64,000 nucleotides of DNA from Pseudobacter ginsenosidimutans (GTDB lineage Bacteria; Bacteroidota; Bacteroidia; Chitinophagales; Chitinophagaceae): assembly GCF_007970185.1 (NCBI RefSeq), contig NZ_CP042431.1, positions 2,976,001 to 3,040,000 on the forward strand, read 5' to 3'. Under the pieces are notes generated by a model that did not search any database, was not told where the DNA came from, and saw only the letters and a program-made list of their open reading frames with translations. The position numbers and the translations under genes are program-made. The number at the start of each line of letters is the position of its first letter. The stretch's first letter is position 1. Below are positions 1-64,000 of the stretch, piece by piece.

Positions 1-739
1 TCACTTCAAATACATCTGATATGATTGATTTCGGATTTTCTTCAAAGCTGATACGGAAGAGATGTTCCTTGAACTGTTGTTTCACCTGTTTTACGGTGCC
101 ATCCAGGATCTTTTGTCCTTTGTTCACAAGAATGATATGATCGCAAATCTCTTCCACCTGTTCCATCCGGTGGGTACTGAAGATGATGCTGGCGCCGTTT
201 TTGGCCAGGCGGTAGATCTCGTCCTTGATGAGGTTGGCATTCACAGGATCGAGTCCGGAGAAGGGCTCATCGAGGATAATGAGTTTCGGTTCATGGAGAA
301 CGGTAGTAACAAACTGCAGCTTCTGGCTCATCCCTTTACTGAGGTCTTCCACTTTTTTATTCCACCAGCTCTGCATATCGAAGCGGATGAACCATTCTTT
401 CACTTTCTCTGTGGCAGCGGCCTTGCTCATTCCTTTGAGTTGAGCGAGATACACAGCCTGTTCACCGATCTTCATCTTTTTATACAAACCACGTTCTTCC
501 GGCATATAGCCTGTGAGAAGAATATCAGTCTGTGTGTTGAAAGGTTTTCCGTTGAACAGGATCTCACCCTCGTCTGGGTAGAAGATGCCGGTGATCATTC
601 TGATGAGGGTGGTTTTGCCGGCTCCGTTGGGGCCCAGCAGTCCGAATATGCTACCGGGCGCCAGTGAGAAACTGATATCGTCCACTGCTTTCTGGGTAGC
701 ATAATACTTCCTGAGGTTTTTGACTTCAAGGATGTTCAT
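1..739 (-). CDS. ABC transporter ATP-binding protein, NatA-like (3' end outside window)
   Basis: Cytoplasmic ATPase subunit of an ABC-2 type transporter; it would power an inner-membrane permease that is not in the window. The frame reads from ATG at 739-737 (MNILEVKNLRKYY) to the window edge without a stop, so about 246 residues are visible. Walker A GPNGAGKTT lies at residues 36-44, followed by a variant signature LSKGMSQK, Walker B LIILDEPFSGLD and the H-loop STHRMEQ. The part after the H-loop looks like the start of the DUF4162-type C-terminal extension seen in NatA-like ATPases (family knowledge). It is a different subfamily from the two ABC ATPases at 20.4 and 38.6 kb. Substrate unknown. 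The partner permease would be expected beyond position 1. Confidence 0.9.
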   Translation of the reverse strand, partial: MNILEVKNLRKYYATQKAVDDISFSLAPGSIFGLLGPNGAGKTTLIRMITGIFYPDEGEILFNGKPFNTQTDILLTGYMPEERGLYKKMKIGEQAVYLAQLKGMSKAAATEKVKEWFIRFDMQSWWNKKVEDLSKGMSQKLQFVTTVLHEPKLIILDEPFSGLDPVNANLIKDEIYRLAKNGASIIFSTHRMEQVEEICDHIILVNKGQKILDGTVKQVKQQFKEHLFRISFEENPKSIISDVFEV

Positions 740-854
740 GAATAATGCTTTGGTGAAGTTGAAAAAATAGGGGTTACGTCCCCGGAGGGGTAAAGCAACC
801 ACTCTTTAGTAGCATAAAAGTTAAAATTATTACAAACGGTTCCAAATAAACCTT

Positions 855-2438
855 TCATGAAGGCTGCAGAATGGCATGGATGGCAGCGGCTACGCGCTCA
901 CCGTCCATTGCGGCGCTGACGATGCCTCCGGCATATCCCGCGCCTTCAGCACAGGGGTAAAGATTGGTGATCTGTGGATGCTGCAGGGTTTCTGCATCGC
1001 GTGGGATCCGCACCGGGCTTGATGTCCGGCTTTCGGTGGCTACCACCAGGGCCTCATTGGTGAAGTAACCGCGGGCGCCATGACGGCCTGGCATCTTTTT
1101 ACCAAATTCTTTAAATGCCTGTTTGAGGGAATGATGAACGAAGCCTGGGAGCACATCTTTCAGGGAAGCGGCGTGAAGGCCCGGCAGGTAGGAGCAGTCG
1201 GGCAGTGTAGAAGAGACTTTTCCTTCCACAAAATCGACCATCCTTTGCGCGGGCGCAACCAGTTTTCCGCCACCAGCGTTCCATGCTTTTTGTTCCACGG
1301 CTTGCTGGAAATGCATGGCGGCAAGTGCTCCATATTTATTATACGAACCGAGGTCAGACAATTCCACGGATACCACCATTCCTGAATTGGCGTAAGGATT
1401 ATTTCTTTTGGAGGGAGACCACCCATTTACCACCAGTTCGCCTTCGGCAGTGGCAGCAGGAGCGATGATACCGCCCGGGCACATACAGAAAGAAAAAACA
1501 CCACGTTTATCTACCTGTTGCACCAGACTATATGAAGCAGGCGGCAGGAATTCTCCACGCGAAGGACAATGATATTGCAGTTGATCGATGAGTTGTTGCG
1601 GATGTTCTATGCGCACACCGAGTGCAAATGGTTTTGCTTCAATCAGTATCTTACTATCGTGCAGGAGTTGAAAGATGTCGCGGGCGGAATGTCCGGTTGC
1701 CAGGATCACTGCATCGCCGTGGAACATATCTCCTCTGGCAGTAGTAACAGCTTTGATGATCCCATCTTTTATTTGCAGGCCTGTCACTTTTTGTTCGAAG
1801 AGGAATTGGCCTCCGCAATCGATGATGGCTTCGCGTATTGCGGTGATGATCTGTGGCAGTTTGTTGGTGCCAACGTGAGGGTGTGCTTCGTACAATATCT
1901 TTTCATCTGCGCCGAACTGAACCAGCAGTTGAAGGATGCGGTTGACATCGCCGCGTTTGTTACTTCTCGTGTACAGTTTTCCATCACTGTAGGTGCCTGC
2001 GCCACCTTCTCCGAAGCAATAATTGCTTTCCGGGTTCACGATCCCTTCTTTGTTCATTTGTGCAAGATCTCTTCTTCTTGCCCTCACATCTTTTCCTCTT
2101 TCAAGTATGATGGGTTGAATACCAAGTTCGATAAGTTTCACTGCAGCAAACAATCCTGCTGGTCCGGCGCCAATGATCACCACTTTATTGGCAGAAGCAG
2201 ATACATTGCGTAATGGAATGGTAGCCGGTGTTGCAGGGTGGAAGGGTTCATTCACGAATACATTGATGGTAAGCTGTATCCATGTTTGCTTTCCACGCGC
2301 GTCAATAGAGCGTTTGCGGATTTGGTAGCCTGTGAAGGCATTGGATTGTATACCGAGATGACTGGCAGCATATTGCTGCACGATGTTTGCATTGGCTGCT
2401 TCAGATGGTAGCAGTCTGAGTGTAAATGTTTGTTGCAT
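855..2438 (-). CDS. NAD(P)/FAD-dependent oxidoreductase (COG2509-like)
   Basis: A 527-residue soluble flavoprotein. After an N-terminal domain of about 80 residues there is a Rossmann dinucleotide-binding motif GAGPAG at residues 90-95 followed by an acidic strand end (IILERG). Further on are the FGEGGAGTYSDGKL stretch and, near the C-terminus, CAEGAGYAGGI, both typical of the uncharacterised FAD-dependent dehydrogenase family COG2509. The length is normal for the family. The ATG at 2438 lies just downstream of a Bacteroidetes -7 element, supporting this start. It is transcribed alone, away from dnaA. The physiological substrate is not known, and I infer only a redox role. Confidence 0.9.
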   Translation of the reverse strand: MQQTFTLRLLPSEAANANIVQQYAASHLGIQSNAFTGYQIRKRSIDARGKQTWIQLTINVFVNEPFHPATPATIPLRNVSASANKVVIIGAGPAGLFAAVKLIELGIQPIILERGKDVRARRRDLAQMNKEGIVNPESNYCFGEGGAGTYSDGKLYTRSNKRGDVNRILQLLVQFGADEKILYEAHPHVGTNKLPQIITAIREAIIDCGGQFLFEQKVTGLQIKDGIIKAVTTARGDMFHGDAVILATGHSARDIFQLLHDSKILIEAKPFALGVRIEHPQQLIDQLQYHCPSRGEFLPPASYSLVQQVDKRGVFSFCMCPGGIIAPAATAEGELVVNGWSPSKRNNPYANSGMVVSVELSDLGSYNKYGALAAMHFQQAVEQKAWNAGGGKLVAPAQRMVDFVEGKVSSTLPDCSYLPGLHAASLKDVLPGFVHHSLKQAFKEFGKKMPGRHGARGYFTNEALVVATESRTSSPVRIPRDAETLQHPQITNLYPCAEGAGYAGGIVSAAMDGERVAAAIHAILQPS

Positions 2439-2500
2439 GGTGTCAGGTAGTTAACCTAAAAGACCTTTAATGAATATGGGTATTATTGTACCCGAAGCTG

Positions 2501-2508
2501 CAAAAGTA
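2501..2508 (-). promoter_or_regulatory. Putative sigma-ABfr-type -7 element for the FAD oxidoreductase gene
   Basis: On the minus strand the sequence reads TACTTTTG, matching the Bacteroidetes -7 consensus TAnnTTTG, about 60 bases upstream of the ATG at 2438. A T-rich tract ending in TTTG lies 14 bases further upstream, and another TTTG 24 bases upstream. Neither has the usual 19-21 base spacing, so the -33 element is uncertain. Confidence 0.5.
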
Positions 2509-3014
2509 GTGAATGAGGGCGACAAAAAAACGCAAACACATCATGACGAAAATAATGTCTGTTGTGCAGATTTCTTGACAAATTATATTGAAAAAGTAGA
2601 AGTACGATTGTTCTTTTTCTTTCAGGATGGAGAAGCTTTTAAGGTATAACATTTTTCCATTTAGTGCCTGGAAAAAAGGGAAAAAATTTTTCCGTGGCGG
2701 GTCAAAAAAAAGAGGGGGAAATTGGAGTTCGTTTCAAATTATTTGTATCTTCAATGACATCAGTCATCAGTTATTTTTTTATGAAGAAATGTGCCTTCAG
2801 ATATGAAACGCCTGGTAATTTCTTCATCCAGATTTTCTGCAAAACCACTTGCGAAAAAGATTCCGTTCAGTGGGAGCAAGATATCCGGCCGGAACAGAAG
2901 TATGTAAAGAATGTTTCGCGGTGTTTGCTTAACTATCTCTGCTACCTTACAACAACGAGTGAAGATGCTTCGGTTCAATCAGATCGTATCAAACGGTTTT
3001 TGGCGATGGGTGCT

Positions 3015-3215
3015 GGAATCTTTTCCACATCCTTTTTGATTGTTGACAAAACTTTTTCTGTAAAACAGTGATTAAAATTCCGGCTGATCAGTTATTGCTG
3101 ATCAGCAGACTACATCTGTGTTTATACGAAAAGTAAAGATTAATCTACTGTAGATAAACAATGTAGTAATTCCTAAAAAAACAAGTGAATAAAAAATTTT
3201 TTTATCCACAGGAAA
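3015..3215. other. Candidate oriC / dnaA regulatory region
   Basis: The non-coding stretch between the FAD oxidoreductase and dnaA (2439-3351) is AT-rich and carries DnaA-box-like 9-mers: a perfect TTATCCACA at 3202-3210, TTTTCCACA at 3021-3029 (one mismatch) and TGTAGATAA at 3149-3157 (one mismatch on the opposite strand). AT tracts flank the perfect box at 3171-3255. Position upstream of dnaA and a box cluster are typical of either an origin or dnaA autoregulation. Only three boxes are visible, so origin function is an inference. No protein-coding gene is convincing in 2439-3351. Confidence 0.4.
3083..3106. repeat. Inverted repeat built from two CTGATCAG palindromes
   Basis: GCTGATCA at 3083-3090 and TGATCAGC at 3099-3106 are perfect inverted repeats separated by 8 bases. 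Each arm contains the self-complementary CTGATCAG. It sits within the candidate oriC. It has no T-tract, so it is probably not a terminator; it may be a protein-binding or structural element. Confidence 0.5.
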
Positions 3216-3351
3216 TTTAGATATTCGCACCCCTGCTCAAGTTTTTTTTGATGAATTAAATCAGAGAAAGTCTGAAATCCTGTGAAGAATTTTTGCGGTT
3301 GGCATGATTAAGGCATATTCCTAACTCAACATAAAAACTGCTTGTAGAATA

Positions 3352-4785
3352 ATGGCAAAATCTTTTGACAAAGTTTGGAGCAATTGTTTGGAAATTATCA
3401 AGGACATAGTTGAGTGGCAACATTTCAAAACATGGTTTGAACCTATCAAGCCGGTTGAGTTAAAAGAAAACATTTTGGTAATCCAGGTACCCAGTCAGTT
3501 CTTTTATGAATACCTGGAGGAACATTATGTGAATTTGTTGGCAAAGACTTTGCGTAGAGTGCTTGGGAAAGAGGCCAGGCTGGAGTACCGGATCATGGTT
3601 GATAGTGGTAACCATTCCAACAAACCATTGACGATGGATGTTCCTACACATGGTTACAAAACATTTTCCAGTAATGAAATGGACTTTCCACTCATCATAC
3701 ACAATCCGGTAAAGAATCCGTTCGTCATTCCGGGATTGAAGAAAATGCAGATCGATCCGCAGCTCAATCCTATATATACGTTCGAGAACTTTATTGAAGG
3801 CGATTGCAACCGTGTTGCCCGTCGTGCCGGTAAAACGGTAGCGGAGAAACCAGGAGCCAGCTCCTTCAATCCGCTGGTGATCTATGGTGGTGTAGGATTG
3901 GGTAAGACTCACCTGGCGCAGGCCATCGGTAATGAAACAAAAAGACTTCAACCTAATAAGGTAGTATTATATGTAAGCTCGGAGAAGTTCATCAACCAGT
4001 TCCAGGACCATAGCCGGAACAATGCGATCAACGACTTCATCCATTTCTACCAGCTGATAGATGTGCTCATCATCGATGATGTACAGTTCTTCAACCGTGC
4101 AGAGAAAAGCCAGGATGCTTTCTTCGCTATCTTCAATCACCTCCACCAGAGCGGCAAACAACTGATCCTGACATCAGACAAACCGCCGAAAGACCTGGAA
4201 GGTGTACAGGAGCGACTGCTGAGCCGCTTCCGCTGGGGCCTCAGTGCAGACCTGCAGGTGCCGGATTACGAGACCCGCATCGAGATCCTGGAGCGCAAGA
4301 TGAAGAACGACGGTCTTGAAATGCCTCGCGAGGTGGTAAAATACCTGGCCTATAACGTGAACAACAACGTCCGCGAACTCGAGGGCGCTTTGATCTCATT
4401 ATTGGCACAATCTTCGCTGAATAAGCGGGAAATTGACCTCGATTTGGCAAAAAGAGTACTCCGTAATTTCGTGAAAACCAGCAGCAAAGAAATTACCATC
4501 GAGACGATCCAAAAGATGGTATGTGAGTATTTTGATGTGCCGTATGATAAGCTGTTGCAGAAAACCCGGAAACGGGAGATTGTTCAGGCCCGTCAGATCA
4601 CTATGTACCTGGCGAAGGCATTTACCAAGAATTCATTGAAAACCATCGGTGAACATTTTGGTGGAAGGGACCATACTACGGTTATCCATTCCTGCCAGAC
4701 TGTAAAAGACCTGATGGACACAGATAGTACCTTCCGCGAAAGCGTGATGGAGTTGCAACAGAAAGTGCAACTGGCTGCCATGTAA
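3352..4785 (+). CDS. dnaA: Chromosomal replication initiator protein DnaA
   Basis: AAA+ initiator that binds DnaA boxes and melts oriC. The 477-residue protein has an N-terminal DnaA_N domain (about residues 1-70, KVWSNCLEIIKD), a linker, and the AAA+ core with Walker A GGVGLGKTH from residue 179 and Walker B LIIDDVQFF near residue 240. The C-terminal DNA-binding domain IV carries the family signature GGRDHTTVIHSC near residue 437. Length and domain order are normal. ATG at 3352 gives the expected N-terminus. The gene is single, preceded by DnaA-box-like sites and followed by a strong terminator at 4812-4844. Confidence 0.98.
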   Translation: MAKSFDKVWSNCLEIIKDIVEWQHFKTWFEPIKPVELKENILVIQVPSQFFYEYLEEHYVNLLAKTLRRVLGKEARLEYRIMVDSGNHSNKPLTMDVPTHGYKTFSSNEMDFPLIIHNPVKNPFVIPGLKKMQIDPQLNPIYTFENFIEGDCNRVARRAGKTVAEKPGASSFNPLVIYGGVGLGKTHLAQAIGNETKRLQPNKVVLYVSSEKFINQFQDHSRNNAINDFIHFYQLIDVLIIDDVQFFNRAEKSQDAFFAIFNHLHQSGKQLILTSDKPPKDLEGVQERLLSRFRWGLSADLQVPDYETRIEILERKMKNDGLEMPREVVKYLAYNVNNNVRELEGALISLLAQSSLNKREIDLDLAKRVLRNFVKTSSKEITIETIQKMVCEYFDVPYDKLLQKTRKREIVQARQITMYLAKAFTKNSLKTIGEHFGGRDHTTVIHSCQTVKDLMDTDSTFRESVMELQQKVQLAAM

Positions 4786-4811
4786 ATCTGATAAGATATT
4801 TGTTATATAAT

Positions 4812-4844
4812 AAATCCCGCTCTGATCAGCGGGATTTGTTTTTT
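4812..4844 (+). terminator. Rho-independent terminator of dnaA
   Basis: A perfect 10-bp stem, AAATCCCGCT (4812-4821) with AGCGGGATTT (4828-4837), has a 6-base loop and is followed by a GTTTTTT tract. It starts 27 bases after the dnaA stop codon. Confidence 0.9.
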
Positions 4845-4874
4845 ATAATGCTGAGAATAAAAAGATTAATTGAG

Positions 4875-4905
4875 TTTGGAAATTGAAATTTTCCGCTTAT
4901 TTTTG
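4875..4905 (+). promoter_or_regulatory. Bacteroidetes housekeeping promoter of tRNA-Ser
   Basis: TTTG at 4875-4878, exactly 19 bases, then TATTTTTG at 4898-4905. This matches the Bacteroidetes consensus TTTG-N19-TAnnTTTG. The tRNA begins 27 bases downstream of the -7 element. Confidence 0.85.
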
Positions 4906-4932
4906 CCGTCCATTAAGCGGAATGCTTATTAC

Positions 4933-5023
4933 GGTGAGGTGCCTGAGTGGCCGAAAGGGCCGGTTTGCTAAACCGTTGTACGAGCTTAAACTTGTACCGA
5001 GGGTTCGAATCCCTCCCTCACCG
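4933..5023 (+). tRNA. tRNA-Ser (anticodon GCU)
   Basis: Acceptor stem GGTGAGG (4933-4939) pairs with CCTCACC (5016-5022). The anticodon loop TTGCTAA gives GCT. A long variable arm (GTACGAG pairing with CTTGTAC) is typical of class II serine tRNAs. The T arm is GAGGG-TTCGAAT-CCCTC (4999-5015). The CCA end is not encoded. It decodes AGC/AGU codons. Confidence 0.97.
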
Positions 5024-5024
5024 C

Positions 5025-5066
5025 AAAAAAAGGTTCATAAAACGAAAGTTTTGTGAGCCTTTTTAG
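5025..5066 (+). terminator. Terminator after tRNA-Ser
   Basis: An A-rich arm ending in GGTTCATAAAAC (to 5043), loop GAAA, then GTTTTGTGAGCC followed by a T5 tract (5048-5064), directly after the tRNA 3' end. Confidence 0.8.
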
Positions 5067-5231
5067 TTTTACAAAATTCTCAAATACGCTTCAGGTTGAA
5101 GAGGATGGATCAAGGATCAAGTTGAAAAATTTAGGGTCTATTCTTTCGCCCAAAAAATCCAATAAGAAATACTTGATGCAAAGTTTCAGCGTATTGCCAA
5201 ATAGTAATTATTCAATCCCTGCAACCTAAAC

Positions 5232-5263
5232 AAAAGAAGGGTGCCATTTGACACCCTTCTTTT
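5232..5263 (-). terminator. Terminator of the susC/susD pair at 5.3-9.7 kb
   Basis: A perfect 12-bp inverted repeat, AAAAGAAGGGTG (5232-5243) and CACCCTTCTTTT (5252-5263), lies 31 bases beyond the susD stop. It has T-tracts on both strands, so it could act in both directions. The region 5067-5231 shows nothing else of note. Confidence 0.85.
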
Positions 5264-5294
5264 AGCATGCTATAAAATTGATCTTATTACCTCA

Positions 5295-6689
5295 TCAGTT
5301 ACAAGGATATTTTGAATCCCAATCCACTTCAGACAACAATCGGGGGAACTCAGTCCAAACCTGGTGTTCTGCATTGTCTTTAGGTAATGTACTCAACCGG
5401 TCATAGCGGCGCATATCGAACCAGCGATGTCCTTCCATGAACAGTCCATAGCGGCGTTGGTTCAGCAGTTCATCCAATACGGCATCTGATGTTACGGCAC
5501 CTGCATAATCATTCAGTCCGGCTGCATCCCTTACGATATTCAGAATACGCACTGCTTCATCCAGATCGTTGGACTGCATGGCTGCTTCCGCTTTCATCAG
5601 CAACAACTCTTCATTACGGATGATGCCTACCGGCGAAGAAATTGTTTCAAACATCTGCACTTCATAAGGCATTAGTGGAAATCCTGTTGGAGCCAGCGGA
5701 TTAGTTCTTTGTTTCACTTTTGCTGTACCATCTTTTTTGTTTCTGGGTAAACCAAACACACGTTTATCACCAGCTTCAGCCTCAGGTACAAAATTAACCT
5801 GCACCAGTGTGGTTACATTGGTAGCGTTTTCATTTTGAAAAAATGGATTGGTAGCATCATTGGCTGTTGTAGAATAGGTGAATTTCGGGCCTGCATCCAT
5901 AGAACCAGTCTCATTGATGAAAGACTCGTTCAATGCACTACTCAAGGCTGCCCAGTCTTTCTGGTACATCGCAACACGGGCAGCTACAGCACGGTTGAAT
6001 TTTCCGAATTTTTCCGGAGTTTCAAACCCCGCCCACCCTGCGGTCATAGGAAATGGAAAGGTATTGCTTCCTGTTTTCAACGCCGCATTACCATCTTCCA
6101 CTAATTGTTTAATATAGGCCAATGATTGCTCATAAGTGCTGAAACAACCTGGCTTCAGCATATCGCCGGGCACACGGAGATCAGTGAAGGAAGTACGGAT
6201 ACCCTTGGAGTAAGCCATGTTTGCAGCATTGAGCATAACGTAGGCCTGTACGGTTTTTACAAATCCTTTCACTGCAAGTTTTTCAGCATCGGAAAGTGCA
6301 GAGGACTTCTCTGCAGATTGGTGAAGGATTTCGGCACGGCGGCGGGTTTGACTGGCAGCGCTGTACCAGCCCATCATCAAACCACCCGGATCGATGGGTT
6401 TGCTGCCCTGAAGTTCTTCATGGAAGCGGCTTTCTGTGGAAGCATAATAAACAACTTCTCTGCCAATACAGCCGCTCCAGGTATAATTTGCAGAAAGACC
6501 GTTGCGCATTACAGACTGAACTCCAACTCCAAGCTGATTGATCTGTTCTTTGGTAGCATTGTTCAATACGGTTTCAACAGCCGGATAATTCGGGTCGGTA
6601 ACCAGTTCAGTTTTGGTACAACCTTTCAACAGCAAGCCTGCTGCAAAAAGTGTTGCCAGTGATATGCTGATTTTATTCTTTATTCTCAT
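5295..6689 (-). CDS. RagB/SusD-family outer-membrane lipoprotein
   Basis: Surface-exposed nutrient-binding lipoprotein that caps its SusC partner. The 464-residue protein starts with a lipoprotein signal (LLLKGC, Cys near residue 24). It has the helical TPR-like SusD fold features: a long central region and the C-terminal signature (LNQRRYGLFMEGHRWFDMRRY) typical of RagB/SusD. It starts 14 bases after the upstream susC stop, so the two are co-transcribed. No glycoside hydrolase or peptidase gene follows, so the substrate cannot be deduced. Confidence 0.93.
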   Translation of the reverse strand: MRIKNKISISLATLFAAGLLLKGCTKTELVTDPNYPAVETVLNNATKEQINQLGVGVQSVMRNGLSANYTWSGCIGREVVYYASTESRFHEELQGSKPIDPGGLMMGWYSAASQTRRRAEILHQSAEKSSALSDAEKLAVKGFVKTVQAYVMLNAANMAYSKGIRTSFTDLRVPGDMLKPGCFSTYEQSLAYIKQLVEDGNAALKTGSNTFPFPMTAGWAGFETPEKFGKFNRAVAARVAMYQKDWAALSSALNESFINETGSMDAGPKFTYSTTANDATNPFFQNENATNVTTLVQVNFVPEAEAGDKRVFGLPRNKKDGTAKVKQRTNPLAPTGFPLMPYEVQMFETISSPVGIIRNEELLLMKAEAAMQSNDLDEAVRILNIVRDAAGLNDYAGAVTSDAVLDELLNQRRYGLFMEGHRWFDMRRYDRLSTLPKDNAEHQVWTEFPRLLSEVDWDSKYPCN

Positions 6690-6703
6690 GATAGCAATAG
6701 TGT

Positions 6704-9676
6704 TTAGAATTCAAAATTTAAGTGGAAGAAGAATCGGCGTACAGCTGGGTGTGGTGCCAGGTCAACGCCGGTGGATAAAGCGCCGCCTGCGTTGCTGGTA
6801 TTGAAGTTGGAAGCTTCGGGATCATACCCATAGTAATCAGTGATCAGGAGCAGATTAGATCCTGAGATACCTACACGAACGCGCTCAGGTCCTTTTTTCA
6901 AAATACTCTTCAGCGCAGATTCGGGAATAGTATAATAAAGAGATGCTTCTCTCAGGCGAATGAAGCTGGCATCAAAAATAAAGTTACTGATTACCTCTGC
7001 CTGTCTTTCCCTGCCAATTACATCCTCTTTTCCTGGCTGGCTGTAGTCATGTGTAGTACCACCTTCATCTTTCAGCAATTTGGTAAGCGAGGCATTATGT
7101 CCACCCTGGCTGGTATGCCAGAACATGCCGAACTCGAATCCTTTTCCAAATCGCACTGTGTTTCCCCAGCTCATCTGGAATTTCGGTTGTGACTCTTTGT
7201 AAGGAACAAGCACATTGTTTTCATCAGGACCATACCACAGAGTAGGAGATTGACCCTGCACCAGGCGTTTCCTTCCATAATTACCAAACCCTGAACTACC
7301 AACAAATGCAGGCGGAACATCCAGGCGGGTAATAAGCGATTTGTTAAACCACCATTGAATGTTGGTAGACCATTCGATATCTTTCTTCCTGATGATAGCA
7401 GCATTGAGACCCAATTCAACACCTTTGTTTTCCATATCTCCCACTGGGAAAACTGAAAGGCTGCTAACACCTGTTCCTGCGGACAGTGTGAAGGGGAAAA
7501 GGAAGTCCTGGATCTTCTTTTTATAATAGGTGGCTTCCAGCACAACACGGTTATCAAAAAGACCCAGATCAACACCGAACTCCAGCTCGGTTGCCCTTTC
7601 AGGTTCCAGGCGGCTCAGTCCAAGGGTTACCGGTGCAGCCACACCCAGCTGTCCACCGTAGTTTATCGGAGACATGCGTGAATAAGCTCCGTTGAAAGTG
7701 GGGAATCCGGAAGTTTGTCCATATGCGATACGCGGCTTCAACATCGTTACAGGAGCCACATTCCAGAATGCAAAATTGGTGAGATTAACAGCCAGTGAAG
7801 CTCTGGGGAAATAAAACCATTTGTCGAAATTCAAACCTGCCAATGTGGATTTATCGGCACGTACACCTACACGGCCGATCACTTTATCGTCCCAGTTGAT
7901 ATCCTGGCTGAGGTCAAGCGCTACTACCGCTTCTTTTTCTACCAGGCTTTCAGTAGTCACACGCTGACCTGTGCTGGGGTTACGTTGACCACCGAGCAAT
8001 CCATCACCCTGGATCCAGGAAATATCACGACGCTGATCATCACGTAATACCACAGCGCTGGTAGTGAGATCGATATTCTTTCCAACATTCACATTATATG
8101 CCAATGATGTTTGGAGATAAGTATAAAATATTTTGTTGAGTGAGTAACGTGTGGCTCCTTTCAAACTATTGCCAGACTGGAACTGCATGTCTTCCGGCAT
8201 ATATGCCCTTGGCTCGGAGAGAATAAAATCGATACCGCTTCTGAGTCCGAGCTTCAGGGAAGATCTTTCCTTACGCAGCAGCCATACGTTCATTTCACCT
8301 GAATACAGGAAACGGTTGGTCCTTTCCTTATTCTCTGCCCTGTCTACCACTTCGAAAGGATTTTGACCGGTATTGGGAGACTCAGGATACTTTCCATCTG
8401 CCGTTTTGTTCAGGTTAATGAAATTAGGAATATGGGCAATGGAATAAGCCAGCGCCACACCATTGTTGTCATTACCGGCAAAGCCGCGGCTGGTATTGGT
8501 GTTCAGGTAATTGGTACTTAGTTTCAGATCGATGAAATCAGTAAGCTTATGGTCCAGGTTGAGGCGGATACTGTGACGTTTGTATCCTGTATGTTTCTGG
8601 ATGCCTGTTTCACTTTGCAGTGATCCGGCAATGAGGAACCTGGTTTTATCAGTTCCGCCGGATACAGTGGCATTGGTATTACTGATTAAGCCTGTATTAC
8701 CCCAGATCAGTTTTTCATAGTCCCAGGTTTGTCCGTTGGCGGCACGGAACAATTCCAGTGTTCTATCCTTACTCAACGCATAACTTCCGTTGTCCGCATC
8801 AAAGTTGTTGATCTTTTCCTCAGTCCAGTTTTCTGAGCCCAGCAAATGCAGTGCACGCGCCATACCCAGATCCTGGGAAACGTTGATCCTCGTCTTACCT
8901 GATTTACCGCGGCGGGTAGTGATCACAATCACACCGCCATTGGCGCGTGTTCCATAGGCTGCTGCAGCTGAAGGACCTTTCAGGATATCGATTGATTCGA
9001 TATCACCGGGATTGATATCCGAGATCCTGTTGGGGGCCTGGTCTTCAGATCCCGCATTTGAGCCTACCGCACCGCTGAACGAATTCGTCCCTGCGCCAGA
9101 AGGCAACTGGCTGTTGTTTACGATGATCCCATCGATCACATATAACGGTTCTGAAGAACCGATAACTGTAGATACGCCACGAAGACGGATAGACATACCT
9201 CCACCCGGAGCACCCGTATTGGCTGCAATAACAGCTCCTGATACTTTACCGTTCATGGCGGCATCCAATGTGGGAGGACGTGTGCTACCTGTAAGTTCTT
9301 TGGCACTCAGTCTGGTAACAGCATTTGCTGCGTTACTTCTTTTGATACCGCCTGCCAGTCCGGTAACTACCACCTCACTTAAGTTGATGGCTTCTTCCGA
9401 CAAAATAATGGTGAGGTCCGCAGCAGCAGCAACGGTGCGTGTGGTAAAGCCTACGTAAGAAACTGTAAGCTTGTCTTTTGATGCTACTGTGAGAGTGAAA
9501 GTTCCGTTAGAGGAGGTCTGAATGGAATTTCCGGCTTTATTGGTTACCGTAGCGCCGGAGAGCGGTAAACCATTTTTGTCTGTTACTTTGCCCGTGATTG
9601 CTTCCTGGGCAAACGAAAGGAATGGGAATAGGAGGGCCAGCAGGAGCAGGCTGACCCCTCGAGTCAATTTCATCAT
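6704..9676 (-). CDS. SusC/RagA-family TonB-dependent outer-membrane receptor
   Basis: Energy-dependent outer-membrane importer. The 990-residue protein has an N-terminal signal peptide (LLLLALLFPFLSFAQ), a carboxypeptidase-regulatory-like domain (GKVTDKNGLPLSGATV, about residues 28-100), then EVVVTG and a plug domain (LYVIDGIIV; DIESIDILKGPSAAAAYGTR), then a beta barrel ending in an aromatic residue (HLNFEF). It has no STN domain and no linked sigma/FecR pair, so transenvelope signalling is not expected. Its N-terminus has two Met codons (9676, 9673). It forms an operon with the SusD gene at 5295-6689. Confidence 0.95.
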   Translation of the reverse strand: MMKLTRGVSLLLLALLFPFLSFAQEAITGKVTDKNGLPLSGATVTNKAGNSIQTSSNGTFTLTVASKDKLTVSYVGFTTRTVAAAADLTIILSEEAINLSEVVVTGLAGGIKRSNAANAVTRLSAKELTGSTRPPTLDAAMNGKVSGAVIAANTGAPGGGMSIRLRGVSTVIGSSEPLYVIDGIIVNNSQLPSGAGTNSFSGAVGSNAGSEDQAPNRISDINPGDIESIDILKGPSAAAAYGTRANGGVIVITTRRGKSGKTRINVSQDLGMARALHLLGSENWTEEKINNFDADNGSYALSKDRTLELFRAANGQTWDYEKLIWGNTGLISNTNATVSGGTDKTRFLIAGSLQSETGIQKHTGYKRHSIRLNLDHKLTDFIDLKLSTNYLNTNTSRGFAGNDNNGVALAYSIAHIPNFINLNKTADGKYPESPNTGQNPFEVVDRAENKERTNRFLYSGEMNVWLLRKERSSLKLGLRSGIDFILSEPRAYMPEDMQFQSGNSLKGATRYSLNKIFYTYLQTSLAYNVNVGKNIDLTTSAVVLRDDQRRDISWIQGDGLLGGQRNPSTGQRVTTESLVEKEAVVALDLSQDINWDDKVIGRVGVRADKSTLAGLNFDKWFYFPRASLAVNLTNFAFWNVAPVTMLKPRIAYGQTSGFPTFNGAYSRMSPINYGGQLGVAAPVTLGLSRLEPERATELEFGVDLGLFDNRVVLEATYYKKKIQDFLFPFTLSAGTGVSSLSVFPVGDMENKGVELGLNAAIIRKKDIEWSTNIQWWFNKSLITRLDVPPAFVGSSGFGNYGRKRLVQGQSPTLWYGPDENNVLVPYKESQPKFQMSWGNTVRFGKGFEFGMFWHTSQGGHNASLTKLLKDEGGTTHDYSQPGKEDVIGRERQAEVISNFIFDASFIRLREASLYYTIPESALKSILKKGPERVRVGISGSNLLLITDYYGYDPEASNFNTSNAGGALSTGVDLAPHPAVRRFFFHLNFEF

Positions 9677-10399
9677 GTGTTAATTGTTTGGCTTTAATAA
9701 TATAAACCGCATAATTAACAATTAGTTTCTGCTCTGATTCTATACGTGATGACGAACTAAACAAATAGCATTCTGAATTATAGTAGTATCTACTTGTATT
9801 CCCGGCTAAAAACACCGGAAATGATAATAGCCCTTCTGAATGTACAATTTCCATATGTTATGTCAAATGAAAAGCGCCTGTGAGCGCCGGCCTGACAAAA
9901 TTTGGCACCGTCATCCGGTTTGGTTGCTCGATGGAAATCCTCTTGTCGGCTAGAGCAAATTAAAAGATTGCATACATCTCCTGTTCTGGAGCGGACAGTC
10001 AATAAGAATATCGTTAAACGGAAAGATGAGCTGTAAAGATTATTCTGGCAACGGAACTCCCAATAAAAAATGCTGAAAGATTTGATATCACGATCTAACG
10101 GTATACTATACCTGCTTTTAAGTTATCCTGCATACTACAGCACTGGAATTTCCTGCATATCCTCTGTGTAACTCTCTCCACAATATTTTTTTTCAACAGC
10201 AACAACCAACCTTCCCAAAGCCTCGTAACTCCTTCGGTCTCCCATTCATTTCTTCCCGGGTACCCATCCTGCCTGCCCCCCGTTCCCGTACCACGAACCT
10301 CCATTGTACTATCAATTACAATTCCGTACTGCATTGCAGGAATTAATCACTTGTATGAAATATACAGTTCTCATTTATTAAACAATTAAAACCAACTTT
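9677..10399. other. Long divergent intergenic region, no gene seen
   Basis: These 723 bases separate the divergent susC (minus) and sugar dehydrogenase (plus) genes. Short open frames on the minus strand lack recognisable domains and plausible composition. I found no TAnnTTTG element at a convincing position on either strand. Pyrimidine-rich stretches occur around 10196-10300. It should contain two promoters, but I cannot place them. Confidence 0.5.
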
Positions 10400-11821
10400 A
10401 TGAACAAGAATTGTATGCAGGCTTTGCGGAGCAGAACGCCTCTGTTCTCCATCATCACTGGTTTATGTTTTCTTTTGTTATTACAGGCTTGTAAGAAAGG
10501 AGACCATATGCCGGGCAAGGAGATCGATCTGAAACTCATCGCAGACAACCTGATTTCTCCGCTTGGGGCGATGTCTGCACCTGATCAGAGTAAGCGCCTG
10601 TTTGTGATCGATCAGATCGGTAAAGTTTGGATCATCGATAAGAATAACCAAATGCTGCCGGTTCCGCTGATCGATCTCAGCAGCAAAATGGTAACACTGA
10701 ATCCCAATTATGATGAACGCGGCTTACTGGGGCTGGCATTCCATCCCGGTTTCAAAAGCAATGGGAAATTCTATGTGTATTATAACCTGCCGCCCCGCAG
10801 TGGCGGACCCGCACCTGGCGCCAACTGGAATAATCTCAGCCGTGTTTCGGAATTCAAAATCGCAGCAGCAAATCCCAATATGGCGGATATGAATTCAGAA
10901 AAGATCCTGCTTGACCTGGATGATCCGCAAGGCAACCACAACGGTGGCACCATCGCATTCGGACCTGATGGCTATCTGTACATCGCCATCGGTGATGGCG
11001 GTGGCGCCAATGATACACCCGTCGGACATGCAGACGATTGGTATCCCGTAAATGCAGGCGGTAACGGGCAGGACAATGAAGCTAATCTCTTCGGCAATAT
11101 CCTTCGCATAGACGTCAACAGCGGTTCGCCATATGGCATCCCGCAAGACAATCCCTTCGTGAACAAACCAGGCAGAGATGAGATCTATGCTTTCGGTTTC
11201 CGCAATCCTTTCCGTTGTTCCTTCGATATGGGCGGCTCTCATGGGTTGTATGCAGGTGATGCCGGACAAGTGTTGTATGAGGAGATCAACCTGGTAAAAA
11301 AAGGCGGCAACTACGGATGGAATGTGAGAGAAGGAAGGCATTGTTTCAATGCAGCCAACAATAAAGAAGAATTGCCATCCTGCCCGCTGGTAGACAATAT
11401 GGGTATGCCGCTCATCGATCCTGTGATCGAATTGAACAACTGGCAAAACCCCAAAGGCGGAAAAGCAACTACCATTATCGGAGGCAATGTCTATCGTGGG
11501 CACGATATTTCCGGCTTGTATGGCAATTATATTTTTGGCACTTTCTCACAAGGTCCGGGTACGCCCAATGGAGAGTTATTTATTGCCAGACCTTCTTTCT
11601 CCGGCAACTGGGATTATTCAGAACTGGTGCTGAAGAACCGTCCGGATGATATCGGATATTATCTCAAAGGATTTGGTCAGGACAATATGGGCGAAATGTA
11701 CCTCACTGTATCCAGTATGGCCGGGCCTTCAGGAAATACTGGAAAAGTATACAAGCTGGTTGAAGTCAAAAAGAATGGCAAACCTGATAAAGATGATGAT
11801 ATCAAAAAAGGAGATTACTGA
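10400..11821 (+). CDS. Lipoprotein PQQ-dependent sugar dehydrogenase (glucose/sorbosone dehydrogenase family)
   Basis: A six-bladed-propeller quinoprotein family (COG2133) that oxidises aldoses using PQQ outside the cytoplasm. The 473-residue protein has a lipoprotein signal with LLLQAC (Cys31). Family motifs are visible: GLLGLAFHPGF, NHNGGTIAFGPDGYLYIAIGDGG (contains the catalytic-His region and metal/PQQ-contact segment), ILRIDVN, FGFRNPFRCSFD and GGNYGWNVREG. A PQQ-independent homologue is possible. The C-terminus is lysine/aspartate-rich. It is monocistronic. The neighbouring divergent SusCD pair may act on related carbohydrates, but that is inference. Confidence 0.9.
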   Translation: MNKNCMQALRSRTPLFSIITGLCFLLLLQACKKGDHMPGKEIDLKLIADNLISPLGAMSAPDQSKRLFVIDQIGKVWIIDKNNQMLPVPLIDLSSKMVTLNPNYDERGLLGLAFHPGFKSNGKFYVYYNLPPRSGGPAPGANWNNLSRVSEFKIAAANPNMADMNSEKILLDLDDPQGNHNGGTIAFGPDGYLYIAIGDGGGANDTPVGHADDWYPVNAGGNGQDNEANLFGNILRIDVNSGSPYGIPQDNPFVNKPGRDEIYAFGFRNPFRCSFDMGGSHGLYAGDAGQVLYEEINLVKKGGNYGWNVREGRHCFNAANNKEELPSCPLVDNMGMPLIDPVIELNNWQNPKGGKATTIIGGNVYRGHDISGLYGNYIFGTFSQGPGTPNGELFIARPSFSGNWDYSELVLKNRPDDIGYYLKGFGQDNMGEMYLTVSSMAGPSGNTGKVYKLVEVKKNGKPDKDDDIKKGDY

Positions 11822-11843
11822 TCCATAACATAATATTACGATC

Positions 11844-11874
11844 ATTGGCCGCATCGGTTACTGGTGCGGCCAAT
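11844..11874 (+). terminator. Hairpin downstream of the sugar dehydrogenase
   Basis: A perfect 10-bp stem, ATTGGCCGCA (11844-11853) and TGCGGCCAAT (11865-11874), with an 11-base loop lies 22 bases after the stop codon. There is no T-tract after it, so termination efficiency is uncertain. The rest of 11822-12122 holds only the promoter element described next. Confidence 0.55.
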
Positions 11875-12101
11875 ACCTGCTTCAATGCCTGATCCGGGTC
11901 AACTGTAAATTCAATCCATTGGAAATATTTCTATTACCTGCGGGTCCTGTTCTAATGCCAGACTATCAAACGCTGTTGCAGCATACTTTCTTCCATTCTG
12001 ATCAATGAACAAAACTACTTCCAGGAACATTGGTTGCAAGAAATTCCTTTCCCCATTTGCACTTTTATCCCCCCTTTAAACCCTTTTCATTTTTATCTTT
12101 T

Positions 12102-12109
12102 TACATTTG
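12102..12109 (+). promoter_or_regulatory. Putative -7 element of the module 1 ECF sigma gene
   Basis: TACATTTG fits TAnnTTTG. The sequence 19 bases upstream is not TTTG, though a TTTT occurs at 12084-12087. If used, transcription would begin around 12116, only a few bases before the TTG at 12123. This argues against the upstream TTG at 12030 as the translation start. Confidence 0.45.
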
Positions 12110-12122
12110 TTCCCACCATACT

Positions 12123-12734
12123 TTGGAAACCAGCTACTCATCATACCAGGAAATTGAACTCATCGAAGCTTTCCGCGCCGGCAATGAACAAGCCTTCACG
12201 GAGGTCTACAAGCGCCTGTACAAGCGGGTTTACCTCTTCGCCAGCAAATACGTAACCCAACCCGCCGACGCCCAGGACCTTACCGCAGAAACCTTCGTTC
12301 AGCTCTGGAACAGACGTTCTGATTTCCATAATTTAGACGGCATCGCTGCCTTCCTCCACGTCACCGTACGCAATAAATGCTTCAACCTCCTCAAACACCA
12401 GAACATGAAGGAGGACAAAAAAGAAGAATTGCTTCAGCTCTTGAACGAACAAAACACTGAAGACTTCTACCTTGAGCGCGTACAGTCCGAACTCCTGCAC
12501 CGCATCTACGCCGAAGTAGACAAGCTTCCGCCGCGCATGCGGGAAATATTCCTCTTATCCTATCGGGAAGGACTTAAACCAGCCGAGATCGCAGCAAAAC
12601 TGCAGCTCCGCGTCCAGACCGTCACCAATCAACGGGTAAGCGCTGTCAGGCTTCTCCAGCAGGCCCTTCGCCAGGATCCGCTGGCAATCATCCTGCTGGT
12701 AATGCTTACAGAAGGCCCCGGACTCTTATCCTGA
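12123..12734 (+). CDS. ECF RNA polymerase sigma factor (module 1)
   Basis: Directs RNA polymerase to target promoters when released by its anti-sigma factor. Sigma-70 region 2 (AFTEVYKRLYKRVYLFASKYV, then AQDLTAETFVQLW) and region 4 (LPPRMREIFLLSYREGLKPAEIAAKLQL) are clear; there is no region 3, as in ECF factors. No ATG precedes region 2. I prefer TTG at 12123 (203 residues, LETSYSSYQEIELIEAF), the normal ECF length; TTG at 12030 would add an unlikely pyrimidine-encoded leader. It is followed 69 bases later by fecR. Its probable target is the susC promoter at 14122-14148. Confidence 0.9.
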   Translation: METSYSSYQEIELIEAFRAGNEQAFTEVYKRLYKRVYLFASKYVTQPADAQDLTAETFVQLWNRRSDFHNLDGIAAFLHVTVRNKCFNLLKHQNMKEDKKEELLQLLNEQNTEDFYLERVQSELLHRIYAEVDKLPPRMREIFLLSYREGLKPAEIAAKLQLRVQTVTNQRVSAVRLLQQALRQDPLAIILLVMLTEGPGLLS

Positions 12735-12803
12735 AAAAAAAATTCAAAAAAACTTAATGATCGGATGGTTGGTTTTGATCATCCGGTTGTAGAATATAAT
12801 AGT

Positions 12804-14057
12804 ATGACAACTGTTGACCAGATAGCAGACATATTGCTCAGGCATCTTCAGGGAACTTTATCCGATGCAGAACAGGAACAGCTCCGGCAATGGCTGTCTG
12901 TTTCTGCGCAACGCCGTCATTTCTTTGCGCAGCTGGATGATGAAGAAAAACTGCGTGAACAATTGCTGCTTTTCATTCCGGAAACAGAAGCAGCAACAGA
13001 AGACGCCATCTTCGCAAAGATCAATGCTATCAGGCATCAGGAAGAAGAAGCAAAAGTTATCCCCCTCCGGAAACGAGGCTGGATACGCTATGCAGCGGCT
13101 GCCGTAATATTAGTAGGAGGCGTGAGCTATTTCTGGATCACCGGCAGCAAAGATCAGCCTTCACAACCCAAGCCTGCACTCGCCAAAACCGAGATCCTGC
13201 CTGGCACCACCGGCGCAGTGCTCACACTGGCAGATGGAAGACAGGTAATACTCGACAGCGCAGGCAATGGCCTCATCGCCACCGAAAGCGGAACAGCAGT
13301 AGTATTGGAAAACGGAAAACTCCTTTATGGCGCCAATGATGAAGGAACGGGTAAAACATCTTTCAATACCATGACCACGCCCAAAGGAAGACAATTCCAA
13401 CTAATCCTTCCCGACGGCACCAAAGTCTGGCTCAATGCCAACAGCTCTATCCGCTACCCGGTTGAATTTGCCGGCCATGAACGCAAAGTATACATAGCAG
13501 GCGAAGCATATTTTGAAGTGGCAAAAGATATGCGCAGACCATTTTTTGTAAATGTGAACAATATTGCAGACGTTGAAGTACTCGGCACAGAGTTCAACGT
13601 GAACGCCTACGATAATGAAAAACTGATCCGCACCACGCTCATCAATGGCAGCGTACGCGTTGCAGCCCTTGAAACAGAACCCCGTACCGACGGGCGTTTG
13701 AACGAACTGATCCTAAAACCCGGACAAGAGGCCCAGGTAGCAAACATAACAGCTGCTCAAAAGCAACGACAAGGTAAGAATCCCATTTCTTTATCCGATG
13801 AAGTGGATATCGAAAAAGTCACCGCCTGGAAAAATGGATTCTTCAATTTCGAGAATGCGGACATAGGTGAAGTGATGAGACAGCTCGAACGCTGGTACGA
13901 TATAGAAGTTGTATACGAGAATAGTGTACCTGATATAGATTTTGTGGGAGAGATCGGCAGGAATTTCCCGCTCAAAGATGTCCTCGATTTCCTGCAACGG
14001 GCGGAAGTTTCTTTCCGTCTGGAAGAAGGCAGAAGACTGGTGGTGCTCAATAAATAA
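12804..14057 (+). CDS. FecR-family anti-sigma factor (module 1)
   Basis: Inner-membrane anti-sigma factor that receives a signal from the STN domain of its SusC partner and controls the adjacent ECF sigma. It has an N-terminal cytoplasmic ASD-like region, one membrane segment (IRYAAAAVILVGGVSYFWI, about residues 90-108), a FecR domain (TPKGRQFQLILPDG through VLGTEFNVNAYD) and a C-terminal DUF4974-like domain (FENADIGEVMRQLERWYDIEVVY). ATG at 12804 gives a natural N-terminus (MTTVDQIADILL); an in-frame ATG at 12765 exists but adds an uncharacteristic leader. It lies between the sigma gene and susC. Confidence 0.93.
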   Translation: MTTVDQIADILLRHLQGTLSDAEQEQLRQWLSVSAQRRHFFAQLDDEEKLREQLLLFIPETEAATEDAIFAKINAIRHQEEEAKVIPLRKRGWIRYAAAAVILVGGVSYFWITGSKDQPSQPKPALAKTEILPGTTGAVLTLADGRQVILDSAGNGLIATESGTAVVLENGKLLYGANDEGTGKTSFNTMTTPKGRQFQLILPDGTKVWLNANSSIRYPVEFAGHERKVYIAGEAYFEVAKDMRRPFFVNVNNIADVEVLGTEFNVNAYDNEKLIRTTLINGSVRVAALETEPRTDGRLNELILKPGQEAQVANITAAQKQRQGKNPISLSDEVDIEKVTAWKNGFFNFENADIGEVMRQLERWYDIEVVYENSVPDIDFVGEIGRNFPLKDVLDFLQRAEVSFRLEEGRRLVVLNK

Positions 14058-14121
14058 GAACCTTACCCATATTCGAATAGTTCATCCCCGATTGAATAAA
14101 AAAACCGCCACGGGTGCGACC

Positions 14122-14148
14122 GTGACGGCAATGATTTCAGTCGGTCAT
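14122..14148 (+). promoter_or_regulatory. Putative ECF-sigma promoter of module 1 susC
   Basis: GTGAC (14122-14126), 17 bases, GTCAT (14144-14148), placed 50 bases before the ATG at 14198. The same arrangement occurs before the module 2 susC (30888-30913, 16-base spacer). The GTGAC box lies in the 3' arm of an imperfect hairpin (CCGCCACGG 14105-14113 / CCGTGACGG 14120-14128) that could also end the fecR transcript. Confidence 0.55.
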
Positions 14149-14171
14149 AAATGGCTTTGCATTCACATTTA

Positions 14172-14197
14172 CTAACAACCAAACCACTTTGCAATTT
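14172..14197 (+). promoter_or_regulatory. Conserved leader before module 1 susC
   Basis: The 26 bases before the ATG start with CTAACAACCAAACCA and end GCAATTT directly before ATGCA. The module 2 susC has nearly the same leader at 30943-30967 (CTAACAACCAAATCA ... GCGATTT-ATGCA). This conservation fixes the start at 14198 and suggests a translation or RNA-level signal. Confidence 0.6.
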
Positions 14198-17100
14198 ATG
14201 CAAAAAAACTGCTATTGGCTACCGGACCGGTTCAAAGAAATCCGGCGGCGCACAAAAACCATGCTGGTTATGAGATTGACTACTTTGTTACTGACTGCGG
14301 CCATCTTACAGGCCAACGCTTCAGGTCTCGCCCAAACCGTGACTGTTTCAGGGAAGAACATCCCCCTGAAAAAACTCTTTTCCACCATCAAACAGCAGAC
14401 AGGCTATGTGATCTTCAGCAATGCCATTGCATTCAAAGATGCACATGGATTCACGCTTTCCGTACGTGATATGCCGCTGCGAACATTGCTGGATTCTATC
14501 AGCAATGATCTGAATCTCACGTACGTGATCAAAGAAAAGACCATCGTACTGAGCCGCAAAACAACAAGCCCTGTAACTGTTGATCCGGTGATAGCATCGG
14601 CTTTCGCACCACCTGCAAAAGTTTCAGGCGTAGTTCGCACTTCCGAGGGAGAACCACTTGGCGGCGCTTCCATCTCACTGAAAGGTCAGACCGTAGGTAA
14701 AGTAACTTCCGCCAAAGGTGAATTCAGCCTGAGCTCCCTTCCGGAAAATGCAGTGCTGATCGTGAGCATGCTGGGCTACGAACCACTGGAGATCAGCATC
14801 CGCAAACTTAATGACGGATACACTGCTGTTATTACCAGCGCAGGCCCCAATAAAGGTTCTATCAAAGTAAGCTCGGGTAATAATGTAACCATCGATATCA
14901 CATTGATGTCGAGAGAAACCAAAATGAATGATGTGGTGGTAACAGGTTACATGACCATCGACAAAAACAAATATGTAGGCGCTGTAACTACCGTTGATCC
15001 GGACAAGATCAAAGTGGCAGGTGAAACAAGTATCGACCAGATGCTACAGGGACATGTGCCCGGTATGCTGGTGACGATGTCTTCCGGCCAGGTTGGTTCC
15101 ACTCCAAAGATCAGGGTGCGCGGTACTTCCACCATCCTGGGAAACCAGGAACCACTCTGGGTAGTGGATGGTGTGATCCAGCGCGACCCGCTTCCCATGC
15201 CCAATGGCAGCGGCTCACTCGCCGGTGATATGGGTGAGCTCAGGCTCATCGCTTCCAACGCCATCTCATGGCTCAATCCCAACGACATTGAATCCATCAC
15301 GGTATTGAAAGATGCCTCCGCTACTGCTATCTATGGTTCTCAGGCTGCCAATGGTGTGATCGTACTCACTACCAAAAAGCCAAAACCCGGACAGATGGCC
15401 GTGAACTACACCGGCAGCTATACTGTTGGTCAGCGTCCCCGCTATTCCATGTATGATCTCATGAACTCACAGGAACTGATGCAGTTCTCCAAAGAAGTAT
15501 ATGAAGCCCGCGACAGCTACACCTACGAAGTACTGCCGATCGGTTATGGCGGCCTGATCCAGAAACTCCAAAACAAAGAGATCGATCAGGCTACTCTTGA
15601 AAGGGAATACAGGAAAATGGAAACGATGAATACAGACTGGTTCGATCTCCTGTTCCGTAATGCTTTCAGCCAGAACCACAGTATCAGCATCTCAGGTGGT
15701 ACGGAAAAACTGAGCAACAGAACATCCTTCAACGTACAACAACAGAAAGGCGAAGCTATCGGTAACGACCTGCTCACCTTCTCCGCCACATCCAATACCA
15801 CTGCACGTTTCAACGATCGTCTTACCGTCAACTTCCTGTTGAACGGAACAGTTCGTGAAGCCGACGGTTTTGCATACGGAGTAGATCCTTTCGAATATGC
15901 ATACAACACCTCACGCACCATTCCCATGTACAATGATGATGGTACACTTGCCTATCATTACAAAAGAGGGAACAGCAGTAATTCATTCCCCAGCAAATTC
16001 TTCTATAATTACAATATCCAGAATGAGCTGAACAACACAAATAATAACAACAGTACAAAATCATTATCATCCACCGTTGATGCAAGATTGAAGATCACGA
16101 AAGACCTGCAATACCAGGGGCTCTTCTCTTACAATATCGCAGCTACGGATGTGAAGTCTTATGCAACTGAGCTTTCCAATTATATCACACAGTTCAGGGG
16201 CTACGAATTCGGTTCAGTGCTGAGCAATTCTCCGCAGGAACTGGCCAGTGCACTGCCTTTCGGAGGTCTGGTACAATTGCAGTCGAGCACCAACAGGGGT
16301 TATACATTACGTAACAGCCTTGTGTACAACAAGGTGTTCAATGATAAGCACGCAGTAACTGCGCAGCTTGGAACCGAAGCCAGGTCTACCATTACAGAAG
16401 GAAGTATGAATACGCGTTATGGCTACCTGCGCTATCGCGGAGAGCAATTCGCTCCTGTTCCTTTGGTAGTTGTTTCCAATGGCAACGGTACTGCAACCCC
16501 TCTGCATGAAGCTATGCGCCAGAATTCTTCCATCGTGAATACAGAGCTCAATTACCTGAGTGAATATTTTTCCGGTGTGTATGCTTATGACCAGCGCTAT
16601 ATCTTCAATGTGAATGCGCGCCTGGATGCCAGTAACCGTTTTGGCCAGGATAAGAACAAACGCTTCCAGCCAACCTGGTCTATCGGCGGTAAATGGAGGA
16701 TCGGCAACGAGCCTTTCCTCAGTGGACTCCACTGGCTCAACAGCTTCGATCTGTCTGCTTCTTATGGCTACCAGGGTAATACCGTGGAAGCCGTAAGCCC
16801 ATACCTCATCGCTACTGATGGAGGCCTGAGCAGTCTCTTCAAACAATACACGCTCTCCATCAAGTCACTTCCTTACCTGGAACTGGGATGGGAGAAAACG
16901 AAGTCCTGGAACTTCGGTCTCGATTTCTCTTTCCTCAGCGGCAGGCTGAACGCCACTTTCAACTACTACAAGAAGATCAGTAATGTACTTGCCTCCAGGG
17001 AAGTGCCTGTTGAGAATGGTATGAACTCTGCAACTGTATTCGGTTCTGAAATGGAAAACAAAGGTTATGACCTCATCGTGAATGTGGTGCCGGTGCGTAC

Positions 17101-17881
17101 CAAAGATTTCACCTGGCAGTTCTCTGTAAATACCGGATTGGCCAGGAACACACTCAAGGAAAACCAGCGTATCAATACCAGGGCTGATTTTCTCAATGGT
17201 CAGGCCATCGTGAATGGACAATCATATTCCACTTTCTATTCCTATTCATACAAAGGATTGAATCATTCTACCGGAAGACCGGAGTTCAATAATATGGACA
17301 TCAAGCTTACTGCCAACGATCTGGACTACCTGGTGAAGAGTGGTAAACTGGAGCCGGATTTCAGCGGAGGCTTCAACACTTCTGTTCGATACAAGAGCTT
17401 TTCATTCAGTGCACAGTTTGCTATGGCATTCGGAGCTCAAAAGCGTTTACCGGTTTTCTATAACAACAGTGGTGCGCCAACTCCAGAGCAGAATGTACCG
17501 AGATTGCTGAACGATCGCTGGAAACAGCCGGGTGACGAAGCTTACACCAATATCCCTTCAGTGCCTGCAGGTAATCCGAACCGGATCAATATCAACCTTC
17601 CCACCATTGTTCCTTTTGGCATTTCTCCTTACGAGATGTACAATAATTCTGACCTGCGTGTAGCAGATGTTGATTTCATCCGTTGCCGTCAGATCTCCCT
17701 GGCATATGATCTGCCGCAGACCCTGGTGAAGAAGATTCGCTCCAAACGTATGAATGTCGGTTTCAGTTTGGCTAACCCCTTCCTCGTATCATTCGATGAT
17801 AAATGGAATGGATACGATCCTGAAACCGGAGGCTGGCCTGCAAGGAGGACTGCATCATTGTCTATTAATATGTCGCTCTAA
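14198..17881 (+). CDS. SusC-family TonB-dependent receptor with STN signalling domain (module 1)
   Basis: Outer-membrane importer and sensor. After an extended N-terminal leader and signal peptide (LTTLLLTAAILQANASGLAQ) there is an STN (secretin/TonB short N-terminal) domain, about residues 46-125 (VSGKNIPLKKLFSTIKQQTG; MPLRTLLDSISNDLNLTYVI), which contacts FecR. Next come a carboxypeptidase-regulatory-like domain (VSGVVRTSEGEPLGGASISL), DVVVTGY, the plug (LWVVDGVIQ; DIESITVLKDASATAIYG) and a barrel ending LSINMSL. It is about 1227 residues. ATG at 14198 is chosen over 14189 because the leader immediately upstream is conserved with the module 2 susC. SusD follows after 19 bases. Confidence 0.95.
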   Translation: MQKNCYWLPDRFKEIRRRTKTMLVMRLTTLLLTAAILQANASGLAQTVTVSGKNIPLKKLFSTIKQQTGYVIFSNAIAFKDAHGFTLSVRDMPLRTLLDSISNDLNLTYVIKEKTIVLSRKTTSPVTVDPVIASAFAPPAKVSGVVRTSEGEPLGGASISLKGQTVGKVTSAKGEFSLSSLPENAVLIVSMLGYEPLEISIRKLNDGYTAVITSAGPNKGSIKVSSGNNVTIDITLMSRETKMNDVVVTGYMTIDKNKYVGAVTTVDPDKIKVAGETSIDQMLQGHVPGMLVTMSSGQVGSTPKIRVRGTSTILGNQEPLWVVDGVIQRDPLPMPNGSGSLAGDMGELRLIASNAISWLNPNDIESITVLKDASATAIYGSQAANGVIVLTTKKPKPGQMAVNYTGSYTVGQRPRYSMYDLMNSQELMQFSKEVYEARDSYTYEVLPIGYGGLIQKLQNKEIDQATLEREYRKMETMNTDWFDLLFRNAFSQNHSISISGGTEKLSNRTSFNVQQQKGEAIGNDLLTFSATSNTTARFNDRLTVNFLLNGTVREADGFAYGVDPFEYAYNTSRTIPMYNDDGTLAYHYKRGNSSNSFPSKFFYNYNIQNELNNTNNNNSTKSLSSTVDARLKITKDLQYQGLFSYNIAATDVKSYATELSNYITQFRGYEFGSVLSNSPQELASALPFGGLVQLQSSTNRGYTLRNSLVYNKVFNDKHAVTAQLGTEARSTITEGSMNTRYGYLRYRGEQFAPVPLVVVSNGNGTATPLHEAMRQNSSIVNTELNYLSEYFSGVYAYDQRYIFNVNARLDASNRFGQDKNKRFQPTWSIGGKWRIGNEPFLSGLHWLNSFDLSASYGYQGNTVEAVSPYLIATDGGLSSLFKQYTLSIKSLPYLELGWEKTKSWNFGLDFSFLSGRLNATFNYYKKISNVLASREVPVENGMNSATVFGSEMENKGYDLIVNVVPVRTKDFTWQFSVNTGLARNTLKENQRINTRADFLNGQAIVNGQSYSTFYSYSYKGLNHSTGRPEFNNMDIKLTANDLDYLVKSGKLEPDFSGGFNTSVRYKSFSFSAQFAMAFGAQKRLPVFYNNSGAPTPEQNVPRLLNDRWKQPGDEAYTNIPSVPAGNPNRININLPTIVPFGISPYEMYNNSDLRVADVDFIRCRQISLAYDLPQTLVKKIRSKRMNVGFSLANPFLVSFDDKWNGYDPETGGWPARRTASLSINMSL

Positions 17882-17900
17882 ACATTAATGTTTGATCACA

Positions 17901-19319
17901 ATGAAAAAGAAATTATTCTATATAACCGCCATCATGGGAGCAACTCTCTTCGGAAGTTGTTCCAAATTCCTCGAAGAGAAATCGCAGAGCGAAGTGATCC
18001 CGAAAACAACTGTGGACTTCAGGGAGCTGCTAATGGGCTCTGGATATTATCCTTCCCAGGAACCTGCCGCATTTCTTTACTTCATGGATGATGATGTTGA
18101 GTTCAACTCAACCTTCGATAACGGATCGGCAGTAGGAAGCTCCACGGCAAAAATGTATTATCCTGCTTTTTCCTGGCAGCCGTTCTTTGTTGATTATAAT
18201 GGATTGGGCGATCCTGTGGCTCAGGATCCCGGCACTACAGGATATGCTACCTACTACGCCTGGATCAAAGGCTGTAATGCAGTGCTCGATTATATCGATG
18301 ATGCCATCGGTACACAGGCGGAACGCGATCGTGTGAAAGCGGAAGCCCTGGCCGTACGTGCGCTTTACTACTGGCGTCTCGTTAACCTCTACGGAGATCC
18401 ATACAATTCAAATCCTAACGGACTGGCCGTTCCGCTGAAGCTAACTTCCACTATCGAGGAAGTACCCACGAAGCGCGCCACTGTTAAAGAAGTGTACGAT
18501 GTGATCGTGCGAGATCTGAGAGAAGCAACCAGGCTGATGGACCCGATGCCGGTTGTTCGCACGGATTATCATATCAATCAGCCGGCCATTCATATCCTGC
18601 TCTCCCGTGTATATCTTTTCATGGAGAACTGGGAAGGATCTGTGGCTGAGGCAGACAAAGCTTTCGAACAGGGAAGCCGTCTCTGGGATATGACGCAGCT
18701 CACTGCCGCTTACCTTCACAATTATTCCAATCCGGAAGTGGAGTGGCTGTATGGTGGCAGTACACAGCCTGATCAATCCACTTATATCCCCTCCAATCAT
18801 TTGCTGGGCATGTTCGATGAAAATGATGCACGCCGCAAATATGGATTTGGATTGAGTAACCAGAATGTGAATTACGTATTGGTATCCAAACTTGCTACAG
18901 GCGTTGATCTCAGGCAGAGCATCCGCACTTCCGAAGCCGTCCTTAACAGAGCTGAGGCAAATGTTCAGCTGAATCAACTGACCCCGGCTATGAATGATCT
19001 CAATGCATTGCGCAGGTATCGCATTCCCAACTATGCAGATGAGAATATTACAGACAAAGCACAGTTGCTGCAGGCTATCCGGGATGAGCGCAGAAAGGAA
19101 TTCTGTTATGAGCTGTTCCGCTGGTTCGATCTCCGACGCTACGGAATGCCTTCCATTTCCCATGTTTACAAAGCTGAGCCAGGTCAACCGGACCAGACCT
19201 ACGTTTTGAAAGAGAAGGATCCTATGTACGTATTGCCTTTCCCGAACAGCCTGCTGATCCGTAACCCGGCACTGGAACAGAATCCTTCCGCTAAAATGGG
19301 CGAAAGGCCAGGCAATTGA
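17901..19319 (+). CDS. RagB/SusD-family lipoprotein (module 1)
   Basis: Surface substrate-binding partner of the receptor at 14198-17881. The 472-residue protein has a lipoprotein signal (ATLFGSC, Cys about 19) followed by SKFLEEKSQSEVIP, typical of SusD N-termini. It has VRALYYWRLVNLYGDPY and a C-terminal IRDERRKEFCYELFRWFDLRRYG signature. ATG at 17901 places the signal peptide correctly; an in-frame TTG at 17892 is less likely. It is co-transcribed with the next lipoprotein, 26 bases downstream. Confidence 0.94.
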   Translation: MKKKLFYITAIMGATLFGSCSKFLEEKSQSEVIPKTTVDFRELLMGSGYYPSQEPAAFLYFMDDDVEFNSTFDNGSAVGSSTAKMYYPAFSWQPFFVDYNGLGDPVAQDPGTTGYATYYAWIKGCNAVLDYIDDAIGTQAERDRVKAEALAVRALYYWRLVNLYGDPYNSNPNGLAVPLKLTSTIEEVPTKRATVKEVYDVIVRDLREATRLMDPMPVVRTDYHINQPAIHILLSRVYLFMENWEGSVAEADKAFEQGSRLWDMTQLTAAYLHNYSNPEVEWLYGGSTQPDQSTYIPSNHLLGMFDENDARRKYGFGLSNQNVNYVLVSKLATGVDLRQSIRTSEAVLNRAEANVQLNQLTPAMNDLNALRRYRIPNYADENITDKAQLLQAIRDERRKEFCYELFRWFDLRRYGMPSISHVYKAEPGQPDQTYVLKEKDPMYVLPFPNSLLIRNPALEQNPSAKMGERPGN

Positions 19320-19345
19320 TTTACTAACGCTTAACATTATTCGAA

Positions 19346-20275
19346 ATGAAAAATATATTCATAGCCGGATCACTTGCAGCCTTGCTTTTCGCTTCCTGCA
19401 AAAAGGATAAAGCGATCGGTCCGCCTGTAGAAATTAAACCGGATTATGCACTGCCCCAGGGCAATGCATCCACAACAGACAATAACAGGATCCAACAGCT
19501 CTTCAATAATTACGGATCCTATTTCCTGTACGTGTACACGCAGAAGGATTTCGAATGGACGCAGGCCACCAGCACCGGTAACTCAAGGATCGATACAGCT
19601 GTGCTCGCCAATCCGCAGTATGCAGGCCAGATGCTCGACTTCCTGGATGATGTATGGCTGAAGTTCCTGCCCGATGCATTCAAAAAGAAGGGCGGCATCC
19701 CTTATCGTGTATTCCTGGCCGATAGTATCCGTCAATACAGGACAGGCTATCCGCCGGGCATGGAATATCTCTACTCAGATATCAAGGTATCGGGTAAAGC
19801 CATCGGGTTTGCAGGAATGAATTCCGGACTGTCTGTTATGACGCCGGCACAGAAGCTGACCAAAAAGAACGCTATTACTGCAGCCGTTTGGAATTATTAT
19901 CTCGGTAATAATATCCTGGAGATCCCTGCTGCCTTTTACAATGTGAGCAACTATACGGCAGCGGCGCCCACAACCCCGCTGAATGCACTGAATCCCGCCA
20001 ACGTAGAGGCTTACCGTCAGAAGGGATTCCTGCCCAACTCTTACAATACAGTAACGCAGGCTCCTTTCGAGTGGCATAATGGCGCTTACTCCTGGACCAA
20101 CGCGAAATCGAATGATCTCAGCTCATTCATTTTCAACCTGACTCAGCGTACGGATGCACAGATGGCGCCTTATCTCACTTATCCGCTGATCAAACAGAAG
20201 TGGGATATCCTCGTGAATCATTTTCAGACAAAATATGGTATCGATGTGCGTGCTATAGGCAACGCTACCTACTAA
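19346..20275 (+). CDS. Lipoprotein resembling Peptidase_Mx1 but without HExxH
   Basis: A 309-residue lipoprotein (LLFASC, Cys18). Its layout follows the SusD-associated putative zinc metallopeptidase family (Peptidase_Mx1): a beta-rich N-terminal half with a hydrophobic helix near residues 177-192, then YRQKGFLPNSYN, and a C-terminal helix with IKQKWDILVNHFQTKYGID. At the place where family members carry HEFxH this protein has YYLGN (residues 184-188), so both zinc ligands and the catalytic Glu are missing, and the downstream E/D segment is also not conserved. I infer a non-catalytic binding protein on the cell surface. Family assignment is from pattern memory and moderately sure. Confidence 0.65.
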   Translation: MKNIFIAGSLAALLFASCKKDKAIGPPVEIKPDYALPQGNASTTDNNRIQQLFNNYGSYFLYVYTQKDFEWTQATSTGNSRIDTAVLANPQYAGQMLDFLDDVWLKFLPDAFKKKGGIPYRVFLADSIRQYRTGYPPGMEYLYSDIKVSGKAIGFAGMNSGLSVMTPAQKLTKKNAITAAVWNYYLGNNILEIPAAFYNVSNYTAAAPTTPLNALNPANVEAYRQKGFLPNSYNTVTQAPFEWHNGAYSWTNAKSNDLSSFIFNLTQRTDAQMAPYLTYPLIKQKWDILVNHFQTKYGIDVRAIGNATY

Positions 20276-20286
20276 TATCAACTATC

Positions 20287-20317
20287 AACTGTTCCTCCGC
20301 ATGGCGGGGGAACAGTT
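20287..20317 (+). terminator. Hairpin between lipoprotein and ABC genes, module 1
   Basis: A 14-bp stem, AACTGTTCCTCCGC (20287-20300) with GCGGGGGAACAGTT (20304-20317), one G-U wobble and a 3-base loop, 11 bases after the lipoprotein stop. The downstream tract is CCCAAAACTTT, not a clean T run. It is likely a partial terminator or processing site lowering expression of the downstream transporter genes. A second small hairpin, GTAAGC-GAAA-GCTTAC, lies at 20361-20376, 36 bases before the ABC start. Confidence 0.65.
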
Positions 20318-20412
20318 CCCAAAACTTTATTGCATAGTGAGGATCATCACTAAAAAAATTGTAAGCGAAAGCTTACCCAGGCATCTTTTTCCCAAAATCT
20401 AAAGTTGAATGA

Positions 20413-21342
20413 ATGGAAAATCCCATTGTTAAAGTAGAAAACCTGAGTCACCGCTATACTGCGCAGTGGGCCATCAGGGATATAAATTTCGAGATCCGCG
20501 ATAAAGGCGTTGTTGGCCTGCTGGGATCCAATGGCGCAGGGAAGTCTACCACCATGAATATCATCTGCGGAGTGCTCAAGCAAACCAAAGGCGAAGTGTT
20601 CATCAATGGCATCAATCTGAAGGATAAACCGGTGGAGGCTAAACGAAATATCGGTTTCATGCCTCAGAAACTCCCGCTGCACCTGGATTTTACAGTGGAA
20701 GAATACCTCACTTACTGTGCCGATCTCCGTATGATCGATAAGCACAAGGTAAAGGAGATGGTAGGCGCTGCGGCAGAAAGATGCGGTGTGGCGCATTTCC
20801 GCGGCAGACTCCTTCGCAATCTCTCCGGCGGTTATCAGCAGCGTGTAGGCATTGCCCAGGCCATTGTGCACAATCCAAAATTTGTGGTGCTGGATGAACC
20901 CACCAACGGCCTCGATCCCAACCAGATCCTGGAAGTGCGAAACCTCATCAAGGAGATCTCGCAGGACAGATCTGTTTTGCTTTCCACGCATATCCTCACT
21001 GAAGTACAGGCAACCTGCCAGGATATCAAAATGATCGAAGAAGGCAAGATCGTATTTGCCGGCACCATCGAAATGTTCGACAACTACATCGAACCGAATT
21101 CGCTTATCCTTAGTCTGGATACACCACCATTGCAGGATGAGCTCATGAAACTCGAAGGTGTTAAATCTGTGGAGCAGATGGCTTCTTACAAATTCAGACT
21201 GGGCTATGATGGCGATAAACGTACTGCCCAGAAGATCGCGGCAGCCAGCGTGAACAACGGCTGGGGCCTCATGGAAATGATGATCGAAAAAAGTTCACTC
21301 GATGCTGTGTTCGCCAGCCTGTCCAAGAAAAATCCAAATTAG
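20413..21342 (+). CDS. ABC transporter ATP-binding protein (module 1, GldA-like)
   Basis: Cytoplasmic ATPase for the permease encoded 21 bases downstream. The 309-residue protein has Walker A GSNGAGKST (residues 38-46), Q-loop Gln85 (FMPQ), signature LSGGY (137-141), Walker B FVVLDEPTNGLD (Asp161, Glu162) and H-loop STHIL. All catalytic motifs are intact. The C-terminal 90 residues form the GldA/NatA-type extension. It closely resembles the module 2 protein at 38584-39507, including long identical runs around Walker A and the signature. Paired with a GldF-GldG-like fusion, it is more likely an exporter than an importer (inference). Confidence 0.94.
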   Translation: MENPIVKVENLSHRYTAQWAIRDINFEIRDKGVVGLLGSNGAGKSTTMNIICGVLKQTKGEVFINGINLKDKPVEAKRNIGFMPQKLPLHLDFTVEEYLTYCADLRMIDKHKVKEMVGAAAERCGVAHFRGRLLRNLSGGYQQRVGIAQAIVHNPKFVVLDEPTNGLDPNQILEVRNLIKEISQDRSVLLSTHILTEVQATCQDIKMIEEGKIVFAGTIEMFDNYIEPNSLILSLDTPPLQDELMKLEGVKSVEQMASYKFRLGYDGDKRTAQKIAAASVNNGWGLMEMMIEKSSLDAVFASLSKKNPN

Positions 21343-21363
21343 AAAACTGATAAAAAGAAATAA

Positions 21364-23691
21364 ATGAGACGGATTTTAAAGATCGCGAAAGCGGAATTGT
21401 TCACCCTGTTCTATTCACCCATTGCCTGGATGATCCTGATCGTGTTTGCATTCCAGACTGGGATGACATTTGCTGAACTGCTGCAGGGCGTAGTACGCCA
21501 GAAGGATACCGGCTTCGGGAACTCATTCATCACTGCCGGCCTCTTTGGCGGACAGTTCGGTCTTCTCAATAAGGTGCAGGAATACCTTTACCTCTATATG
21601 CCACTGCTCACCATGGGCCTCATGAGCCGCGAGCTCAGCAGCGGCTCCATCAAACTGCTTTATTCCTCACCTGTTACCAGCACGCAGATCATCCTCGGCA
21701 AATTCAAAGCCATGATGGGTTTCAGTCTCATCCTGATGATCCCCTTGTTCATCTATACCATCATCAGTGGTGTAGTGGTAGAGAAATTCGACCTGCCCAG
21801 CGCCATCTCCGGATTGCTTGGCATCTACCTGCTGATGTGCGCTTACTCCGCCATCGGACTCTTCATGAGCTCACTCACTTCTTACCAGGTGGTGGCAGCG
21901 CTCGGTACACTGGTTGTACTGGCTGCATTAAGCTATATGAACAAGGTTTGGCAGGATATCGCTTTCGTACGCGATCTCACTTACTGGCTGAGCATTTCAG
22001 GTCGTACAACAGAAATGATCAATGGTCTCATCAACAGCGAAGATGTACTTTACTTCTTCATTGTGGTAAGCATGTTCCTGATGCTGAGCATCCTCAAATT
22101 GCAGGCCAACCGCACACATGCTTCCTTCTCCGTAGTATGGGGCAAATACTGCGGCGTAGTGCTGGCAACGGTTCTACTCGGATACGTTACGTCAAGGCCA
22201 GTGCTGATGGGCTACTACGATACAACAGCCACCAAACGCAATACACTTACGCCGAAAAGCCAGGATGTGATGAGCAAACTCGAAGGAGGACTTACCATCA
22301 CTACCTACGTGAACCTGCTGGACCGCGAATATTATCACGCCATCCCCAGCAAAGTGAACGAAGACCTCGAGCGATTCAAACAGTATATACGCTTCAAGCC
22401 TGAAACAAAAATGAAGTATGTATACTACTATGATAAGCCAAGCAACAATCCATGGGTAGACAATCGCTTCCCTAAAATGACACTGGCCGAGCAAGCCAAA
22501 GGCGTAGCTGATATGCGCGATCTCAACGTGGATATCTTCATGCCTCCTGCAGAACTGAAGAAGACGATCGATCTCACCGATGAAGGCAACACATTCGTGC
22601 GCCTCGTGGAAAGGGAGAATGGTCAGAAAGCATGGCTCCGTATCTATGACGACTTCATGAAGTTCCCCACCGAAGCGGAAGTGACTTCCGTATTCAAACG
22701 CATGGTGATGAAACTGCCGCGGGTCGGATTCCTGGCCGGACATGGAGAGCGCATCATCACTGGTGAAAAGATCAAAGATTATTCACTCTTCGCTTCCGCC
22801 AAAACTTTCCGCTATGCCCTCACCAACCAGGGCTGTGATGTGGAAACCCTCGATCTCAGCGGTAACAATGATATCCCGAAAGAAATGGATGTGATTGTAC
22901 TGGCCGATCTTAAGACAAGTCTTGATTCCGCACAGCAACGCAAGCTGGATGAGTATATCGCCAAAGGGGGCAACCTCATCATCGCAACGGAGCCCGGTAA
23001 TACTGTGATGGATTCACTCATGTCGCAATTCGGTGTGGGTACTATGCAGGGACAGCTGGTGCAGCCTAAAGAAGAAGTGCTGGCCAATATCGTACTCACC
23101 AGGCCAACCACTGAAGGCATCGCTCTCAATGAGCATTTCAAATTCCTCAACGAAAGAAGGTTATTCGTGGGTATGACGGGCGCAGCCAGCCTGGTACAAA
23201 CTGCCGATAAGGGATTCAAGGTGGAGCCCATCCTCCGTACGGATTCCATCAAGCTCTATGCAGTGCCCGATACTTTCGCAACCTGGAATGAAAAAGAGAC
23301 CATCGATTTCATGAACGATTCACCTCGTGTGAACAATGCAATAGGTGAAGTAGTGAAACAGCATATTACTGCAATGGCTGCGTCCAGGAAAGTGGGAGCC
23401 AAGGAGCAGCGAGTTATCATCCTCGGAGATGCAGACTGCATCAGCAACGGAGGCATGCGTCCGCAGACAAGAAGGTTCCAGACTTCCAACTTCACGCTCA
23501 TTCCCGGAATGTTCAACTGGTTGTCTTACGGCAATGTTCCTGTGGATGTGAGCAGGCCGCCTTCTCCTGATAATGATATCGATCTTACAAAGAACGGCGC
23601 CAAGCGGATCAAGTATTCATTGATGTGGGTGATCCCGGGTATTGTTCTGGCGGCCAGCACCATCCTGCTGATCAGAAGAAAAAGGAAATAA
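21364..23691 (+). CDS. GldF-GldG-like fused ABC permease / auxiliary protein (module 1)
   Basis: A 775-residue inner-membrane protein. The N-terminal 280 residues resemble an ABC-2 permease (GldF-like): about six membrane segments, with MGLMSRELSSGSIKLLYSSP between them and a seventh segment before TSRPVLMGYYD. The remainder is a large extracytoplasmic GldG-like domain (ABC_transp_aux type) with FLAGHGER, a DVIVLADLKTSL segment and IILGDADCISN, ending in a membrane segment (MWVIPGIVLAASTILLI) and RRKRK. In gliding bacteria GldF and GldG are separate; here they are one chain. The next gene starts 15 bases later. Confidence 0.9.
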   Translation: MRRILKIAKAELFTLFYSPIAWMILIVFAFQTGMTFAELLQGVVRQKDTGFGNSFITAGLFGGQFGLLNKVQEYLYLYMPLLTMGLMSRELSSGSIKLLYSSPVTSTQIILGKFKAMMGFSLILMIPLFIYTIISGVVVEKFDLPSAISGLLGIYLLMCAYSAIGLFMSSLTSYQVVAALGTLVVLAALSYMNKVWQDIAFVRDLTYWLSISGRTTEMINGLINSEDVLYFFIVVSMFLMLSILKLQANRTHASFSVVWGKYCGVVLATVLLGYVTSRPVLMGYYDTTATKRNTLTPKSQDVMSKLEGGLTITTYVNLLDREYYHAIPSKVNEDLERFKQYIRFKPETKMKYVYYYDKPSNNPWVDNRFPKMTLAEQAKGVADMRDLNVDIFMPPAELKKTIDLTDEGNTFVRLVERENGQKAWLRIYDDFMKFPTEAEVTSVFKRMVMKLPRVGFLAGHGERIITGEKIKDYSLFASAKTFRYALTNQGCDVETLDLSGNNDIPKEMDVIVLADLKTSLDSAQQRKLDEYIAKGGNLIIATEPGNTVMDSLMSQFGVGTMQGQLVQPKEEVLANIVLTRPTTEGIALNEHFKFLNERRLFVGMTGAASLVQTADKGFKVEPILRTDSIKLYAVPDTFATWNEKETIDFMNDSPRVNNAIGEVVKQHITAMAASRKVGAKEQRVIILGDADCISNGGMRPQTRRFQTSNFTLIPGMFNWLSYGNVPVDVSRPPSPDNDIDLTKNGAKRIKYSLMWVIPGIVLAASTILLIRRKRK

Positions 23692-23706
23692 TTAAAAACG
23701 AAGTGC

Positions 23707-25053
23707 ATGAGCCTCATCACCGATAAACAAACGCTCGACGATCTGAATATTTTCGGAAAGAGAGGAGCGAACGCGATCTACAATATTTTCAACCGCGCCT
23801 TCACCCGTGGGGGCGCGGAATTGCTGGAGGAAATTTTCCGCCGCCCGATCGCTGATATGGATGCCATCAACCAGCGCAGCGCTACCATCCGCTTCTTTGC
23901 ATCATCATCAATCCCTTTCCCGTTCGAGAACGAATGGTTCGATGCAGCGGAACATTACCTTCAGCAAACCGATAACAGGAGCATGCTCAGCGAGACCGAG
24001 AACACAATCGGCAGAAAATTCAACCAGCTGATCTCGGCAGATACTGAGCTGAAGGAAATTCAGAAAAGTGTGACAGCCCTTGTTCAAATCCTGCGTAAAA
24101 CGGATGAGCTGTTGAAGGAGATCAACCCGAAAGCGGCCGGAACACCCTATGCTACTGAGTTGCAGCAGATACAGCAAATTATGCATGCACCTGAGCTGCA
24201 GCCTGCGCTGCAGGAATCCGCGCCGCAAAAACTGCCCTTCAACAAGCTGGCTGAATTCGACAAGCTGCTCCGTTTCAAACAGCGCAATAACCTGCTGAAA
24301 TTGCTGGCGCATATCTATCAGCTGGATGTATACATGGCTGTTGCGCGTGTTGCGGTGGAAAAGAAATTCGCGTTCCCTGTGGCAAAGAAGAAAGAAGAGC
24401 AGATGGTTGTGCTGGAAGATTTCTATCATCCGGCACTTCAAAACCCGGTGGTGAACAGCCTTACCATTACACCACAGAGCAATATCCTTTTTCTCACCGG
24501 GGCCAATATGGCAGGCAAATCCACTTTCATGAAATCACTGGGAGTGGCCATGTTCCTGGCGCATATGGGATTTCCGGTACCTGCTTCACGCATGGAATTC
24601 TCTGTACGTGATGGAATATTCACTACCATCAATCTGCCGGATAACCTGGCGCAGGGCGCCAGCCATTTCTATGCGGAAGTGCTGCGCATCAAATCCGTGG
24701 CGGCTGAGCTGAGTAAAGACAAATATCTCTTCGTGATCTTCGATGAGCTTTTCCGCGGCACCAATGTGAAGGACGCCTATGAAGCCACAGTGGCCATCAC
24801 ATCGGCTATTGCCAGAAGAAAGAACTGCATGTTCGTGGTGAGCACGCATATCATCGAAGCAGGAGCAGTGCTTCGGGAAAAATGTAAGAATATAAACTTC
24901 ATTTACCTGCCTACCTTGATGGAAGGTAACAGGCCCGTATATACGCATAAGCTGGCATCGGGTATCACATCAGACAGGCATGGGATGGTGATCATCCGCA
25001 ACGAAGGGATCCTGGATATTCTTACAAAGAAAAAAGCGGAGGCAACAGCATGA
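23707..25053 (+). CDS. MutS-like ATPase, A-type (module 1)
   Basis: A 448-residue cytoplasmic protein made of the MutS core/lever region (TRGGAELLEEIFRRPIADMDAINQRS near residues 33-58) and the C-terminal MutS ATPase. Walker A is GANMAGKST (from residue 265), Walker B VIFDELFRGTN, and the H-loop STHIIEAG. It lacks the MutS N-terminal mismatch-binding domain (no Phe-x-Glu), the connector domain and the Smr domain of MutS2. It starts with KQTLDDLNIFGK and ends with HGMVIIRNEGILDIL, features shared by all four such proteins here. It overlaps the next gene by 4 bases (ATGA). I infer that it pairs with that product as a heterodimer. Confidence 0.9.
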   Translation: MSLITDKQTLDDLNIFGKRGANAIYNIFNRAFTRGGAELLEEIFRRPIADMDAINQRSATIRFFASSSIPFPFENEWFDAAEHYLQQTDNRSMLSETENTIGRKFNQLISADTELKEIQKSVTALVQILRKTDELLKEINPKAAGTPYATELQQIQQIMHAPELQPALQESAPQKLPFNKLAEFDKLLRFKQRNNLLKLLAHIYQLDVYMAVARVAVEKKFAFPVAKKKEEQMVVLEDFYHPALQNPVVNSLTITPQSNILFLTGANMAGKSTFMKSLGVAMFLAHMGFPVPASRMEFSVRDGIFTTINLPDNLAQGASHFYAEVLRIKSVAAELSKDKYLFVIFDELFRGTNVKDAYEATVAITSAIARRKNCMFVVSTHIIEAGAVLREKCKNINFIYLPTLMEGNRPVYTHKLASGITSDRHGMVIIRNEGILDILTKKKAEATA

Positions 25054-26369
25054 ACTTCATAGCCGATAATCAAACACTGGAAGACCTGGCACTGCTGGGT
25101 AAATTCAATCCCAATTCAGTTTTCAGCATCTTCAATAAAGTGAAAACAAGGGGAGGGGAAAAATTGCTGGACAGGATGTTCCGCAATCCAATGACCGATG
25201 CGGCTTCCATCAATGCGAGGAGTAATGCATTCCGGTATTATTACAATAATAATATTTTGCTTCCTGTAAGCGGTGAGCTGGTGGAAAAGCTGGAAGCCTA
25301 CCTGGATGAAGCCCGCGGCGGTTCTTACATGAGTAATCTCTGGACCAGCATGCGGAAAAAAGTGATGGCTTCGCTCGTAAAAGACGAAAGCTATGGTCGC
25401 ATTGAAGCGGGGGTGCAACACTGTATCCAGTTCTTGCAGCAATCAAAGAAACTCTTGCAGGAGCTGGAGCAACTGAAGAAAAAAGAAAAAGCGCCATGGA
25501 AGGAATGGGCTGATACATTGCGCAGCATCACTGGTCATAGTTCATTGAGTGATATGCCTGATGGGAATGGTCAACTCAGCCTGATGCAGGTATCCAAACT
25601 GCATCACCTGTTTGGTCAAACGCTTCGTGAAGCAATACAACAGTTGCTGGAGCTCACCTATGAGCTGGACCTGATGGTTACTGTGGCAGATGTAGCGCGT
25701 GCGCGTCAATTCAATTTTGCAGTAGCAGAAGATGGAGATCTTGCTGTTCTCGATGTTCAGGATCTGAGGCACCCATCGTTGAAACAGGCTGTTCCCAATC
25801 ATCTCCACTTCGATACGTCGGGCAATTCCCTGTTCCTTACCGGCGCCAATATGGCCGGTAAATCAACACTGATGAAATCGGCGGGTATTGCAGTATACCT
25901 GGCGCATATGGGATTTCCTTTGGCCTGTTCCTCCATGCGCTTCACCGTTATGGACGGATTGTATTCATCCGTGAATGTGCCGGATGATCTCAATAAAGGC
26001 TATAGCCATTTTTATGCGGAAGTGCTTCGCGTGAAAACTGTAGCGGCAGAAGTGGCTTCAGAGAAAAAGCTCTTCGTGATCTTCGATGAGCTGTTCAAGG
26101 GAACGAATGTGAAAGATGCTTATGACGCCACACTGGCTGTAACAGCAGCTTTCGCTTCATTCCGGAAATCATTCTTCATTATCTCAACACATATCATTGA
26201 AGTGGGAGAGGAACTGATGCGCAGTGATGATAGTATCCGATTTGTGTTCCTGCCAACCGTGATGCAGGGAACAGTACCAACCTACACTTATACTTTACAG
26301 AAAGGTATCACAGAAGACAGACAGGGTATGATCATCCTCGAAAATGAAGGTATCCTTGAAATGTTGTAA
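25050..26369 (+). CDS. MutS-like ATPase, B-type (module 1)
   Basis: A 439-residue paralogue of the upstream protein. It has TRGGEKLLDRMFRNPMTD (core domain), Walker A GANMAGKST at residue 265, Walker B VIFDELFKGTN and H-loop STHIIEVG. Clade markers distinguish it from the A-type: FKGTN instead of FRGTN, DRQGM instead of DRHGM, and GYSHFYAEV instead of GASHFYAEV. The module 2 B-type (43174-44487) has the same markers. It has no mismatch-recognition domain. It is translationally coupled to the A-type gene by the ATGA overlap and is the last gene of module 1. Its function is unknown; mismatch repair is unlikely. Confidence 0.9.
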   Translation: MNFIADNQTLEDLALLGKFNPNSVFSIFNKVKTRGGEKLLDRMFRNPMTDAASINARSNAFRYYYNNNILLPVSGELVEKLEAYLDEARGGSYMSNLWTSMRKKVMASLVKDESYGRIEAGVQHCIQFLQQSKKLLQELEQLKKKEKAPWKEWADTLRSITGHSSLSDMPDGNGQLSLMQVSKLHHLFGQTLREAIQQLLELTYELDLMVTVADVARARQFNFAVAEDGDLAVLDVQDLRHPSLKQAVPNHLHFDTSGNSLFLTGANMAGKSTLMKSAGIAVYLAHMGFPLACSSMRFTVMDGLYSSVNVPDDLNKGYSHFYAEVLRVKTVAAEVASEKKLFVIFDELFKGTNVKDAYDATLAVTAAFASFRKSFFIISTHIIEVGEELMRSDDSIRFVFLPTVMQGTVPTYTYTLQKGITEDRQGMIILENEGILEML

Positions 26370-26393
26370 AGCCATGAATGAATAGTCCGACCC

Positions 26394-26453
26394 TTTGCAG
26401 TGAAGCCAGGGAGCAGCATCATCCCGTTTAATACTGCTCCCGGCACCTGCAAA
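26394..26453. terminator. Nested inverted repeat between convergent genes
   Basis: Inner arms GGGAGCAG (26409-26416) and CTGCTCCC (26434-26441) lie within outer arms TTTGCAG (26394-26400) and CTGCAAA (26447-26453). It is located between the convergent ends of module 1 and the DUF5686 gene. No clear T-tract, so a bidirectional terminator is plausible but unproven. Confidence 0.5.
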
Positions 26454-26459
26454 TAATTC

Positions 26460-29000
26460 CTATTTGAATTGGAAAGCTCCGCCCAGCAATCCTCCTAAGC
26501 CCAGTCGCAATGCCACCTGTCCCTTGTTGCCATTCAGGTAAGAGCCTACCACATCTACGCGCAGCACTTTGAAAATATTCTCGAGTCCGGCAAATACTTC
26601 CACGTAGTTATTATCCTTGTTCACAAAAAAGGCATTGCCACCACCTACAAGATGCCAGTTCAGTTTTTTGAATAATGGAATCTTATTGGTGAGCATTCCA
26701 TTGAAATGATGTTCGAGGTGCGCGGCAGCATAAAATGAAGCAGTAGTACTGTTGAGATAATACGGAGCCAGTTGGAAACTGTTCAGGTACTCACTGGCAA
26801 AAAGCAATTGGTTGCCATTGAAGTGCTGGTAATCCTGGATCGGCACTTTGTTGTCATTGATAAATCCGCCAATGGATACACGGTATTTCATTAATCCACG
26901 CAGTTTGAAATTCACATCATCGGACACAGAGAATTTCCATTTATCGAAATCCACATCACTGCCCAATACTTTGTCGATGCCCTTGTGATAAGCCAATGTC
27001 AGCAATGGATACTTCGATCCGATGGCCACTTTCCTGGTAGGGTACTCGATGAACTGCTGTCCGGGCCTGTATTCCAGCTGGATCCTCGCAATCACTGCCT
27101 GGTGTTGCGTGAACTGGCCGAGCATTTGTTCGAAAGGATAGTTGGGAGTAAAGATCTTGTCCTTGTCTTTAAAAATGGAGAAGTCGCTAGTGTTGTCCAG
27201 TGGAAGACGGTCTTCATATAATACTCCGGCAGTGATGCGCAGGTCATTGTCGAACCGCTTATTGTATACCAGTTCACCGAAATAATTCTCATAGATCTTC
27301 ATATAATTCCGGCGATCAAATAAAGTATACACACTATTGAACAGAGGCCAGATAGGATTTGCCTGGTTGAACTGGCTTACCCGCTTACCACCATTGAGTG
27401 TCCAGGAGCTGTTTTCGGCTGTAAGTCCTGTTCCATCTCTTTCCATTTTCCTTTTTGCAAATTGAAGGGTACCCCAGGCGTTCAGGTGAGAATTGCTGAA
27501 CCCGTAACGGAGATTGGGCGTGAATGAGGTCGTGTTCCCCGCTTTTGGCCACCAGCGGCGATAAGTGGCGCTGGCGCCAACCACCAGACCTTCTACCGTA
27601 TTGTATTGGATCTGCTTCAGCAAGGGCTTCCAGGTGATATCTGAAGGACGTTCCTTATTGAAATTGGAAAAGCGTAGTCCGTCTGTCCAAAGTATTTTGC
27701 CAACAGTGATCCTTCCTTGTTTTCTGCGCATGGAGTCGATATAGGCTTTTGACCAGGCCGAATCACTGCGATAAGCATGCAGGCTGTCTTTGATCCTGTA
27801 ATCCTTTATTTCTTCCGGTTCCAGGGCAACCGGGCGGATGGAATCCCAATAAGTTTTTGATTTCTTATTGATGCTGGTATCATAACGGACGATCACATTA
27901 TTGAAATAATTGCGCTTGAACTCCGGCGTTAGTTCGTATTTGTTGTAAACATTGAGGAAAGTACCGGTGGCATCGATGCCGAACTGGTTGAAGGTAAAGT
28001 ATACAACCTGATCTTTCGTCTGCCAAATATCTTTTGCAACCGGTACATGGATCTGCCGGATCACCATGGTGTCCAGTATCTCCAGCTGCGACTGTTTGGT
28101 GAGGGTAAGCTCCAGGCTATGAATGCGCCAGTCGCCTTCCGTGATATTGATGGTACCTGCAAATAATGGTTCATATTTCCTGCGTGGGATCACTTTGATC
28201 TGGTTCACTTCTTTTCCATCTTCCCAATATGATCCCAGGTACTGGTATTTGTAATAATTCAAAGCCGCGTCCGCAATGGGCGAAACAAACCCCCGGGGAT
28301 TGAGCTGGTTGGTCAGAACGTTTACATTATTGTTGTAAAAATTAATGAAAGTGGGGAAATTGAAACCATAACCTCCCGAGCCGCTTTCGCGGCCTGATAA
28401 TACTTCCAGTTTTATCCTTCCAGGTTTCCGGTAAGCGATCTTTGTAAGGGATTCGGAAAGAAAGATCACGCCCTTGCCGGCAGAGTCAACGCCCATATCC
28501 TGTTTGTCTTCGTCCTTTATTTTCTGTCCGAATACCTTCCTGGGCAGCTTGCGGGTCTTCATCAGTGTTTTGATATAAGCTTCGCAGGTGAAGGAATCGA
28601 GGGGAGCGAGATAGTCTTTTCGTTTGCGGATGGCATTGCGGATGATCTCGTATGCCGGGTCTTCAGCATTTGCCCTAACCACTACTTCGTTCATGGTGGT
28701 TTGCTGCACTGCCAGCGTAAAATCGACAGAAACAGTACTGTTGCCGGCTCCTGCGCTAACTGTTTTCTCTACGCGTGTATAGCCTATGTATTGGCATACC
28801 ACGGTATAATTCCCGGGGTCGAGCTCCAGGAAGTAGACACCCTGGTTATTGGTGGTAGTGCCCTGGGTTGAGCCTTTGATGAAAACTGATGCGTAAGGAA
28901 GGATCTCGCCTTTTTCATTGGTAACCCTGCCGGTTATGCGCCCGGCCCGGGAAGAAAGAAAGCATAGGAAGAGGAGGGAAAGCAGTAAAGTTTGTTTCAT
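26460..29000 (-). CDS. DUF5686 outer-membrane protein with carboxypeptidase-regulatory-like domain
   Basis: An 846-residue protein with a signal peptide (MKQTLLLSLLFLCFLSSRA), an N-terminal CarboxypepD_reg-like domain (GRVTNEKGEILPYASVFIKG, about residues 23-110), then a helical segment (YEIIRNAIRKRKDYLAPLDSFTCEAYIKT) characteristic of DUF5686. A long beta-rich C-terminal half is consistent with an outer-membrane barrel, ending in QFK. Function is unknown; the family is widespread in Bacteroidota and not restricted to Sus loci. It sits between the two modules on the opposite strand. Confidence 0.88.
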   Translation of the reverse strand: MKQTLLLSLLFLCFLSSRAGRITGRVTNEKGEILPYASVFIKGSTQGTTTNNQGVYFLELDPGNYTVVCQYIGYTRVEKTVSAGAGNSTVSVDFTLAVQQTTMNEVVVRANAEDPAYEIIRNAIRKRKDYLAPLDSFTCEAYIKTLMKTRKLPRKVFGQKIKDEDKQDMGVDSAGKGVIFLSESLTKIAYRKPGRIKLEVLSGRESGSGGYGFNFPTFINFYNNNVNVLTNQLNPRGFVSPIADAALNYYKYQYLGSYWEDGKEVNQIKVIPRRKYEPLFAGTINITEGDWRIHSLELTLTKQSQLEILDTMVIRQIHVPVAKDIWQTKDQVVYFTFNQFGIDATGTFLNVYNKYELTPEFKRNYFNNVIVRYDTSINKKSKTYWDSIRPVALEPEEIKDYRIKDSLHAYRSDSAWSKAYIDSMRRKQGRITVGKILWTDGLRFSNFNKERPSDITWKPLLKQIQYNTVEGLVVGASATYRRWWPKAGNTTSFTPNLRYGFSNSHLNAWGTLQFAKRKMERDGTGLTAENSSWTLNGGKRVSQFNQANPIWPLFNSVYTLFDRRNYMKIYENYFGELVYNKRFDNDLRITAGVLYEDRLPLDNTSDFSIFKDKDKIFTPNYPFEQMLGQFTQHQAVIARIQLEYRPGQQFIEYPTRKVAIGSKYPLLTLAYHKGIDKVLGSDVDFDKWKFSVSDDVNFKLRGLMKYRVSIGGFINDNKVPIQDYQHFNGNQLLFASEYLNSFQLAPYYLNSTTASFYAAAHLEHHFNGMLTNKIPLFKKLNWHLVGGGNAFFVNKDNNYVEVFAGLENIFKVLRVDVVGSYLNGNKGQVALRLGLGGLLGGAFQFK

Positions 29001-29079
29001 GGAGGCATGATACGGAATTGTATGCTGAAAGTTACAGCCTCCCCTGTTAAAAGTTTTTGAAAGGGTAGAGCCGGAATGG

Positions 29080-30231
29080 CTATTTCAAATGAAGATTTCC
29101 TTCCCTGTCAAACCAGGACTCAATTTTTGCGATGGCTTTCAGATCATCCAGGAATACTGCTACTGGCTTTTTCCTGTCGATAACCCCGGTAAATCTCCGG
29201 TCATTTATTGCGGGATTATCAATTTCCAGATTTATCCCAAACCAGCGTGGCACTACTTTGCTTATTTCCTGCAGGCTGGCATCGTTGAAATAATACAAGC
29301 CATTTCTCCAGCTCAGCACATATTTGGGATCGAAAGCTTCCTGGCTCACCGGTTGGCCGGCAGTATAGATTGCCTGATTGCCCGGTACTATCCTGCTTTC
29401 AGCTCCGGGAACTTTGAGGCTTACGGAACCTTCCACCAGCGCCACTTTTTCTATACTGCCATCATAAGTGTTTACATTAAATGCAGTTCCCAGCACCTGT
29501 ACGCTGCTCTGAGGCAGGTGCACGATAAATGGTTTCGCCGGATCCTTCGCCACTTTGATATAAGCCTCCCCATTTATCCTTATCTCACGGGTATTACCGG
29601 TGAAGGATAGTGGAAATTCAAGCCGCGTTTTCGAGTTCAGCCATACTTCGGTGCCATCTGCCAGCTTGATCTTGTAATCCGCGCCCACAGGTATGTTCAG
29701 GGTGCTCATGCCCTGCTCAGCGGCCCCGGAGAGTGAATAGTTCAGTGATTTATCGGTATTATTCAGTTTCGCTGATCCGGCATCGATAGCGCCCTGCTGT
29801 TTGGAGAGATCGATCACTCTCCCGTCTGCAAGCGTCAGTTCGATGCCTGGTTTTGAAACCCCGGCCACAGTTGTGGCTGATTCTTTTGTGGAGGAGGATC
29901 TCGGCAGGAACATCAATCCGGCGCCAATCACCAGTCCGCTAATAACTGCAGCTGCAAACCATTTTCTTTTATAGAGCGGGACCAGTTTGCCTGGCAGCGG
30001 TTTACGGAGATCTTCTGTAAGATCCTTCCAGGTTGGATTTTGATGACGATTGGAGAAATATTCAGATGTATTTTTTACAGGTATTTCATTCTTCAGTTCT
30101 TCATATGCGGTATTGGCATGCGGATTCCTGCTGAACAATGCTGTCAGCTCAATTTCTTCTTCCGGGCTCAACGAGCCGCTGATCTTTCCCAGTAGCAGAA
30201 ATATTTCTTCCTCAGTTAATTTATCCAGCAT
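29080..30231 (-). CDS. FecR-family anti-sigma factor (module 2)
   Basis: A 383-residue inner-membrane anti-sigma factor. It has a cytoplasmic N-terminal region (residues 1-85), one membrane segment (WFAAAVISGLVIGAGLMFL, about 91-109), a FecR domain (VGADYKIKLADGTEVWLNSKTRLEFP; VLGTAFNVNTYDG) and a DUF4974-like C-terminal domain (FNDASLQEISKVVPRWFGINLEI). It follows the sigma gene by 43 bases on the minus strand, divergent from the module 2 susC. Same role as the module 1 FecR, but a distinct sequence. Confidence 0.93.
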   Translation of the reverse strand: MLDKLTEEEIFLLLGKISGSLSPEEEIELTALFSRNPHANTAYEELKNEIPVKNTSEYFSNRHQNPTWKDLTEDLRKPLPGKLVPLYKRKWFAAAVISGLVIGAGLMFLPRSSSTKESATTVAGVSKPGIELTLADGRVIDLSKQQGAIDAGSAKLNNTDKSLNYSLSGAAEQGMSTLNIPVGADYKIKLADGTEVWLNSKTRLEFPLSFTGNTREIRINGEAYIKVAKDPAKPFIVHLPQSSVQVLGTAFNVNTYDGSIEKVALVEGSVSLKVPGAESRIVPGNQAIYTAGQPVSQEAFDPKYVLSWRNGLYYFNDASLQEISKVVPRWFGINLEIDNPAINDRRFTGVIDRKKPVAVFLDDLKAIAKIESWFDREGNLHLK

Positions 30232-30274
30232 ATTAGAATGACTGTTTTTTCGATTTTAGTCACTAACCCAAAGC

Positions 30275-30820
30275 CTAATTTATTTTTAATTGCTGCCTTA
30301 GCATTTTAAGCGCCCGCGTCATATGATTGCTGATAGTGGCAGTGCTGATTCCCAGCTCCTCTGAAATCTCCTTGTAGCTCTGCTTTTCAACATAATGAAG
30401 TCGGAATACTTTGGCTGGCATCGGTGGCAGGCTGGTGATGGCTGCTTCCAGTTCCCGCCCCAGTTCACGATTCACCAGTTTGTCGCCCTCCTGAAAACTC
30501 CCTGCCTCGATCTCCCCGAACTGCCGCTGCAGCAATTTCCTGCGTTCTTCTTTTTTCTTCAGATCGATACTGCGATTACCGATGGATCGCACCAGATAGC
30601 CCAGCAGGCCGGAATGGATATTCAGGAATATTTTGCTCTCCCAGAAATCGATAAAGAAATCCTGTACCAGGTCCTGCGCCGCCACTTCATCTTTCAGGAT
30701 GGAAAAAGAATAGGCAAAGAGTCGCTCCCTCGTGTTGCGATACAAGGTATCAAAAGCAGCCAGATCAAAGGCTTTCAGTGCTTCTAATAATAGGGAATAA
30801 TCTGTTGACTCTTTTTGCAA
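30275..30820 (-). CDS. ECF RNA polymerase sigma factor (module 2)
   Basis: A 181-residue ECF sigma. Region 2 (LAAFDTLYRNTRERLFAYSFSIL; AQDLVQDFFIDFWESK) and region 4 (LPPMPAKVFRLHYVEKQSYKEISEELGISTATISNHMTRALKML) are evident. The start is TTG at 30820; no ATG precedes region 2 in this frame. It is transcribed divergently from susC with 147 bases between them, and this gap includes the ECF-type promoter at 30888-30913. Orientation differs from modules 1 and 3, where sigma, fecR and susC are collinear. Confidence 0.92.
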   Translation of the reverse strand: MQKESTDYSLLLEALKAFDLAAFDTLYRNTRERLFAYSFSILKDEVAAQDLVQDFFIDFWESKIFLNIHSGLLGYLVRSIGNRSIDLKKKEERRKLLQRQFGEIEAGSFQEGDKLVNRELGRELEAAITSLPPMPAKVFRLHYVEKQSYKEISEELGISTATISNHMTRALKMLRQQLKIN

Positions 30821-30887
30821 GCAGTAGTTTTTGGAAAAAGAATGATGGACGAATGTACATTTTTTAAAAATATTTCAAACCGGCTTA

Positions 30888-30913
30888 GTGACTCTTTTCC
30901 GAAAAACCGTCAT
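30888..30913 (+). promoter_or_regulatory. Putative ECF-sigma promoter of module 2 susC
   Basis: GTGAC (30888-30892), 16 bases, GTCAT (30909-30913), 55 bases before the ATG at 30968. It matches the element before the module 1 susC. It also lies within the divergent promoter region of the sigma gene. Confidence 0.55.
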
Positions 30914-30942
30914 TATGATAAGCGCTGAACTTTTCAACAGAT

Positions 30943-30967
30943 CTAACAACCAAATCAACTGCGATTT
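30943..30967 (+). promoter_or_regulatory. Conserved leader before module 2 susC
   Basis: CTAACAACCAAATCA followed by ACTGCGATTT immediately before ATGCA. It is nearly identical to the leader at 14172-14197 of module 1. It is not present before the susC genes at 9676 or 62234. Confidence 0.6.
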
Positions 30968-33900
30968 ATGCACGAAATGCTTCGGGTCCATCTACTGCTT
31001 GTATCGATCTTCATTTTTTCATCTTCCATACTCTTTGCCGGTTCTGTGTATGAACAGGGAAAGGAACAGACCAGGATCACCCTGAGTTTCAAAAACGTTC
31101 CGATCCGGCAGGTCTTTTCTTCTATCGAAGAGAAAGCAGATGTTATCATCATGTATGAGAATACTGATGAGATGAAAAGTACTAAGATCAGTATCAATGC
31201 CTCCAATATGAAAGTATCTGACATACTGAACCAGATATTGAAAGACAAATCGCTGGAGTGGACCATCAGGGATAATGTGATCCGGCTCGTACAAAAGAAA
31301 AAAGAAACAGGCGTTAATGGCGATGCAGCCGCAGGAAACGATAGCCATGAAAAAACAAATCTCTTCCAGTTCATCGTTTGCAAGGTGGTTGATTCAACAG
31401 GCGCACCTATAGCCAGCGCGAGTTTTTCTATTCGCGGAACAGATAAGAAAGGTGCAGCAGACAATACCGGACGATTCGTATTGCCGGAAATAAAACTTTC
31501 CGATATTCTTATCCTTTCCGCTGTTGGCTATGTTCAACTGTCTGTTCCCGTTACAGATATGTTGAGCATGCCGGCCGGAACTCCGCTTTCACTAAAGAAT
31601 GGAAAAGTGAAAAGAGGATCTGGCACTGAATTCACTTTTATCTTATCGCTTGAAGAAAAGGCGATGGAGGAAGTGGTGGTAAGCACCGGTATGTTCGATA
31701 GAAAGAAGGAAACATTTACCGGCGTTACGCGCACTTACACGGGCAAAGAAGTGCGCCTTGCAAGCAGGCAAAATATACTGGAAGCCCTCAATCTGCTGGA
31801 TCCTTCATTCAGGATCATACGCGATAATAACCTGGGCTCAGATCCCAATCAGCTTGCAAAAATAGAAATGAGAGGCAGCAGGAGCATGCCTCCGCCCACA
31901 CCTCAGAAATATAGCCAGCAACTGAAGCTGCAATATGAGAAAGATCCCAATCAGCCCTTGTTTGTGCTGGATGGTTTTGAAACGGATCTCCTCACTGTAA
32001 TGAACCTGGATGTGAACAGGATCGCCAGTATTACACTGTTGAAAGATGCCGCCTCTACTGCATTGTATGGTTCAAGGTCTGCCAACGGAGTAGTGGTGAT
32101 CCAAACTATCAGGCCGGCTCCCGGTGATCTGCGTATCACGTATTCAGCCACCGGCACTCTTGTGATGCCGGACCTTTCAGGTTACAATATGATGGATGCA
32201 AGAGAGCTGTTGAAGTTCCAGGAACTGGCATCCGTTGGGGCCAATGCACCCGGGCCTTTTACCGTGGATGGTTACAATATCGTATTGCCGAAGGTAAAGC
32301 ATGCTTTCAGGGAAAACGCAATCTTACAGGGAGTGGATGAGAACTGGTTGAAAGTGCCGCTCCAGAACGCAGGCTCAGTGAACCATAATCTTTCTGTCAG
32401 TGGCGGTGACTCTTATTTCACTTATGTAGGAGGTCTCAACAGGAACTCAAATATCGGGGTAATGAAGGGATCAGAGAATTCCAATACCTCCGGTTATTTC
32501 AATCTCAGTTACCGGAAAGGAAATATCAATGTATCCAATAATCTTACCATCAACGGACAAAAACAATACGGAAGCCCTTACGGTTCATTTACGGAATATG
32601 TAAAGATCCCGCCTTATTACATGATCAATAACTCAGACCGTTACCTTGAGCAACATAATACTGAATATTACACTTCCGGCGGATTCCCTTTTACTGCCGG
32701 TTTCCGCTTCTCAAACCCGCTTTACAATGCAGGTCTTCCATTTAAGAATACGGTGAAGGGAAATACGATCACCAATAACCTGATGGCTAACTGGGATGTA
32801 TTCCCGTTCCTGAGATTGTCAGGTAGCTTCCAGTACCTCAAATCGGAAAGTCAGTCTGATTTTTTTGTTTCTCCGCTCAATACAAGATTCGATGAGGTGG
32901 AATCGAGCCTGAAAGGCTCTTATGATTACAGCAATCTTCATTCGGAGTCTTATTCCGGCAATTTCACGATGACTTTCAATAAAGTTGTGGCAGGTAAACA
33001 TATTTTCAATACCAACCTGCGAAGCGAATTTCAGCAGAGTACCACTGAAACCAGCAATATTTCAGCAGTGGGTTTCGCCACCACGGCGGAACCGCTGATC
33101 TATCTCGCCAATTCATTCACGCCGGACAGCAGGCCTGGTGGCACTACCACCAAACAGACTTCGATGAATTTCATTGCAAGTTTGAATTACTCCTATGATC
33201 TGAAATATAGCATGGACCTTTCCTATGCACTTTCTGGCACCAGCATTTTTGGTCTTGATAATCCTTACAAACCTTTTTATGCAATGGGTTTGAAATGGAA
33301 TCTTCACCGGGAGAATTTTATGCGAAATATCAAATGGGTAAATGAACTGGCCCTGGCTACCAATTTTGGTGTTACAGGAAATCAGAATGCCGGCAATTTT
33401 GGATCGAGGGCTACCTACCTGCTGAACAATACGCCAACCTTCTTTGGAGAATCTGTGAAGCTGGTGAGTGTGGGCAATCCTGATCTGGACTGGACAAAAA
33501 CATATAATCTAAGCTATAACCTGATCGGTAAATTCTTCAATAAGCTGTCGTTGACAGTTTCTGGTTTCAGGAATATCACCAATCCACTTATCATCACTAT
33601 GCCATTACCGCCCTCCGTTGGAATTCCTGATGGTATTCCCAGGAATATTGGAAGGATGACGGAAACCGGGCTGGAACTGGATCTGGATGCTAGACTGGTT
33701 AATACCCGTGACTGGACCCTGAACCTCAGTCTTAAATCCCCGGTATTGTATAAGCGCGAATACAGCGGTCTCGGAAACTCACTGGAGAAATTCAATGATT
33801 CTGCAAGGAACGGCGGATATGCTCAGCGCTATTATGATGGAGCAAGCCCTGATGATGTATGGGCCGTACGCTCCGTAGGTATCGGACAGGCAAGAGGCAT

Positions 33901-34465
33901 GGAAGTATTCCTGGACAAAAATGGACAGTACACTTTTCTATTCGATAAGAACAATGAAGTGGTGATCGGAAGCAGCCGCCCGGTTACCCAGGGAGATATT
34001 GCTGTGAGAGCGCGCTACAAAAGATTTACACTGGCCGTTTTCTGCCGCTACATTGTACAGGAAATGAAATTCAATGATGCACTTTACAATAAAGTGGAAA
34101 ATATCAGCAAGGCTCAGATGGAGTATAACCAGGACAAGCGGGCGCTGTACGTTCGCTGGAAACAAGCGGGAGATGATGCCAGCTTTCTCGGTATTACCAA
34201 TACTACATTGGGCATGTCATCCCGTTTTCTGCAAAAAGAGAATTCCTTCGCTGTCAATAATATCACTTTCAACTACGATCTGCTGGATCAGTATTCACAG
34301 GGACTGAAAGCTTATATCAGGAAAAAACTTGGCCTGGAAACATTTGGTTTCTCTTTAACCACCACCAATATTTTCCAGTTCAAGCTATCCAATATACAAA
34401 GGGAAAGAGGACTTGATTATCCTTTCCAGCGTAGCATCACCCTGAATGTAAACATGACTTTCTAA
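30968..34465 (+). CDS. SusC-family TonB-dependent receptor with STN signalling domain (module 2)
   Basis: A 1165-residue receptor. It has a signal peptide (LLLVSIFIFSSSILFAGS), an STN domain (residues about 35-115: LSFKNVPIRQVFSSIEEKAD; MKVSDILNQILKDKSLEWTI), a carboxypeptidase-regulatory-like domain (VVDSTGAPIASASFSIRG), EVVVSTG, a plug (LFVLDGFETDLLTVMNLD; IASITLLKDAASTALYGSRSANG) and a barrel ending NVNMTF. The plug contains a proline-rich insertion (SMPPPTPQKYSQQ). The STN domain fits signalling to the divergent FecR/sigma pair. SusD follows after 9 bases. Confidence 0.95.
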   Translation: MHEMLRVHLLLVSIFIFSSSILFAGSVYEQGKEQTRITLSFKNVPIRQVFSSIEEKADVIIMYENTDEMKSTKISINASNMKVSDILNQILKDKSLEWTIRDNVIRLVQKKKETGVNGDAAAGNDSHEKTNLFQFIVCKVVDSTGAPIASASFSIRGTDKKGAADNTGRFVLPEIKLSDILILSAVGYVQLSVPVTDMLSMPAGTPLSLKNGKVKRGSGTEFTFILSLEEKAMEEVVVSTGMFDRKKETFTGVTRTYTGKEVRLASRQNILEALNLLDPSFRIIRDNNLGSDPNQLAKIEMRGSRSMPPPTPQKYSQQLKLQYEKDPNQPLFVLDGFETDLLTVMNLDVNRIASITLLKDAASTALYGSRSANGVVVIQTIRPAPGDLRITYSATGTLVMPDLSGYNMMDARELLKFQELASVGANAPGPFTVDGYNIVLPKVKHAFRENAILQGVDENWLKVPLQNAGSVNHNLSVSGGDSYFTYVGGLNRNSNIGVMKGSENSNTSGYFNLSYRKGNINVSNNLTINGQKQYGSPYGSFTEYVKIPPYYMINNSDRYLEQHNTEYYTSGGFPFTAGFRFSNPLYNAGLPFKNTVKGNTITNNLMANWDVFPFLRLSGSFQYLKSESQSDFFVSPLNTRFDEVESSLKGSYDYSNLHSESYSGNFTMTFNKVVAGKHIFNTNLRSEFQQSTTETSNISAVGFATTAEPLIYLANSFTPDSRPGGTTTKQTSMNFIASLNYSYDLKYSMDLSYALSGTSIFGLDNPYKPFYAMGLKWNLHRENFMRNIKWVNELALATNFGVTGNQNAGNFGSRATYLLNNTPTFFGESVKLVSVGNPDLDWTKTYNLSYNLIGKFFNKLSLTVSGFRNITNPLIITMPLPPSVGIPDGIPRNIGRMTETGLELDLDARLVNTRDWTLNLSLKSPVLYKREYSGLGNSLEKFNDSARNGGYAQRYYDGASPDDVWAVRSVGIGQARGMEVFLDKNGQYTFLFDKNNEVVIGSSRPVTQGDIAVRARYKRFTLAVFCRYIVQEMKFNDALYNKVENISKAQMEYNQDKRALYVRWKQAGDDASFLGITNTTLGMSSRFLQKENSFAVNNITFNYDLLDQYSQGLKAYIRKKLGLETFGFSLTTTNIFQFKLSNIQRERGLDYPFQRSITLNVNMTF

Positions 34466-34474
34466 AACTGCGTT

Positions 34475-35938
34475 ATGAAAATTAAAGCAATTGGTAAACC
34501 AACCGTTTTTATATTCCTGATACTGGGGCTGTTGTTGCTGCAATCCTCATCCTGCAAAAAATTCCTGCAGGTACAGCCGAGGGATTATATGTTTGAAGAA
34601 GAGGCCTTCTCTACTCCCAAAGGAGTGGAATCTGTGCTGAATGGAATATATCAGTCCCTGGCCGACTCCCTTTCATATGGCAATGCCCTTTCTCTGAATG
34701 CAACGGAGAACATGGCGCAATATTATTATTCTTTCCGGGGTCCATACAGCAATGTATTCAGAGACTTCATTTATGTAGTGCCTGAGGCCAGAACGGCGCT
34801 GAATAATATCTGGAGCCAGTCTTACCGGACCATCCTCGGCGTCAACAATTTTTGCGAAAGGCTGGAAGCACCTTCATTCAATGTACTGCCTGCTGCGCAA
34901 AGGAATATTATGCTGGGAGAAGCCTATGCAATCAGGGCTTATCTGCATTTTGACCTTCTTCGTATGTTCGGCCCTGTTTATGCAAAGGATGCGGCTAAGC
35001 AAGCTATCCCATATGTAAGGATCGTTGCCAGGGAAGCGCAACCGGTATTACCCGCCAACGAAGTGGTCACAGCCATAATGAAAGACCTGGAAGCTTCATT
35101 GGCATTACTTGAAAATGATCCTGTGCGCACGAAAGGACCAGATTGGTCAACTGCTTCGGCAGAAGGTCAGGCTGTTGATTATTTATCCAACCGCCAGAGG
35201 AGGATGAACTATTTTGCCGTGAAAGCCTTTGCTGCAAGGGTATTGCTGTACGCCGGTAAAAAATCGGAAGCATGGAATTCTGTACAGTCGATGCTCACTG
35301 CTCAGGAAGCTTTCTTCCCATGGCCAACGGAACCGGATTATAACAAGGACCCACTGCTTAGCAAAGAAACATTTTTCGGAATCGAGAACAGGAAAATGTA
35401 CGATTATGACCGCCGGATGTTCAGTGCCTTATTGAATGATGAGGTTATTGCTACACCCGCACCTGCCCGACTGGATGAGATATACAATGCCGCTTCAAAA
35501 GATCTTCGCCTGAAGTATTGGTTCAAGGTGGGGCTTGAAGGAGACAAGACCTACAAGGTGATGACCAAGTTCAGCAATACCACTGTTGCGAGTTCCTGGC
35601 TCAGGTATTTCCAGCCACTGATCAGGAAGTCCGAACTCTACCTCATTGCTGCGGAAACTGCTCCTGTATTGGAACAGGGATATTATTACCTGAACACATT
35701 AAGGGTTAACAAGGGACTTCCTCCGGTGCAATACCAGCCCGGAAGCACCACTGCGGAACTGATGTCGAATATCCGGGCTGAATACCAGCGCGAGTTCATC
35801 GGCGAGGGACAATTATTCTTTATGTTCAAAAGACTGAATCTCGCAGAGATCCCTTCCTATACAGGCGCAGCCACTATTCCCATGGATGACTGGAAATATG
35901 TTCCTCCTGTTCCGGATGATGAATCCTGGTATCGTTGA
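34475..35938 (+). CDS. RagB/SusD-family lipoprotein (module 2)
   Basis: A 487-residue partner of the preceding receptor. It has a lipoprotein signal (LLLLQSSSC, Cys about 27), the typical start KKFLQVQPRDYMFEEEAFSTPKGVESVLNGIY split across two helices, AYAIRAYLHFDLLRMFGPVY, and a C-terminal region with IRAEYQREFIGEGQLFFMFKRL in the usual position of the SusD C-terminal signature. Same operon as susC. Confidence 0.94.
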   Translation: MKIKAIGKPTVFIFLILGLLLLQSSSCKKFLQVQPRDYMFEEEAFSTPKGVESVLNGIYQSLADSLSYGNALSLNATENMAQYYYSFRGPYSNVFRDFIYVVPEARTALNNIWSQSYRTILGVNNFCERLEAPSFNVLPAAQRNIMLGEAYAIRAYLHFDLLRMFGPVYAKDAAKQAIPYVRIVAREAQPVLPANEVVTAIMKDLEASLALLENDPVRTKGPDWSTASAEGQAVDYLSNRQRRMNYFAVKAFAARVLLYAGKKSEAWNSVQSMLTAQEAFFPWPTEPDYNKDPLLSKETFFGIENRKMYDYDRRMFSALLNDEVIATPAPARLDEIYNAASKDLRLKYWFKVGLEGDKTYKVMTKFSNTTVASSWLRYFQPLIRKSELYLIAAETAPVLEQGYYYLNTLRVNKGLPPVQYQPGSTTAELMSNIRAEYQREFIGEGQLFFMFKRLNLAEIPSYTGAATIPMDDWKYVPPVPDDESWYR

Positions 35939-35984
35939 TCCTTCCAAAACCATCACTCAATACTATACGCTAAAAGAATCATAT

Positions 35985-36896
35985 ATGGCCGGGAAAAAAA
36001 GTTTTTGTTTACAGGTAGTCCTCTGCATTGCAGCCGTCTTTTCACTCGCTGCATGTAAAAAAGTGGAACCCGAGAAATTTTCCGCTAACGATTTTCTCTA
36101 TTTTATCAATAAGAATTACAGTGAGGTAATACTTACTGTTAACATGAATGCGATCTATGCAAAACAACAGGAGTATAATTTCCTGATCACCTGGAACCAG
36201 ACGGATTCATTCCGTACCAATATCGATCCCACATACCAGCTTTATGTCCAGGCGGATGGCAGATTAGCGGACAGAAAGCGAGCAGTTTCTCTGGAGATCG
36301 AAGGAAATGGAAAGGAGTTCGCGGTTTTCCCTGATCCTGATTCCATCTATATTCCAGCCAATTCCATTGGGTATAAACTGGACATGAAACTGGCCAGACC
36401 ACCACTGTCTGATACCGGCGTAAAAACGCTGACCATAACGCTAAAGAACAACGAAGATTTCAAACCTGAAGAGCATGCATGGCACAAAGTCACCTATGTA
36501 TTCGGGAATATGGTAAAGCCCACCAGATTCTACAGCTCCATTGTTGATAAGTACGGAGAGTTTTCGCCAGCCAAAATGTATGCTGTCAGAGAGGCGGTAG
36601 CAAGAAAGGACAAATCATTCTGGGAAACAGATCCTGACGTGATCCTCCTGAACACCAGCCTGCAGAATTTAGGCGCAAAGAAGTTTCGTTTCGATCCGTT
36701 TACTATGGATGAATTGTATAACATCATGGACGTAACATCCTACCTGCAGATACCCGAACAGAAAGGGCCGGTGCAGAACGCCTACTGGGCGCTGACACAA
36801 AAAATGATATCGCTCACAAAGGAACTTATCGAAGAAAGAAGAGCAGCCAACAACCCTATACTGGATGCCTCAGGAAAAGAAATATCATTCCCCTGA
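35985..36896 (+). CDS. DUF4843-type lipoprotein
   Basis: A 303-residue lipoprotein (FSLAAC, Cys about 24) starting at ATG 35985. An upstream in-frame extension overlapping susD is unlikely because the signal peptide begins at 35985. In Bacteroidota operons DUF4843 proteins commonly follow SusD and precede a PKD-like lipoprotein, and that order is seen here. The N-terminal half is beta-rich (PIPANSIGYKLDM-like strands; VKTLTITLKNNEDF) and the C-terminal half helical. Probable accessory surface lipoprotein of the SusCD complex. Not catalytic as far as can be seen. Confidence 0.8.
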   Translation: MAGKKSFCLQVVLCIAAVFSLAACKKVEPEKFSANDFLYFINKNYSEVILTVNMNAIYAKQQEYNFLITWNQTDSFRTNIDPTYQLYVQADGRLADRKRAVSLEIEGNGKEFAVFPDPDSIYIPANSIGYKLDMKLARPPLSDTGVKTLTITLKNNEDFKPEEHAWHKVTYVFGNMVKPTRFYSSIVDKYGEFSPAKMYAVREAVARKDKSFWETDPDVILLNTSLQNLGAKKFRFDPFTMDELYNIMDVTSYLQIPEQKGPVQNAYWALTQKMISLTKELIEERRAANNPILDASGKEISFP

Positions 36897-36933
36897 TGAA
36901 ACTCTCCCACTATAATTCAAAAATATCAGCATA

Positions 36934-38475
36934 ATGAGGTCATTATTCTTTTATACTAATCTTCTGTTCTGCTTTGCTGCTGTTCTGATCAGTGGTTGCA
37001 AAAAAGATTTGGTGAACGGCAATAAAAAACTACCGGATCATTTTACCATTGAGCTGCCAGGGGAAGACCTGACACTGATCAGGGGCCTGGAAGGCGCAGA
37101 CTCTATCAAGGCAAGGATCAGGATACCGGGGCAATCATCTTCACAATTTGATACAGCCGCTTATACCTTCATTTGGACCAGTCTCTCCAATGGAGACACG
37201 CTTAGTCTGAAGCCATACCTTATACCCGGTGATTTTGACGGATTACCTGCTGTTCTGAATTCCGTTTTACTCACCGTAAAAGAAAAGAAAACAGGAATAG
37301 TGGAAATAGCCACCAGTTCGGTTTCCATTACTACGCCAACACGCGAGGGATGGATAATACTGGGAGAAAAAGCCGGTGCTTCACAACTCGGCATGCTTAC
37401 CTACACTACACAGGGGTACAAGAAATTCGTGGACCTGGCAACTGAACTGGGAAAGAATATACCGCTCAGCGGAAAACCAGTCTGCATCAATGCGATAGGC
37501 AGCGATATCTATTTCGGATTGAGTGTACTGCAATGGGTGGGCATCACCACGGACCAGGAGATCAAGGTACTGCAGAGCATGGACTTTGTAGTGGACGAGA
37601 ATATTTCCAATTTTCTTACCAGTACTTTTCAACCCGGTCCGGCAAATCCTGTCAGGATCGAAAAGACCGGCTATACAAGTTTTACAGCCAATAAAGGTGA
37701 CGATCTGTTTTTTACAAGCCTGTTCTACCTGAAATATATGGGCCTCATGATGGTTCAGCAATTGAATGAATGGAATGGTCAGCCTTTCCATGTTTCCAAA
37801 ATGCATACCTATGTGGGACCAGGCCGCGGGCCTTTTGATTATAGCCGCCTGGTATATGATCTGGACGAATACAAATTCAGATGGGTACCTGATGACGGAC
37901 ATGATCTTAGTCTTCAAACCCCTTTTTCGATGGATGGTTTTCAACCATATGCCATACAGAACAAAATGAGTGAGCCTGGTGAAGAAAGCCTGATCCTTTC
38001 ATTGCTGCATAATCCGGTAACCCAGCAGAGTTACATGCTGCAATTCCTGACAAATGGAATAGTGAAAGAAACCAAACAGATCGCTTATGCCGATGCCGCG
38101 GATATCATCGCTTCCAGATTCATCGAGATCGATCACAATACAGGATACATCATCTATGTAAAAGGAAACAAAGTGATGGCCTATGATTATACCATTGGCC
38201 AGACCTTCATGCTGCTGGATATGGGCAATGAATCCATCAGCCTGATGAAATTTGAAAAATACAATCAGGGATTCAGCAAAATGCCCGGCCGTGTTGAATT
38301 GTATGATGAGTTGTTCAAAAGACTGTTGGTTTGTACCTATGATGCAACGAGCCCCGATAATAGCGGAACATTCAGATTATACCAGATACCATTAGGACAT
38401 CAGGCGCCAGTGCTTGAATCTGAAGAAGCAGGGTTCCCCAAAATAGTGGACGCTTCGTTTGTGCCTATCCATTAG
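36934..38475 (+). CDS. PKD-like family lipoprotein
   Basis: A 513-residue lipoprotein (FAAVLISGC, Cys about 22). The N-terminal 120 residues form an Ig/PKD-like beta region (FTIELPGEDLTLIRG; YTFIWTSLSNGDTL); the C-terminal part is a repeated beta structure suggestive of a propeller (ILGEKAGASQLGML; YIIYVKGNKVMAYDY). It matches the PKD-like family found downstream of SusC-SusD-DUF4843 in many Bacteroidota. Probably a surface-exposed ligand-handling component. Last of the outer-membrane genes of module 2. Confidence 0.8.
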   Translation: MRSLFFYTNLLFCFAAVLISGCKKDLVNGNKKLPDHFTIELPGEDLTLIRGLEGADSIKARIRIPGQSSSQFDTAAYTFIWTSLSNGDTLSLKPYLIPGDFDGLPAVLNSVLLTVKEKKTGIVEIATSSVSITTPTREGWIILGEKAGASQLGMLTYTTQGYKKFVDLATELGKNIPLSGKPVCINAIGSDIYFGLSVLQWVGITTDQEIKVLQSMDFVVDENISNFLTSTFQPGPANPVRIEKTGYTSFTANKGDDLFFTSLFYLKYMGLMMVQQLNEWNGQPFHVSKMHTYVGPGRGPFDYSRLVYDLDEYKFRWVPDDGHDLSLQTPFSMDGFQPYAIQNKMSEPGEESLILSLLHNPVTQQSYMLQFLTNGIVKETKQIAYADAADIIASRFIEIDHNTGYIIYVKGNKVMAYDYTIGQTFMLLDMGNESISLMKFEKYNQGFSKMPGRVELYDELFKRLLVCTYDATSPDNSGTFRLYQIPLGHQAPVLESEEAGFPKIVDASFVPIH

Positions 38476-38511
38476 GCAAAGTATCACTGAGCAGTAAGTG
38501 CAATTGACAGA

Positions 38512-38545
38512 GGAGGCAGAATTGCCTTCCGGGGATCTTTTTGCC
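38512..38545 (+). terminator. Hairpin between lipoprotein and ABC genes, module 2
   Basis: GGAGGCA (38512-38518) pairs with TGCCTTC (38523-38529) around a 4-base loop, with one G-U pair, followed by ATCTTTTTG. It occupies the same position as the hairpin at 20287-20317 in module 1, between the outer-membrane part and the transporter part of the operon. Weak terminator or attenuator. Confidence 0.45.
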
Positions 38546-38583
38546 CAATAGTAATTCAATCATTTTTTAATACTGAAACCCAT

Positions 38584-39507
38584 ATGAGTAGCATTTTAAA
38601 GATCGAAAATCTTTCTCACCGGTATAGTGCAGCCTGGGCTGTTCGGGATATCAATCTCGAAATAGCGCAAACCGGCGTCATTGGCCTGTTGGGATCGAAT
38701 GGTGCAGGCAAGTCCACTACCATGAATATCATTTGCGGTGTGTTGAATCAAACTGAAGGAAAGGTTTTTATCGATGGAAAAGATACAAGGAAGGAACCCG
38801 AAGCTGCGAAAATGAATATCGGCTTCCTGCCACAGAGCCCGCCCCTGCACAGTGATTTCACAGTGAATGAATACCTCACTTATGCTGCAGGGCTTCGACT
38901 GATGGAAAAAAGCACAATCAAAAGCGCTGTGGAAGAGGCTATGGAGAGAACGGGGATTTCTCATTTCAGCTCCAGGCTCATCAGTAATCTTTCCGGTGGC
39001 TACAAACAGCGTGTGGGCATTGCACAGGCGATCATTCATAAACCACGGCTCGTGGTGATGGACGAGCCTACCAATGGCCTTGATCCAAACCAGATCATCG
39101 AAGCACGAAAACTGATCCGGGAGATCGCGCAGGAAAGAACTGTGCTCCTGTCTTCACATATCCTTTCTGAAATTCATCTGCTCTGCAGGGAAGTGATCAT
39201 GATAGAAGCCGGAAGGATCGTATTCTCTGATACAATGGATGCATTCAATAATTATATCCAACCCGGTACCATGCTGTTGAAAATGGAAAACCCTCCTCCA
39301 TTGTCTGAGCTTCTTTCCATCAAAGGTGTATCGAAGGCCGAATACCTTACCGATAAGCAGGCAAGGCTTTATTTCGATGGCGACCAGGATATAACAGAAA
39401 GGATCATCGAAACCGCCGTGAAGAGCGGATGGAGAGTGAGAGAAGCCAACCTGGACAAGAACCTGCTGGACGACATCTTTAAACAATTATCTACTCAATC
39501 CCTATAA
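38584..39507 (+). CDS. ABC transporter ATP-binding protein (module 2, GldA-like)
   Basis: A 307-residue ATPase. Walker A GSNGAGKST (residues 37-45), Q-loop FLPQ, signature LSGGY, Walker B LVVMDEPTNGLD and H-loop SSHIL are intact. It is a close paralogue of the module 1 protein at 20413-21342, starting with the same NLSHRY motif and sharing Walker A and signature surroundings. It lies 12 bases before its permease gene. Confidence 0.94.
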   Translation: MSSILKIENLSHRYSAAWAVRDINLEIAQTGVIGLLGSNGAGKSTTMNIICGVLNQTEGKVFIDGKDTRKEPEAAKMNIGFLPQSPPLHSDFTVNEYLTYAAGLRLMEKSTIKSAVEEAMERTGISHFSSRLISNLSGGYKQRVGIAQAIIHKPRLVVMDEPTNGLDPNQIIEARKLIREIAQERTVLLSSHILSEIHLLCREVIMIEAGRIVFSDTMDAFNNYIQPGTMLLKMENPPPLSELLSIKGVSKAEYLTDKQARLYFDGDQDITERIIETAVKSGWRVREANLDKNLLDDIFKQLSTQSL

Positions 39508-39519
39508 TTACTGACAGAC

Positions 39520-41838
39520 ATGAAAACAATCTTGCGGATATCAAGAGCAGAGCTGCGCAACCTTTTCTATTCTCCCGTTGCCTGGTTCCTTGCTGTGGTG
39601 TTTATGGTTCAATGTGCATTTTTTTATAATAGAATTGTGTATGCATGGGCCAGGATGCAGGAACTGGGAATGAAAACAGCCAAATTCAAAGGCTTTGATC
39701 TTTCCCTCACCAAGTCAATGTTCCTGAATCCGGACGGAATGTTCGTGAATGCCATGAGCAATCTTTATTTATTCATTCCTCTGCTTACGATGGGCCTGTT
39801 GAGCCGCGAGGTGAATAGTGGAAGTATTAAATTACTGTATTCATCTCCCATCAAAACAAGACAGATAGTATTCGGAAAATACCTGGCTATGATGGTGTTC
39901 AACCTGGTGCTGATAACTATCATTGGCTTCTTTATGGTGTCTGCCGGTTTCAATATCAAGTCTGTGGATTATGGCCTGTTGATTGCTGCTTCTATCGGGT
40001 TCTACCTGCTGGTATGTGCGTATGCGGCTATTGGTCTGTTCATGTCGAGCCTCACTAATTACCAGATCGTTTCTGCAATAGGAACATTTATTATTGTGCT
40101 GGTGCTGAGCCGTATTGGCGGGCTTTGGCAGAAATTCGATTTTGTAAGGGACCTCACTTATTTCCTTTCGATATCCGGAAGGGCAGAGAAAATGTTGTAT
40201 GGCCTGATCACTACCAAAGACCTGTTCTATTTTTTTGCAGTGATCTGCATGTTCCTGGGATTCACACTGCTTAAATTAAGGTCTGTGAGGGAAGTGAAAC
40301 CCTGGTATATAAAAGCAGCCAGATACTCCGGTATTACTGTAGTGGTGCTGCTTTTGGGATATATTACTTCGCGTCCTGCATTGATCGGCTACTGGGATAC
40401 AACAGATTCCCAGGCAAATACCATCCATCCCAGGGTACAGAAAATAGTGAAAGGACTTGGTAAGGAACCGCTGGAAGTAACGTTGTACACAAACCTGATG
40501 GGGAAAAATGGATCCCTGGGTCTGCCTGAGAACAGGAATAATTACCTGTCGGAGTTATGGGAATACTATGTAAGGTTCAAGCCTGATATTGAATTCAAAT
40601 ATGAATATTACTACGATGCCAAACCTGATCATTACCTGTTCAGGGCATTTCCCGGAAAGAATATTCATGAAATAGCAAAGGAGCTTGCGAAGTCGATGGA
40701 CCTGAACCTGTCACACTTCAGAACGCCGGAGCAGATGAAACAGATCATCGATCTGGAAGATGAGGATTATGGCCTGGTGATGCAGCTGAAATACAAGGGA
40801 AGGACTACTTTCCTGCGAACCTTTACAGATAATCCCTGGCCGGGTGAAGAGCATGTGGCCGCTGCAATGGCGAGACTGCAATTCCCTAAAATGCCAACCA
40901 TACTATTCACAACAGGCAACCTGGAGCGTGATCCGAACATTATGGGTGAGCGTGGATACTCCATCAGCACCACAGCGAAACCGCAGCGGGTTTCTCTGAT
41001 CAATAATGGGATCGATATCGATACCATCAACCTGGAATACAAGGACATTCCTTATGACTCAATGAATATCGCGGCGCTGGTACTGGCTGATCCAAAAACC
41101 GAATTGAGTGAAACTGTAAAAAAGAAAATACAGGATTATATCGGTAAGGGAGGGAATTTCATGGTCCTTGGTGAGCCGCGCAAGGAAGATATCGTGAACC
41201 CTGTATTGAAGCCATTGGGTGTTCAGTTTGAAAAAGGAGTGATGGTGCAGCTTTCCAAACACAATGCGCCGGATATGATCATTCCTTTTCTTACCAATAC
41301 AGCAACAGATCTGGCAGAAGAAGTCATGTTGCTGAAGCTGAAGAGTAAACAGTTCGATAGCCTTTTCATCAGATCCGAGACTGTCCTTCCCGTTACCACC
41401 CTGGATAGTTCAGCCTTCACCGTTAAACCAATAACGATAGCAATGCCTGATGTATGGTTGAAAAAAGGTGTTTTGGTAAGGGATTCTGTTCCGCCGGTTT
41501 ATACAGCTACTGAGGGAGATTTCAAAAATGACGCTTTTCATACAACGGTTGGGCTTACACGAAAGATCAATAACAAAGAACAAAGGATAATCGTGGCCGG
41601 TGATGCTGATTTTATCAGTAACAAATTCCTGGGAGGCGATTATTTCGGCAGGGCGCTCTATAGTTGGTTGGATAATAACGAATACCCCGTTTACTCGCCA
41701 AGACCCATTTACAAGGATAACCTTTTCCTGATCACCCCGGAAACAGCTGACCTGCTGATTACCATCAATACGTGGATCATCCCTGCTATCCTGGCTATCA
41801 TAGGAACTGTTATCATCATCCGAAGAAAAAGAAAATAA
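39520..41838 (+). CDS. GldF-GldG-like fused ABC permease / auxiliary protein (module 2)
   Basis: A 772-residue paralogue of the module 1 permease. The membrane half has MGLLSREVNSGSIKLLYSSP and ends before TSRPALIGYWD. The extracytoplasmic GldG-like half has AALVLADPKTEL and IIVAGDADFISN, and the chain ends with a membrane helix and RRKRK. The FLAGHGER motif of module 1 is changed to LFTTGNLERD. A single base separates its stop from the next gene's ATG. Confidence 0.9.
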   Translation: MKTILRISRAELRNLFYSPVAWFLAVVFMVQCAFFYNRIVYAWARMQELGMKTAKFKGFDLSLTKSMFLNPDGMFVNAMSNLYLFIPLLTMGLLSREVNSGSIKLLYSSPIKTRQIVFGKYLAMMVFNLVLITIIGFFMVSAGFNIKSVDYGLLIAASIGFYLLVCAYAAIGLFMSSLTNYQIVSAIGTFIIVLVLSRIGGLWQKFDFVRDLTYFLSISGRAEKMLYGLITTKDLFYFFAVICMFLGFTLLKLRSVREVKPWYIKAARYSGITVVVLLLGYITSRPALIGYWDTTDSQANTIHPRVQKIVKGLGKEPLEVTLYTNLMGKNGSLGLPENRNNYLSELWEYYVRFKPDIEFKYEYYYDAKPDHYLFRAFPGKNIHEIAKELAKSMDLNLSHFRTPEQMKQIIDLEDEDYGLVMQLKYKGRTTFLRTFTDNPWPGEEHVAAAMARLQFPKMPTILFTTGNLERDPNIMGERGYSISTTAKPQRVSLINNGIDIDTINLEYKDIPYDSMNIAALVLADPKTELSETVKKKIQDYIGKGGNFMVLGEPRKEDIVNPVLKPLGVQFEKGVMVQLSKHNAPDMIIPFLTNTATDLAEEVMLLKLKSKQFDSLFIRSETVLPVTTLDSSAFTVKPITIAMPDVWLKKGVLVRDSVPPVYTATEGDFKNDAFHTTVGLTRKINNKEQRIIVAGDADFISNKFLGGDYFGRALYSWLDNNEYPVYSPRPIYKDNLFLITPETADLLITINTWIIPAILAIIGTVIIIRRKRK

Positions 41839-41839
41839 G

Positions 41840-43177
41840 ATGCGCCTTCAAACAGACGAACAAACCATCGAAGATCTCAGGATCTTCAGCAAGAAAGATA
41901 GTCCGGGCATTTATGATATTTACAATCAAACCCATACCCGTGGCGGAGAGGCAGCATTGCAGGAAATGTTCCGTCATCCGTTGGGAAGCAGGGAGCTCAT
42001 CAATAAACGCAGTTCAGTGATTGAGCAGTTTGCCGGATCGGGCGCCCGCTTTCCCTACAGCGCTTCCTTATTCGATATGGCGGAGAAATACCTGGCACAT
42101 GCAGGTGAACAGGAAACGCGATCTCCGAATGGAGCAGCATTCGGAGAAAAGGAAATTCATAACGGCGTAGGAGCAGTGATTGAGCTGATCAGGGGCACCC
42201 ATTCTTTTCTCTTTTCAAAAGAGCTGGGGACAGTGAAGGATTATTCAGATGAGAAGGGAGAAATATTGATGCTGCTGACTGATCCTGCTTTTGAACCGGC
42301 ACTGAAGGATCATTCCAAAGGGAAGTTGTCTTACGCGACTGTAACCGCTTTCGATACTTTGTTCAGGGTGCGGGAGTATGCGAAGATCAAAAAACTGCTG
42401 GGTTATATTTTCCGTCTCGATGTATACCTCTCAGTTGCGGAGGTGGCCAATAAAAGAAATTTCGTTTTCCCGAAAGCACATGAAAAAGGGAATTATGAAC
42501 TGGAGATAACCGGCCTCTATCACCCTGAATTGAAAAACCCGGTAAGCAATGATATCAGTTTGAATGCAGTTTCTCCTGTGTTGTTTTTGACCGGGGCGAA
42601 TATGGCGGGGAAATCCACATTCCTCAGATCACTGAGTACGGCTGTGTATATCGCGCATATGGGATTCCCCGTGGCGGCAAGGTCGATGCAATTCCCGGTA
42701 ATGGATGGGATTTACACCACAATCAATCTTCCGGATAACCTGGGCATTGGCGCGAGCCATTTTTACGCGGAGGTTTTGCGTGTAAAGAAGATGGCGGAGG
42801 AGCTGCATTCCGGAAAGTGTTTGTTCATCATATTCGATGAGCTGTTCCGGGGCACCAATGTGAAAGATGCACATGAGGCTACAGTGACCGTTACCAACGG
42901 TTTTTCGCAAAAAAGAAACAGTTTGTTCGTGATCTCTTCTCATATTGTAGAGGCCGGTGAGCAACTGATGCAGAATCCGAAGATCGGGGTCCGGTACCTG
43001 CCAACACGCATGAACGGCCATACACCCGAATACACCTACAAACTGGAAAATGGAATAACAGAAGACAGGCATGGCATGATCATCATCAACAATGAGGGAA
43101 TCCTGGAAATATTGAAAAATGGAATGAAAAAGAAAGCGAAGCACGTTCTTTCAAACACTAAACATTCACTGGCATGA
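41840..43177 (+). CDS. MutS-like ATPase, A-type (module 2)
   Basis: A 445-residue MutS-core ATPase with A-type markers: Walker A GANMAGKST from residue 252, IIFDELFRGTN, GASHFYAEV, DRHGM and NEGILEIL. The core signature TRGGEAALQEMFRHPL is present; the mismatch-recognition and connector domains are absent. The C-terminal tail is lysine-rich. It overlaps the next gene by 4 bases (ATGA), as in module 1. Confidence 0.9.
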   Translation: MRLQTDEQTIEDLRIFSKKDSPGIYDIYNQTHTRGGEAALQEMFRHPLGSRELINKRSSVIEQFAGSGARFPYSASLFDMAEKYLAHAGEQETRSPNGAAFGEKEIHNGVGAVIELIRGTHSFLFSKELGTVKDYSDEKGEILMLLTDPAFEPALKDHSKGKLSYATVTAFDTLFRVREYAKIKKLLGYIFRLDVYLSVAEVANKRNFVFPKAHEKGNYELEITGLYHPELKNPVSNDISLNAVSPVLFLTGANMAGKSTFLRSLSTAVYIAHMGFPVAARSMQFPVMDGIYTTINLPDNLGIGASHFYAEVLRVKKMAEELHSGKCLFIIFDELFRGTNVKDAHEATVTVTNGFSQKRNSLFVISSHIVEAGEQLMQNPKIGVRYLPTRMNGHTPEYTYKLENGITEDRHGMIIINNEGILEILKNGMKKKAKHVLSNTKHSLA

Positions 43178-44487
43178 GTTTCAAGATAGACAAGCAAACC
43201 CTGGAAGAGCTGAACCTGTTGGGTAAATTCAGGCAGGGATCCGTATACCATTTGTTCAATAAGGTGAAAACGAGAGGTGGAGAGAAGCTGCTGGATGATA
43301 TGTTCCATCATCCCCTGCTGGATGAAAATGCCATTAATAACAGAACAGCCGTGTTCCGGTTCTTCCAGGATCAGCAATTCAGTTTCCCATTTGATGTGAT
43401 GCAGATAAACCTGATGCGGGAATATCTGGACGCTGGCGGGAAAAAAAATGAGGCGATGGTGCTGATCGATATCATGTTTAAAAAGTTATTGTCCGGTCTC
43501 ACCAGGGATGAGCGATTCAGGAAGATCGTACAGGGATTGCAGGCCACCATCGTTACCCTGAAAAAATGTGCAGCAATTGCAGAAACGATGCAAACAAAGA
43601 ATGGTGTATTTGAAAACAGGGTGCAGGCGGTAAGAGCTGTGTTGCGCGGGAAGCAGTTGGATAGCCTCCTCAATACTGATATTTACCAAAACCTTCCACT
43701 GCAAAAGATCGCCCACTTTGATTACCTGCTCAAGAATGAGCTGGCGAAGGCCATGCAGGAGATCATGGAATTCATATATGAGCTGGATGTGAATATTGCC
43801 GTGGGTAGTGTTGCAGCCGCACGTGGGTTCACCTATGCGAGGGCGCTGCCTGCTGCGCGGGATGTCCTTTCTGCAAGCGATCTCAGGCATCCCTGTTTGG
43901 AATCTGCTATCGGGAACGATATCCTGATGAGTGAAACAAAGAATGTGATCTTTTTGACAGGGGCGAATATGGCGGGCAAATCAACCCTGATGAAAAGCAT
44001 CGGTATCCTCATGTACCTGGCGCATATGGGTTTCCCGCTTGCGGCAAAGGATACTGAGTTTTCTGTAAGGGAAGGAATGTATACGAGTATCAATGTGGCG
44101 GATAATATCGGACTGGGCTATAGTCATTTTTATGCAGAAGTGGTAAGAGTGAAGCAGGCTGCTGAAGCGGCGGCATCCGGAAGCAGGTTGCTGTTGATGT
44201 TTGATGAATTGTTCAAGGGAACGAATGTAAAAGATGCATACGATGGAACGCTTTCTGTTACCCAGGCATTTTCCGGCTATACCGATTGTTTGTTTGTGGT
44301 GTCTACCCATATTATTGAAGTGGGTGAAGCCCTCCGGGAAAATGATAATATCCGGTTTGCCTTTATGCCAACAGTAATGGAAGGTGCACGGCCGAGATAT
44401 ACGTACAGGTTACAGGAGGGGATAACAGAAGACAGGCAGGGAATGATGATCATCAGGAATGAAGGGATCCTGGAATTATTGAAATAG
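43174..44487 (+). CDS. MutS-like ATPase, B-type (module 2)
   Basis: A 437-residue B-type paralogue: TRGGEKLLDDMFHHPL, Walker A GANMAGKST from residue 263, LMFDELFKGTN, GYSHFYAEV, STHIIEVG and DRQGM. Intact ATPase motifs suggest activity. It closes module 2, with a strong terminator 46 bases after the stop. Translationally coupled to the A-type gene. Function unknown. Confidence 0.9.
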   Translation: MSFKIDKQTLEELNLLGKFRQGSVYHLFNKVKTRGGEKLLDDMFHHPLLDENAINNRTAVFRFFQDQQFSFPFDVMQINLMREYLDAGGKKNEAMVLIDIMFKKLLSGLTRDERFRKIVQGLQATIVTLKKCAAIAETMQTKNGVFENRVQAVRAVLRGKQLDSLLNTDIYQNLPLQKIAHFDYLLKNELAKAMQEIMEFIYELDVNIAVGSVAAARGFTYARALPAARDVLSASDLRHPCLESAIGNDILMSETKNVIFLTGANMAGKSTLMKSIGILMYLAHMGFPLAAKDTEFSVREGMYTSINVADNIGLGYSHFYAEVVRVKQAAEAAASGSRLLLMFDELFKGTNVKDAYDGTLSVTQAFSGYTDCLFVVSTHIIEVGEALRENDNIRFAFMPTVMEGARPRYTYRLQEGITEDRQGMMIIRNEGILELLK

Positions 44488-44532
44488 TATAATAGAATTA
44501 TTTCTGATTGGTACAATTACTCTAAGCAATGG

Positions 44533-44568
44533 ACTGCCCGGTTATTCCGGGCAGTTCTTTTTTTCTTC
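44533..44568 (+). terminator. Strong terminator ending module 2
   Basis: A perfect 9-bp GC-rich stem, ACTGCCCGG (44533-44541) and CCGGGCAGT (44547-44555), 5-base loop, followed by TCTTTTTTTCTT. Confidence 0.93.
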
Positions 44569-44640
44569 CCTCCCGGATTTTCTGTAATTTTTCCCTCCGA
44601 TTCGCTACAAACTATTCACAACTCAACTAAATCAACACAT

Positions 44641-45642
44641 ATGGGCCTGTTTGACTTCATCAAGAACGAATTTATTGAGGTAATCGAATGGGTAGACGAT
44701 ACCCCGGATACCGTCATCTATAAATTCCCCGACAAAGGCAATAAGATCAATAACGGGGCCCAGCTCACCGTGCGCGAGTCACAGGTGGTGGTGCTGATGA
44801 ATGAAGGGGAATTTGGCGATGTATACATTCCCGGAAGGCATGAGCTTACCACCAAGAACATGCCCATCATCACTACGCTGAAATCCTGGAAGTATTTATT
44901 CGATTCACCTTTCAAGGTTGATATATACTATGTAAATACCAAGCAATTCACCAACCTGAAATGGGGCACTTCCAACCCCGTGATCGTCAGGGATAAGGAA
45001 TTCGGACAGGTGCGCCTGCGTTCATTCGGATCCTATGCCGTGCGGGTGATCGATCCCAAAAAGTTCATCAAAGAATTTGCAGGCACCAATCCCTGGGTGC
45101 GTATCGATATAGTAAATGAACAGCTGAGGAATATCATCGTCAGCAAACTTTCCGAGGGTTTGGCTGAAGCCAATATTTCGATCCTGGACCTGGCAGCCAA
45201 TTTCACAGAAATAGGAGAGAAGCTGAAACCCGTGTTCCAAAAGGAATTCGACGTATGGGGTATTGAACTTGGACAATTCTACATCGAGAATGTTTCGCTA
45301 CCCGAAGAAGTGGAAAAGATGCTGGACAAAACCACACAGCTCAACATGCTCAACAATAAGTTGAACCAGTTCAACCAAATGCAGGGTGGTATTGCTATCG
45401 AGAACCTGGCCAATAACCCCGGCGCTGCAGGAACGGCAGGTATCGGTGCAGGTGTGGTGCTCACCAATCTGCTGCAACAGGCACAGCAACCCAATGCAGG
45501 AGGCAACACAGCAGGCAATGAAGCCCAGGATAAACAGAAACTTCTCGATCTCCTGAAACAACTCGGGGAACTGAAAACCCAGGGCATCATTACAGAAGAA
45601 GAGTTCAATCAAAAGAAAGCCGAGATATTAGGTAAGCTCTAA
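44641..45642 (+). CDS. SPFH-domain protein (YdjI/virion-core-protein-like)
   Basis: A 333-residue cytoplasmic or membrane-associated scaffold protein. The SPFH/band-7 domain spans about residues 25-240 (NNGAQLTVRESQVVVLMNEGE; FGQVRLRSFGSYAVRVIDPKKFI). A coiled segment and a glycine/alanine-rich linker follow, then a C-terminal SHOCT-like motif (LLDLLKQLGELKTQGIITEEEF). It resembles B. subtilis YdjI, which with the zinc-ribbon membrane protein YdjG recruits PspA in an envelope-stress system (established for Bacillus). The next gene here encodes a zinc-ribbon membrane protein 5 bases downstream, but no PspA or YdjH homologue is nearby. Confidence 0.88.
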   Translation: MGLFDFIKNEFIEVIEWVDDTPDTVIYKFPDKGNKINNGAQLTVRESQVVVLMNEGEFGDVYIPGRHELTTKNMPIITTLKSWKYLFDSPFKVDIYYVNTKQFTNLKWGTSNPVIVRDKEFGQVRLRSFGSYAVRVIDPKKFIKEFAGTNPWVRIDIVNEQLRNIIVSKLSEGLAEANISILDLAANFTEIGEKLKPVFQKEFDVWGIELGQFYIENVSLPEEVEKMLDKTTQLNMLNNKLNQFNQMQGGIAIENLANNPGAAGTAGIGAGVVLTNLLQQAQQPNAGGNTAGNEAQDKQKLLDLLKQLGELKTQGIITEEEFNQKKAEILGKL

Positions 45643-45647
45643 CCAAC

Positions 45648-46742
45648 ATGGAACTGACATCTACCGCACCCCTGCTATTATTTCCTTGTCCTGGTTGTAA
45701 TTCGCAGTTGTACTTCAATCCTCAGAACCAGCAACTGGTATGCGAACATTGCGGTACAAAAGTGGACATTGAAAAGTCCACCAACCTGATCAAAGAAAAC
45801 AGTCTGAAGGAACAACTGAATGGTGGTTCAGATGCTGCTGCCATCACCATTGAGCAGCAGGTGTACAAATGCAACCGTTGCGGATCGCAATCGGTATTCA
45901 CCACCGAAACGCCGGTTTTCGTGTGCAGCTTCTGCAATTATGAGGCTGTGAACCCGGTAGCATATAAGACACGGATCATCCAGCCTTCGGGGATGATACC
46001 ATTCATCGTAGATCAGCAGCAATCCATTTCGATCTTCAAAACTTGGCTGGGCAAGGGATGGTTCGCTCCTGGCGACCTTAAAGAATTTGCCAGGCAGGAC
46101 GCGCTGCACGGTATCTATCTTCCCTTCTGGACCTACGATGCACAAACGCATAGCCAGTGGAGCGGCTATGGAGGACGCTATTACTACGTTACGGAATACT
46201 ATACAGACGGAAATGGGAAGCGCCAGTCCAGGCAGGTGCGGCATACGCAGTGGATCTACCGCGAAGGAACATACGATCATTTCTTTGATGATATCCTGAT
46301 TGGCGGCGCCAATGAATTATCTCAGGATGAATATGAAAGTATATTTCCCTACAACCTGCAGGAGCTGGTGAATTTCGATCCTCGTTATATGTCTGGCTGG
46401 AAAGCAGATGTGTATGATATTACTGTGCATGACGGTTATGATAAAGCCGAGGCTATCATGACTGAATGGATCCATGAAGCTTGTGCAGATCAATGCCGGA
46501 TCGATACCTACAAAGGATTGCAGGTAAATACCGAATATGCTGATCAAACCTACAAACATATTCTCCTTCCACTCTGGATCTGCTCTTACATGTACAAAAA
46601 GAAAACCTATCACTTCCTGGTGAACGGTCAAACAGGAAAGATCCACGGAAAGAAACCTGTTTCAGCACTAAAAGTGACGTTGGTTGTGATTTTGGTGTTG
46701 CTGCTTATTGTGGCGATCGTAATGCTGTTCCAGAATAGCTGA
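45648..46742 (+). CDS. Double zinc-ribbon protein with C-terminal membrane helix (YdjG-like)
   Basis: A 364-residue protein. Two treble zinc ribbons are visible: CPGC...CEHC (residues 14-36) and CNRC...CSFC (about 75-98). A middle domain follows (WTYDAQTHSQWSGYGGRYYY), and one C-terminal membrane segment (VTLVVILVLLLIVAIVMLF). It is translated with the SPFH gene. Probable membrane anchor of the SPFH protein, by analogy with YdjG. It converges on the AraC gene with 17 bases between stops. Confidence 0.85.
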   Translation: MELTSTAPLLLFPCPGCNSQLYFNPQNQQLVCEHCGTKVDIEKSTNLIKENSLKEQLNGGSDAAAITIEQQVYKCNRCGSQSVFTTETPVFVCSFCNYEAVNPVAYKTRIIQPSGMIPFIVDQQQSISIFKTWLGKGWFAPGDLKEFARQDALHGIYLPFWTYDAQTHSQWSGYGGRYYYVTEYYTDGNGKRQSRQVRHTQWIYREGTYDHFFDDILIGGANELSQDEYESIFPYNLQELVNFDPRYMSGWKADVYDITVHDGYDKAEAIMTEWIHEACADQCRIDTYKGLQVNTEYADQTYKHILLPLWICSYMYKKKTYHFLVNGQTGKIHGKKPVSALKVTLVVILVLLLIVAIVMLFQNS

Positions 46743-46759
46743 TCAACCTGTTAATCAAA

Positions 46760-47677
46760 TCAAAGAATCACTCCTGGCTCTGCCCTGAACAATCTGGGGC
46801 TTTTTCCTGTATGTTTTTTGAAAAAAAGATTGAAATACTGGGGATAACTGAAGCCGAGACTGTTCCCGATCTCAGTAATATTCCAGTCGCTGTTCTGGAG
46901 GAGGTCAATGGCTTCGCTCACTAATTTGTCTGCAATCAGTTCCGAAGTGGATTTGCCTGTTGCTTCCTTCAGGCAATGGTTAAGGTGATTCACATGGGTA
47001 TGCAGTTTCAGCGCAAAGTCGTTCGGCGTTTTGAGCCGGATACTGTTCTTGGGAGAATCGATGGGGAACTGGTTATTGAGCAGGTCTATGAATTCATTCA
47101 CCAGTCTTTCGCTTTTGAGAGGCTTTTGGAGCGGCGACCTGGCCGCCTGAATTTTGAGTGTATTGTAAATGATGAGTTTCAGGATACTCCGGATGATCTC
47201 GTGCCTGTATGCAGAATGTTCCGCAAACTCGCTCTCCATCAGCCTGAACAGGTTTTTGAATTGTTCGTATTGTTCAGGTTCGAGGAAGAGGAATGAATAG
47301 ATGCTGTCGCGAAACCTTTGCTTGAGTTTACGCAATTCCTTTTTTAGTTCTGCATTCAGGTAGCCGTCGTTGAAAAGACAAACATATCCTTCCTGTTTAC
47401 CGGAGAGGTTCTTCCAGCCGAATTCGATTTCCGGATCATTGAAGAAGATGGCCGGCCGGTCGATGGGCACTTCTCCTTTATCTGTTACCAGTACGGCATT
47501 GCCGCCTGCGATGGAGATCTTATAGTAGTCCCTTCTGCTGAAAGGGATGGTGGCCATGCAGTTCTTGCGCTGCAATACGTTGAAATGACTGGCTCTTCCC
47601 TGCGATGCCAGCAGGTCTTCCGGGATTTCCCGGTTGGTGCTGGTATAATACTGTATGATCGATTCTCTCTCTACCAT
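46760..47677 (-). CDS. AraC-family transcriptional regulator
   Basis: A 305-residue DNA-binding regulator. The N-terminal cupin-like ligand domain (about 1-130) includes DRPAIFFNDPEIEFGW. The C-terminal HTH_18 double helix-turn-helix (about 195-300) has FALKLHTHVNHLNHCLKEATGKSTSELI and WNITEIGNSLGFSYPQYFNLFFKKHTGKSP. The targets are unknown; it is followed and preceded by unrelated genes on the same strand, so local control is not obvious. Confidence 0.92.
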   Translation of the reverse strand: MVERESIIQYYTSTNREIPEDLLASQGRASHFNVLQRKNCMATIPFSRRDYYKISIAGGNAVLVTDKGEVPIDRPAIFFNDPEIEFGWKNLSGKQEGYVCLFNDGYLNAELKKELRKLKQRFRDSIYSFLFLEPEQYEQFKNLFRLMESEFAEHSAYRHEIIRSILKLIIYNTLKIQAARSPLQKPLKSERLVNEFIDLLNNQFPIDSPKNSIRLKTPNDFALKLHTHVNHLNHCLKEATGKSTSELIADKLVSEAIDLLQNSDWNITEIGNSLGFSYPQYFNLFFKKHTGKSPRLFRAEPGVIL

Positions 47678-47711
47678 ACACCAAATTTAATAAATTCAAA
47701 GAAAATGGAAA

Positions 47712-50700
47712 TTACCGGACCAGCAGTACCATGCCACGCGTATTCACAGGTCCGCAGATGGTCCGGGCCCGGATGAGATAAGCATAAGCGCCTGCAGGCT
47801 GCATTTGTCCATTGAAGCGACCATCCCAGCAGATGGAAGGATTGTTGGTGCTGAACAGTTTTTGTCCCCAGCGGTTGAAGATGGCAAACTCTTCCACTTT
47901 TGCATCTCCCCACCTTGCAATACCGAAGCAATCATTCTTACCATCACCATCAGGCGAAAAAGCATTGGGCACAACAAAGCGGGGAATACCTGTCTGAGAA
48001 ACATTCAGGCGAACAAAGGCGCTGGATTCACAGCCGTACTGGTTGGTGCCGGTCACCTGGTAATTGGTGGACTCGGAAATGGCAGCTACAGGATTGGCTT
48101 TGGCAGGATCATTCAGTCCTGTAGCAGGCAGCCATGTATAAGCCACGCCTCCGGTGGCGATTAGCGTTGCCGTAGGTTTATTGCAGTCGATATCATTGGA
48201 TTTACCGGCTTGTATGAAAGGCAGTGGGTTTACGGTAATATCTAGATTGATGGTTGAATCGAAGCCGCAGGTATTGTCCTGTATATGCACGGAATACGTA
48301 GTGTTGATATTGGGGCTGGCAACGGGCGAAGCTTTTGAAGGATCATCAATGAAACTGGATGGCGTCCAGGTGTATTGGTCTCCTCCGCTGGCATTCAGGG
48401 TAGTGGTTTTGCCGAGACAGATATACCTGTTGCTGGAAGATGCAGCAAATTCCGGGTAGGGGAGGATGTCTACTTCTACGGAATCTATCTTTTTACAGGT
48501 ATAGATATCCGTTACTTCCACTTTGAATTTCATCTTTTCCAAGCCCACCTGTACAAGTGGTTGATCGCTGTTGATATTACTTACATTGGCCGATGGCGTC
48601 CAGTTGTAACTAACGCCTCCGCTCACACGGAGGGGGAAATTGGCGAAACGGCAGACGGTGGTGTCCGGTGTTTTGGTGATATTGATCTCCGGGTGCAGAT
48701 CGATCACCACTTTGTCCTGTGCCGTGCAGCCAAGGGCTGTTTTTCCGGTAACAGTATATTCGGTGAGTGTAGTGGGAGTTGCTGTGGGTGATTGAATGGC
48801 TGCATTGCTGAGGGAGGCAGTGGGCGTCCAGCTATATTCGGCAGCACCAGTGGCGTTTAATTGGATATTGTCACCGGGACAGATGGTGGCGTCGGCGCTG
48901 GCAGTGACCACCGGGGTTTCCACATTCACCCTGATCATATCTCTTTTGATAAGCACTTCGCCAAACGAAATATCATCCAGCGCAAAATCATTTCCTGTAT
49001 TCTGCAGGTTTTGGTTCACAATGGAAATGGTGGCGGTGGTATTGTTGCCGGAATTCCAGGTGGCATAGAACTGTGTCCAGTTGCAGGTTGTAGCCGGTGC
49101 GCTGATGAGGTTGCCCAGCGTTAATCCATTAATGGAAAATTGTAACAGTGCCGGGTTGACATTTGTTACACTGGTAATCCAGGTGGAGAAAGCATAATTG
49201 GTATTGGGCGTTACAGTGATGGTTTGTTGCCATACTACCATATTCAGAACGGGAGATCCGTTCATTACCATCATATTGCCTGTGCCGGAGGTATGATCCC
49301 CGCAGGAGATAAAACCGGGATGCCAGTTGGTGGGATTATTTCCTACCCAGTACAGTCCTTCCGGAAAGCCGTTGGTGGCGTAACTGTATTGGGAGGTGAA
49401 GCCGGTATTTCCTGCACTGAAATCTCCATTATTGATAAGGTTGTTGCCTACCACTTTTGCATTGAGGTAATAGATCATATCTGAAACTGGTGTGGCTACA
49501 GGATTGAGCGTTCGTGGATTGTCGAGGTCTGTGGATGGACTCCAGCAGAAATCGATAGCGGGTATTGTTTTCAGTTTGAGGCTGGCCCCGATGCAGATGG
49601 TTGTGTCATTGGTGGTGATAAGGTTGTCATTGGTAACGAGTACACGGATCACTTTGGTGATCACTTCGTCGCAGGTGCCGTTGAAGGCGGTGAGCGTTAT
49701 GGTATACGTGCCGAAAGCGTTGTATACATGGTTCACGGACTGACCAGTGCCAGTATTGCCATCGCCAAAATCCCAGCGGGCATTGCTGACGTTGGCGCCA
49801 AGGGCCGAGAAGCTGAGCTCATAGGGGTTACAGATGTTTTGAGAGAAACCGAAATCCACTTGTTTATGATATTCAACAAAGAAAGTATCTGTTACTTTGC
49901 AACCAAACCTATCGATATCCACCCAATATTTTCCGGGAGCCGTTACATCTATTTCCTGTATGGTTTCACCTGTATTCCATAAATATTTTGCATGTGTGGT
50001 GGGAGTGCCAATGCGAACAGTTCCGTTAAGGCAAATCGGAAATAATTTATTGGGGTTTTGGATGGGGGCAGGCATCACCACTACCTGCCTGCAGATGGAT
50101 GCCTGGGTGGAGAGGCCTTCATTTACGGTAAGATTGATATTGTAAGTGCCGGGAGTATTGTATTTGATGGGAGGAGGGGTGTGAGCAGAAGAGCTTTGCA
50201 TGCTGGCATTATTGCATCCGGCGAATCGCAGCCTGGTAATGGAATTGCTTGTAACGTTAGTCACAAATGCAAAGAGATCTTCGTTCACACGGAACAGCCG
50301 GGAGATCGAGTGGGCGAAACTCAGGTTGCCTATATTTCCAAGATTTGTTCCGGTGGGTGGTTGACCGAATCCGCTGGAAAAGTCCAGTCTGCTGATGGAA
50401 GGGAAATTTGGATGTCCATTTGCAATGAATGCTACAGTTTGCTCACAATTTTGAACAATGGTCAGGTCTCGCGGGTGTTTCAGCGCATTGCCCGGGTTGC
50501 CCAGGTTGACTCCTGATGGTGTGTTGAGGAGAGAGCTCCCGAAATCAAGCCTGCTGATCGTATAATTGGCATTGGGGTTATGATAAAAATCATCTCCTCC
50601 ATTGGTAACAAAAACGCGCCAGAATCCATTATCGTTTACAGCGTAGATGCCTGTTGGAAATTCTAGATTACCTACGTTGCCGAGGTCAGTAGCGGTGGGG

Positions 50701-51389
50701 ATATTATCGAAGCTGTTGGAGAATTCATACCTGATTACTTTGTTCTGGAGAGTGCTGATACCAAGCCCGTACCAGTTGTTGCCTTCTTTGAAAACATGCA
50801 GATCACAGGTTTGATCGAGGTTGCCTATATTTCCCCAATTGGTGGCAACAGGAGCAGGATTGTTGAGGGCCGATCCAAATTCGATCTTCAATATCCTGGG
50901 TGTAGGGCCTCCCACATATCCTCCAATGATGATCGCATACCATTTACCTTCATTGAACACCAGTTGTATTCCTTCTGCGCCCTGAGGTGTGGGTATGACT
51001 CCTCCGAAATTTCCCATGTCGATGGTAGCAGGTGTATTCAACAGGCTATTCCCGAAATCATGCCGTATCAGTCTCCCATTTCCGAAGTTCACTGAGAAAC
51101 CATACCAGTTACCATTATACTGTGCATAATCCATGAATACTGGCATGTTCAGATTGCCCCCGATATTACCGAGATTGGTGCCGATAGGAGCCTGCTTCAG
51201 ATCTGCTACACAAAAATTCCAGAAATAAGTTTGAGCGCCAACAGTGGCATTGGTGATATTGAGACTGTTGTTGACACAGATGGTGTCCGGAACCGCGAAG
51301 GAAGGTGTTACCGTAGGTTGGGCATAGCTTGCGCTTCCAACAAAAAACAGGATCAGGCACCAGATAGAAATTCTACAGGATGAAAACAT
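47712..51389 (-). CDS. Secreted T9SS type B protein: propeller-like repeats, PKD domains, CHU_C sorting domain
   Basis: An about 1225-residue extracellular protein. ATG at 51389 gives a signal peptide (SIWCLILFFVGSASYAQ); an in-frame ATG at 51473 adds an unneeded leader. The N-terminal 370 residues contain about six repeats with LGN(I/V/P)GN, W-(Y/R)-x-F and IxRxDFGxSLLNTP signatures, probably a beta-propeller. PKD-type domains follow (ARWDFGDGNTGTGQSVNHVY), then several repeated PKD-like units (ICPGDNIQLNATG). The C-terminus carries the gliding-motility-associated sorting domain (VPNAFSPDGDGKND ... FNRWGQKLF), which marks type B cargo of the type IX secretion system. Function: likely adhesion or surface binding (inference). 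Confidence 0.9.
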   Translation of the reverse strand: MFSSCRISIWCLILFFVGSASYAQPTVTPSFAVPDTICVNNSLNITNATVGAQTYFWNFCVADLKQAPIGTNLGNIGGNLNMPVFMDYAQYNGNWYGFSVNFGNGRLIRHDFGNSLLNTPATIDMGNFGGVIPTPQGAEGIQLVFNEGKWYAIIIGGYVGGPTPRILKIEFGSALNNPAPVATNWGNIGNLDQTCDLHVFKEGNNWYGLGISTLQNKVIRYEFSNSFDNIPTATDLGNVGNLEFPTGIYAVNDNGFWRVFVTNGGDDFYHNPNANYTISRLDFGSSLLNTPSGVNLGNPGNALKHPRDLTIVQNCEQTVAFIANGHPNFPSISRLDFSSGFGQPPTGTNLGNIGNLSFAHSISRLFRVNEDLFAFVTNVTSNSITRLRFAGCNNASMQSSSAHTPPPIKYNTPGTYNINLTVNEGLSTQASICRQVVVMPAPIQNPNKLFPICLNGTVRIGTPTTHAKYLWNTGETIQEIDVTAPGKYWVDIDRFGCKVTDTFFVEYHKQVDFGFSQNICNPYELSFSALGANVSNARWDFGDGNTGTGQSVNHVYNAFGTYTITLTAFNGTCDEVITKVIRVLVTNDNLITTNDTTICIGASLKLKTIPAIDFCWSPSTDLDNPRTLNPVATPVSDMIYYLNAKVVGNNLINNGDFSAGNTGFTSQYSYATNGFPEGLYWVGNNPTNWHPGFISCGDHTSGTGNMMVMNGSPVLNMVVWQQTITVTPNTNYAFSTWITSVTNVNPALLQFSINGLTLGNLISAPATTCNWTQFYATWNSGNNTTATISIVNQNLQNTGNDFALDDISFGEVLIKRDMIRVNVETPVVTASADATICPGDNIQLNATGAAEYSWTPTASLSNAAIQSPTATPTTLTEYTVTGKTALGCTAQDKVVIDLHPEINITKTPDTTVCRFANFPLRVSGGVSYNWTPSANVSNINSDQPLVQVGLEKMKFKVEVTDIYTCKKIDSVEVDILPYPEFAASSSNRYICLGKTTTLNASGGDQYTWTPSSFIDDPSKASPVASPNINTTYSVHIQDNTCGFDSTINLDITVNPLPFIQAGKSNDIDCNKPTATLIATGGVAYTWLPATGLNDPAKANPVAAISESTNYQVTGTNQYGCESSAFVRLNVSQTGIPRFVVPNAFSPDGDGKNDCFGIARWGDAKVEEFAIFNRWGQKLFSTNNPSICWDGRFNGQMQPAGAYAYLIRARTICGPVNTRGMVLLVR

Positions 51390-51452
51390 GGGCGTTAATG
51401 AATACAAGAATTTGAGTATACCGGGGCTGGTAATGTAATTCTGAAAGATAAT

Positions 51453-51486
51453 GATAAAAAATAAGCCTGTCAATTACGACAGGCTT
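51453..51486 (-). terminator. Terminator of the quinone oxidoreductase gene
   Basis: AAGCCTGTC (51463-51471) and GACAGGCTT (51478-51486) form a 9-bp stem. On the minus strand it is followed by ATTTTTTATC. It starts 30 bases after the stop at 51516. Confidence 0.85.
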
Positions 51487-51515
51487 TTCTCCACATGTAT
51501 TTCCTTTTAATGATC

Positions 51516-52460
51516 TTAGGGCATAAGCACTATCCTGCCCGTTACTGATCTGCTTTTCAGCAGGTCCTGCGCTTCAGCAGCCGCAGACAACGGAAAGGAA
51601 CTGGTCTTTTGCCGGATGCTGCCCTGCATAATTTTCTGAAAGATCTCCTTTGCCCATTGTTGTTTTTGCTTCATGGAAGCAGCATAAATAGTGGCGCCGG
51701 TTACAGAATTGGATTTCCAGATCAGGTCCTGCGCATTGATAGTAGTGGGAACTCCTGAGCTGCTGCCAAATACCACCATTTTACCACCGGGAGCCAGCTG
51801 ATGAATCAAAGAGGCGCCGATGGGCCCGCCTACAGCATCGAGGACCAGGTCAACTCCTTTTCGGGCTGTGATCTCCTGCAATACAGAAGCCCATTGGTCA
51901 TCCTGAAAGCTAATGGCATGGGTAGCGCCCATCGATCTTATATATTCCATTTTTTTATTATTGCCGGTCATGCCAATGATCAATGGAATGCCTCTTGACT
52001 TCGCCAGCTGAACTACCATCGATCCAATACCTCCTGCTGCAGCTGTGATAAGCAGGGATTGGTAACCGTTAGTTTGCTCCAGCAGATGACAGGCGGTCAG
52101 TGCCTGGAAGATCAATGCCTGTTCTGAGGGAATCTCGTCCGGCACAGGGAAAACCTGGCTAACCTGTAACAGCGCATATGCAGCATATCCGTGTTGGGCA
52201 ACACCGGATACTTTTTGTCCGGGTTTCAAATCATGTACATCATTGCCCACTGATTCGATAATGCCGGTAACCTCCGCGCCCGCAATGGCAGGCAGCGGTC
52301 CGATGGGATAAACTCCTTCCCGAACAAGTATGTCGGCATAATTGATGCCGATGGCTGTAACGCGGACCATTACTTCCTGTCCGGAAGGAATGGGTGTTTC
52401 GGTTTCGCGGAGACGCAGCACGGTACTGTCTCCATGTTGAGTGATGAAGATGGCTTTCAT
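51516..52460 (-). CDS. Zinc-independent quinone oxidoreductase (MDR superfamily)
   Basis: A 314-residue NADPH-dependent reductase of quinones or enones. It has the N-terminal GroES-like domain (EVMVRVTAIGINYADILVREGVYP) and a Rossmann domain with AAAGGIGSMVVQLAK near residues 142-156, followed by GMTGNNKK and VDLVLDAVGG. It is divergent from an HxlR-family regulator with a 91-base gap, the usual arrangement for thiol or quinone-responsive control. Confidence 0.93.
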   Translation of the reverse strand: MKAIFITQHGDSTVLRLRETETPIPSGQEVMVRVTAIGINYADILVREGVYPIGPLPAIAGAEVTGIIESVGNDVHDLKPGQKVSGVAQHGYAAYALLQVSQVFPVPDEIPSEQALIFQALTACHLLEQTNGYQSLLITAAAGGIGSMVVQLAKSRGIPLIIGMTGNNKKMEYIRSMGATHAISFQDDQWASVLQEITARKGVDLVLDAVGGPIGASLIHQLAPGGKMVVFGSSSGVPTTINAQDLIWKSNSVTGATIYAASMKQKQQWAKEIFQKIMQGSIRQKTSSFPLSAAAEAQDLLKSRSVTGRIVLMP

Positions 52461-52551
52461 TATTCGGTCTTGTATTTTGATAGGTCCAAAATTGAAAGCA
52501 TTTTCTGATATTACTGCTATGGGTTACCTTCAGGTAAGTAAAACTGCATGT

Positions 52552-52914
52552 ATGCCATTGATAAAAATTGAAGGGAGGGCTTGCCGGGAAGCAGGTCTTG
52601 CCATTCGCGATACATTGGACCTCTTAGGTGGAAAATGGAAAGTGTGCATCCTGCAAATGCTCTCCGGAGGACCGTTGCGTTTTACAGAGTTACTGACCAT
52701 CATTCAGCCGATCAACGCCAAAGTGCTGACAAAAGAATTGAACGAGCTGGAACAACACCAGCTGATCGTAAGAAATCCCTGCAATACCAAGCCAGCCACC
52801 GTGCAATACACTCTTGCGCCTCATGCCGAAAATATCAGGGGCGTGCTGGATGCTTTATTGCAGTTCGGGATCCTTCACCGCGAAAAGATCAGGGCCGGGT
52901 TCACTATAAAATAA
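52552..52914 (+). CDS. HxlR-family transcriptional regulator
   Basis: A 120-residue winged-helix regulator: LDLLGGKWKVCILQMLSGGPLRFTEL, then LTKELNELEQHQLIVRN and VQYTLAPHAENI. Cysteines occur at the N-terminus (ACREAG) and in the HTH (KVCILQ); HxlR members such as YodB sense quinones or electrophiles through such cysteines. ATG at 52552 gives the normal family length; ATG at 52519 is possible. It likely controls the divergent oxidoreductase gene and itself. Confidence 0.9.
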   Translation: MPLIKIEGRACREAGLAIRDTLDLLGGKWKVCILQMLSGGPLRFTELLTIIQPINAKVLTKELNELEQHQLIVRNPCNTKPATVQYTLAPHAENIRGVLDALLQFGILHREKIRAGFTIK

Positions 52915-53195
52915 TACTCTATTTTTTTCGGTTCCCCCTTATTGTGAGCCGGTGTAGTATGAGTTCTACAGGAATATAGAAATCGTACTACGTGATATAT
53001 ATATGTTTTGAACGTATTTGCTGAAGATTAGCAGCATTCCGGCACAGGGTGTCAAAATTTTCCCTTTTTACATAAGGTTGTAATCCGCAGATCCTATGCT
53101 GGCAACGATTGTTACTGTTTGCCGGAGTTGATGGTTGTATTGATACGGCCAACATTCAATGTCTTATATCCTTTAAAAAATATATAAAATCCCAA

Positions 53196-54953
53196 ATGAC
53201 AAAACTCTACCTACCAAAAGGTCTGGTGCTGTTATGGAAGCACAGACTACTATTAGTTCCATTTCTTTTTACATTGTTTTTTTCAACTCAATCTCACGGA
53301 CAGGCGTATGTGAATTACAGCCGGGTATTTACGAGCGCTGGTACCGATAATGTATCTGGCTTGATTACCGATGATGCCGGGAATAGCTATTTGATTGCAT
53401 CCTTCGCCAGTGTTCCCACTTCTTTTACGCCAACGATTCCCGGAACGCCTAACGCCACCGGGAATAAGCCAATGCTGTTTAAGTTTTCTGTGAATGGTGG
53501 TCTTGTGTGGAGCCGTTACCTGACAACTTCCACAGGGCAACCGATGGGTTTATCGAAAATAGTTTACGATAATGGTAAGTTGTTTGGTATTTCGTCTACC
53601 ACTATAACCAATTTGCCTACCACTAATGGCAGTACGTTTAACGGAGGAACATCCGACGTTATATTTACTTCAATAGATGCAAACACCGGAGCAACTCAAA
53701 CACTGGCATATCTTGGCGGATCCGGACAAGATCAGTCGGGGTTGGATATTGTTGCCGAAAACGGTTTTGCCTATCTTCTGTTTGTTACCAACTCTCCTGA
53801 TATTCCGGTTACAACAGGGCCTGCCTTCAATGTTCAATATGATCTTGCTATCACTAAACTGACAGCAAGTGGTTCTACGGTTTACAGCACTTACGTGGGT
53901 AATGTAGCCAGTATAGCAGCTCCCGCATCAAATAATAGTCTGGCCGTCCATAATGGAATCGTTGCCATGGCCACAATTGTAAATGCTACCAATAATTTTC
54001 CTGTTACTACCGGGAACGGGTATGTTGGTGGTAATGATTATGCGGTTGTTAAGCTTAATGCCGATGGTACTGCAGCGTTCAAAACAATAATAGGTGGAGG
54101 GCTTAATGAAGAATCTCCAACTGTTATTGTGAACAATAATGAAGTTTACCTGGCGGGTACATCATTGTCAACAAACTACCCCACTACTGATGGTACCAGC
54201 GCTGCCGGTTCAGTCAGGAATCATGTGGTCACCAAATTCAATAGTGCAGGTGCGCTGGTATACAGTTCGGTAATAGCTGGTATCAGTACCGATGCCCAGG
54301 TTTCACCAATGAAGTTGAATAACGGTTCTCTTTTTTTCCACGGTTCTGAATTCAATGCAATTCCAGTGGTGAATGTGACCGATGGTTCATCTGGCGGTAG
54401 TTATCTTGTGCGTGTAAATCCTGCCAACGGACAAAAAATATTTGCTCTCCGCTATGGGGGCATCAGATCTGTTACTAACCGCCCCGGTTTAGGATTTGAT
54501 GTGATGGATGGCCGTGCCGTTTGTATGACCTCCACGATGAACATCACTACCAATACCACCACTGACGGTACTACCAGGGCCAGTAATTATGCCAACTACC
54601 TGGCTGTGTACTCTCCTGAAGGTAAACTGGTGTATGGTACTTACAGGCTTACCGGCACCGCTCTGAATAATGAGCAAACATTCCTGGCTGCTTCCAATAA
54701 CAGGATCTATACGGCTGGTGTAAATAATGCAAGTAGTATAGCTCATATTCCGGTTTCTGAACCTATCCTTGGATCTCCAAACGGAGCAGAAGTTCAAACC
54801 GTAAGTTTTGTATTATGCCCACCACTGCCAACACAAAATGATATTACTCCTCTGAGTCAGTCCATTTGTGGTGGTGGATTTACTCAGGCGATTACTGGTA
54901 ATAAAGTGTCTCTGCCTTCTTCGGCAATGCCTATGCTAACCAGGGGGGAGTAA
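53196..54953 (+). CDS. Giant T9SS adhesin, N-terminal part (frameshifted)
   Basis: A 585-residue N-terminal piece of a secreted protein. ATG at 53196 starts a signal peptide (LVPFLFTLFFSTQSHGQ). The body contains SBBP-type seven-bladed propeller repeats (YDLAITKLTASGSTVYSTYVGN is one). The reading frame ends at a TAA (54951-54953) directly after the six-G run at 54943-54948, while the next reading frame continues the same protein (see 54947-58732). No separate start is seen for that part. Either the gene is broken, it is phase variable, or the sequence has a single-base error. The region 52915-53195 has no other gene. Confidence 0.85.
   Translation: MTKLYLPKGLVLLWKHRLLLVPFLFTLFFSTQSHGQAYVNYSRVFTSAGTDNVSGLITDDAGNSYLIASFASVPTSFTPTIPGTPNATGNKPMLFKFSVNGGLVWSRYLTTSTGQPMGLSKIVYDNGKLFGISSTTITNLPTTNGSTFNGGTSDVIFTSIDANTGATQTLAYLGGSGQDQSGLDIVAENGFAYLLFVTNSPDIPVTTGPAFNVQYDLAITKLTASGSTVYSTYVGNVASIAAPASNNSLAVHNGIVAMATIVNATNNFPVTTGNGYVGGNDYAVVKLNADGTAAFKTIIGGGLNEESPTVIVNNNEVYLAGTSLSTNYPTTDGTSAAGSVRNHVVTKFNSAGALVYSSVIAGISTDAQVSPMKLNNGSLFFHGSEFNAIPVVNVTDGSSGGSYLVRVNPANGQKIFALRYGGIRSVTNRPGLGFDVMDGRAVCMTSTMNITTNTTTDGTTRASNYANYLAVYSPEGKLVYGTYRLTGTALNNEQTFLAASNNRIYTAGVNNASSIAHIPVSEPILGSPNGAEVQTVSFVLCPPLPTQNDITPLSQSICGGGFTQAITGNKVSLPSSAMPMLTRGE
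54942..54953 (+). other. Frameshift at a G6 homopolymer
   Basis: AGGGGGGAGTAA: in the upstream frame AGG-GGG-GAG-TAA stops; one extra G, or a -1 slip on GGG, gives GGA-GTA-AAT and reads through into the downstream frame without a stop until 58732. The joined product would be about 1845 residues. Confidence 0.75.
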
Positions 54954-57900
54954 ATATTCCTCAGCCCGAGGTTAATGCAAGGTATCAATGGCAAACTGCT
55001 ACTTCTGCTTCCGGTCCCTGGACAAATATTGCCGGAGCAACAGGAACACTTAAAGATTACTCTCCACCTTCGTTAGCTGAAACCCGCTACTATCGCAGAC
55101 TTGTTCTGCCTGCTGCAGGTTGTGGCGAAACGCCCATCAGCACTTCTGCTGTTGCTGAAGTGGTGGTAGGCAGCAACAACAGCCCGGTTATTACTTCCAG
55201 TGCCTATACTACCTGTGTGGGAACTGCTGTAAATATCGAGGCCACTGTATCCGGAGGAGCTACTCCTTATACTTATACATGGGACAATGGTGTCAGCAGC
55301 ACTACCAATACTGCTACTGTTACTCCCACTACCAATAGTGTATATACCATTACTGTTACAGATAATAATGGTTGTGAACAAAAAGGCCAGGTGGTGGTAA
55401 ATGCTTATGCAGCCAATGCAGGCCCCGATGTAGTTGTTTGCGCAGGCAAACCTGTTCGTTTGGGTGCTGCACCTCCTGCCGGCGTTGCAGGGGTAGTGTA
55501 TGCATGGACGCCGGTTACTGGTTTGTCTGATGCAACCATCGCACAACCACTGGCTACTCCTGCTGCTGCACAAACTTACTCTCTGGACATGACCATTCCC
55601 ATTACCGGCGGGGGTACCTGTACCACTACGGATGCCGTTAACGTAAACGTAGTGGCTGGCCCGGCAACCGCTGATTTTGCCGGTAATGATGTTGCTGTTT
55701 GCAAAGGTGGAACTGTTGGTCTGGGTACTGCTGCCGAAGCAGGATTTACTTATACATGGAGCCCTGGTAATTATCTGAACGCTACCAATGCCAGCACTGC
55801 TACTTATGATGCAGGAGCCGGAGGCGCAACGCCTAACCCTATCACTTATACGCTTACTGCTGCAAGTGGAGGTTGTTCGTTTACAGATGATGTAACTGTA
55901 TATCAACTGAACGTTAATGCCGGGGACGACAGAATTTGCGGCCCGCGTACAATTGGTAATGGTGATCCGATGCCAACTGTATCAGGTAAAACATTCCTGT
56001 GGGAGGTTGTATCCGGCCCCGGTACTATTACAGGCGCTACCAATACTGCTACCACAACAGTATCTGAAAGCCTTGGAGGTACTACTGTTTATCGCCTCAC
56101 TATGAGTTACCTGGGAACCAGTTGCTCTGATTTAGTTTCTGTTCCTGTGTGCGGAGACGCTAGTGCCTGTCCGCTGGACAGTATCCAGGTAGTGGCAAAT
56201 CATAGTTGTCCAAGCACAGCCTTTGGTGCTGTTACACTGCGTGCAATTCCTGATAACCTGAATTCAAATGACTGGACTTACACCTGGTCGTCTTCTCCTG
56301 CAGGTGGTATTTCTTCTACTACAGGCGCCATCGTTACCCTTACTGATAATATCGAAAGGGATGTGACCGTAACTGTGGCCAGCAAGAGCAATCCTAATAG
56401 CCGCTGCTCCAGAACAATTCGTGTGAATGGTGCCGGCTGGACATTGCCAACATTCACCGCGCAGGATCAGGCTATCTGTGTTGCTACTCCGGTGAATATT
56501 GGTGCGGCAGCTGTGGCTGGTTACACTTATGACTGGACCGGCGTTTCTACCGGAGACAGGTATGCTTCCAATCCAACTGTTAGTCCAGCCAGCACAACCA
56601 ATTATATAGTTAAAGTAACTGAAGCAACATCAGGATGTTCAGTACGCGATACTGCTACCGTAAAAGTTGCAGCTGTTGTGGCTGACCCCGGTGCTGACTG
56701 GATTACCTGCAGTAATGCAGTGATTCAACTGGGTACACCTGCACGCCCCAACTATACTTATTCATGGACGCCGGCAGTTGCCAGCTACCAGGATCACACT
56801 GATGCTACATCTGCACAACCGAAAGTACTGGTAGCTATTTCACAGGACTTCACTGTGCGTGCCACTGATACCGAGAGTGGTTGTTTCAAAGATTCAACCG
56901 TTCACATCGTAGTGGATGATTCACCAATACTCACTGGTCTTCGGGATACTGCTATCTGCCGTGGCGCTTCTGCACCCATCGGTAAAGCAATCAACGGCAA
57001 TGTTACTTTTGCATGGAGTCCTGCTGCAGGCCTGAGCAGCACCACTGTTGCACAGCCGATCGCAAATCCAACATCTACCGGGACCTATACACTGGTGGTT
57101 ACATATTATGATGCTGCCAATGTACCTACCTGTACAAAGAGTGGAACAGTAACTGTTACTGTTGGCGGTCCGGAAATCACCATGACTGACGCTACAGTAT
57201 GTACTTCAGGAGCACTGTTTGATCTGGGCACCAATGCAACTATTTCAGGAGCTGTTACTGCTTATGCATGGAGCCCTGCTTTATCTCTGACCAACCCGAA
57301 TACACTCAATGCAACCGTATCGGCTAACCCCACAGCTTCCAGTCAGTATACCCTGGTTGTTCGTGATGCTGATGGTTGTGCTGATACCGCTACTACCACT
57401 TTAACGGCCAGCACCACGCCGCCAAATGCGGGAAGCGCAACTACCATATGTGCGGGAAGTAGTGTAACGCTGGGTGATGCAAGTAATGTTGGAACCTGTA
57501 CCTGGACTGTAACGCCTACTCCGAGCGCAGGATCATTCCCTGTAATGACAGGTCCAAATCCTGTATTTACGCCTGCTTTGGCTGACGCAGGTGCTACTCC
57601 TGCTATTGCTTTGATCGGAACAGTTTACACTTTTACCTGCTCTCAGGATATTGGTGGTTGTATCAATACATCAACAGTTACGGTTACCGTAAGGGCATTT
57701 ACATTGCCGGCTATTCCGGTTCAAACAGTTTGTCAGAATGCTTCAACCAATATTGGGGTTACCCCTGCTGCTAACGTAAGCTATAGCTGGAGCCCTGCCA
57801 CCAATCTGGCTGATCCATTTGCTGCCACTACACAAGTAAGCAATGTAACAAGTACTGCTGTTTACACACTTACCGGAGTGCATGCAAATGGTTGTGTTGC

Positions 57901-58732
57901 CACTGCAGACGCTGTGATCGGAGTAAATCCAACACCGGCACCTACAGTAAACATCGATGAAGTAAGAACACCATTGGGAACACCTGCCGGTGCCTTCAAT
58001 CCGCAGATCACTCCTGCTGTCGGTACTTATACCTATAGCTGGACTCCAGCCAATAAGGTAACTGATCCGTATATCGGCAATACTGTTCCTACAGAGAACA
58101 AACTCGGTACGTATTACTATAACCTGTCTGTAACAGATGGCAATGGTTGTACGTCTGTTGCGCCAGCGGTGCTTCGTGTTGAGAATCTCAGTACGCTGCC
58201 TGTAACATTGAGCTCATTCACTGCAAATGCCAAAGATTGCGGTGTAACCCTCAACTGGAAAGTGGAATCCGCTTCCAACTTCTCTCACTTTATTGTTGAA
58301 AGAAGCCTGAACGGAGGCAGCTATGTTGCAGTGAAGAAAGTATTCTATGAATTCAATCGAATCTATTATAACTACCAGGATGCAGAAACCGGTAACGGTA
58401 ACTGGAGCTACAGGCTCAAAATGGTAGATATCGATGGACGATTTGAATACAGCAGTATTGTTCGTGCTTCTGTGAAATGTTCTACTACAAGCAGCAGCCT
58501 GAAAATATATCCCAACCCTGCGTCCAATATCCTGTACATCAACAGCAGTAAACCTGTGAAGTCTGTAGTGGTTTATACCCTTACGGGTGGCCAGGTACTT
58601 CGCAAGGATTACGCACAGTCAGCTGCAGGTGTGGTATCACTTCCTGTGAGCAATCTCATAACCGGGATCTACCTGGTTCAGGTAATTGCTCAGGATGGTA
58701 CCAGCCAGCCGGCAAGACTGGTGAAGGATTAG
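54947..58732 (+). CDS. Giant T9SS adhesin, C-terminal part with repeats and type A sorting domain
   Basis: Continuation of the adhesin, open from 54905 and lacking its own signal peptide. It begins with an Ig-like region (ARYQWQTATSASGPWTNIAG), followed by about eight repeats of roughly 60-90 residues with the pattern xGxDxxxCxGxxxxLG ... YTWSPxxxLxxxxxxxPxAxPxxTxTYTL, including at least VCAGKPVRLG, VCKGGTVGLG, ICVATPVNIG, TCSNAVIQLG, ICRGASAPIG, ICAGSSVTLG and VCQNASTNIG. The C-terminal 80 residues (LKIYPNPASNILYI) are the T9SS type A sorting domain. Role: surface adhesion or matrix contact (inference). Confidence 0.85.
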   Translation, partial: GVNIPQPEVNARYQWQTATSASGPWTNIAGATGTLKDYSPPSLAETRYYRRLVLPAAGCGETPISTSAVAEVVVGSNNSPVITSSAYTTCVGTAVNIEATVSGGATPYTYTWDNGVSSTTNTATVTPTTNSVYTITVTDNNGCEQKGQVVVNAYAANAGPDVVVCAGKPVRLGAAPPAGVAGVVYAWTPVTGLSDATIAQPLATPAAAQTYSLDMTIPITGGGTCTTTDAVNVNVVAGPATADFAGNDVAVCKGGTVGLGTAAEAGFTYTWSPGNYLNATNASTATYDAGAGGATPNPITYTLTAASGGCSFTDDVTVYQLNVNAGDDRICGPRTIGNGDPMPTVSGKTFLWEVVSGPGTITGATNTATTTVSESLGGTTVYRLTMSYLGTSCSDLVSVPVCGDASACPLDSIQVVANHSCPSTAFGAVTLRAIPDNLNSNDWTYTWSSSPAGGISSTTGAIVTLTDNIERDVTVTVASKSNPNSRCSRTIRVNGAGWTLPTFTAQDQAICVATPVNIGAAAVAGYTYDWTGVSTGDRYASNPTVSPASTTNYIVKVTEATSGCSVRDTATVKVAAVVADPGADWITCSNAVIQLGTPARPNYTYSWTPAVASYQDHTDATSAQPKVLVAISQDFTVRATDTESGCFKDSTVHIVVDDSPILTGLRDTAICRGASAPIGKAINGNVTFAWSPAAGLSSTTVAQPIANPTSTGTYTLVVTYYDAANVPTCTKSGTVTVTVGGPEITMTDATVCTSGALFDLGTNATISGAVTAYAWSPALSLTNPNTLNATVSANPTASSQYTLVVRDADGCADTATTTLTASTTPPNAGSATTICAGSSVTLGDASNVGTCTWTVTPTPSAGSFPVMTGPNPVFTPALADAGATPAIALIGTVYTFTCSQDIGGCINTSTVTVTVRAFTLPAIPVQTVCQNASTNIGVTPAANVSYSWSPATNLADPFAATTQVSNVTSTAVYTLTGVHANGCVATADAVIGVNPTPAPTVNIDEVRTPLGTPAGAFNPQITPAVGTYTYSWTPANKVTDPYIGNTVPTENKLGTYYYNLSVTDGNGCTSVAPAVLRVENLSTLPVTLSSFTANAKDCGVTLNWKVESASNFSHFIVERSLNGGSYVAVKKVFYEFNRIYYNYQDAETGNGNWSYRLKMVDIDGRFEYSSIVRASVKCSTTSSSLKIYPNPASNILYINSSKPVKSVVVYTLTGGQVLRKDYAQSAAGVVSLPVSNLITGIYLVQVIAQDGTSQPARLVKD

Positions 58733-58752
58733 AAAGACCAGTAGGTTTTAAG

Positions 58753-58786
58753 AAAACGGTGTCTCTTCTGAGGCACCGTTTTTTTT
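58753..58786 (+). terminator. Terminator of the adhesin gene
   Basis: AAAACGGTGTCTC pairs with GAGGCACCGTTTT (13 bp, one G-U) around TTCT, and is followed by further T residues. The rest of 58787-58978 shows nothing recognisable. Confidence 0.92.
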
Positions 58787-58978
58787 GGGTTTTTCTTATT
58801 CCCTTCATGGGTAACAGCCGCTTTAACCAGGTAAAATAGTTATACGGATCATCGGCAAATTGGGGGAGTTCAGCAACGCTTCAATTTCCAGCCATCAGCT
58901 TCGTTTTAATATTGGGTAGCCGGAATCCCATATAGGAGCTGATTTCAGCCGGTAATCATTTATCATTAATTCACCAAT

Positions 58979-59743
58979 ATGAAAAGAGTAAGTTATCCGT
59001 TCAGGAAAACGATGTGCGCCTGCGCAGCAGGCTTTGTGCTGCTCATGCTCGCCTGCAGCAATAAAGACAGCGATGAAAACAACTCCGGCGACAAAGGTTA
59101 TGTATCAGGCGTCATCACAGACACGCAGGGGAAGCCCATTGCAGGCGCCGAAGTAGTGATCGACAATACCATGATCTACAATTCCAATCTTCTCACCAAT
59201 TCCGATGCAGCAGGCAAATACAAAGTAAAGCTGAACGGGGCTTTTACCTGGTCAGCATCGGCCACGTTCAGGAAGAATTATAATGGACGGAACTACAAAT
59301 TCCATTTGCAGCCAGACAATGATGGCGGCTTTACTTCAGATGGCGCTGTACGCAATTTCTCCTGGAAACTTACAGGACAGCGTCCTGAATCGAGTACCAG
59401 TTTTTATGGTTCCTGGATACAGCTGCAAAGTGAGATCGGAAGTGATATCCTGGCAGAGGATGTAGATTTTATTCTCACGCCTGACGGTCCGCTTGTTGAC
59501 GGCTCAACTGGCCAGGCTATCACCAAAAGAGGTGGCGCTCCGCAAACCTATTCTTATTTCAAATTGATGGATATTCCGCTGGGAAGGTATAAAGTGAAAG
59601 CGAGGCACCAGGGCGTGTACCTGACTTTGAAAAATCTTATCAATAATGAATCGGGTACAGAAATTACATTGAACTTTGAACCTGAGATCGTGCTGACAGG
59701 ATTGGTTTGTGATAATTGTGCGGTACTTGAGTATAAGAGTTAG
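58979..59743 (+). CDS. Lipoprotein with carboxypeptidase-regulatory-like domain
   Basis: A 254-residue lipoprotein (LLMLAC, Cys about 26) with a CarboxypepD_reg-like beta sandwich (VSGVITDTQGKPIAGAEVVID, residues 41-115). The remainder is a second beta-rich domain without recognised family, ending in LTGLVCDNCAVLEYKS. It is monocistronic. Function not known; a surface or periplasmic binding protein is the plainest reading. Confidence 0.8.
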   Translation: MKRVSYPFRKTMCACAAGFVLLMLACSNKDSDENNSGDKGYVSGVITDTQGKPIAGAEVVIDNTMIYNSNLLTNSDAAGKYKVKLNGAFTWSASATFRKNYNGRNYKFHLQPDNDGGFTSDGAVRNFSWKLTGQRPESSTSFYGSWIQLQSEIGSDILAEDVDFILTPDGPLVDGSTGQAITKRGGAPQTYSYFKLMDIPLGRYKVKARHQGVYLTLKNLINNESGTEITLNFEPEIVLTGLVCDNCAVLEYKS

Positions 59744-59753
59744 TGCATTGAAT

Positions 59754-59819
59754 TACTCAGGGAGCCTGTCATCAGCCAGGCCAATTCCGCAGGTTATGGC
59801 AGGCTTCCTGAGTATTTTT
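59754..59819. terminator. Long-loop inverted repeat between convergent genes
   Basis: TACTCAGGGAGCCTG (59754-59768) pairs with CAGGCTTCCTGAGTA (59800-59814), with one wobble pair, around a 31-base loop, followed by TTTTTG. It can serve the lipoprotein gene and, in part, the convergent lipocalin-like gene. Confidence 0.75.
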
Positions 59820-59847
59820 GATGTGTTGTAATGGATATCTCCTGCTC

Positions 59848-60279
59848 TTATTTCTTATTCTTCTTCACATCAAACACCAAATAAGTTTCATCTCCGATAA
59901 ACATATATTTCTTCCCTTCCTTCTTCACATACATCTTCATCAGTGTATCCTTACTCTTTCCCGATCCTTCAGATACAATGATGGATTTGTCTATTTCATT
60001 ATATACCCAGGAGGTTTTACCATTCAGAGAAGCTCCTGCTTCTTTTGCCATCAATTCAAGGATTGCAATCTTACATTTTCCATCCTGCTCAAATTCCATT
60101 GTTGAATGCTGCATGCCCTTCACCATTTTATCATATCCTTCTTTAAACTCTTTGGGAGCGTTGGGAGCAAGGGAAACTTTAGTTACCGTCCAGGTGCCCA
60201 CCAGTTCCTCTTTCGTCTGAGCAATACTGTTCAGAAAAAACACTGATAACAAAATCGAAAACAATACGGTTTTTTTCAT
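59848..60279 (-). CDS. Lipocalin-like domain secreted protein
   Basis: A 143-residue protein from ATG 60279 with a signal peptide (VLFSILLSVFFLNSIAQ). The mature part starts LVGTWTVTKVSL and has beta-strand rich DTLMKMYVKK ... YLVFDVKKNKK, the layout of small lipocalin-like Bacteroidota proteins. An in-frame ATG at 60303 is upstream of the signal peptide and less likely. No operon partner. Confidence 0.75.
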   Translation of the reverse strand: MKKTVLFSILLSVFFLNSIAQTKEELVGTWTVTKVSLAPNAPKEFKEGYDKMVKGMQHSTMEFEQDGKCKIAILELMAKEAGASLNGKTSWVYNEIDKSIIVSEGSGKSKDTLMKMYVKKEGKKYMFIGDETYLVFDVKKNKK

Positions 60280-60353
60280 ATAGGGGATAATTATTGTGTA
60301 CAATATAGGCAGTTATTCATAATTACATAATCTCCCGGCAAACATTCTGCCAT

Positions 60354-60361
60354 TAATTTTG
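60354..60361 (+). promoter_or_regulatory. Putative -7 element of the third ECF sigma gene
   Basis: TAATTTTG matches TAnnTTTG, 41 bases before the ATG at 60403. No TTTG is found at the expected -33 distance. Confidence 0.45.
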
Positions 60362-60402
60362 CTCCGGCTTTTGAATTATCCGGATTCTATAAATTAATAA
60401 GG

Positions 60403-61002
60403 ATGCGTGTAGCGCAGGCAATACCGCAAAACCAGGTTAAGGCAGATGAACTGGCACAGTTTGATACTGTGTATCACCAGTTCCATCAGGCAGTGTACGC
60501 CAATATCTGCAAACTGGTTTGTGAGCCCCAAATGGCGGAAGACATCCTCCAGGAAGTTTTTATCAGCCTTTGGGAGAACCGACAAACAGTCAACCTGCAG
60601 GATGCAGGCGGATGGCTGTTTGTAGTGAGCTACAATAAATCCATGACCTTCCTCAAAAAGAAACTTCGCGAAACCTCCGTTATACTTCCCGATACAGAAT
60701 ACCTCGCTGCCATTTCAGAAGAACAACCGGTAGACGAAGAATTGTTCCAGCTCCGCCTCTCCATGGTGGAAGAAGCCATCGATCATTTGCCTCCAAGAAA
60801 ACGAGAAGTATTCAGGCTTTGCCGTTATGATGGCAAATCGTATGATGAAGTGGCCGATATGCTGAACATATCTGTGGTATCCGTGAAAGACTATTTGAAA
60901 CAATCCACTCAATTCATCAGACAGTATATCAGCCGCCACTACAACAATATCGAGATCCCCGGCATGTACCTGCTCCTCATCTATTTCAGCCAGCAGGGTT
61001 GA
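60403..61002 (+). CDS. ECF RNA polymerase sigma factor (third locus)
   Basis: A 199-residue ECF sigma. Region 2 (AVYANICKLVCEPQMAEDILQEVFISLWENR) and region 4 (LPPRKREVFRLCRYDGKSYDEVADMLNISVVSVKDYLKQ) are clear. It is collinear with the FecR gene (78 bases) and a SusC gene, forming a third regulator-receptor locus. Confidence 0.93.
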   Translation: MRVAQAIPQNQVKADELAQFDTVYHQFHQAVYANICKLVCEPQMAEDILQEVFISLWENRQTVNLQDAGGWLFVVSYNKSMTFLKKKLRETSVILPDTEYLAAISEEQPVDEELFQLRLSMVEEAIDHLPPRKREVFRLCRYDGKSYDEVADMLNISVVSVKDYLKQSTQFIRQYISRHYNNIEIPGMYLLLIYFSQQG

Positions 61003-61080
61003 TAACATTTTGGTAATATGAAATGGCATCCCCTTTTTTTCATTGCAGAGTATTTATAGTGAACCACGGTTCCGAATACA

Positions 61081-62175
61081 ATGACAGAACAGTATCAGTC
61101 AGCCATAAGCAAGGTTTGGAAAGAGGCTTTGAGCCCGGAAGAGAAGCTCATCCTGCTGGAGCGGCTCACCAGGGATGAAACCAAATGGAAAGCTTCATTG
61201 CAGCAACAGTTTGAACAGAGTGTTCATAACGGTACGCAATACCTGCCGTTGCAGCGATCTGAGCTAATACTGCAACAACTTCATGAGCGCATACGTCTTA
61301 TGGACGAAGCTGCTACTGGTATTGAATCAGCTTCTAAAGTAGTACGATTGCAACCAGGGCTCATTCGCCGGGCAATGGGCATAGCAGCTGCCCTGCTGAT
61401 CATAGCAGGGTTCTTCTGGTATCCTTCCAATAATAAAAAAAGTATTGGCAATAATGCGCTGGCGCTGTACAAACCGGTTCGGGAATACATGCGTCATATA
61501 AATGAAACTGTAAAAGCAGAACGATTCAGATTAAGTGACGGATCGGAAATAAGACTGGCGCCGGGTTCAGAAATAGTATGGGTAGATGGGTTCACGGATG
61601 CGGAAAGAAAAGTACAATTAGCAGGAAAGGCCTGGTTCGATGTTGCGAAAGACAATCGCCGTCCATTTTCTGTAGATGCCGGAAACATCACCACCACAGC
61701 ATTGGGCACAAAGTTCCTGGTGAATACATTGCGCAACAGCAAAGTGGCTGTTCAATTGTTTGAAGGAAAGGTGAAGATCGAATCTCCGTCTTCAGGATTG
61801 AAACCAGTTTTCCTTGAGCCGGGTGAGCAATGTATTATAGATGCGCGTTTGCAGGCAGTGGTAAGCAAGCTGCCAGTGGACATTAACGCAATGCGCAATA
61901 CAGAAATTGAACAGCCGGAAAAAAGCGGCCCAGCCATTCGAAGAATAAAGCCACTCGAGTTTGTTCAGACACCTTTGGTGGATGTGCTGTCGCAGCTCGG
62001 TCACAGATACAAAGTACAATTCAAGTATGATCTGGCAGAAATCAGTAAAGACCAGGTAACGGGAACCTTCCTGGCTTCCGACTCCCTGAAGGTGACGCTG
62101 AAACTACTGCAATCGATCAATAACCTGTCCTTCAGCCAATATCAGGATACCATTCTCGTCAGCAAACTGAAATAA
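61081..62175 (+). CDS. FecR-family anti-sigma factor (third locus)
   Basis: A 364-residue protein with a cytoplasmic N-terminal region (1-95), one membrane segment (AMGIAAALLIIAGFFWY, about 97-113), a FecR domain (AERFRLSDGSEIRLAPGSEIVW; ALGTKFLVNTLR) and a DUF4974-like C-terminal domain (VQTPLVDVLSQLGHRYKVQFKYD). Controls the sigma factor encoded just upstream. Confidence 0.93.
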   Translation: MTEQYQSAISKVWKEALSPEEKLILLERLTRDETKWKASLQQQFEQSVHNGTQYLPLQRSELILQQLHERIRLMDEAATGIESASKVVRLQPGLIRRAMGIAAALLIIAGFFWYPSNNKKSIGNNALALYKPVREYMRHINETVKAERFRLSDGSEIRLAPGSEIVWVDGFTDAERKVQLAGKAWFDVAKDNRRPFSVDAGNITTTALGTKFLVNTLRNSKVAVQLFEGKVKIESPSSGLKPVFLEPGEQCIIDARLQAVVSKLPVDINAMRNTEIEQPEKSGPAIRRIKPLEFVQTPLVDVLSQLGHRYKVQFKYDLAEISKDQVTGTFLASDSLKVTLKLLQSINNLSFSQYQDTILVSKLK

Positions 62176-62233
62176 GTAAAGTCGATAAAAAATGTCTGAA
62201 CGCGCCTGCACAGGTGCGCGGACCAACACGCTC

Positions 62234-64000
62234 ATGAACAAAACATTCTGTATGATAACAAACTCCAGACCCTTCCAATGGTGCTGCCTGCTCCTGCTGT
62301 TCCTGCTGGGGACCGCTGCCGTACAGGCGCAGACAAAGGCGCAGTTGAATGGTATCGTCACTACCGAATCAGGAGATCCCCTGGACGGTGTGAGCATTAC
62401 CGTAAGACTTGCCAATGCAAAAGACAAAGAAGTGCAATCCTTCTCAGCAGACCAAAAAGGCGTATTTGTGGTATCCGGACTGAATCCCGGAAGCAGGTAC
62501 AGTTTTACATTTTCACATGTGGGTTACCAGGAACAGACCGTGAAGAATTTCGAGATCAAAGCGGGAGTGAACAATTCCCTGATCGTTAGAATGAAAGAAC
62601 TGCCTTCCGGCCTGAACGAAGTGGTAGTGATCGGGTATGGATCGGTAAAGAAGAAAGACCTCACGGGTGCAGTGAGTTCCGTGAAAGGAGGCAAAGTTAC
62701 TGAAGTGGCCTCTGGTGATATCACCAATGTGCTGCAGGGGAGGGCTGCCGGTGTGATGGTGCAGCAGACATCGTGGAAACCCGGATCCATGGCTGAGGTA
62801 CGCGTAAGGGGAAACCGTAGTATCAATGGTGATAATGCTCCCCTGTATGTAGTGGATGGAGTTCCCTTTGTGGATGCCATCAATATGATCAGTCCAAACG
62901 ATATCGAATCGATGGAGATCCTGAAAGATGCTTCCGCTACCGCCATCTATGGTAACCGCGGCGCCAACGGTGTGATCCTCATCACTACAAAAAAAGGGAA
63001 AAAAGGAAAATCCATCGTGGAGTATAATGGTTACTATGGTATCCAGAAGAACCAGCCCTTGCCGGAGTTGATGAGTGCTGCTGAGTTTGTGGAATATTCA
63101 AGGGAATCACAACGCAACTCACTGGGTGGCACATACGATGGAAAGCCCAACAAAGAGAACGATTTTAAGAATGAGCAACTGGTGGCCACTCCCTACATGC
63201 GTGCACAAATGGAGCGCGCATGGGCCAGCGGCACCTACGACCCTTCACAACTCACCTCCACTGACTGGCTGGATTATGGTCTGCGTCAGGGTATGATCCA
63301 GGACCATCAGCTGAGCATCCGCGGCGGCTCTGAGCAAACCAGGTTCCTCCTCTCCGCCGATTATTTCGATAACAAAGGCGTAGTGCTTGACCAGGATTAC
63401 AAACGCTATTCCGTTCGCCTCAATGCCGACCATGATGTAAGGAAGAATTTCCGCATCGGTACACAGATGTCTTATGCCAACTCGGCCCTCAATGCAGGCT
63501 GGTCGGATGTTTTCGATGGATATGGTTTGAAGAGTTTCAATCCGCTCGCTTCTCCCTGCAATGAAGATGGCACGCTCGCCATGTTCCCCACCAACAATAC
63601 CAGAACGCCCAATCCTGTTACCAACTTCGGTAAAACAAAACGCCTGAGAAAACAGGACCGTATCCTGGCCAACTTTTATGGTGAAGTGGATATCCTCCAC
63701 GATCTCAAATTCCGCTCCAACCTGGCGCTCGATTACCGCGCCTTCCAGAGCTTCGATTTCAACAGCGAGAATACTGCCGCTGCTGGTGGACAAGCACCTT
63801 CCTCCGCCATCAACGGATCGGAACGCCGCTTCATGTATTCCTGGGAAAATATCCTGAGCTATACCAAAGAGCTGGGCGATCATTCTTTCTACGCAACCCT
63901 CGTGCAATCGATCCAGCAGGAGAAATCGGAATCCAACAATATCAATGTAAAGGAACTGCCTTATGACGGGCAGCTTTATTACAATGTAGGCAGCGCGCTT
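62234..64000 (+). CDS. SusC-family TonB-dependent receptor, 5' part (third locus)
   Basis: The visible 589 residues start at ATG 62234 with a signal peptide (CCLLLLFLLGTAAVQAQ); an in-frame ATG at 62192 would add 14 residues. A carboxypeptidase-regulatory-like domain (NGIVTTESGDPLDGVSITV) follows directly, then EVVVIGYGSVKKKDLTG, the plug (LYVVDGVPFVDAINM; DIESMEILKDASATAIYG) and the beginning of the barrel. No STN domain is present, although the gene follows a sigma/FecR pair. The 3' end lies beyond the window. A hairpin-forming stretch (62201-62218) sits just before the start. Confidence 0.93.
   Translation, partial: MNKTFCMITNSRPFQWCCLLLLFLLGTAAVQAQTKAQLNGIVTTESGDPLDGVSITVRLANAKDKEVQSFSADQKGVFVVSGLNPGSRYSFTFSHVGYQEQTVKNFEIKAGVNNSLIVRMKELPSGLNEVVVIGYGSVKKKDLTGAVSSVKGGKVTEVASGDITNVLQGRAAGVMVQQTSWKPGSMAEVRVRGNRSINGDNAPLYVVDGVPFVDAINMISPNDIESMEILKDASATAIYGNRGANGVILITTKKGKKGKSIVEYNGYYGIQKNQPLPELMSAAEFVEYSRESQRNSLGGTYDGKPNKENDFKNEQLVATPYMRAQMERAWASGTYDPSQLTSTDWLDYGLRQGMIQDHQLSIRGGSEQTRFLLSADYFDNKGVVLDQDYKRYSVRLNADHDVRKNFRIGTQMSYANSALNAGWSDVFDGYGLKSFNPLASPCNEDGTLAMFPTNNTRTPNPVTNFGKTKRLRKQDRILANFYGEVDILHDLKFRSNLALDYRAFQSFDFNSENTAAAGGQAPSSAINGSERRFMYSWENILSYTKELGDHSFYATLVQSIQQEKSESNNINVKELPYDGQLYYNVGSAL

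Follow-up and report, generated by a model that had tools for sequence, protein, structure and literature searches.

SusCD pairs mostly import glycans, and what takes their cargo further once it is past the outer membrane is often unknown. Systems of the SusCD/RagAB type with FecI/FecR consist of a SusC with STN domain, plug and barrel, a SusD, accessory lipoproteins, an ECF sigma factor and a FecR, and all of these recur in the module of Pseudobacter ginsenosidimutans described here, but in the module the run goes on with the genes of an ABC ATPase, of a GldF-GldG fusion and of two MutS-like ATPases. With the GldA-GldF-GldG gliding complex the module shares a GldA-like ATPase, a GldF-like permease and a GldG-type IFT52-like domain, but its GldF and GldG form one chain, the genes stand in a SusCD context and the scores of copy 2 of the window lie far below the equivalog cut-offs. 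Similarly, the two MutS-like proteins, A and B, have domains III and V, the Walker motifs and the predicted fold of the MutS family, but differ from it in being short, in having no recognition domain, in their tandem arrangement and in their transport-gene context. KamC, a MutS-like ATPase that serves as reactivase of lysine 5,6-aminomutase, is likewise short and named for a role away from DNA; the MutS-like proteins of copy 2, however, score 110 and 98 bits with its model NF052383, against a cut-off of 300, and the module has tandem MutS-like chains with SusCD and ABC neighbours. Protein import across the outer membrane offers a further comparison. YddB pairs with PqqL. In the Fus system, as described in PMC6071955, the TonB-dependent receptor FusA and the M16 protease FusC are encoded in one operon for protein import. 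An M16 gene also lies near the modules of some relatives, whereas most modules of this genome are without one. To our knowledge neither Fus nor YddB-PqqL includes a SusD, a GldFG-type fusion or a MutS pair, and our literature search found no description of SusCD combined with a GldFG-like ABC transporter and a MutS-like pair.

The window, i.e., the whole stretch of 64,000 nucleotides that was analysed, contains two copies of the module with the following genes.

Copy 1
12030..12734, plus strand: ECF sigma factor (longest ORF; Pfam Sigma70_r2/r4_2)
12765..14057, plus strand: FecR anti-sigma factor (Pfam FecR and FecR_C)
14189..17881, plus strand: SusC/RagA TonB-dependent receptor with weak STN (Pfam Plug, CarbopepD_reg_2; STN below cut-off)
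17892..19319, plus strand: SusD lipoprotein (Pfam SusD-like_3 and SusD_RagB)
19346..20275, plus strand: lipoprotein-like accessory protein (post-SusD family profile, 66 bits)
20413..21342, plus strand: GldA-like ABC ATPase (Pfam ABC_tran)
21364..23691, plus strand: GldF-GldG fusion (Pfam ABC2_membrane_2 and ABC_transp_aux)
23707..25053, plus strand: MutS-like A (Pfam MutS_III and MutS_V; motifs invariant in alignment A1)
25050..26369, plus strand: MutS-like B (Pfam MutS_III and MutS_V; motifs invariant in alignment A2; ATGA overlap with A)

Copy 2
29080..30231, minus strand: FecR anti-sigma factor, divergent (Pfam FecR and FecR_C)
30275..30820, minus strand: ECF sigma factor, divergent (NCBIfam TIGR02985, 131 bits, above cut-off)
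30968..34465, plus strand: SusC/RagA receptor with STN (TIGR04056, 390 bits, above cut-off; STN 35.6 bits)
34475..35938, plus strand: SusD lipoprotein (Pfam SusD-like_3 and SusD_RagB)
35886..36896, plus strand: DUF4843-like lipoprotein, start uncertain (Pfam DUF4843, 20 bits, below cut-off)
36934..38475, plus strand: PKD_2 protein (Pfam PKD_2, 39.8 bits, barely above cut-off)
38584..39507, plus strand: GldA-like ABC ATPase (Pfam ABC_tran; TIGR03522 GldA below cut-off)
39520..41838, plus strand: GldF-GldG fusion (Pfam ABC2_membrane_2 and ABC_transp_aux)
41840..43177, plus strand: MutS-like A (Pfam MutS_V; MutS_III below cut-off; alignment A1)
43174..44487, plus strand: MutS-like B (Pfam MutS_III and MutS_V; alignment A2; ATGA overlap with A)

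Pfam and NCBIfam matches bear out the gene order and the families that the initial annotation had assigned in both copies, including a sigma factor and a FecR of their own, the pair of copy 2 lying on the minus strand. An STN domain had been claimed for both receptors; it passes the Pfam threshold in copy 2 but not in copy 1 (21.7 bits, cut-off 28.4). Likewise, the ATGA overlap between MutS A and B is present in both window copies, but at just 9 of 51 junctions scored genome-wide with longest-ORF starts. The accessory protein of copy 1, which the Pfam scan left without a match, was recognised by a profile built from modules of the P. ginsenosidimutans genome (its match is listed as L020), and the DUF4843-like lipoprotein of copy 2 clusters with the same kind of gene from eight other loci. 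Between the copies identity is 28% for SusC, 25% for SusD and 38% for GldFG, and 47%, 50% and 55% for MutS B, MutS A and the ATPase, respectively.

The count of two copies, correct for the window, was a large undercount for the genome, where 117 MutS_V matches resolve into 56 tandem A/B pairs and five singles. By profile search all 56 pairs belong to a same-strand run with SusC, SusD, GldA-like ATPase and GldF-GldG fusion, 55 modules sharing one gene order and one being rearranged; a SusC/RagA barrel gene with SusD directly downstream marks SusCD importer genes, and both are present in 56 of 56. In addition, the genome has 86 matches to the GldFG fusion and three modules that consist of SusCD and the ABC pair without a MutS pair. 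Across paralogues the median identity is 60-62% for the MutS proteins versus 24% for SusC. Some copies are recent, with MutS A up to 99% identical, and many of the 56 are products of duplication and not independent, so that results across genera and on co-occurrence weigh more.

Could the parts be neighbours by chance? The initial annotation had reasoned that they would be if relatives usually carried the MutS-like and GldFG genes far from SusCD. This neighbourhood test was run on 80 relatives, the best 80 of 584 in a scan of genome contigs, and the association withstood it: among these, 67 of the 74 whose upstream flank spans 6 kb or more carry ATPase, GldFG and SusCD upstream of the MutS pair. 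In four relatives (L151, L153, L159 and L161) the MutS pair lies directly upstream of sigma factor, FecR, SusC and SusD. In two others (L189 and L190) ATPase and GldFG are present with no SusCD found within 10 kb upstream, and in a third (L192) neither SusCD nor ABC genes were found in the 10 kb upstream of the MutS gene; these 10 kb were covered in all three loci, with ten ORFs scanned. It was seen after the fact that the fused MutS gene of L192 is preceded, at a distance of about 200 bases, by a gene for an oligopeptide transporter (POT) and that L189 has an M64 peptidase gene upstream, so that two of the three loci with no SusCD nearby carry peptide genes, in keeping with a peptide cargo. 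Among 117 genomes of the family, 15 have the GldFG fusion, 15 of these 15 have the MutS pair and 101 have neither; as no more than the 2 to 9 best candidates of each genome were scored in the phylum, class and family searches, these show presence and not number. Moreover, four genomes of another family have SusCD and the ABC genes without MutS, an M16 peptidase gene sitting there instead.

The suggestion that the parts work together thus gains from the recurrence of the set both in this genome and in the relatives with sufficient flank. As for the full set as a unit, the association stands, but the MutS pair is not obligatory, because the three modules here and the four genomes of the other family do without it, and SusCD is not quite obligatory, because L189, L190 and L192 show none nearby. 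Strict co-occurrence of all parts was therefore rejected, and the claim that SusCD, the GldA-like/GldFG ABC transporter and the MutS pair form one unit is well supported.

Judging by covariation, the module evolves in this genome as three blocks: a receptor block of SusC plug and barrel, SusD and lipoprotein, an inner machine of ATPase, GldFG, MutS A and MutS B, and a signalling cassette of sigma factor, FecR and the STN domain of SusC. Measured on near-full-length parts (48 to 54 of 56 modules per part, split genes being excluded and not joined), SusC, SusD and lipoprotein evolve jointly with r of 0.93 and the four parts of the inner machine with r of 0.73-0.93, compared to 0.51-0.60 between receptor and inner machine, where six between-block pairs were permuted and 0 of 999 permutations reached any of them. 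The STN domain covaries with the FecR C-terminus (r 0.68; 0 of 999 permutations), whereas SusC plug and barrel do not (r 0.00 and -0.02). This covariation fits a contact between STN and FecR and, together with a boundary that falls between STN and plug within SusC, supports an exchange of sigma-FecR-STN cassettes between receptors. For the analysis that gave dN/dS and the count of A/B overlaps, receptor types were taken from clusters, with L046 added and L012 dropped by hand, and nine modules are untyped; copy 2 of the window is outside the regulator rows because its sigma factor and FecR are on the other strand. The position of the cut predicts that swapping the STN domain would redirect regulation and leave the substrate unchanged.

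These data also bear on the idea that the genes of one ancestral locus were neighbours by accident, that repeated duplication spread them and that the linkage is functionally meaningless. The copies are indeed paralogues, some of them as recent as the nearly identical MutS A genes suggest. The set nevertheless persists in other genera and also occurs in a second gene order, GldFG and MutS are present together in each of the 15 genomes mentioned above, the remaining genes are still linked where regulators were replaced, and MutS A and B have low median dN/dS of 0.076 and 0.074, after saturation had removed 51 of 124 MutS A pairs and 57 of 97 MutS B pairs, so that we regard meaningless linkage as barely credible.

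What could a MutS-like pair do in such a module? Pfam MutS_V matches above cut-off and invariant Walker motifs place both proteins in the MutS ATPase superfamily: Walker A (TGANMAGKST), Walker B (DE) and SHxxxEV are invariant in alignments A1 and A2, and a predicted model has the MutS fold (E 2e-15). The chains have about 440 residues with matches confined to domains III and V, Pfam finds no mismatch-recognition domain in A or B, which sets them apart from mismatch-repair MutS, and the clamp region comprises about 98 residues in the alignment versus 191 in the genome's own MutS, i.e., it is some 93 residues shorter. In some Pedobacter and others A and B are fused into a single gene. A direct link between MutS A and the GldA-like ATPase was considered and rejected: over 30 modules of this genome with a single GldFG, the partial r of MutS A is 0.41 with the ATPase and 0.00 with GldFG, versus 0.01 and 0.18 in 58 single-GldFG relatives. 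Fold and intact ATPase motifs would also suit a clamp-less pair that acts on DNA and promotes or restrains recombination among the copies, driving the swapping of receptor-regulator cassettes, for which there is support as described above. We consider this highly improbable, since recognition domain and clamp region are absent, the pair is joined to an ABC transporter, and it also occurs in genomes with one to four GldFG matches (top candidates scored), where there is little to recombine.

The ABC part is of the GldAFG-like ABC-2 type according to Pfam (ABC2_membrane_2, ABC_transp_aux, ABC_tran) and to its predicted fold. The AlphaFold model of the copy 2 fusion (pLDDT 86) has the IFT52 N-domain as best fold match and NosY and PmtC as weaker ones, and copy 2 does not reach the gliding equivalog models (GldA 264 versus 402.6 bits, GldF 83 versus 288.5 bits). 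NosDFY and PmtCD are not known to be importers, and because of these fold relatives the ABC transporter of the module may export. Such a direction would suit an immunity function, in which SusCD lets in or detects peptide toxins made by competitors, the ABC-2 transporter and MutS expel or detoxify them and the many receptors track many toxins; the weaker fold matches to NosY and to PmtC of the PmtCD exporter, the many diverged paralogues and an induction through sigma factor and FecR, as befits a response, all agree with it. A high-affinity importer like SusCD would, however, be a costly answer to a toxin, periplasmic peptidases suit nutrition as well, and PADLOC gave no match above 18 bits for the MutS-like and GldFG proteins, on which grounds anti-phage defence was also rejected, and seven partial matches for the ABC ATPase, the best being mad3 with 93 bits. 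Efflux therefore appears quite improbable to us.

Hints about the substrate come from receptors and neighbouring genes. The closest solved chain to SusC of copy 1 is 8ypu_C (348 bits), the receptor being nearer to 8ypu/8ypt than to RagA, and the closest to SusC of copy 2 are RagA chains (124 bits). Among the best 80 of 584 relatives, 19 have an M16 match, 17 of them no more than 500 bases away from a module gene and in its orientation, and 11 have an S41 match; M16 is also found at all four MutS-less loci of the other family. Neither M16 nor S41 occurs at 20 control SusD loci, an enrichment that is soft because the controls come from one genome while the relatives share ancestry. One relative's M16 protein matches PDB entries including PqqL (258 bits) and, at 152 bits, chains that we take to be FusC. 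Within this genome M16 matches are found in 3 of 56 modules and S41 in 1 of 56, in stretches that reach about 2.5 kb past MutS B, and the two window copies have no M16 gene. TlpA was dropped as a sign of peptide processing: 10 of the 20 control stretches match, four with more than 170 bits, and 14 of the best 80 of 584 relatives exceed 190 bits. The accessory proteins scanned with Pfam, which are part of the neighbouring genes, are peptidases, TlpA, fatty-acid hydroxylase and DUF4843/PKD_2 proteins or have no assignment, and there is no glycoside hydrolase among them.

The M16 and S41 genes beside many relatives hint at peptide or protein substrates. Alternatively, the modules may be ordinary Sus-like systems for glycans or other non-peptide compounds, ABC transporter and MutS serving envelope maintenance or the energy coupling of a large receptor set and the peptidases being incidental. 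Glycans being the main cargo of SusCD pairs, TlpA being about equally common at control loci and M16 or S41 matches being confined to no more than 4 of the 56 modules of this genome would all be in keeping with this, but the lack of a glycoside hydrolase in the Pfam scan, the nearness of the copy 2 receptor to RagA and the M16 gene at each MutS-less locus of the other family are not, and overall we judge it unlikely.

The reading that we favour, with a probability of roughly 0.4, is a FecIR-controlled, substrate-induced polypeptide uptake unit with a dedicated ABC step and the MutS-core pair as cytosolic ATP-driven partner. At the outer membrane SusC-SusD would capture a substrate of polypeptide type (a small protein or an oligopeptide), whereupon the STN domain of loaded SusC would signal to FecR, the sigma factor would be freed and the module, presumably co-transcribed, switched on. 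In the periplasm the ABC machine of GldA/GldF-GldG type would take charge of the cargo, its large IFT52-like domain probably facing this compartment; in some relatives the M16 or S41 peptidase of a neighbouring gene may assist. In the cytosol A and B, reduced to domains III and V without recognition domain or clamp, may form a heterodimer that serves the unvarying part of the machine as ATP-driven clamp or switch, the likeliest target being the ABC transporter or its arriving cargo, and that does not act in mismatch repair. The outer parts would diversify with the substrate as the inner machine stays constant, and exchange of the signalling cassette would place sister receptors under different regulators. 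Of the regulated two-membrane transport proposed initially, regulation agrees with the covariation of STN and FecR, and transport across two membranes is an inference from the anatomy of the module. A more far-reaching version, in which the MutS fold was recruited as a dedicated, ATP-driven heterodimer in the cytosol for a two-membrane polypeptide machine, acting on protein or ABC transporter instead of DNA, and recombination of receptor cassette, signalling cassette and inner machine yields some 56 differently wired importers, is tentative and somewhat unlikely.

That the parts co-evolve while the on-switch is exchanged suggests that the module is a regulated uptake machine of a kind not described before, which perhaps takes up peptides or proteins. 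By setting outer receptor, inner-membrane ABC transporter and MutS-like pair side by side, the module offers a testable route from the surface to the cytosol. Short MutS-like proteins gain a concrete context outside DNA repair, and the paralogue set shows how receptors and regulators may be rewired within one genome.

Both copies of the module in the window were verified gene by gene by Pfam, copy 2 additionally by NCBIfam, and each consists of an ECF sigma factor, the anti-sigma factor FecR, SusC, SusD, one or two accessory proteins, a GldA-like ATPase, a GldF-GldG fusion (GldFG), MutS-like A and MutS-like B. The gene order described in the initial annotation is thereby borne out, as is its assignment of an own ECF sigma and FecR to each copy, the pair of copy 2 being divergent. 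The ATGA overlap between the MutS A and MutS B genes is likewise present in both.

12030-26369, copy 1 of the module
26460-29000 (-), DUF5686 protein of 846 residues with a carboxypeptidase-like N-terminus, separating the two modules
29080-44487, copy 2 of the module, with sigma and FecR on the minus strand
44641-46742 (+), 3' of copy 2 and in the same direction, SPFH/Band 7 protein with a SHOCT tail and zinc-ribbon protein

The two copies are far apart in their outer parts (SusC 28% identity, SusD 25%) and closer in the inner ones (ATPase 55%, MutS A 50%, MutS B 47%, GldFG 38%). The claim of two copies holds for the window but not genome-wide, as a MutS_V search of the 7.8 Mb genome gave 117 matches, made up of 56 tandem MutS A/B pairs and 5 singles. 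In the 20 kb retrieved around each pair, profiles built from the modules found SusC, SusD, ATPase, GldFG and the MutS pair in this order on one strand in 55 of 56 cases. Sigma and FecR immediately precede 54 of these 55 ordered modules on the same strand, the exception being copy 2 of the window, and the lipoprotein profile matches 51. The 56th pair (L012) belongs to a module with the order MutS A-B-sigma-FecR-SusC-SusD-DUF4843-PKD-ATPase-GldFG (L213), in which SusC and SusD are broken into several reading-frame pieces. Gaps between module genes are mostly below 150 bases, and a second GldFG gene is found in 26 of the 55 modules (16 before the MutS pair, 10 after it). At E 1e-100 the genome has 86 GldFG matches, 81 of them inside the 55 ordered modules; the counts in the genus's other five genomes are 17, 36, 17, 29 and 5. 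In ten modules (L010, L018, L036, L044, L046, L048, L049, L058, L059, L062) a second sigma-like gene lies between those of the accessory lipoprotein and the ATPase, and all five of these proteins that were inspected show a hydrophobic segment close to the C-terminus. In 16 modules (L013, L014, L015, L017, L025, L027, L029, L036, L040, L041, L045, L048, L058, L059, L061, L062) one or more module genes, most often SusC (8 cases), are split into two adjacent reading-frame pieces, by decay or sequencing error.

Is the association also found outside this genome? A neighbourhood search, proposed initially as a check, has been run on the best 80 of 584 loci from a profile scan of named genomes. These relatives include Chitinophaga, Pseudoflavitalea, Pseudobacter, Niabella, Niastella, Longitalea, Flavitalea and Puia, and also Pedobacter, Mucilaginibacter, Sphingobacterium and MAGs named Odoribacteraceae, Rikenellaceae and Bacteroidales. 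The upstream flank is shorter than 6 kb in six of them, and among the 74 usable ones 67 carry SusC, SusD, ATPase and GldFG on the same strand 5' of MutS A, which upholds the association. At L151, L153, L159 and L161 the MutS pair lies immediately 5' of sigma-FecR-SusC-SusD. The profiles found no SusCD in the 10 kb upstream at L189 and L190, where ATPase and GldFG are present, and neither SusCD nor ATPase/GldFG upstream at L192; since the profiles derive from the window's genome, a distant SusCD may escape them, and Pfam detected no SusC or SusD among ten ORFs from these three loci. In L192, from a MAG named Odoribacteraceae, the gene of a POT-family oligopeptide transporter (8031-9695, +) precedes a fused MutS A-B (9893-12673, +) by about 200 bases. 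In L189, a Bacteroidales MAG, the gene of an M64 peptidase that has BACON domains by Pfam (440-1816, +) lies upstream of GldFG-ATPase-GldFG-GldFG-MutS A-B. A and B form one open frame at 14 loci of the best 80 (eight titled Pedobacter, one Mucilaginibacter), as they do in two modules of the window's own genome, L039 and L054 (872 and 899 residues). A fatty-acid-hydroxylase gene, identified by a Pfam scan of the L175 copy (17727-18497), follows the second GldFG of fused-MutS modules there and at five other Pedobacter-titled loci.

Searches of family, class and phylum scored the top 2 to 9 candidates per genome and thus show presence, not number. Of 117 family genomes, 15 match the GldFG model, and every one of these is among the 16 that match the MutS model; the sixteenth, G668, has a single MutS match of 321 bits. 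Class-wide, at E 1e-80, the MutS model has matches in 5 of 395 genomes, and two of these matches are weak. Full-length GldFG matches above 600 bits occur in 7 of 296 phylum genomes, the own one included, and the loci of the other six were inspected. G099 has one full module with MutS and a second locus truncated within MutS A by the start of the contig. In four genomes of a family other than Chitinophagaceae (G021, G222, G202, G170) sigma-FecR-SusC-SusD-ATPase-GldFG is present without MutS, and the next gene encodes a protein of about 937 residues; profiles identify it as an M16 peptidase in all four, and Pfam does so for the one that was scanned (L109). G002 carries SusCD, DUF4843, PKD_2 and GldFG-ATPase-GldFG, with MutS absent. 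Because such MutS-less modules exist, the constant core is SusCD plus the ABC part, and MutS is a near-constant addition in the relatives' genera, where loci were found via MutS, so that its absence could not show. The own genome has at least 150 SusD-like matches (150 of 190 candidates scored), and among 20 control SusD loci chosen outside MutS modules ATPase and GldFG lie in SusD's direction at one, L201, itself a MutS-less module; at L196 and L212 the module genes are on the opposite strand and part of neighbours. Two further MutS-less modules, L214 and L215, were reached via unassigned GldFG matches.

Correlation of pairwise distances across the own modules, of which 48 to 54 could be used for each part, resolves three blocks. 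SusC, SusD and lipoprotein form an outer block (r 0.93) and ATPase, GldFG, MutS A and MutS B an inner one (r 0.73 to 0.93), the two correlating at 0.51 to 0.60, with 0 of 999 permutations reaching any of six pairs tested. Sigma and FecR correlate with the remaining parts at -0.11 to 0.07 and with each other at 0.25. Within SusC, columns 20-115 (the signalling domain STN) follow the C-terminal part of FecR (r 0.68, 0 of 999 permutations; against SusD 0.08), whereas plug and barrel follow SusD (r 0.90 and 0.93; against FecR 0.00 and -0.02). The correlation switches at columns of about 120 to 200, which we place in the carboxypeptidase-like domain. In the two most similar receptor pairs (77% identity) FecR is 31-37% and STN 27-40% identical; the pair L028/L057 is unswapped (SusC 73%, STN 74%, FecR 50%). 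The nearest neighbour by FecR agrees in receptor type 18 times out of 45, the chance level, against 46 of 46 by SusD and 42 of 44 by GldFG. In 52 relatives from the best 80 of 584 the contrast has the same direction (STN-FecR 0.74, STN-SusD 0.41; barrel-FecR 0.54, barrel-SusD 0.97) and is weaker because shared descent raises all correlations.

What kind of proteins are the MutS-like pair? Each matches MutS domains III and V by Pfam, and 15 A and 14 B sequences show no variation in Walker A, the acidic pair of Walker B or SHxxxEV. The region of the clamp is apparently missing, since about 98 residues stand between the two stretches aligning to the genome's own MutS, which has 191 there. Pedobacter caeni has A and B naturally fused, and the predicted model of this fusion (pLDDT 79.6, pTM 0.65) matches MutS structures at E 2e-15. 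Median dN/dS, near saturation, is 0.076 for MutS A (73 pairs) and 0.074 for MutS B (40 pairs). Median identity among paralogues is 60% for MutS A and 62% for MutS B, about as for the ATPase (65%) and far above SusC (24%), which suggests that A and B serve a constant partner. L065 (5663-6976, -) encodes a lone MutS-like protein of this short type, scoring 310 bits against the MutS A profile and adjoining M1-peptidase and amidohydrolase genes, and no module genes were found near it in the 12 kb stretch. L066 (5403-7187, +) has a further MutS-like protein, of 594 residues with domains III and V, followed by a histidine-kinase gene, and L067 (5787-6299, -) a fragment of 170 residues, a few kb from the L056 module, resembling the remnant of a lost copy. 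For GldFG, the predicted model (pLDDT 86.1) best matches the N-terminal domain of IFT52 (E 2e-5) and more weakly NosY of NosDFY and PmtC of PmtCD (E 0.001 to 0.02), matches that we take to represent the soluble and the membrane part, respectively. Hydropathy puts membrane helices on both sides of the soluble part, and the residues at the end of the chain are basic, so the soluble part is probably periplasmic.

Several hints bear on the substrate. The closest solved relatives are 8ypu/8ypt for copy 1 SusC and RagA for copy 2 SusC. RagAB imports peptides. It is described as associated with protein uptake (PMC11817032). By profiles, M16 genes occur in 19 of the best 80 of 584 relatives, 17 of them on the same strand and no more than 500 bases from a module gene; S41 genes occur in 11 and TlpA genes in 15. 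The own modules have M16 in 3, S41 in 1 and TlpA in 3 of 56, in stretches that stop about 2.5 kb after MutS B, so that genes farther downstream are missed. Control SusD loci gave no M16 or S41 profile match (0 of 20) and TlpA in 10 of 20, four above 170 bits. The closest solved chains of the M16 protein at L150 are 9ldy (531 bits), PqqL (258 bits) and 6b03/6b05/6brs (about 150 bits), the last presumably FusC. FusC is described as an M16 protease in one operon with the TonB-dependent receptor FusA, in protein uptake (PMC6071955).

Literature searches on this combination of parts gave no title or abstract describing it, nor a joint match for SusD, MutS, FecR and ABC transporter, which is limited evidence as only open-licence papers were covered. 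The SusCD-GldFG-MutS unit is real, conserved and expanded. Most likely the module is a FecIR-controlled system for uptake of polypeptides, with a dedicated ABC step and an ATPase pair built on a MutS core, where we infer the substrate and the role of MutS.
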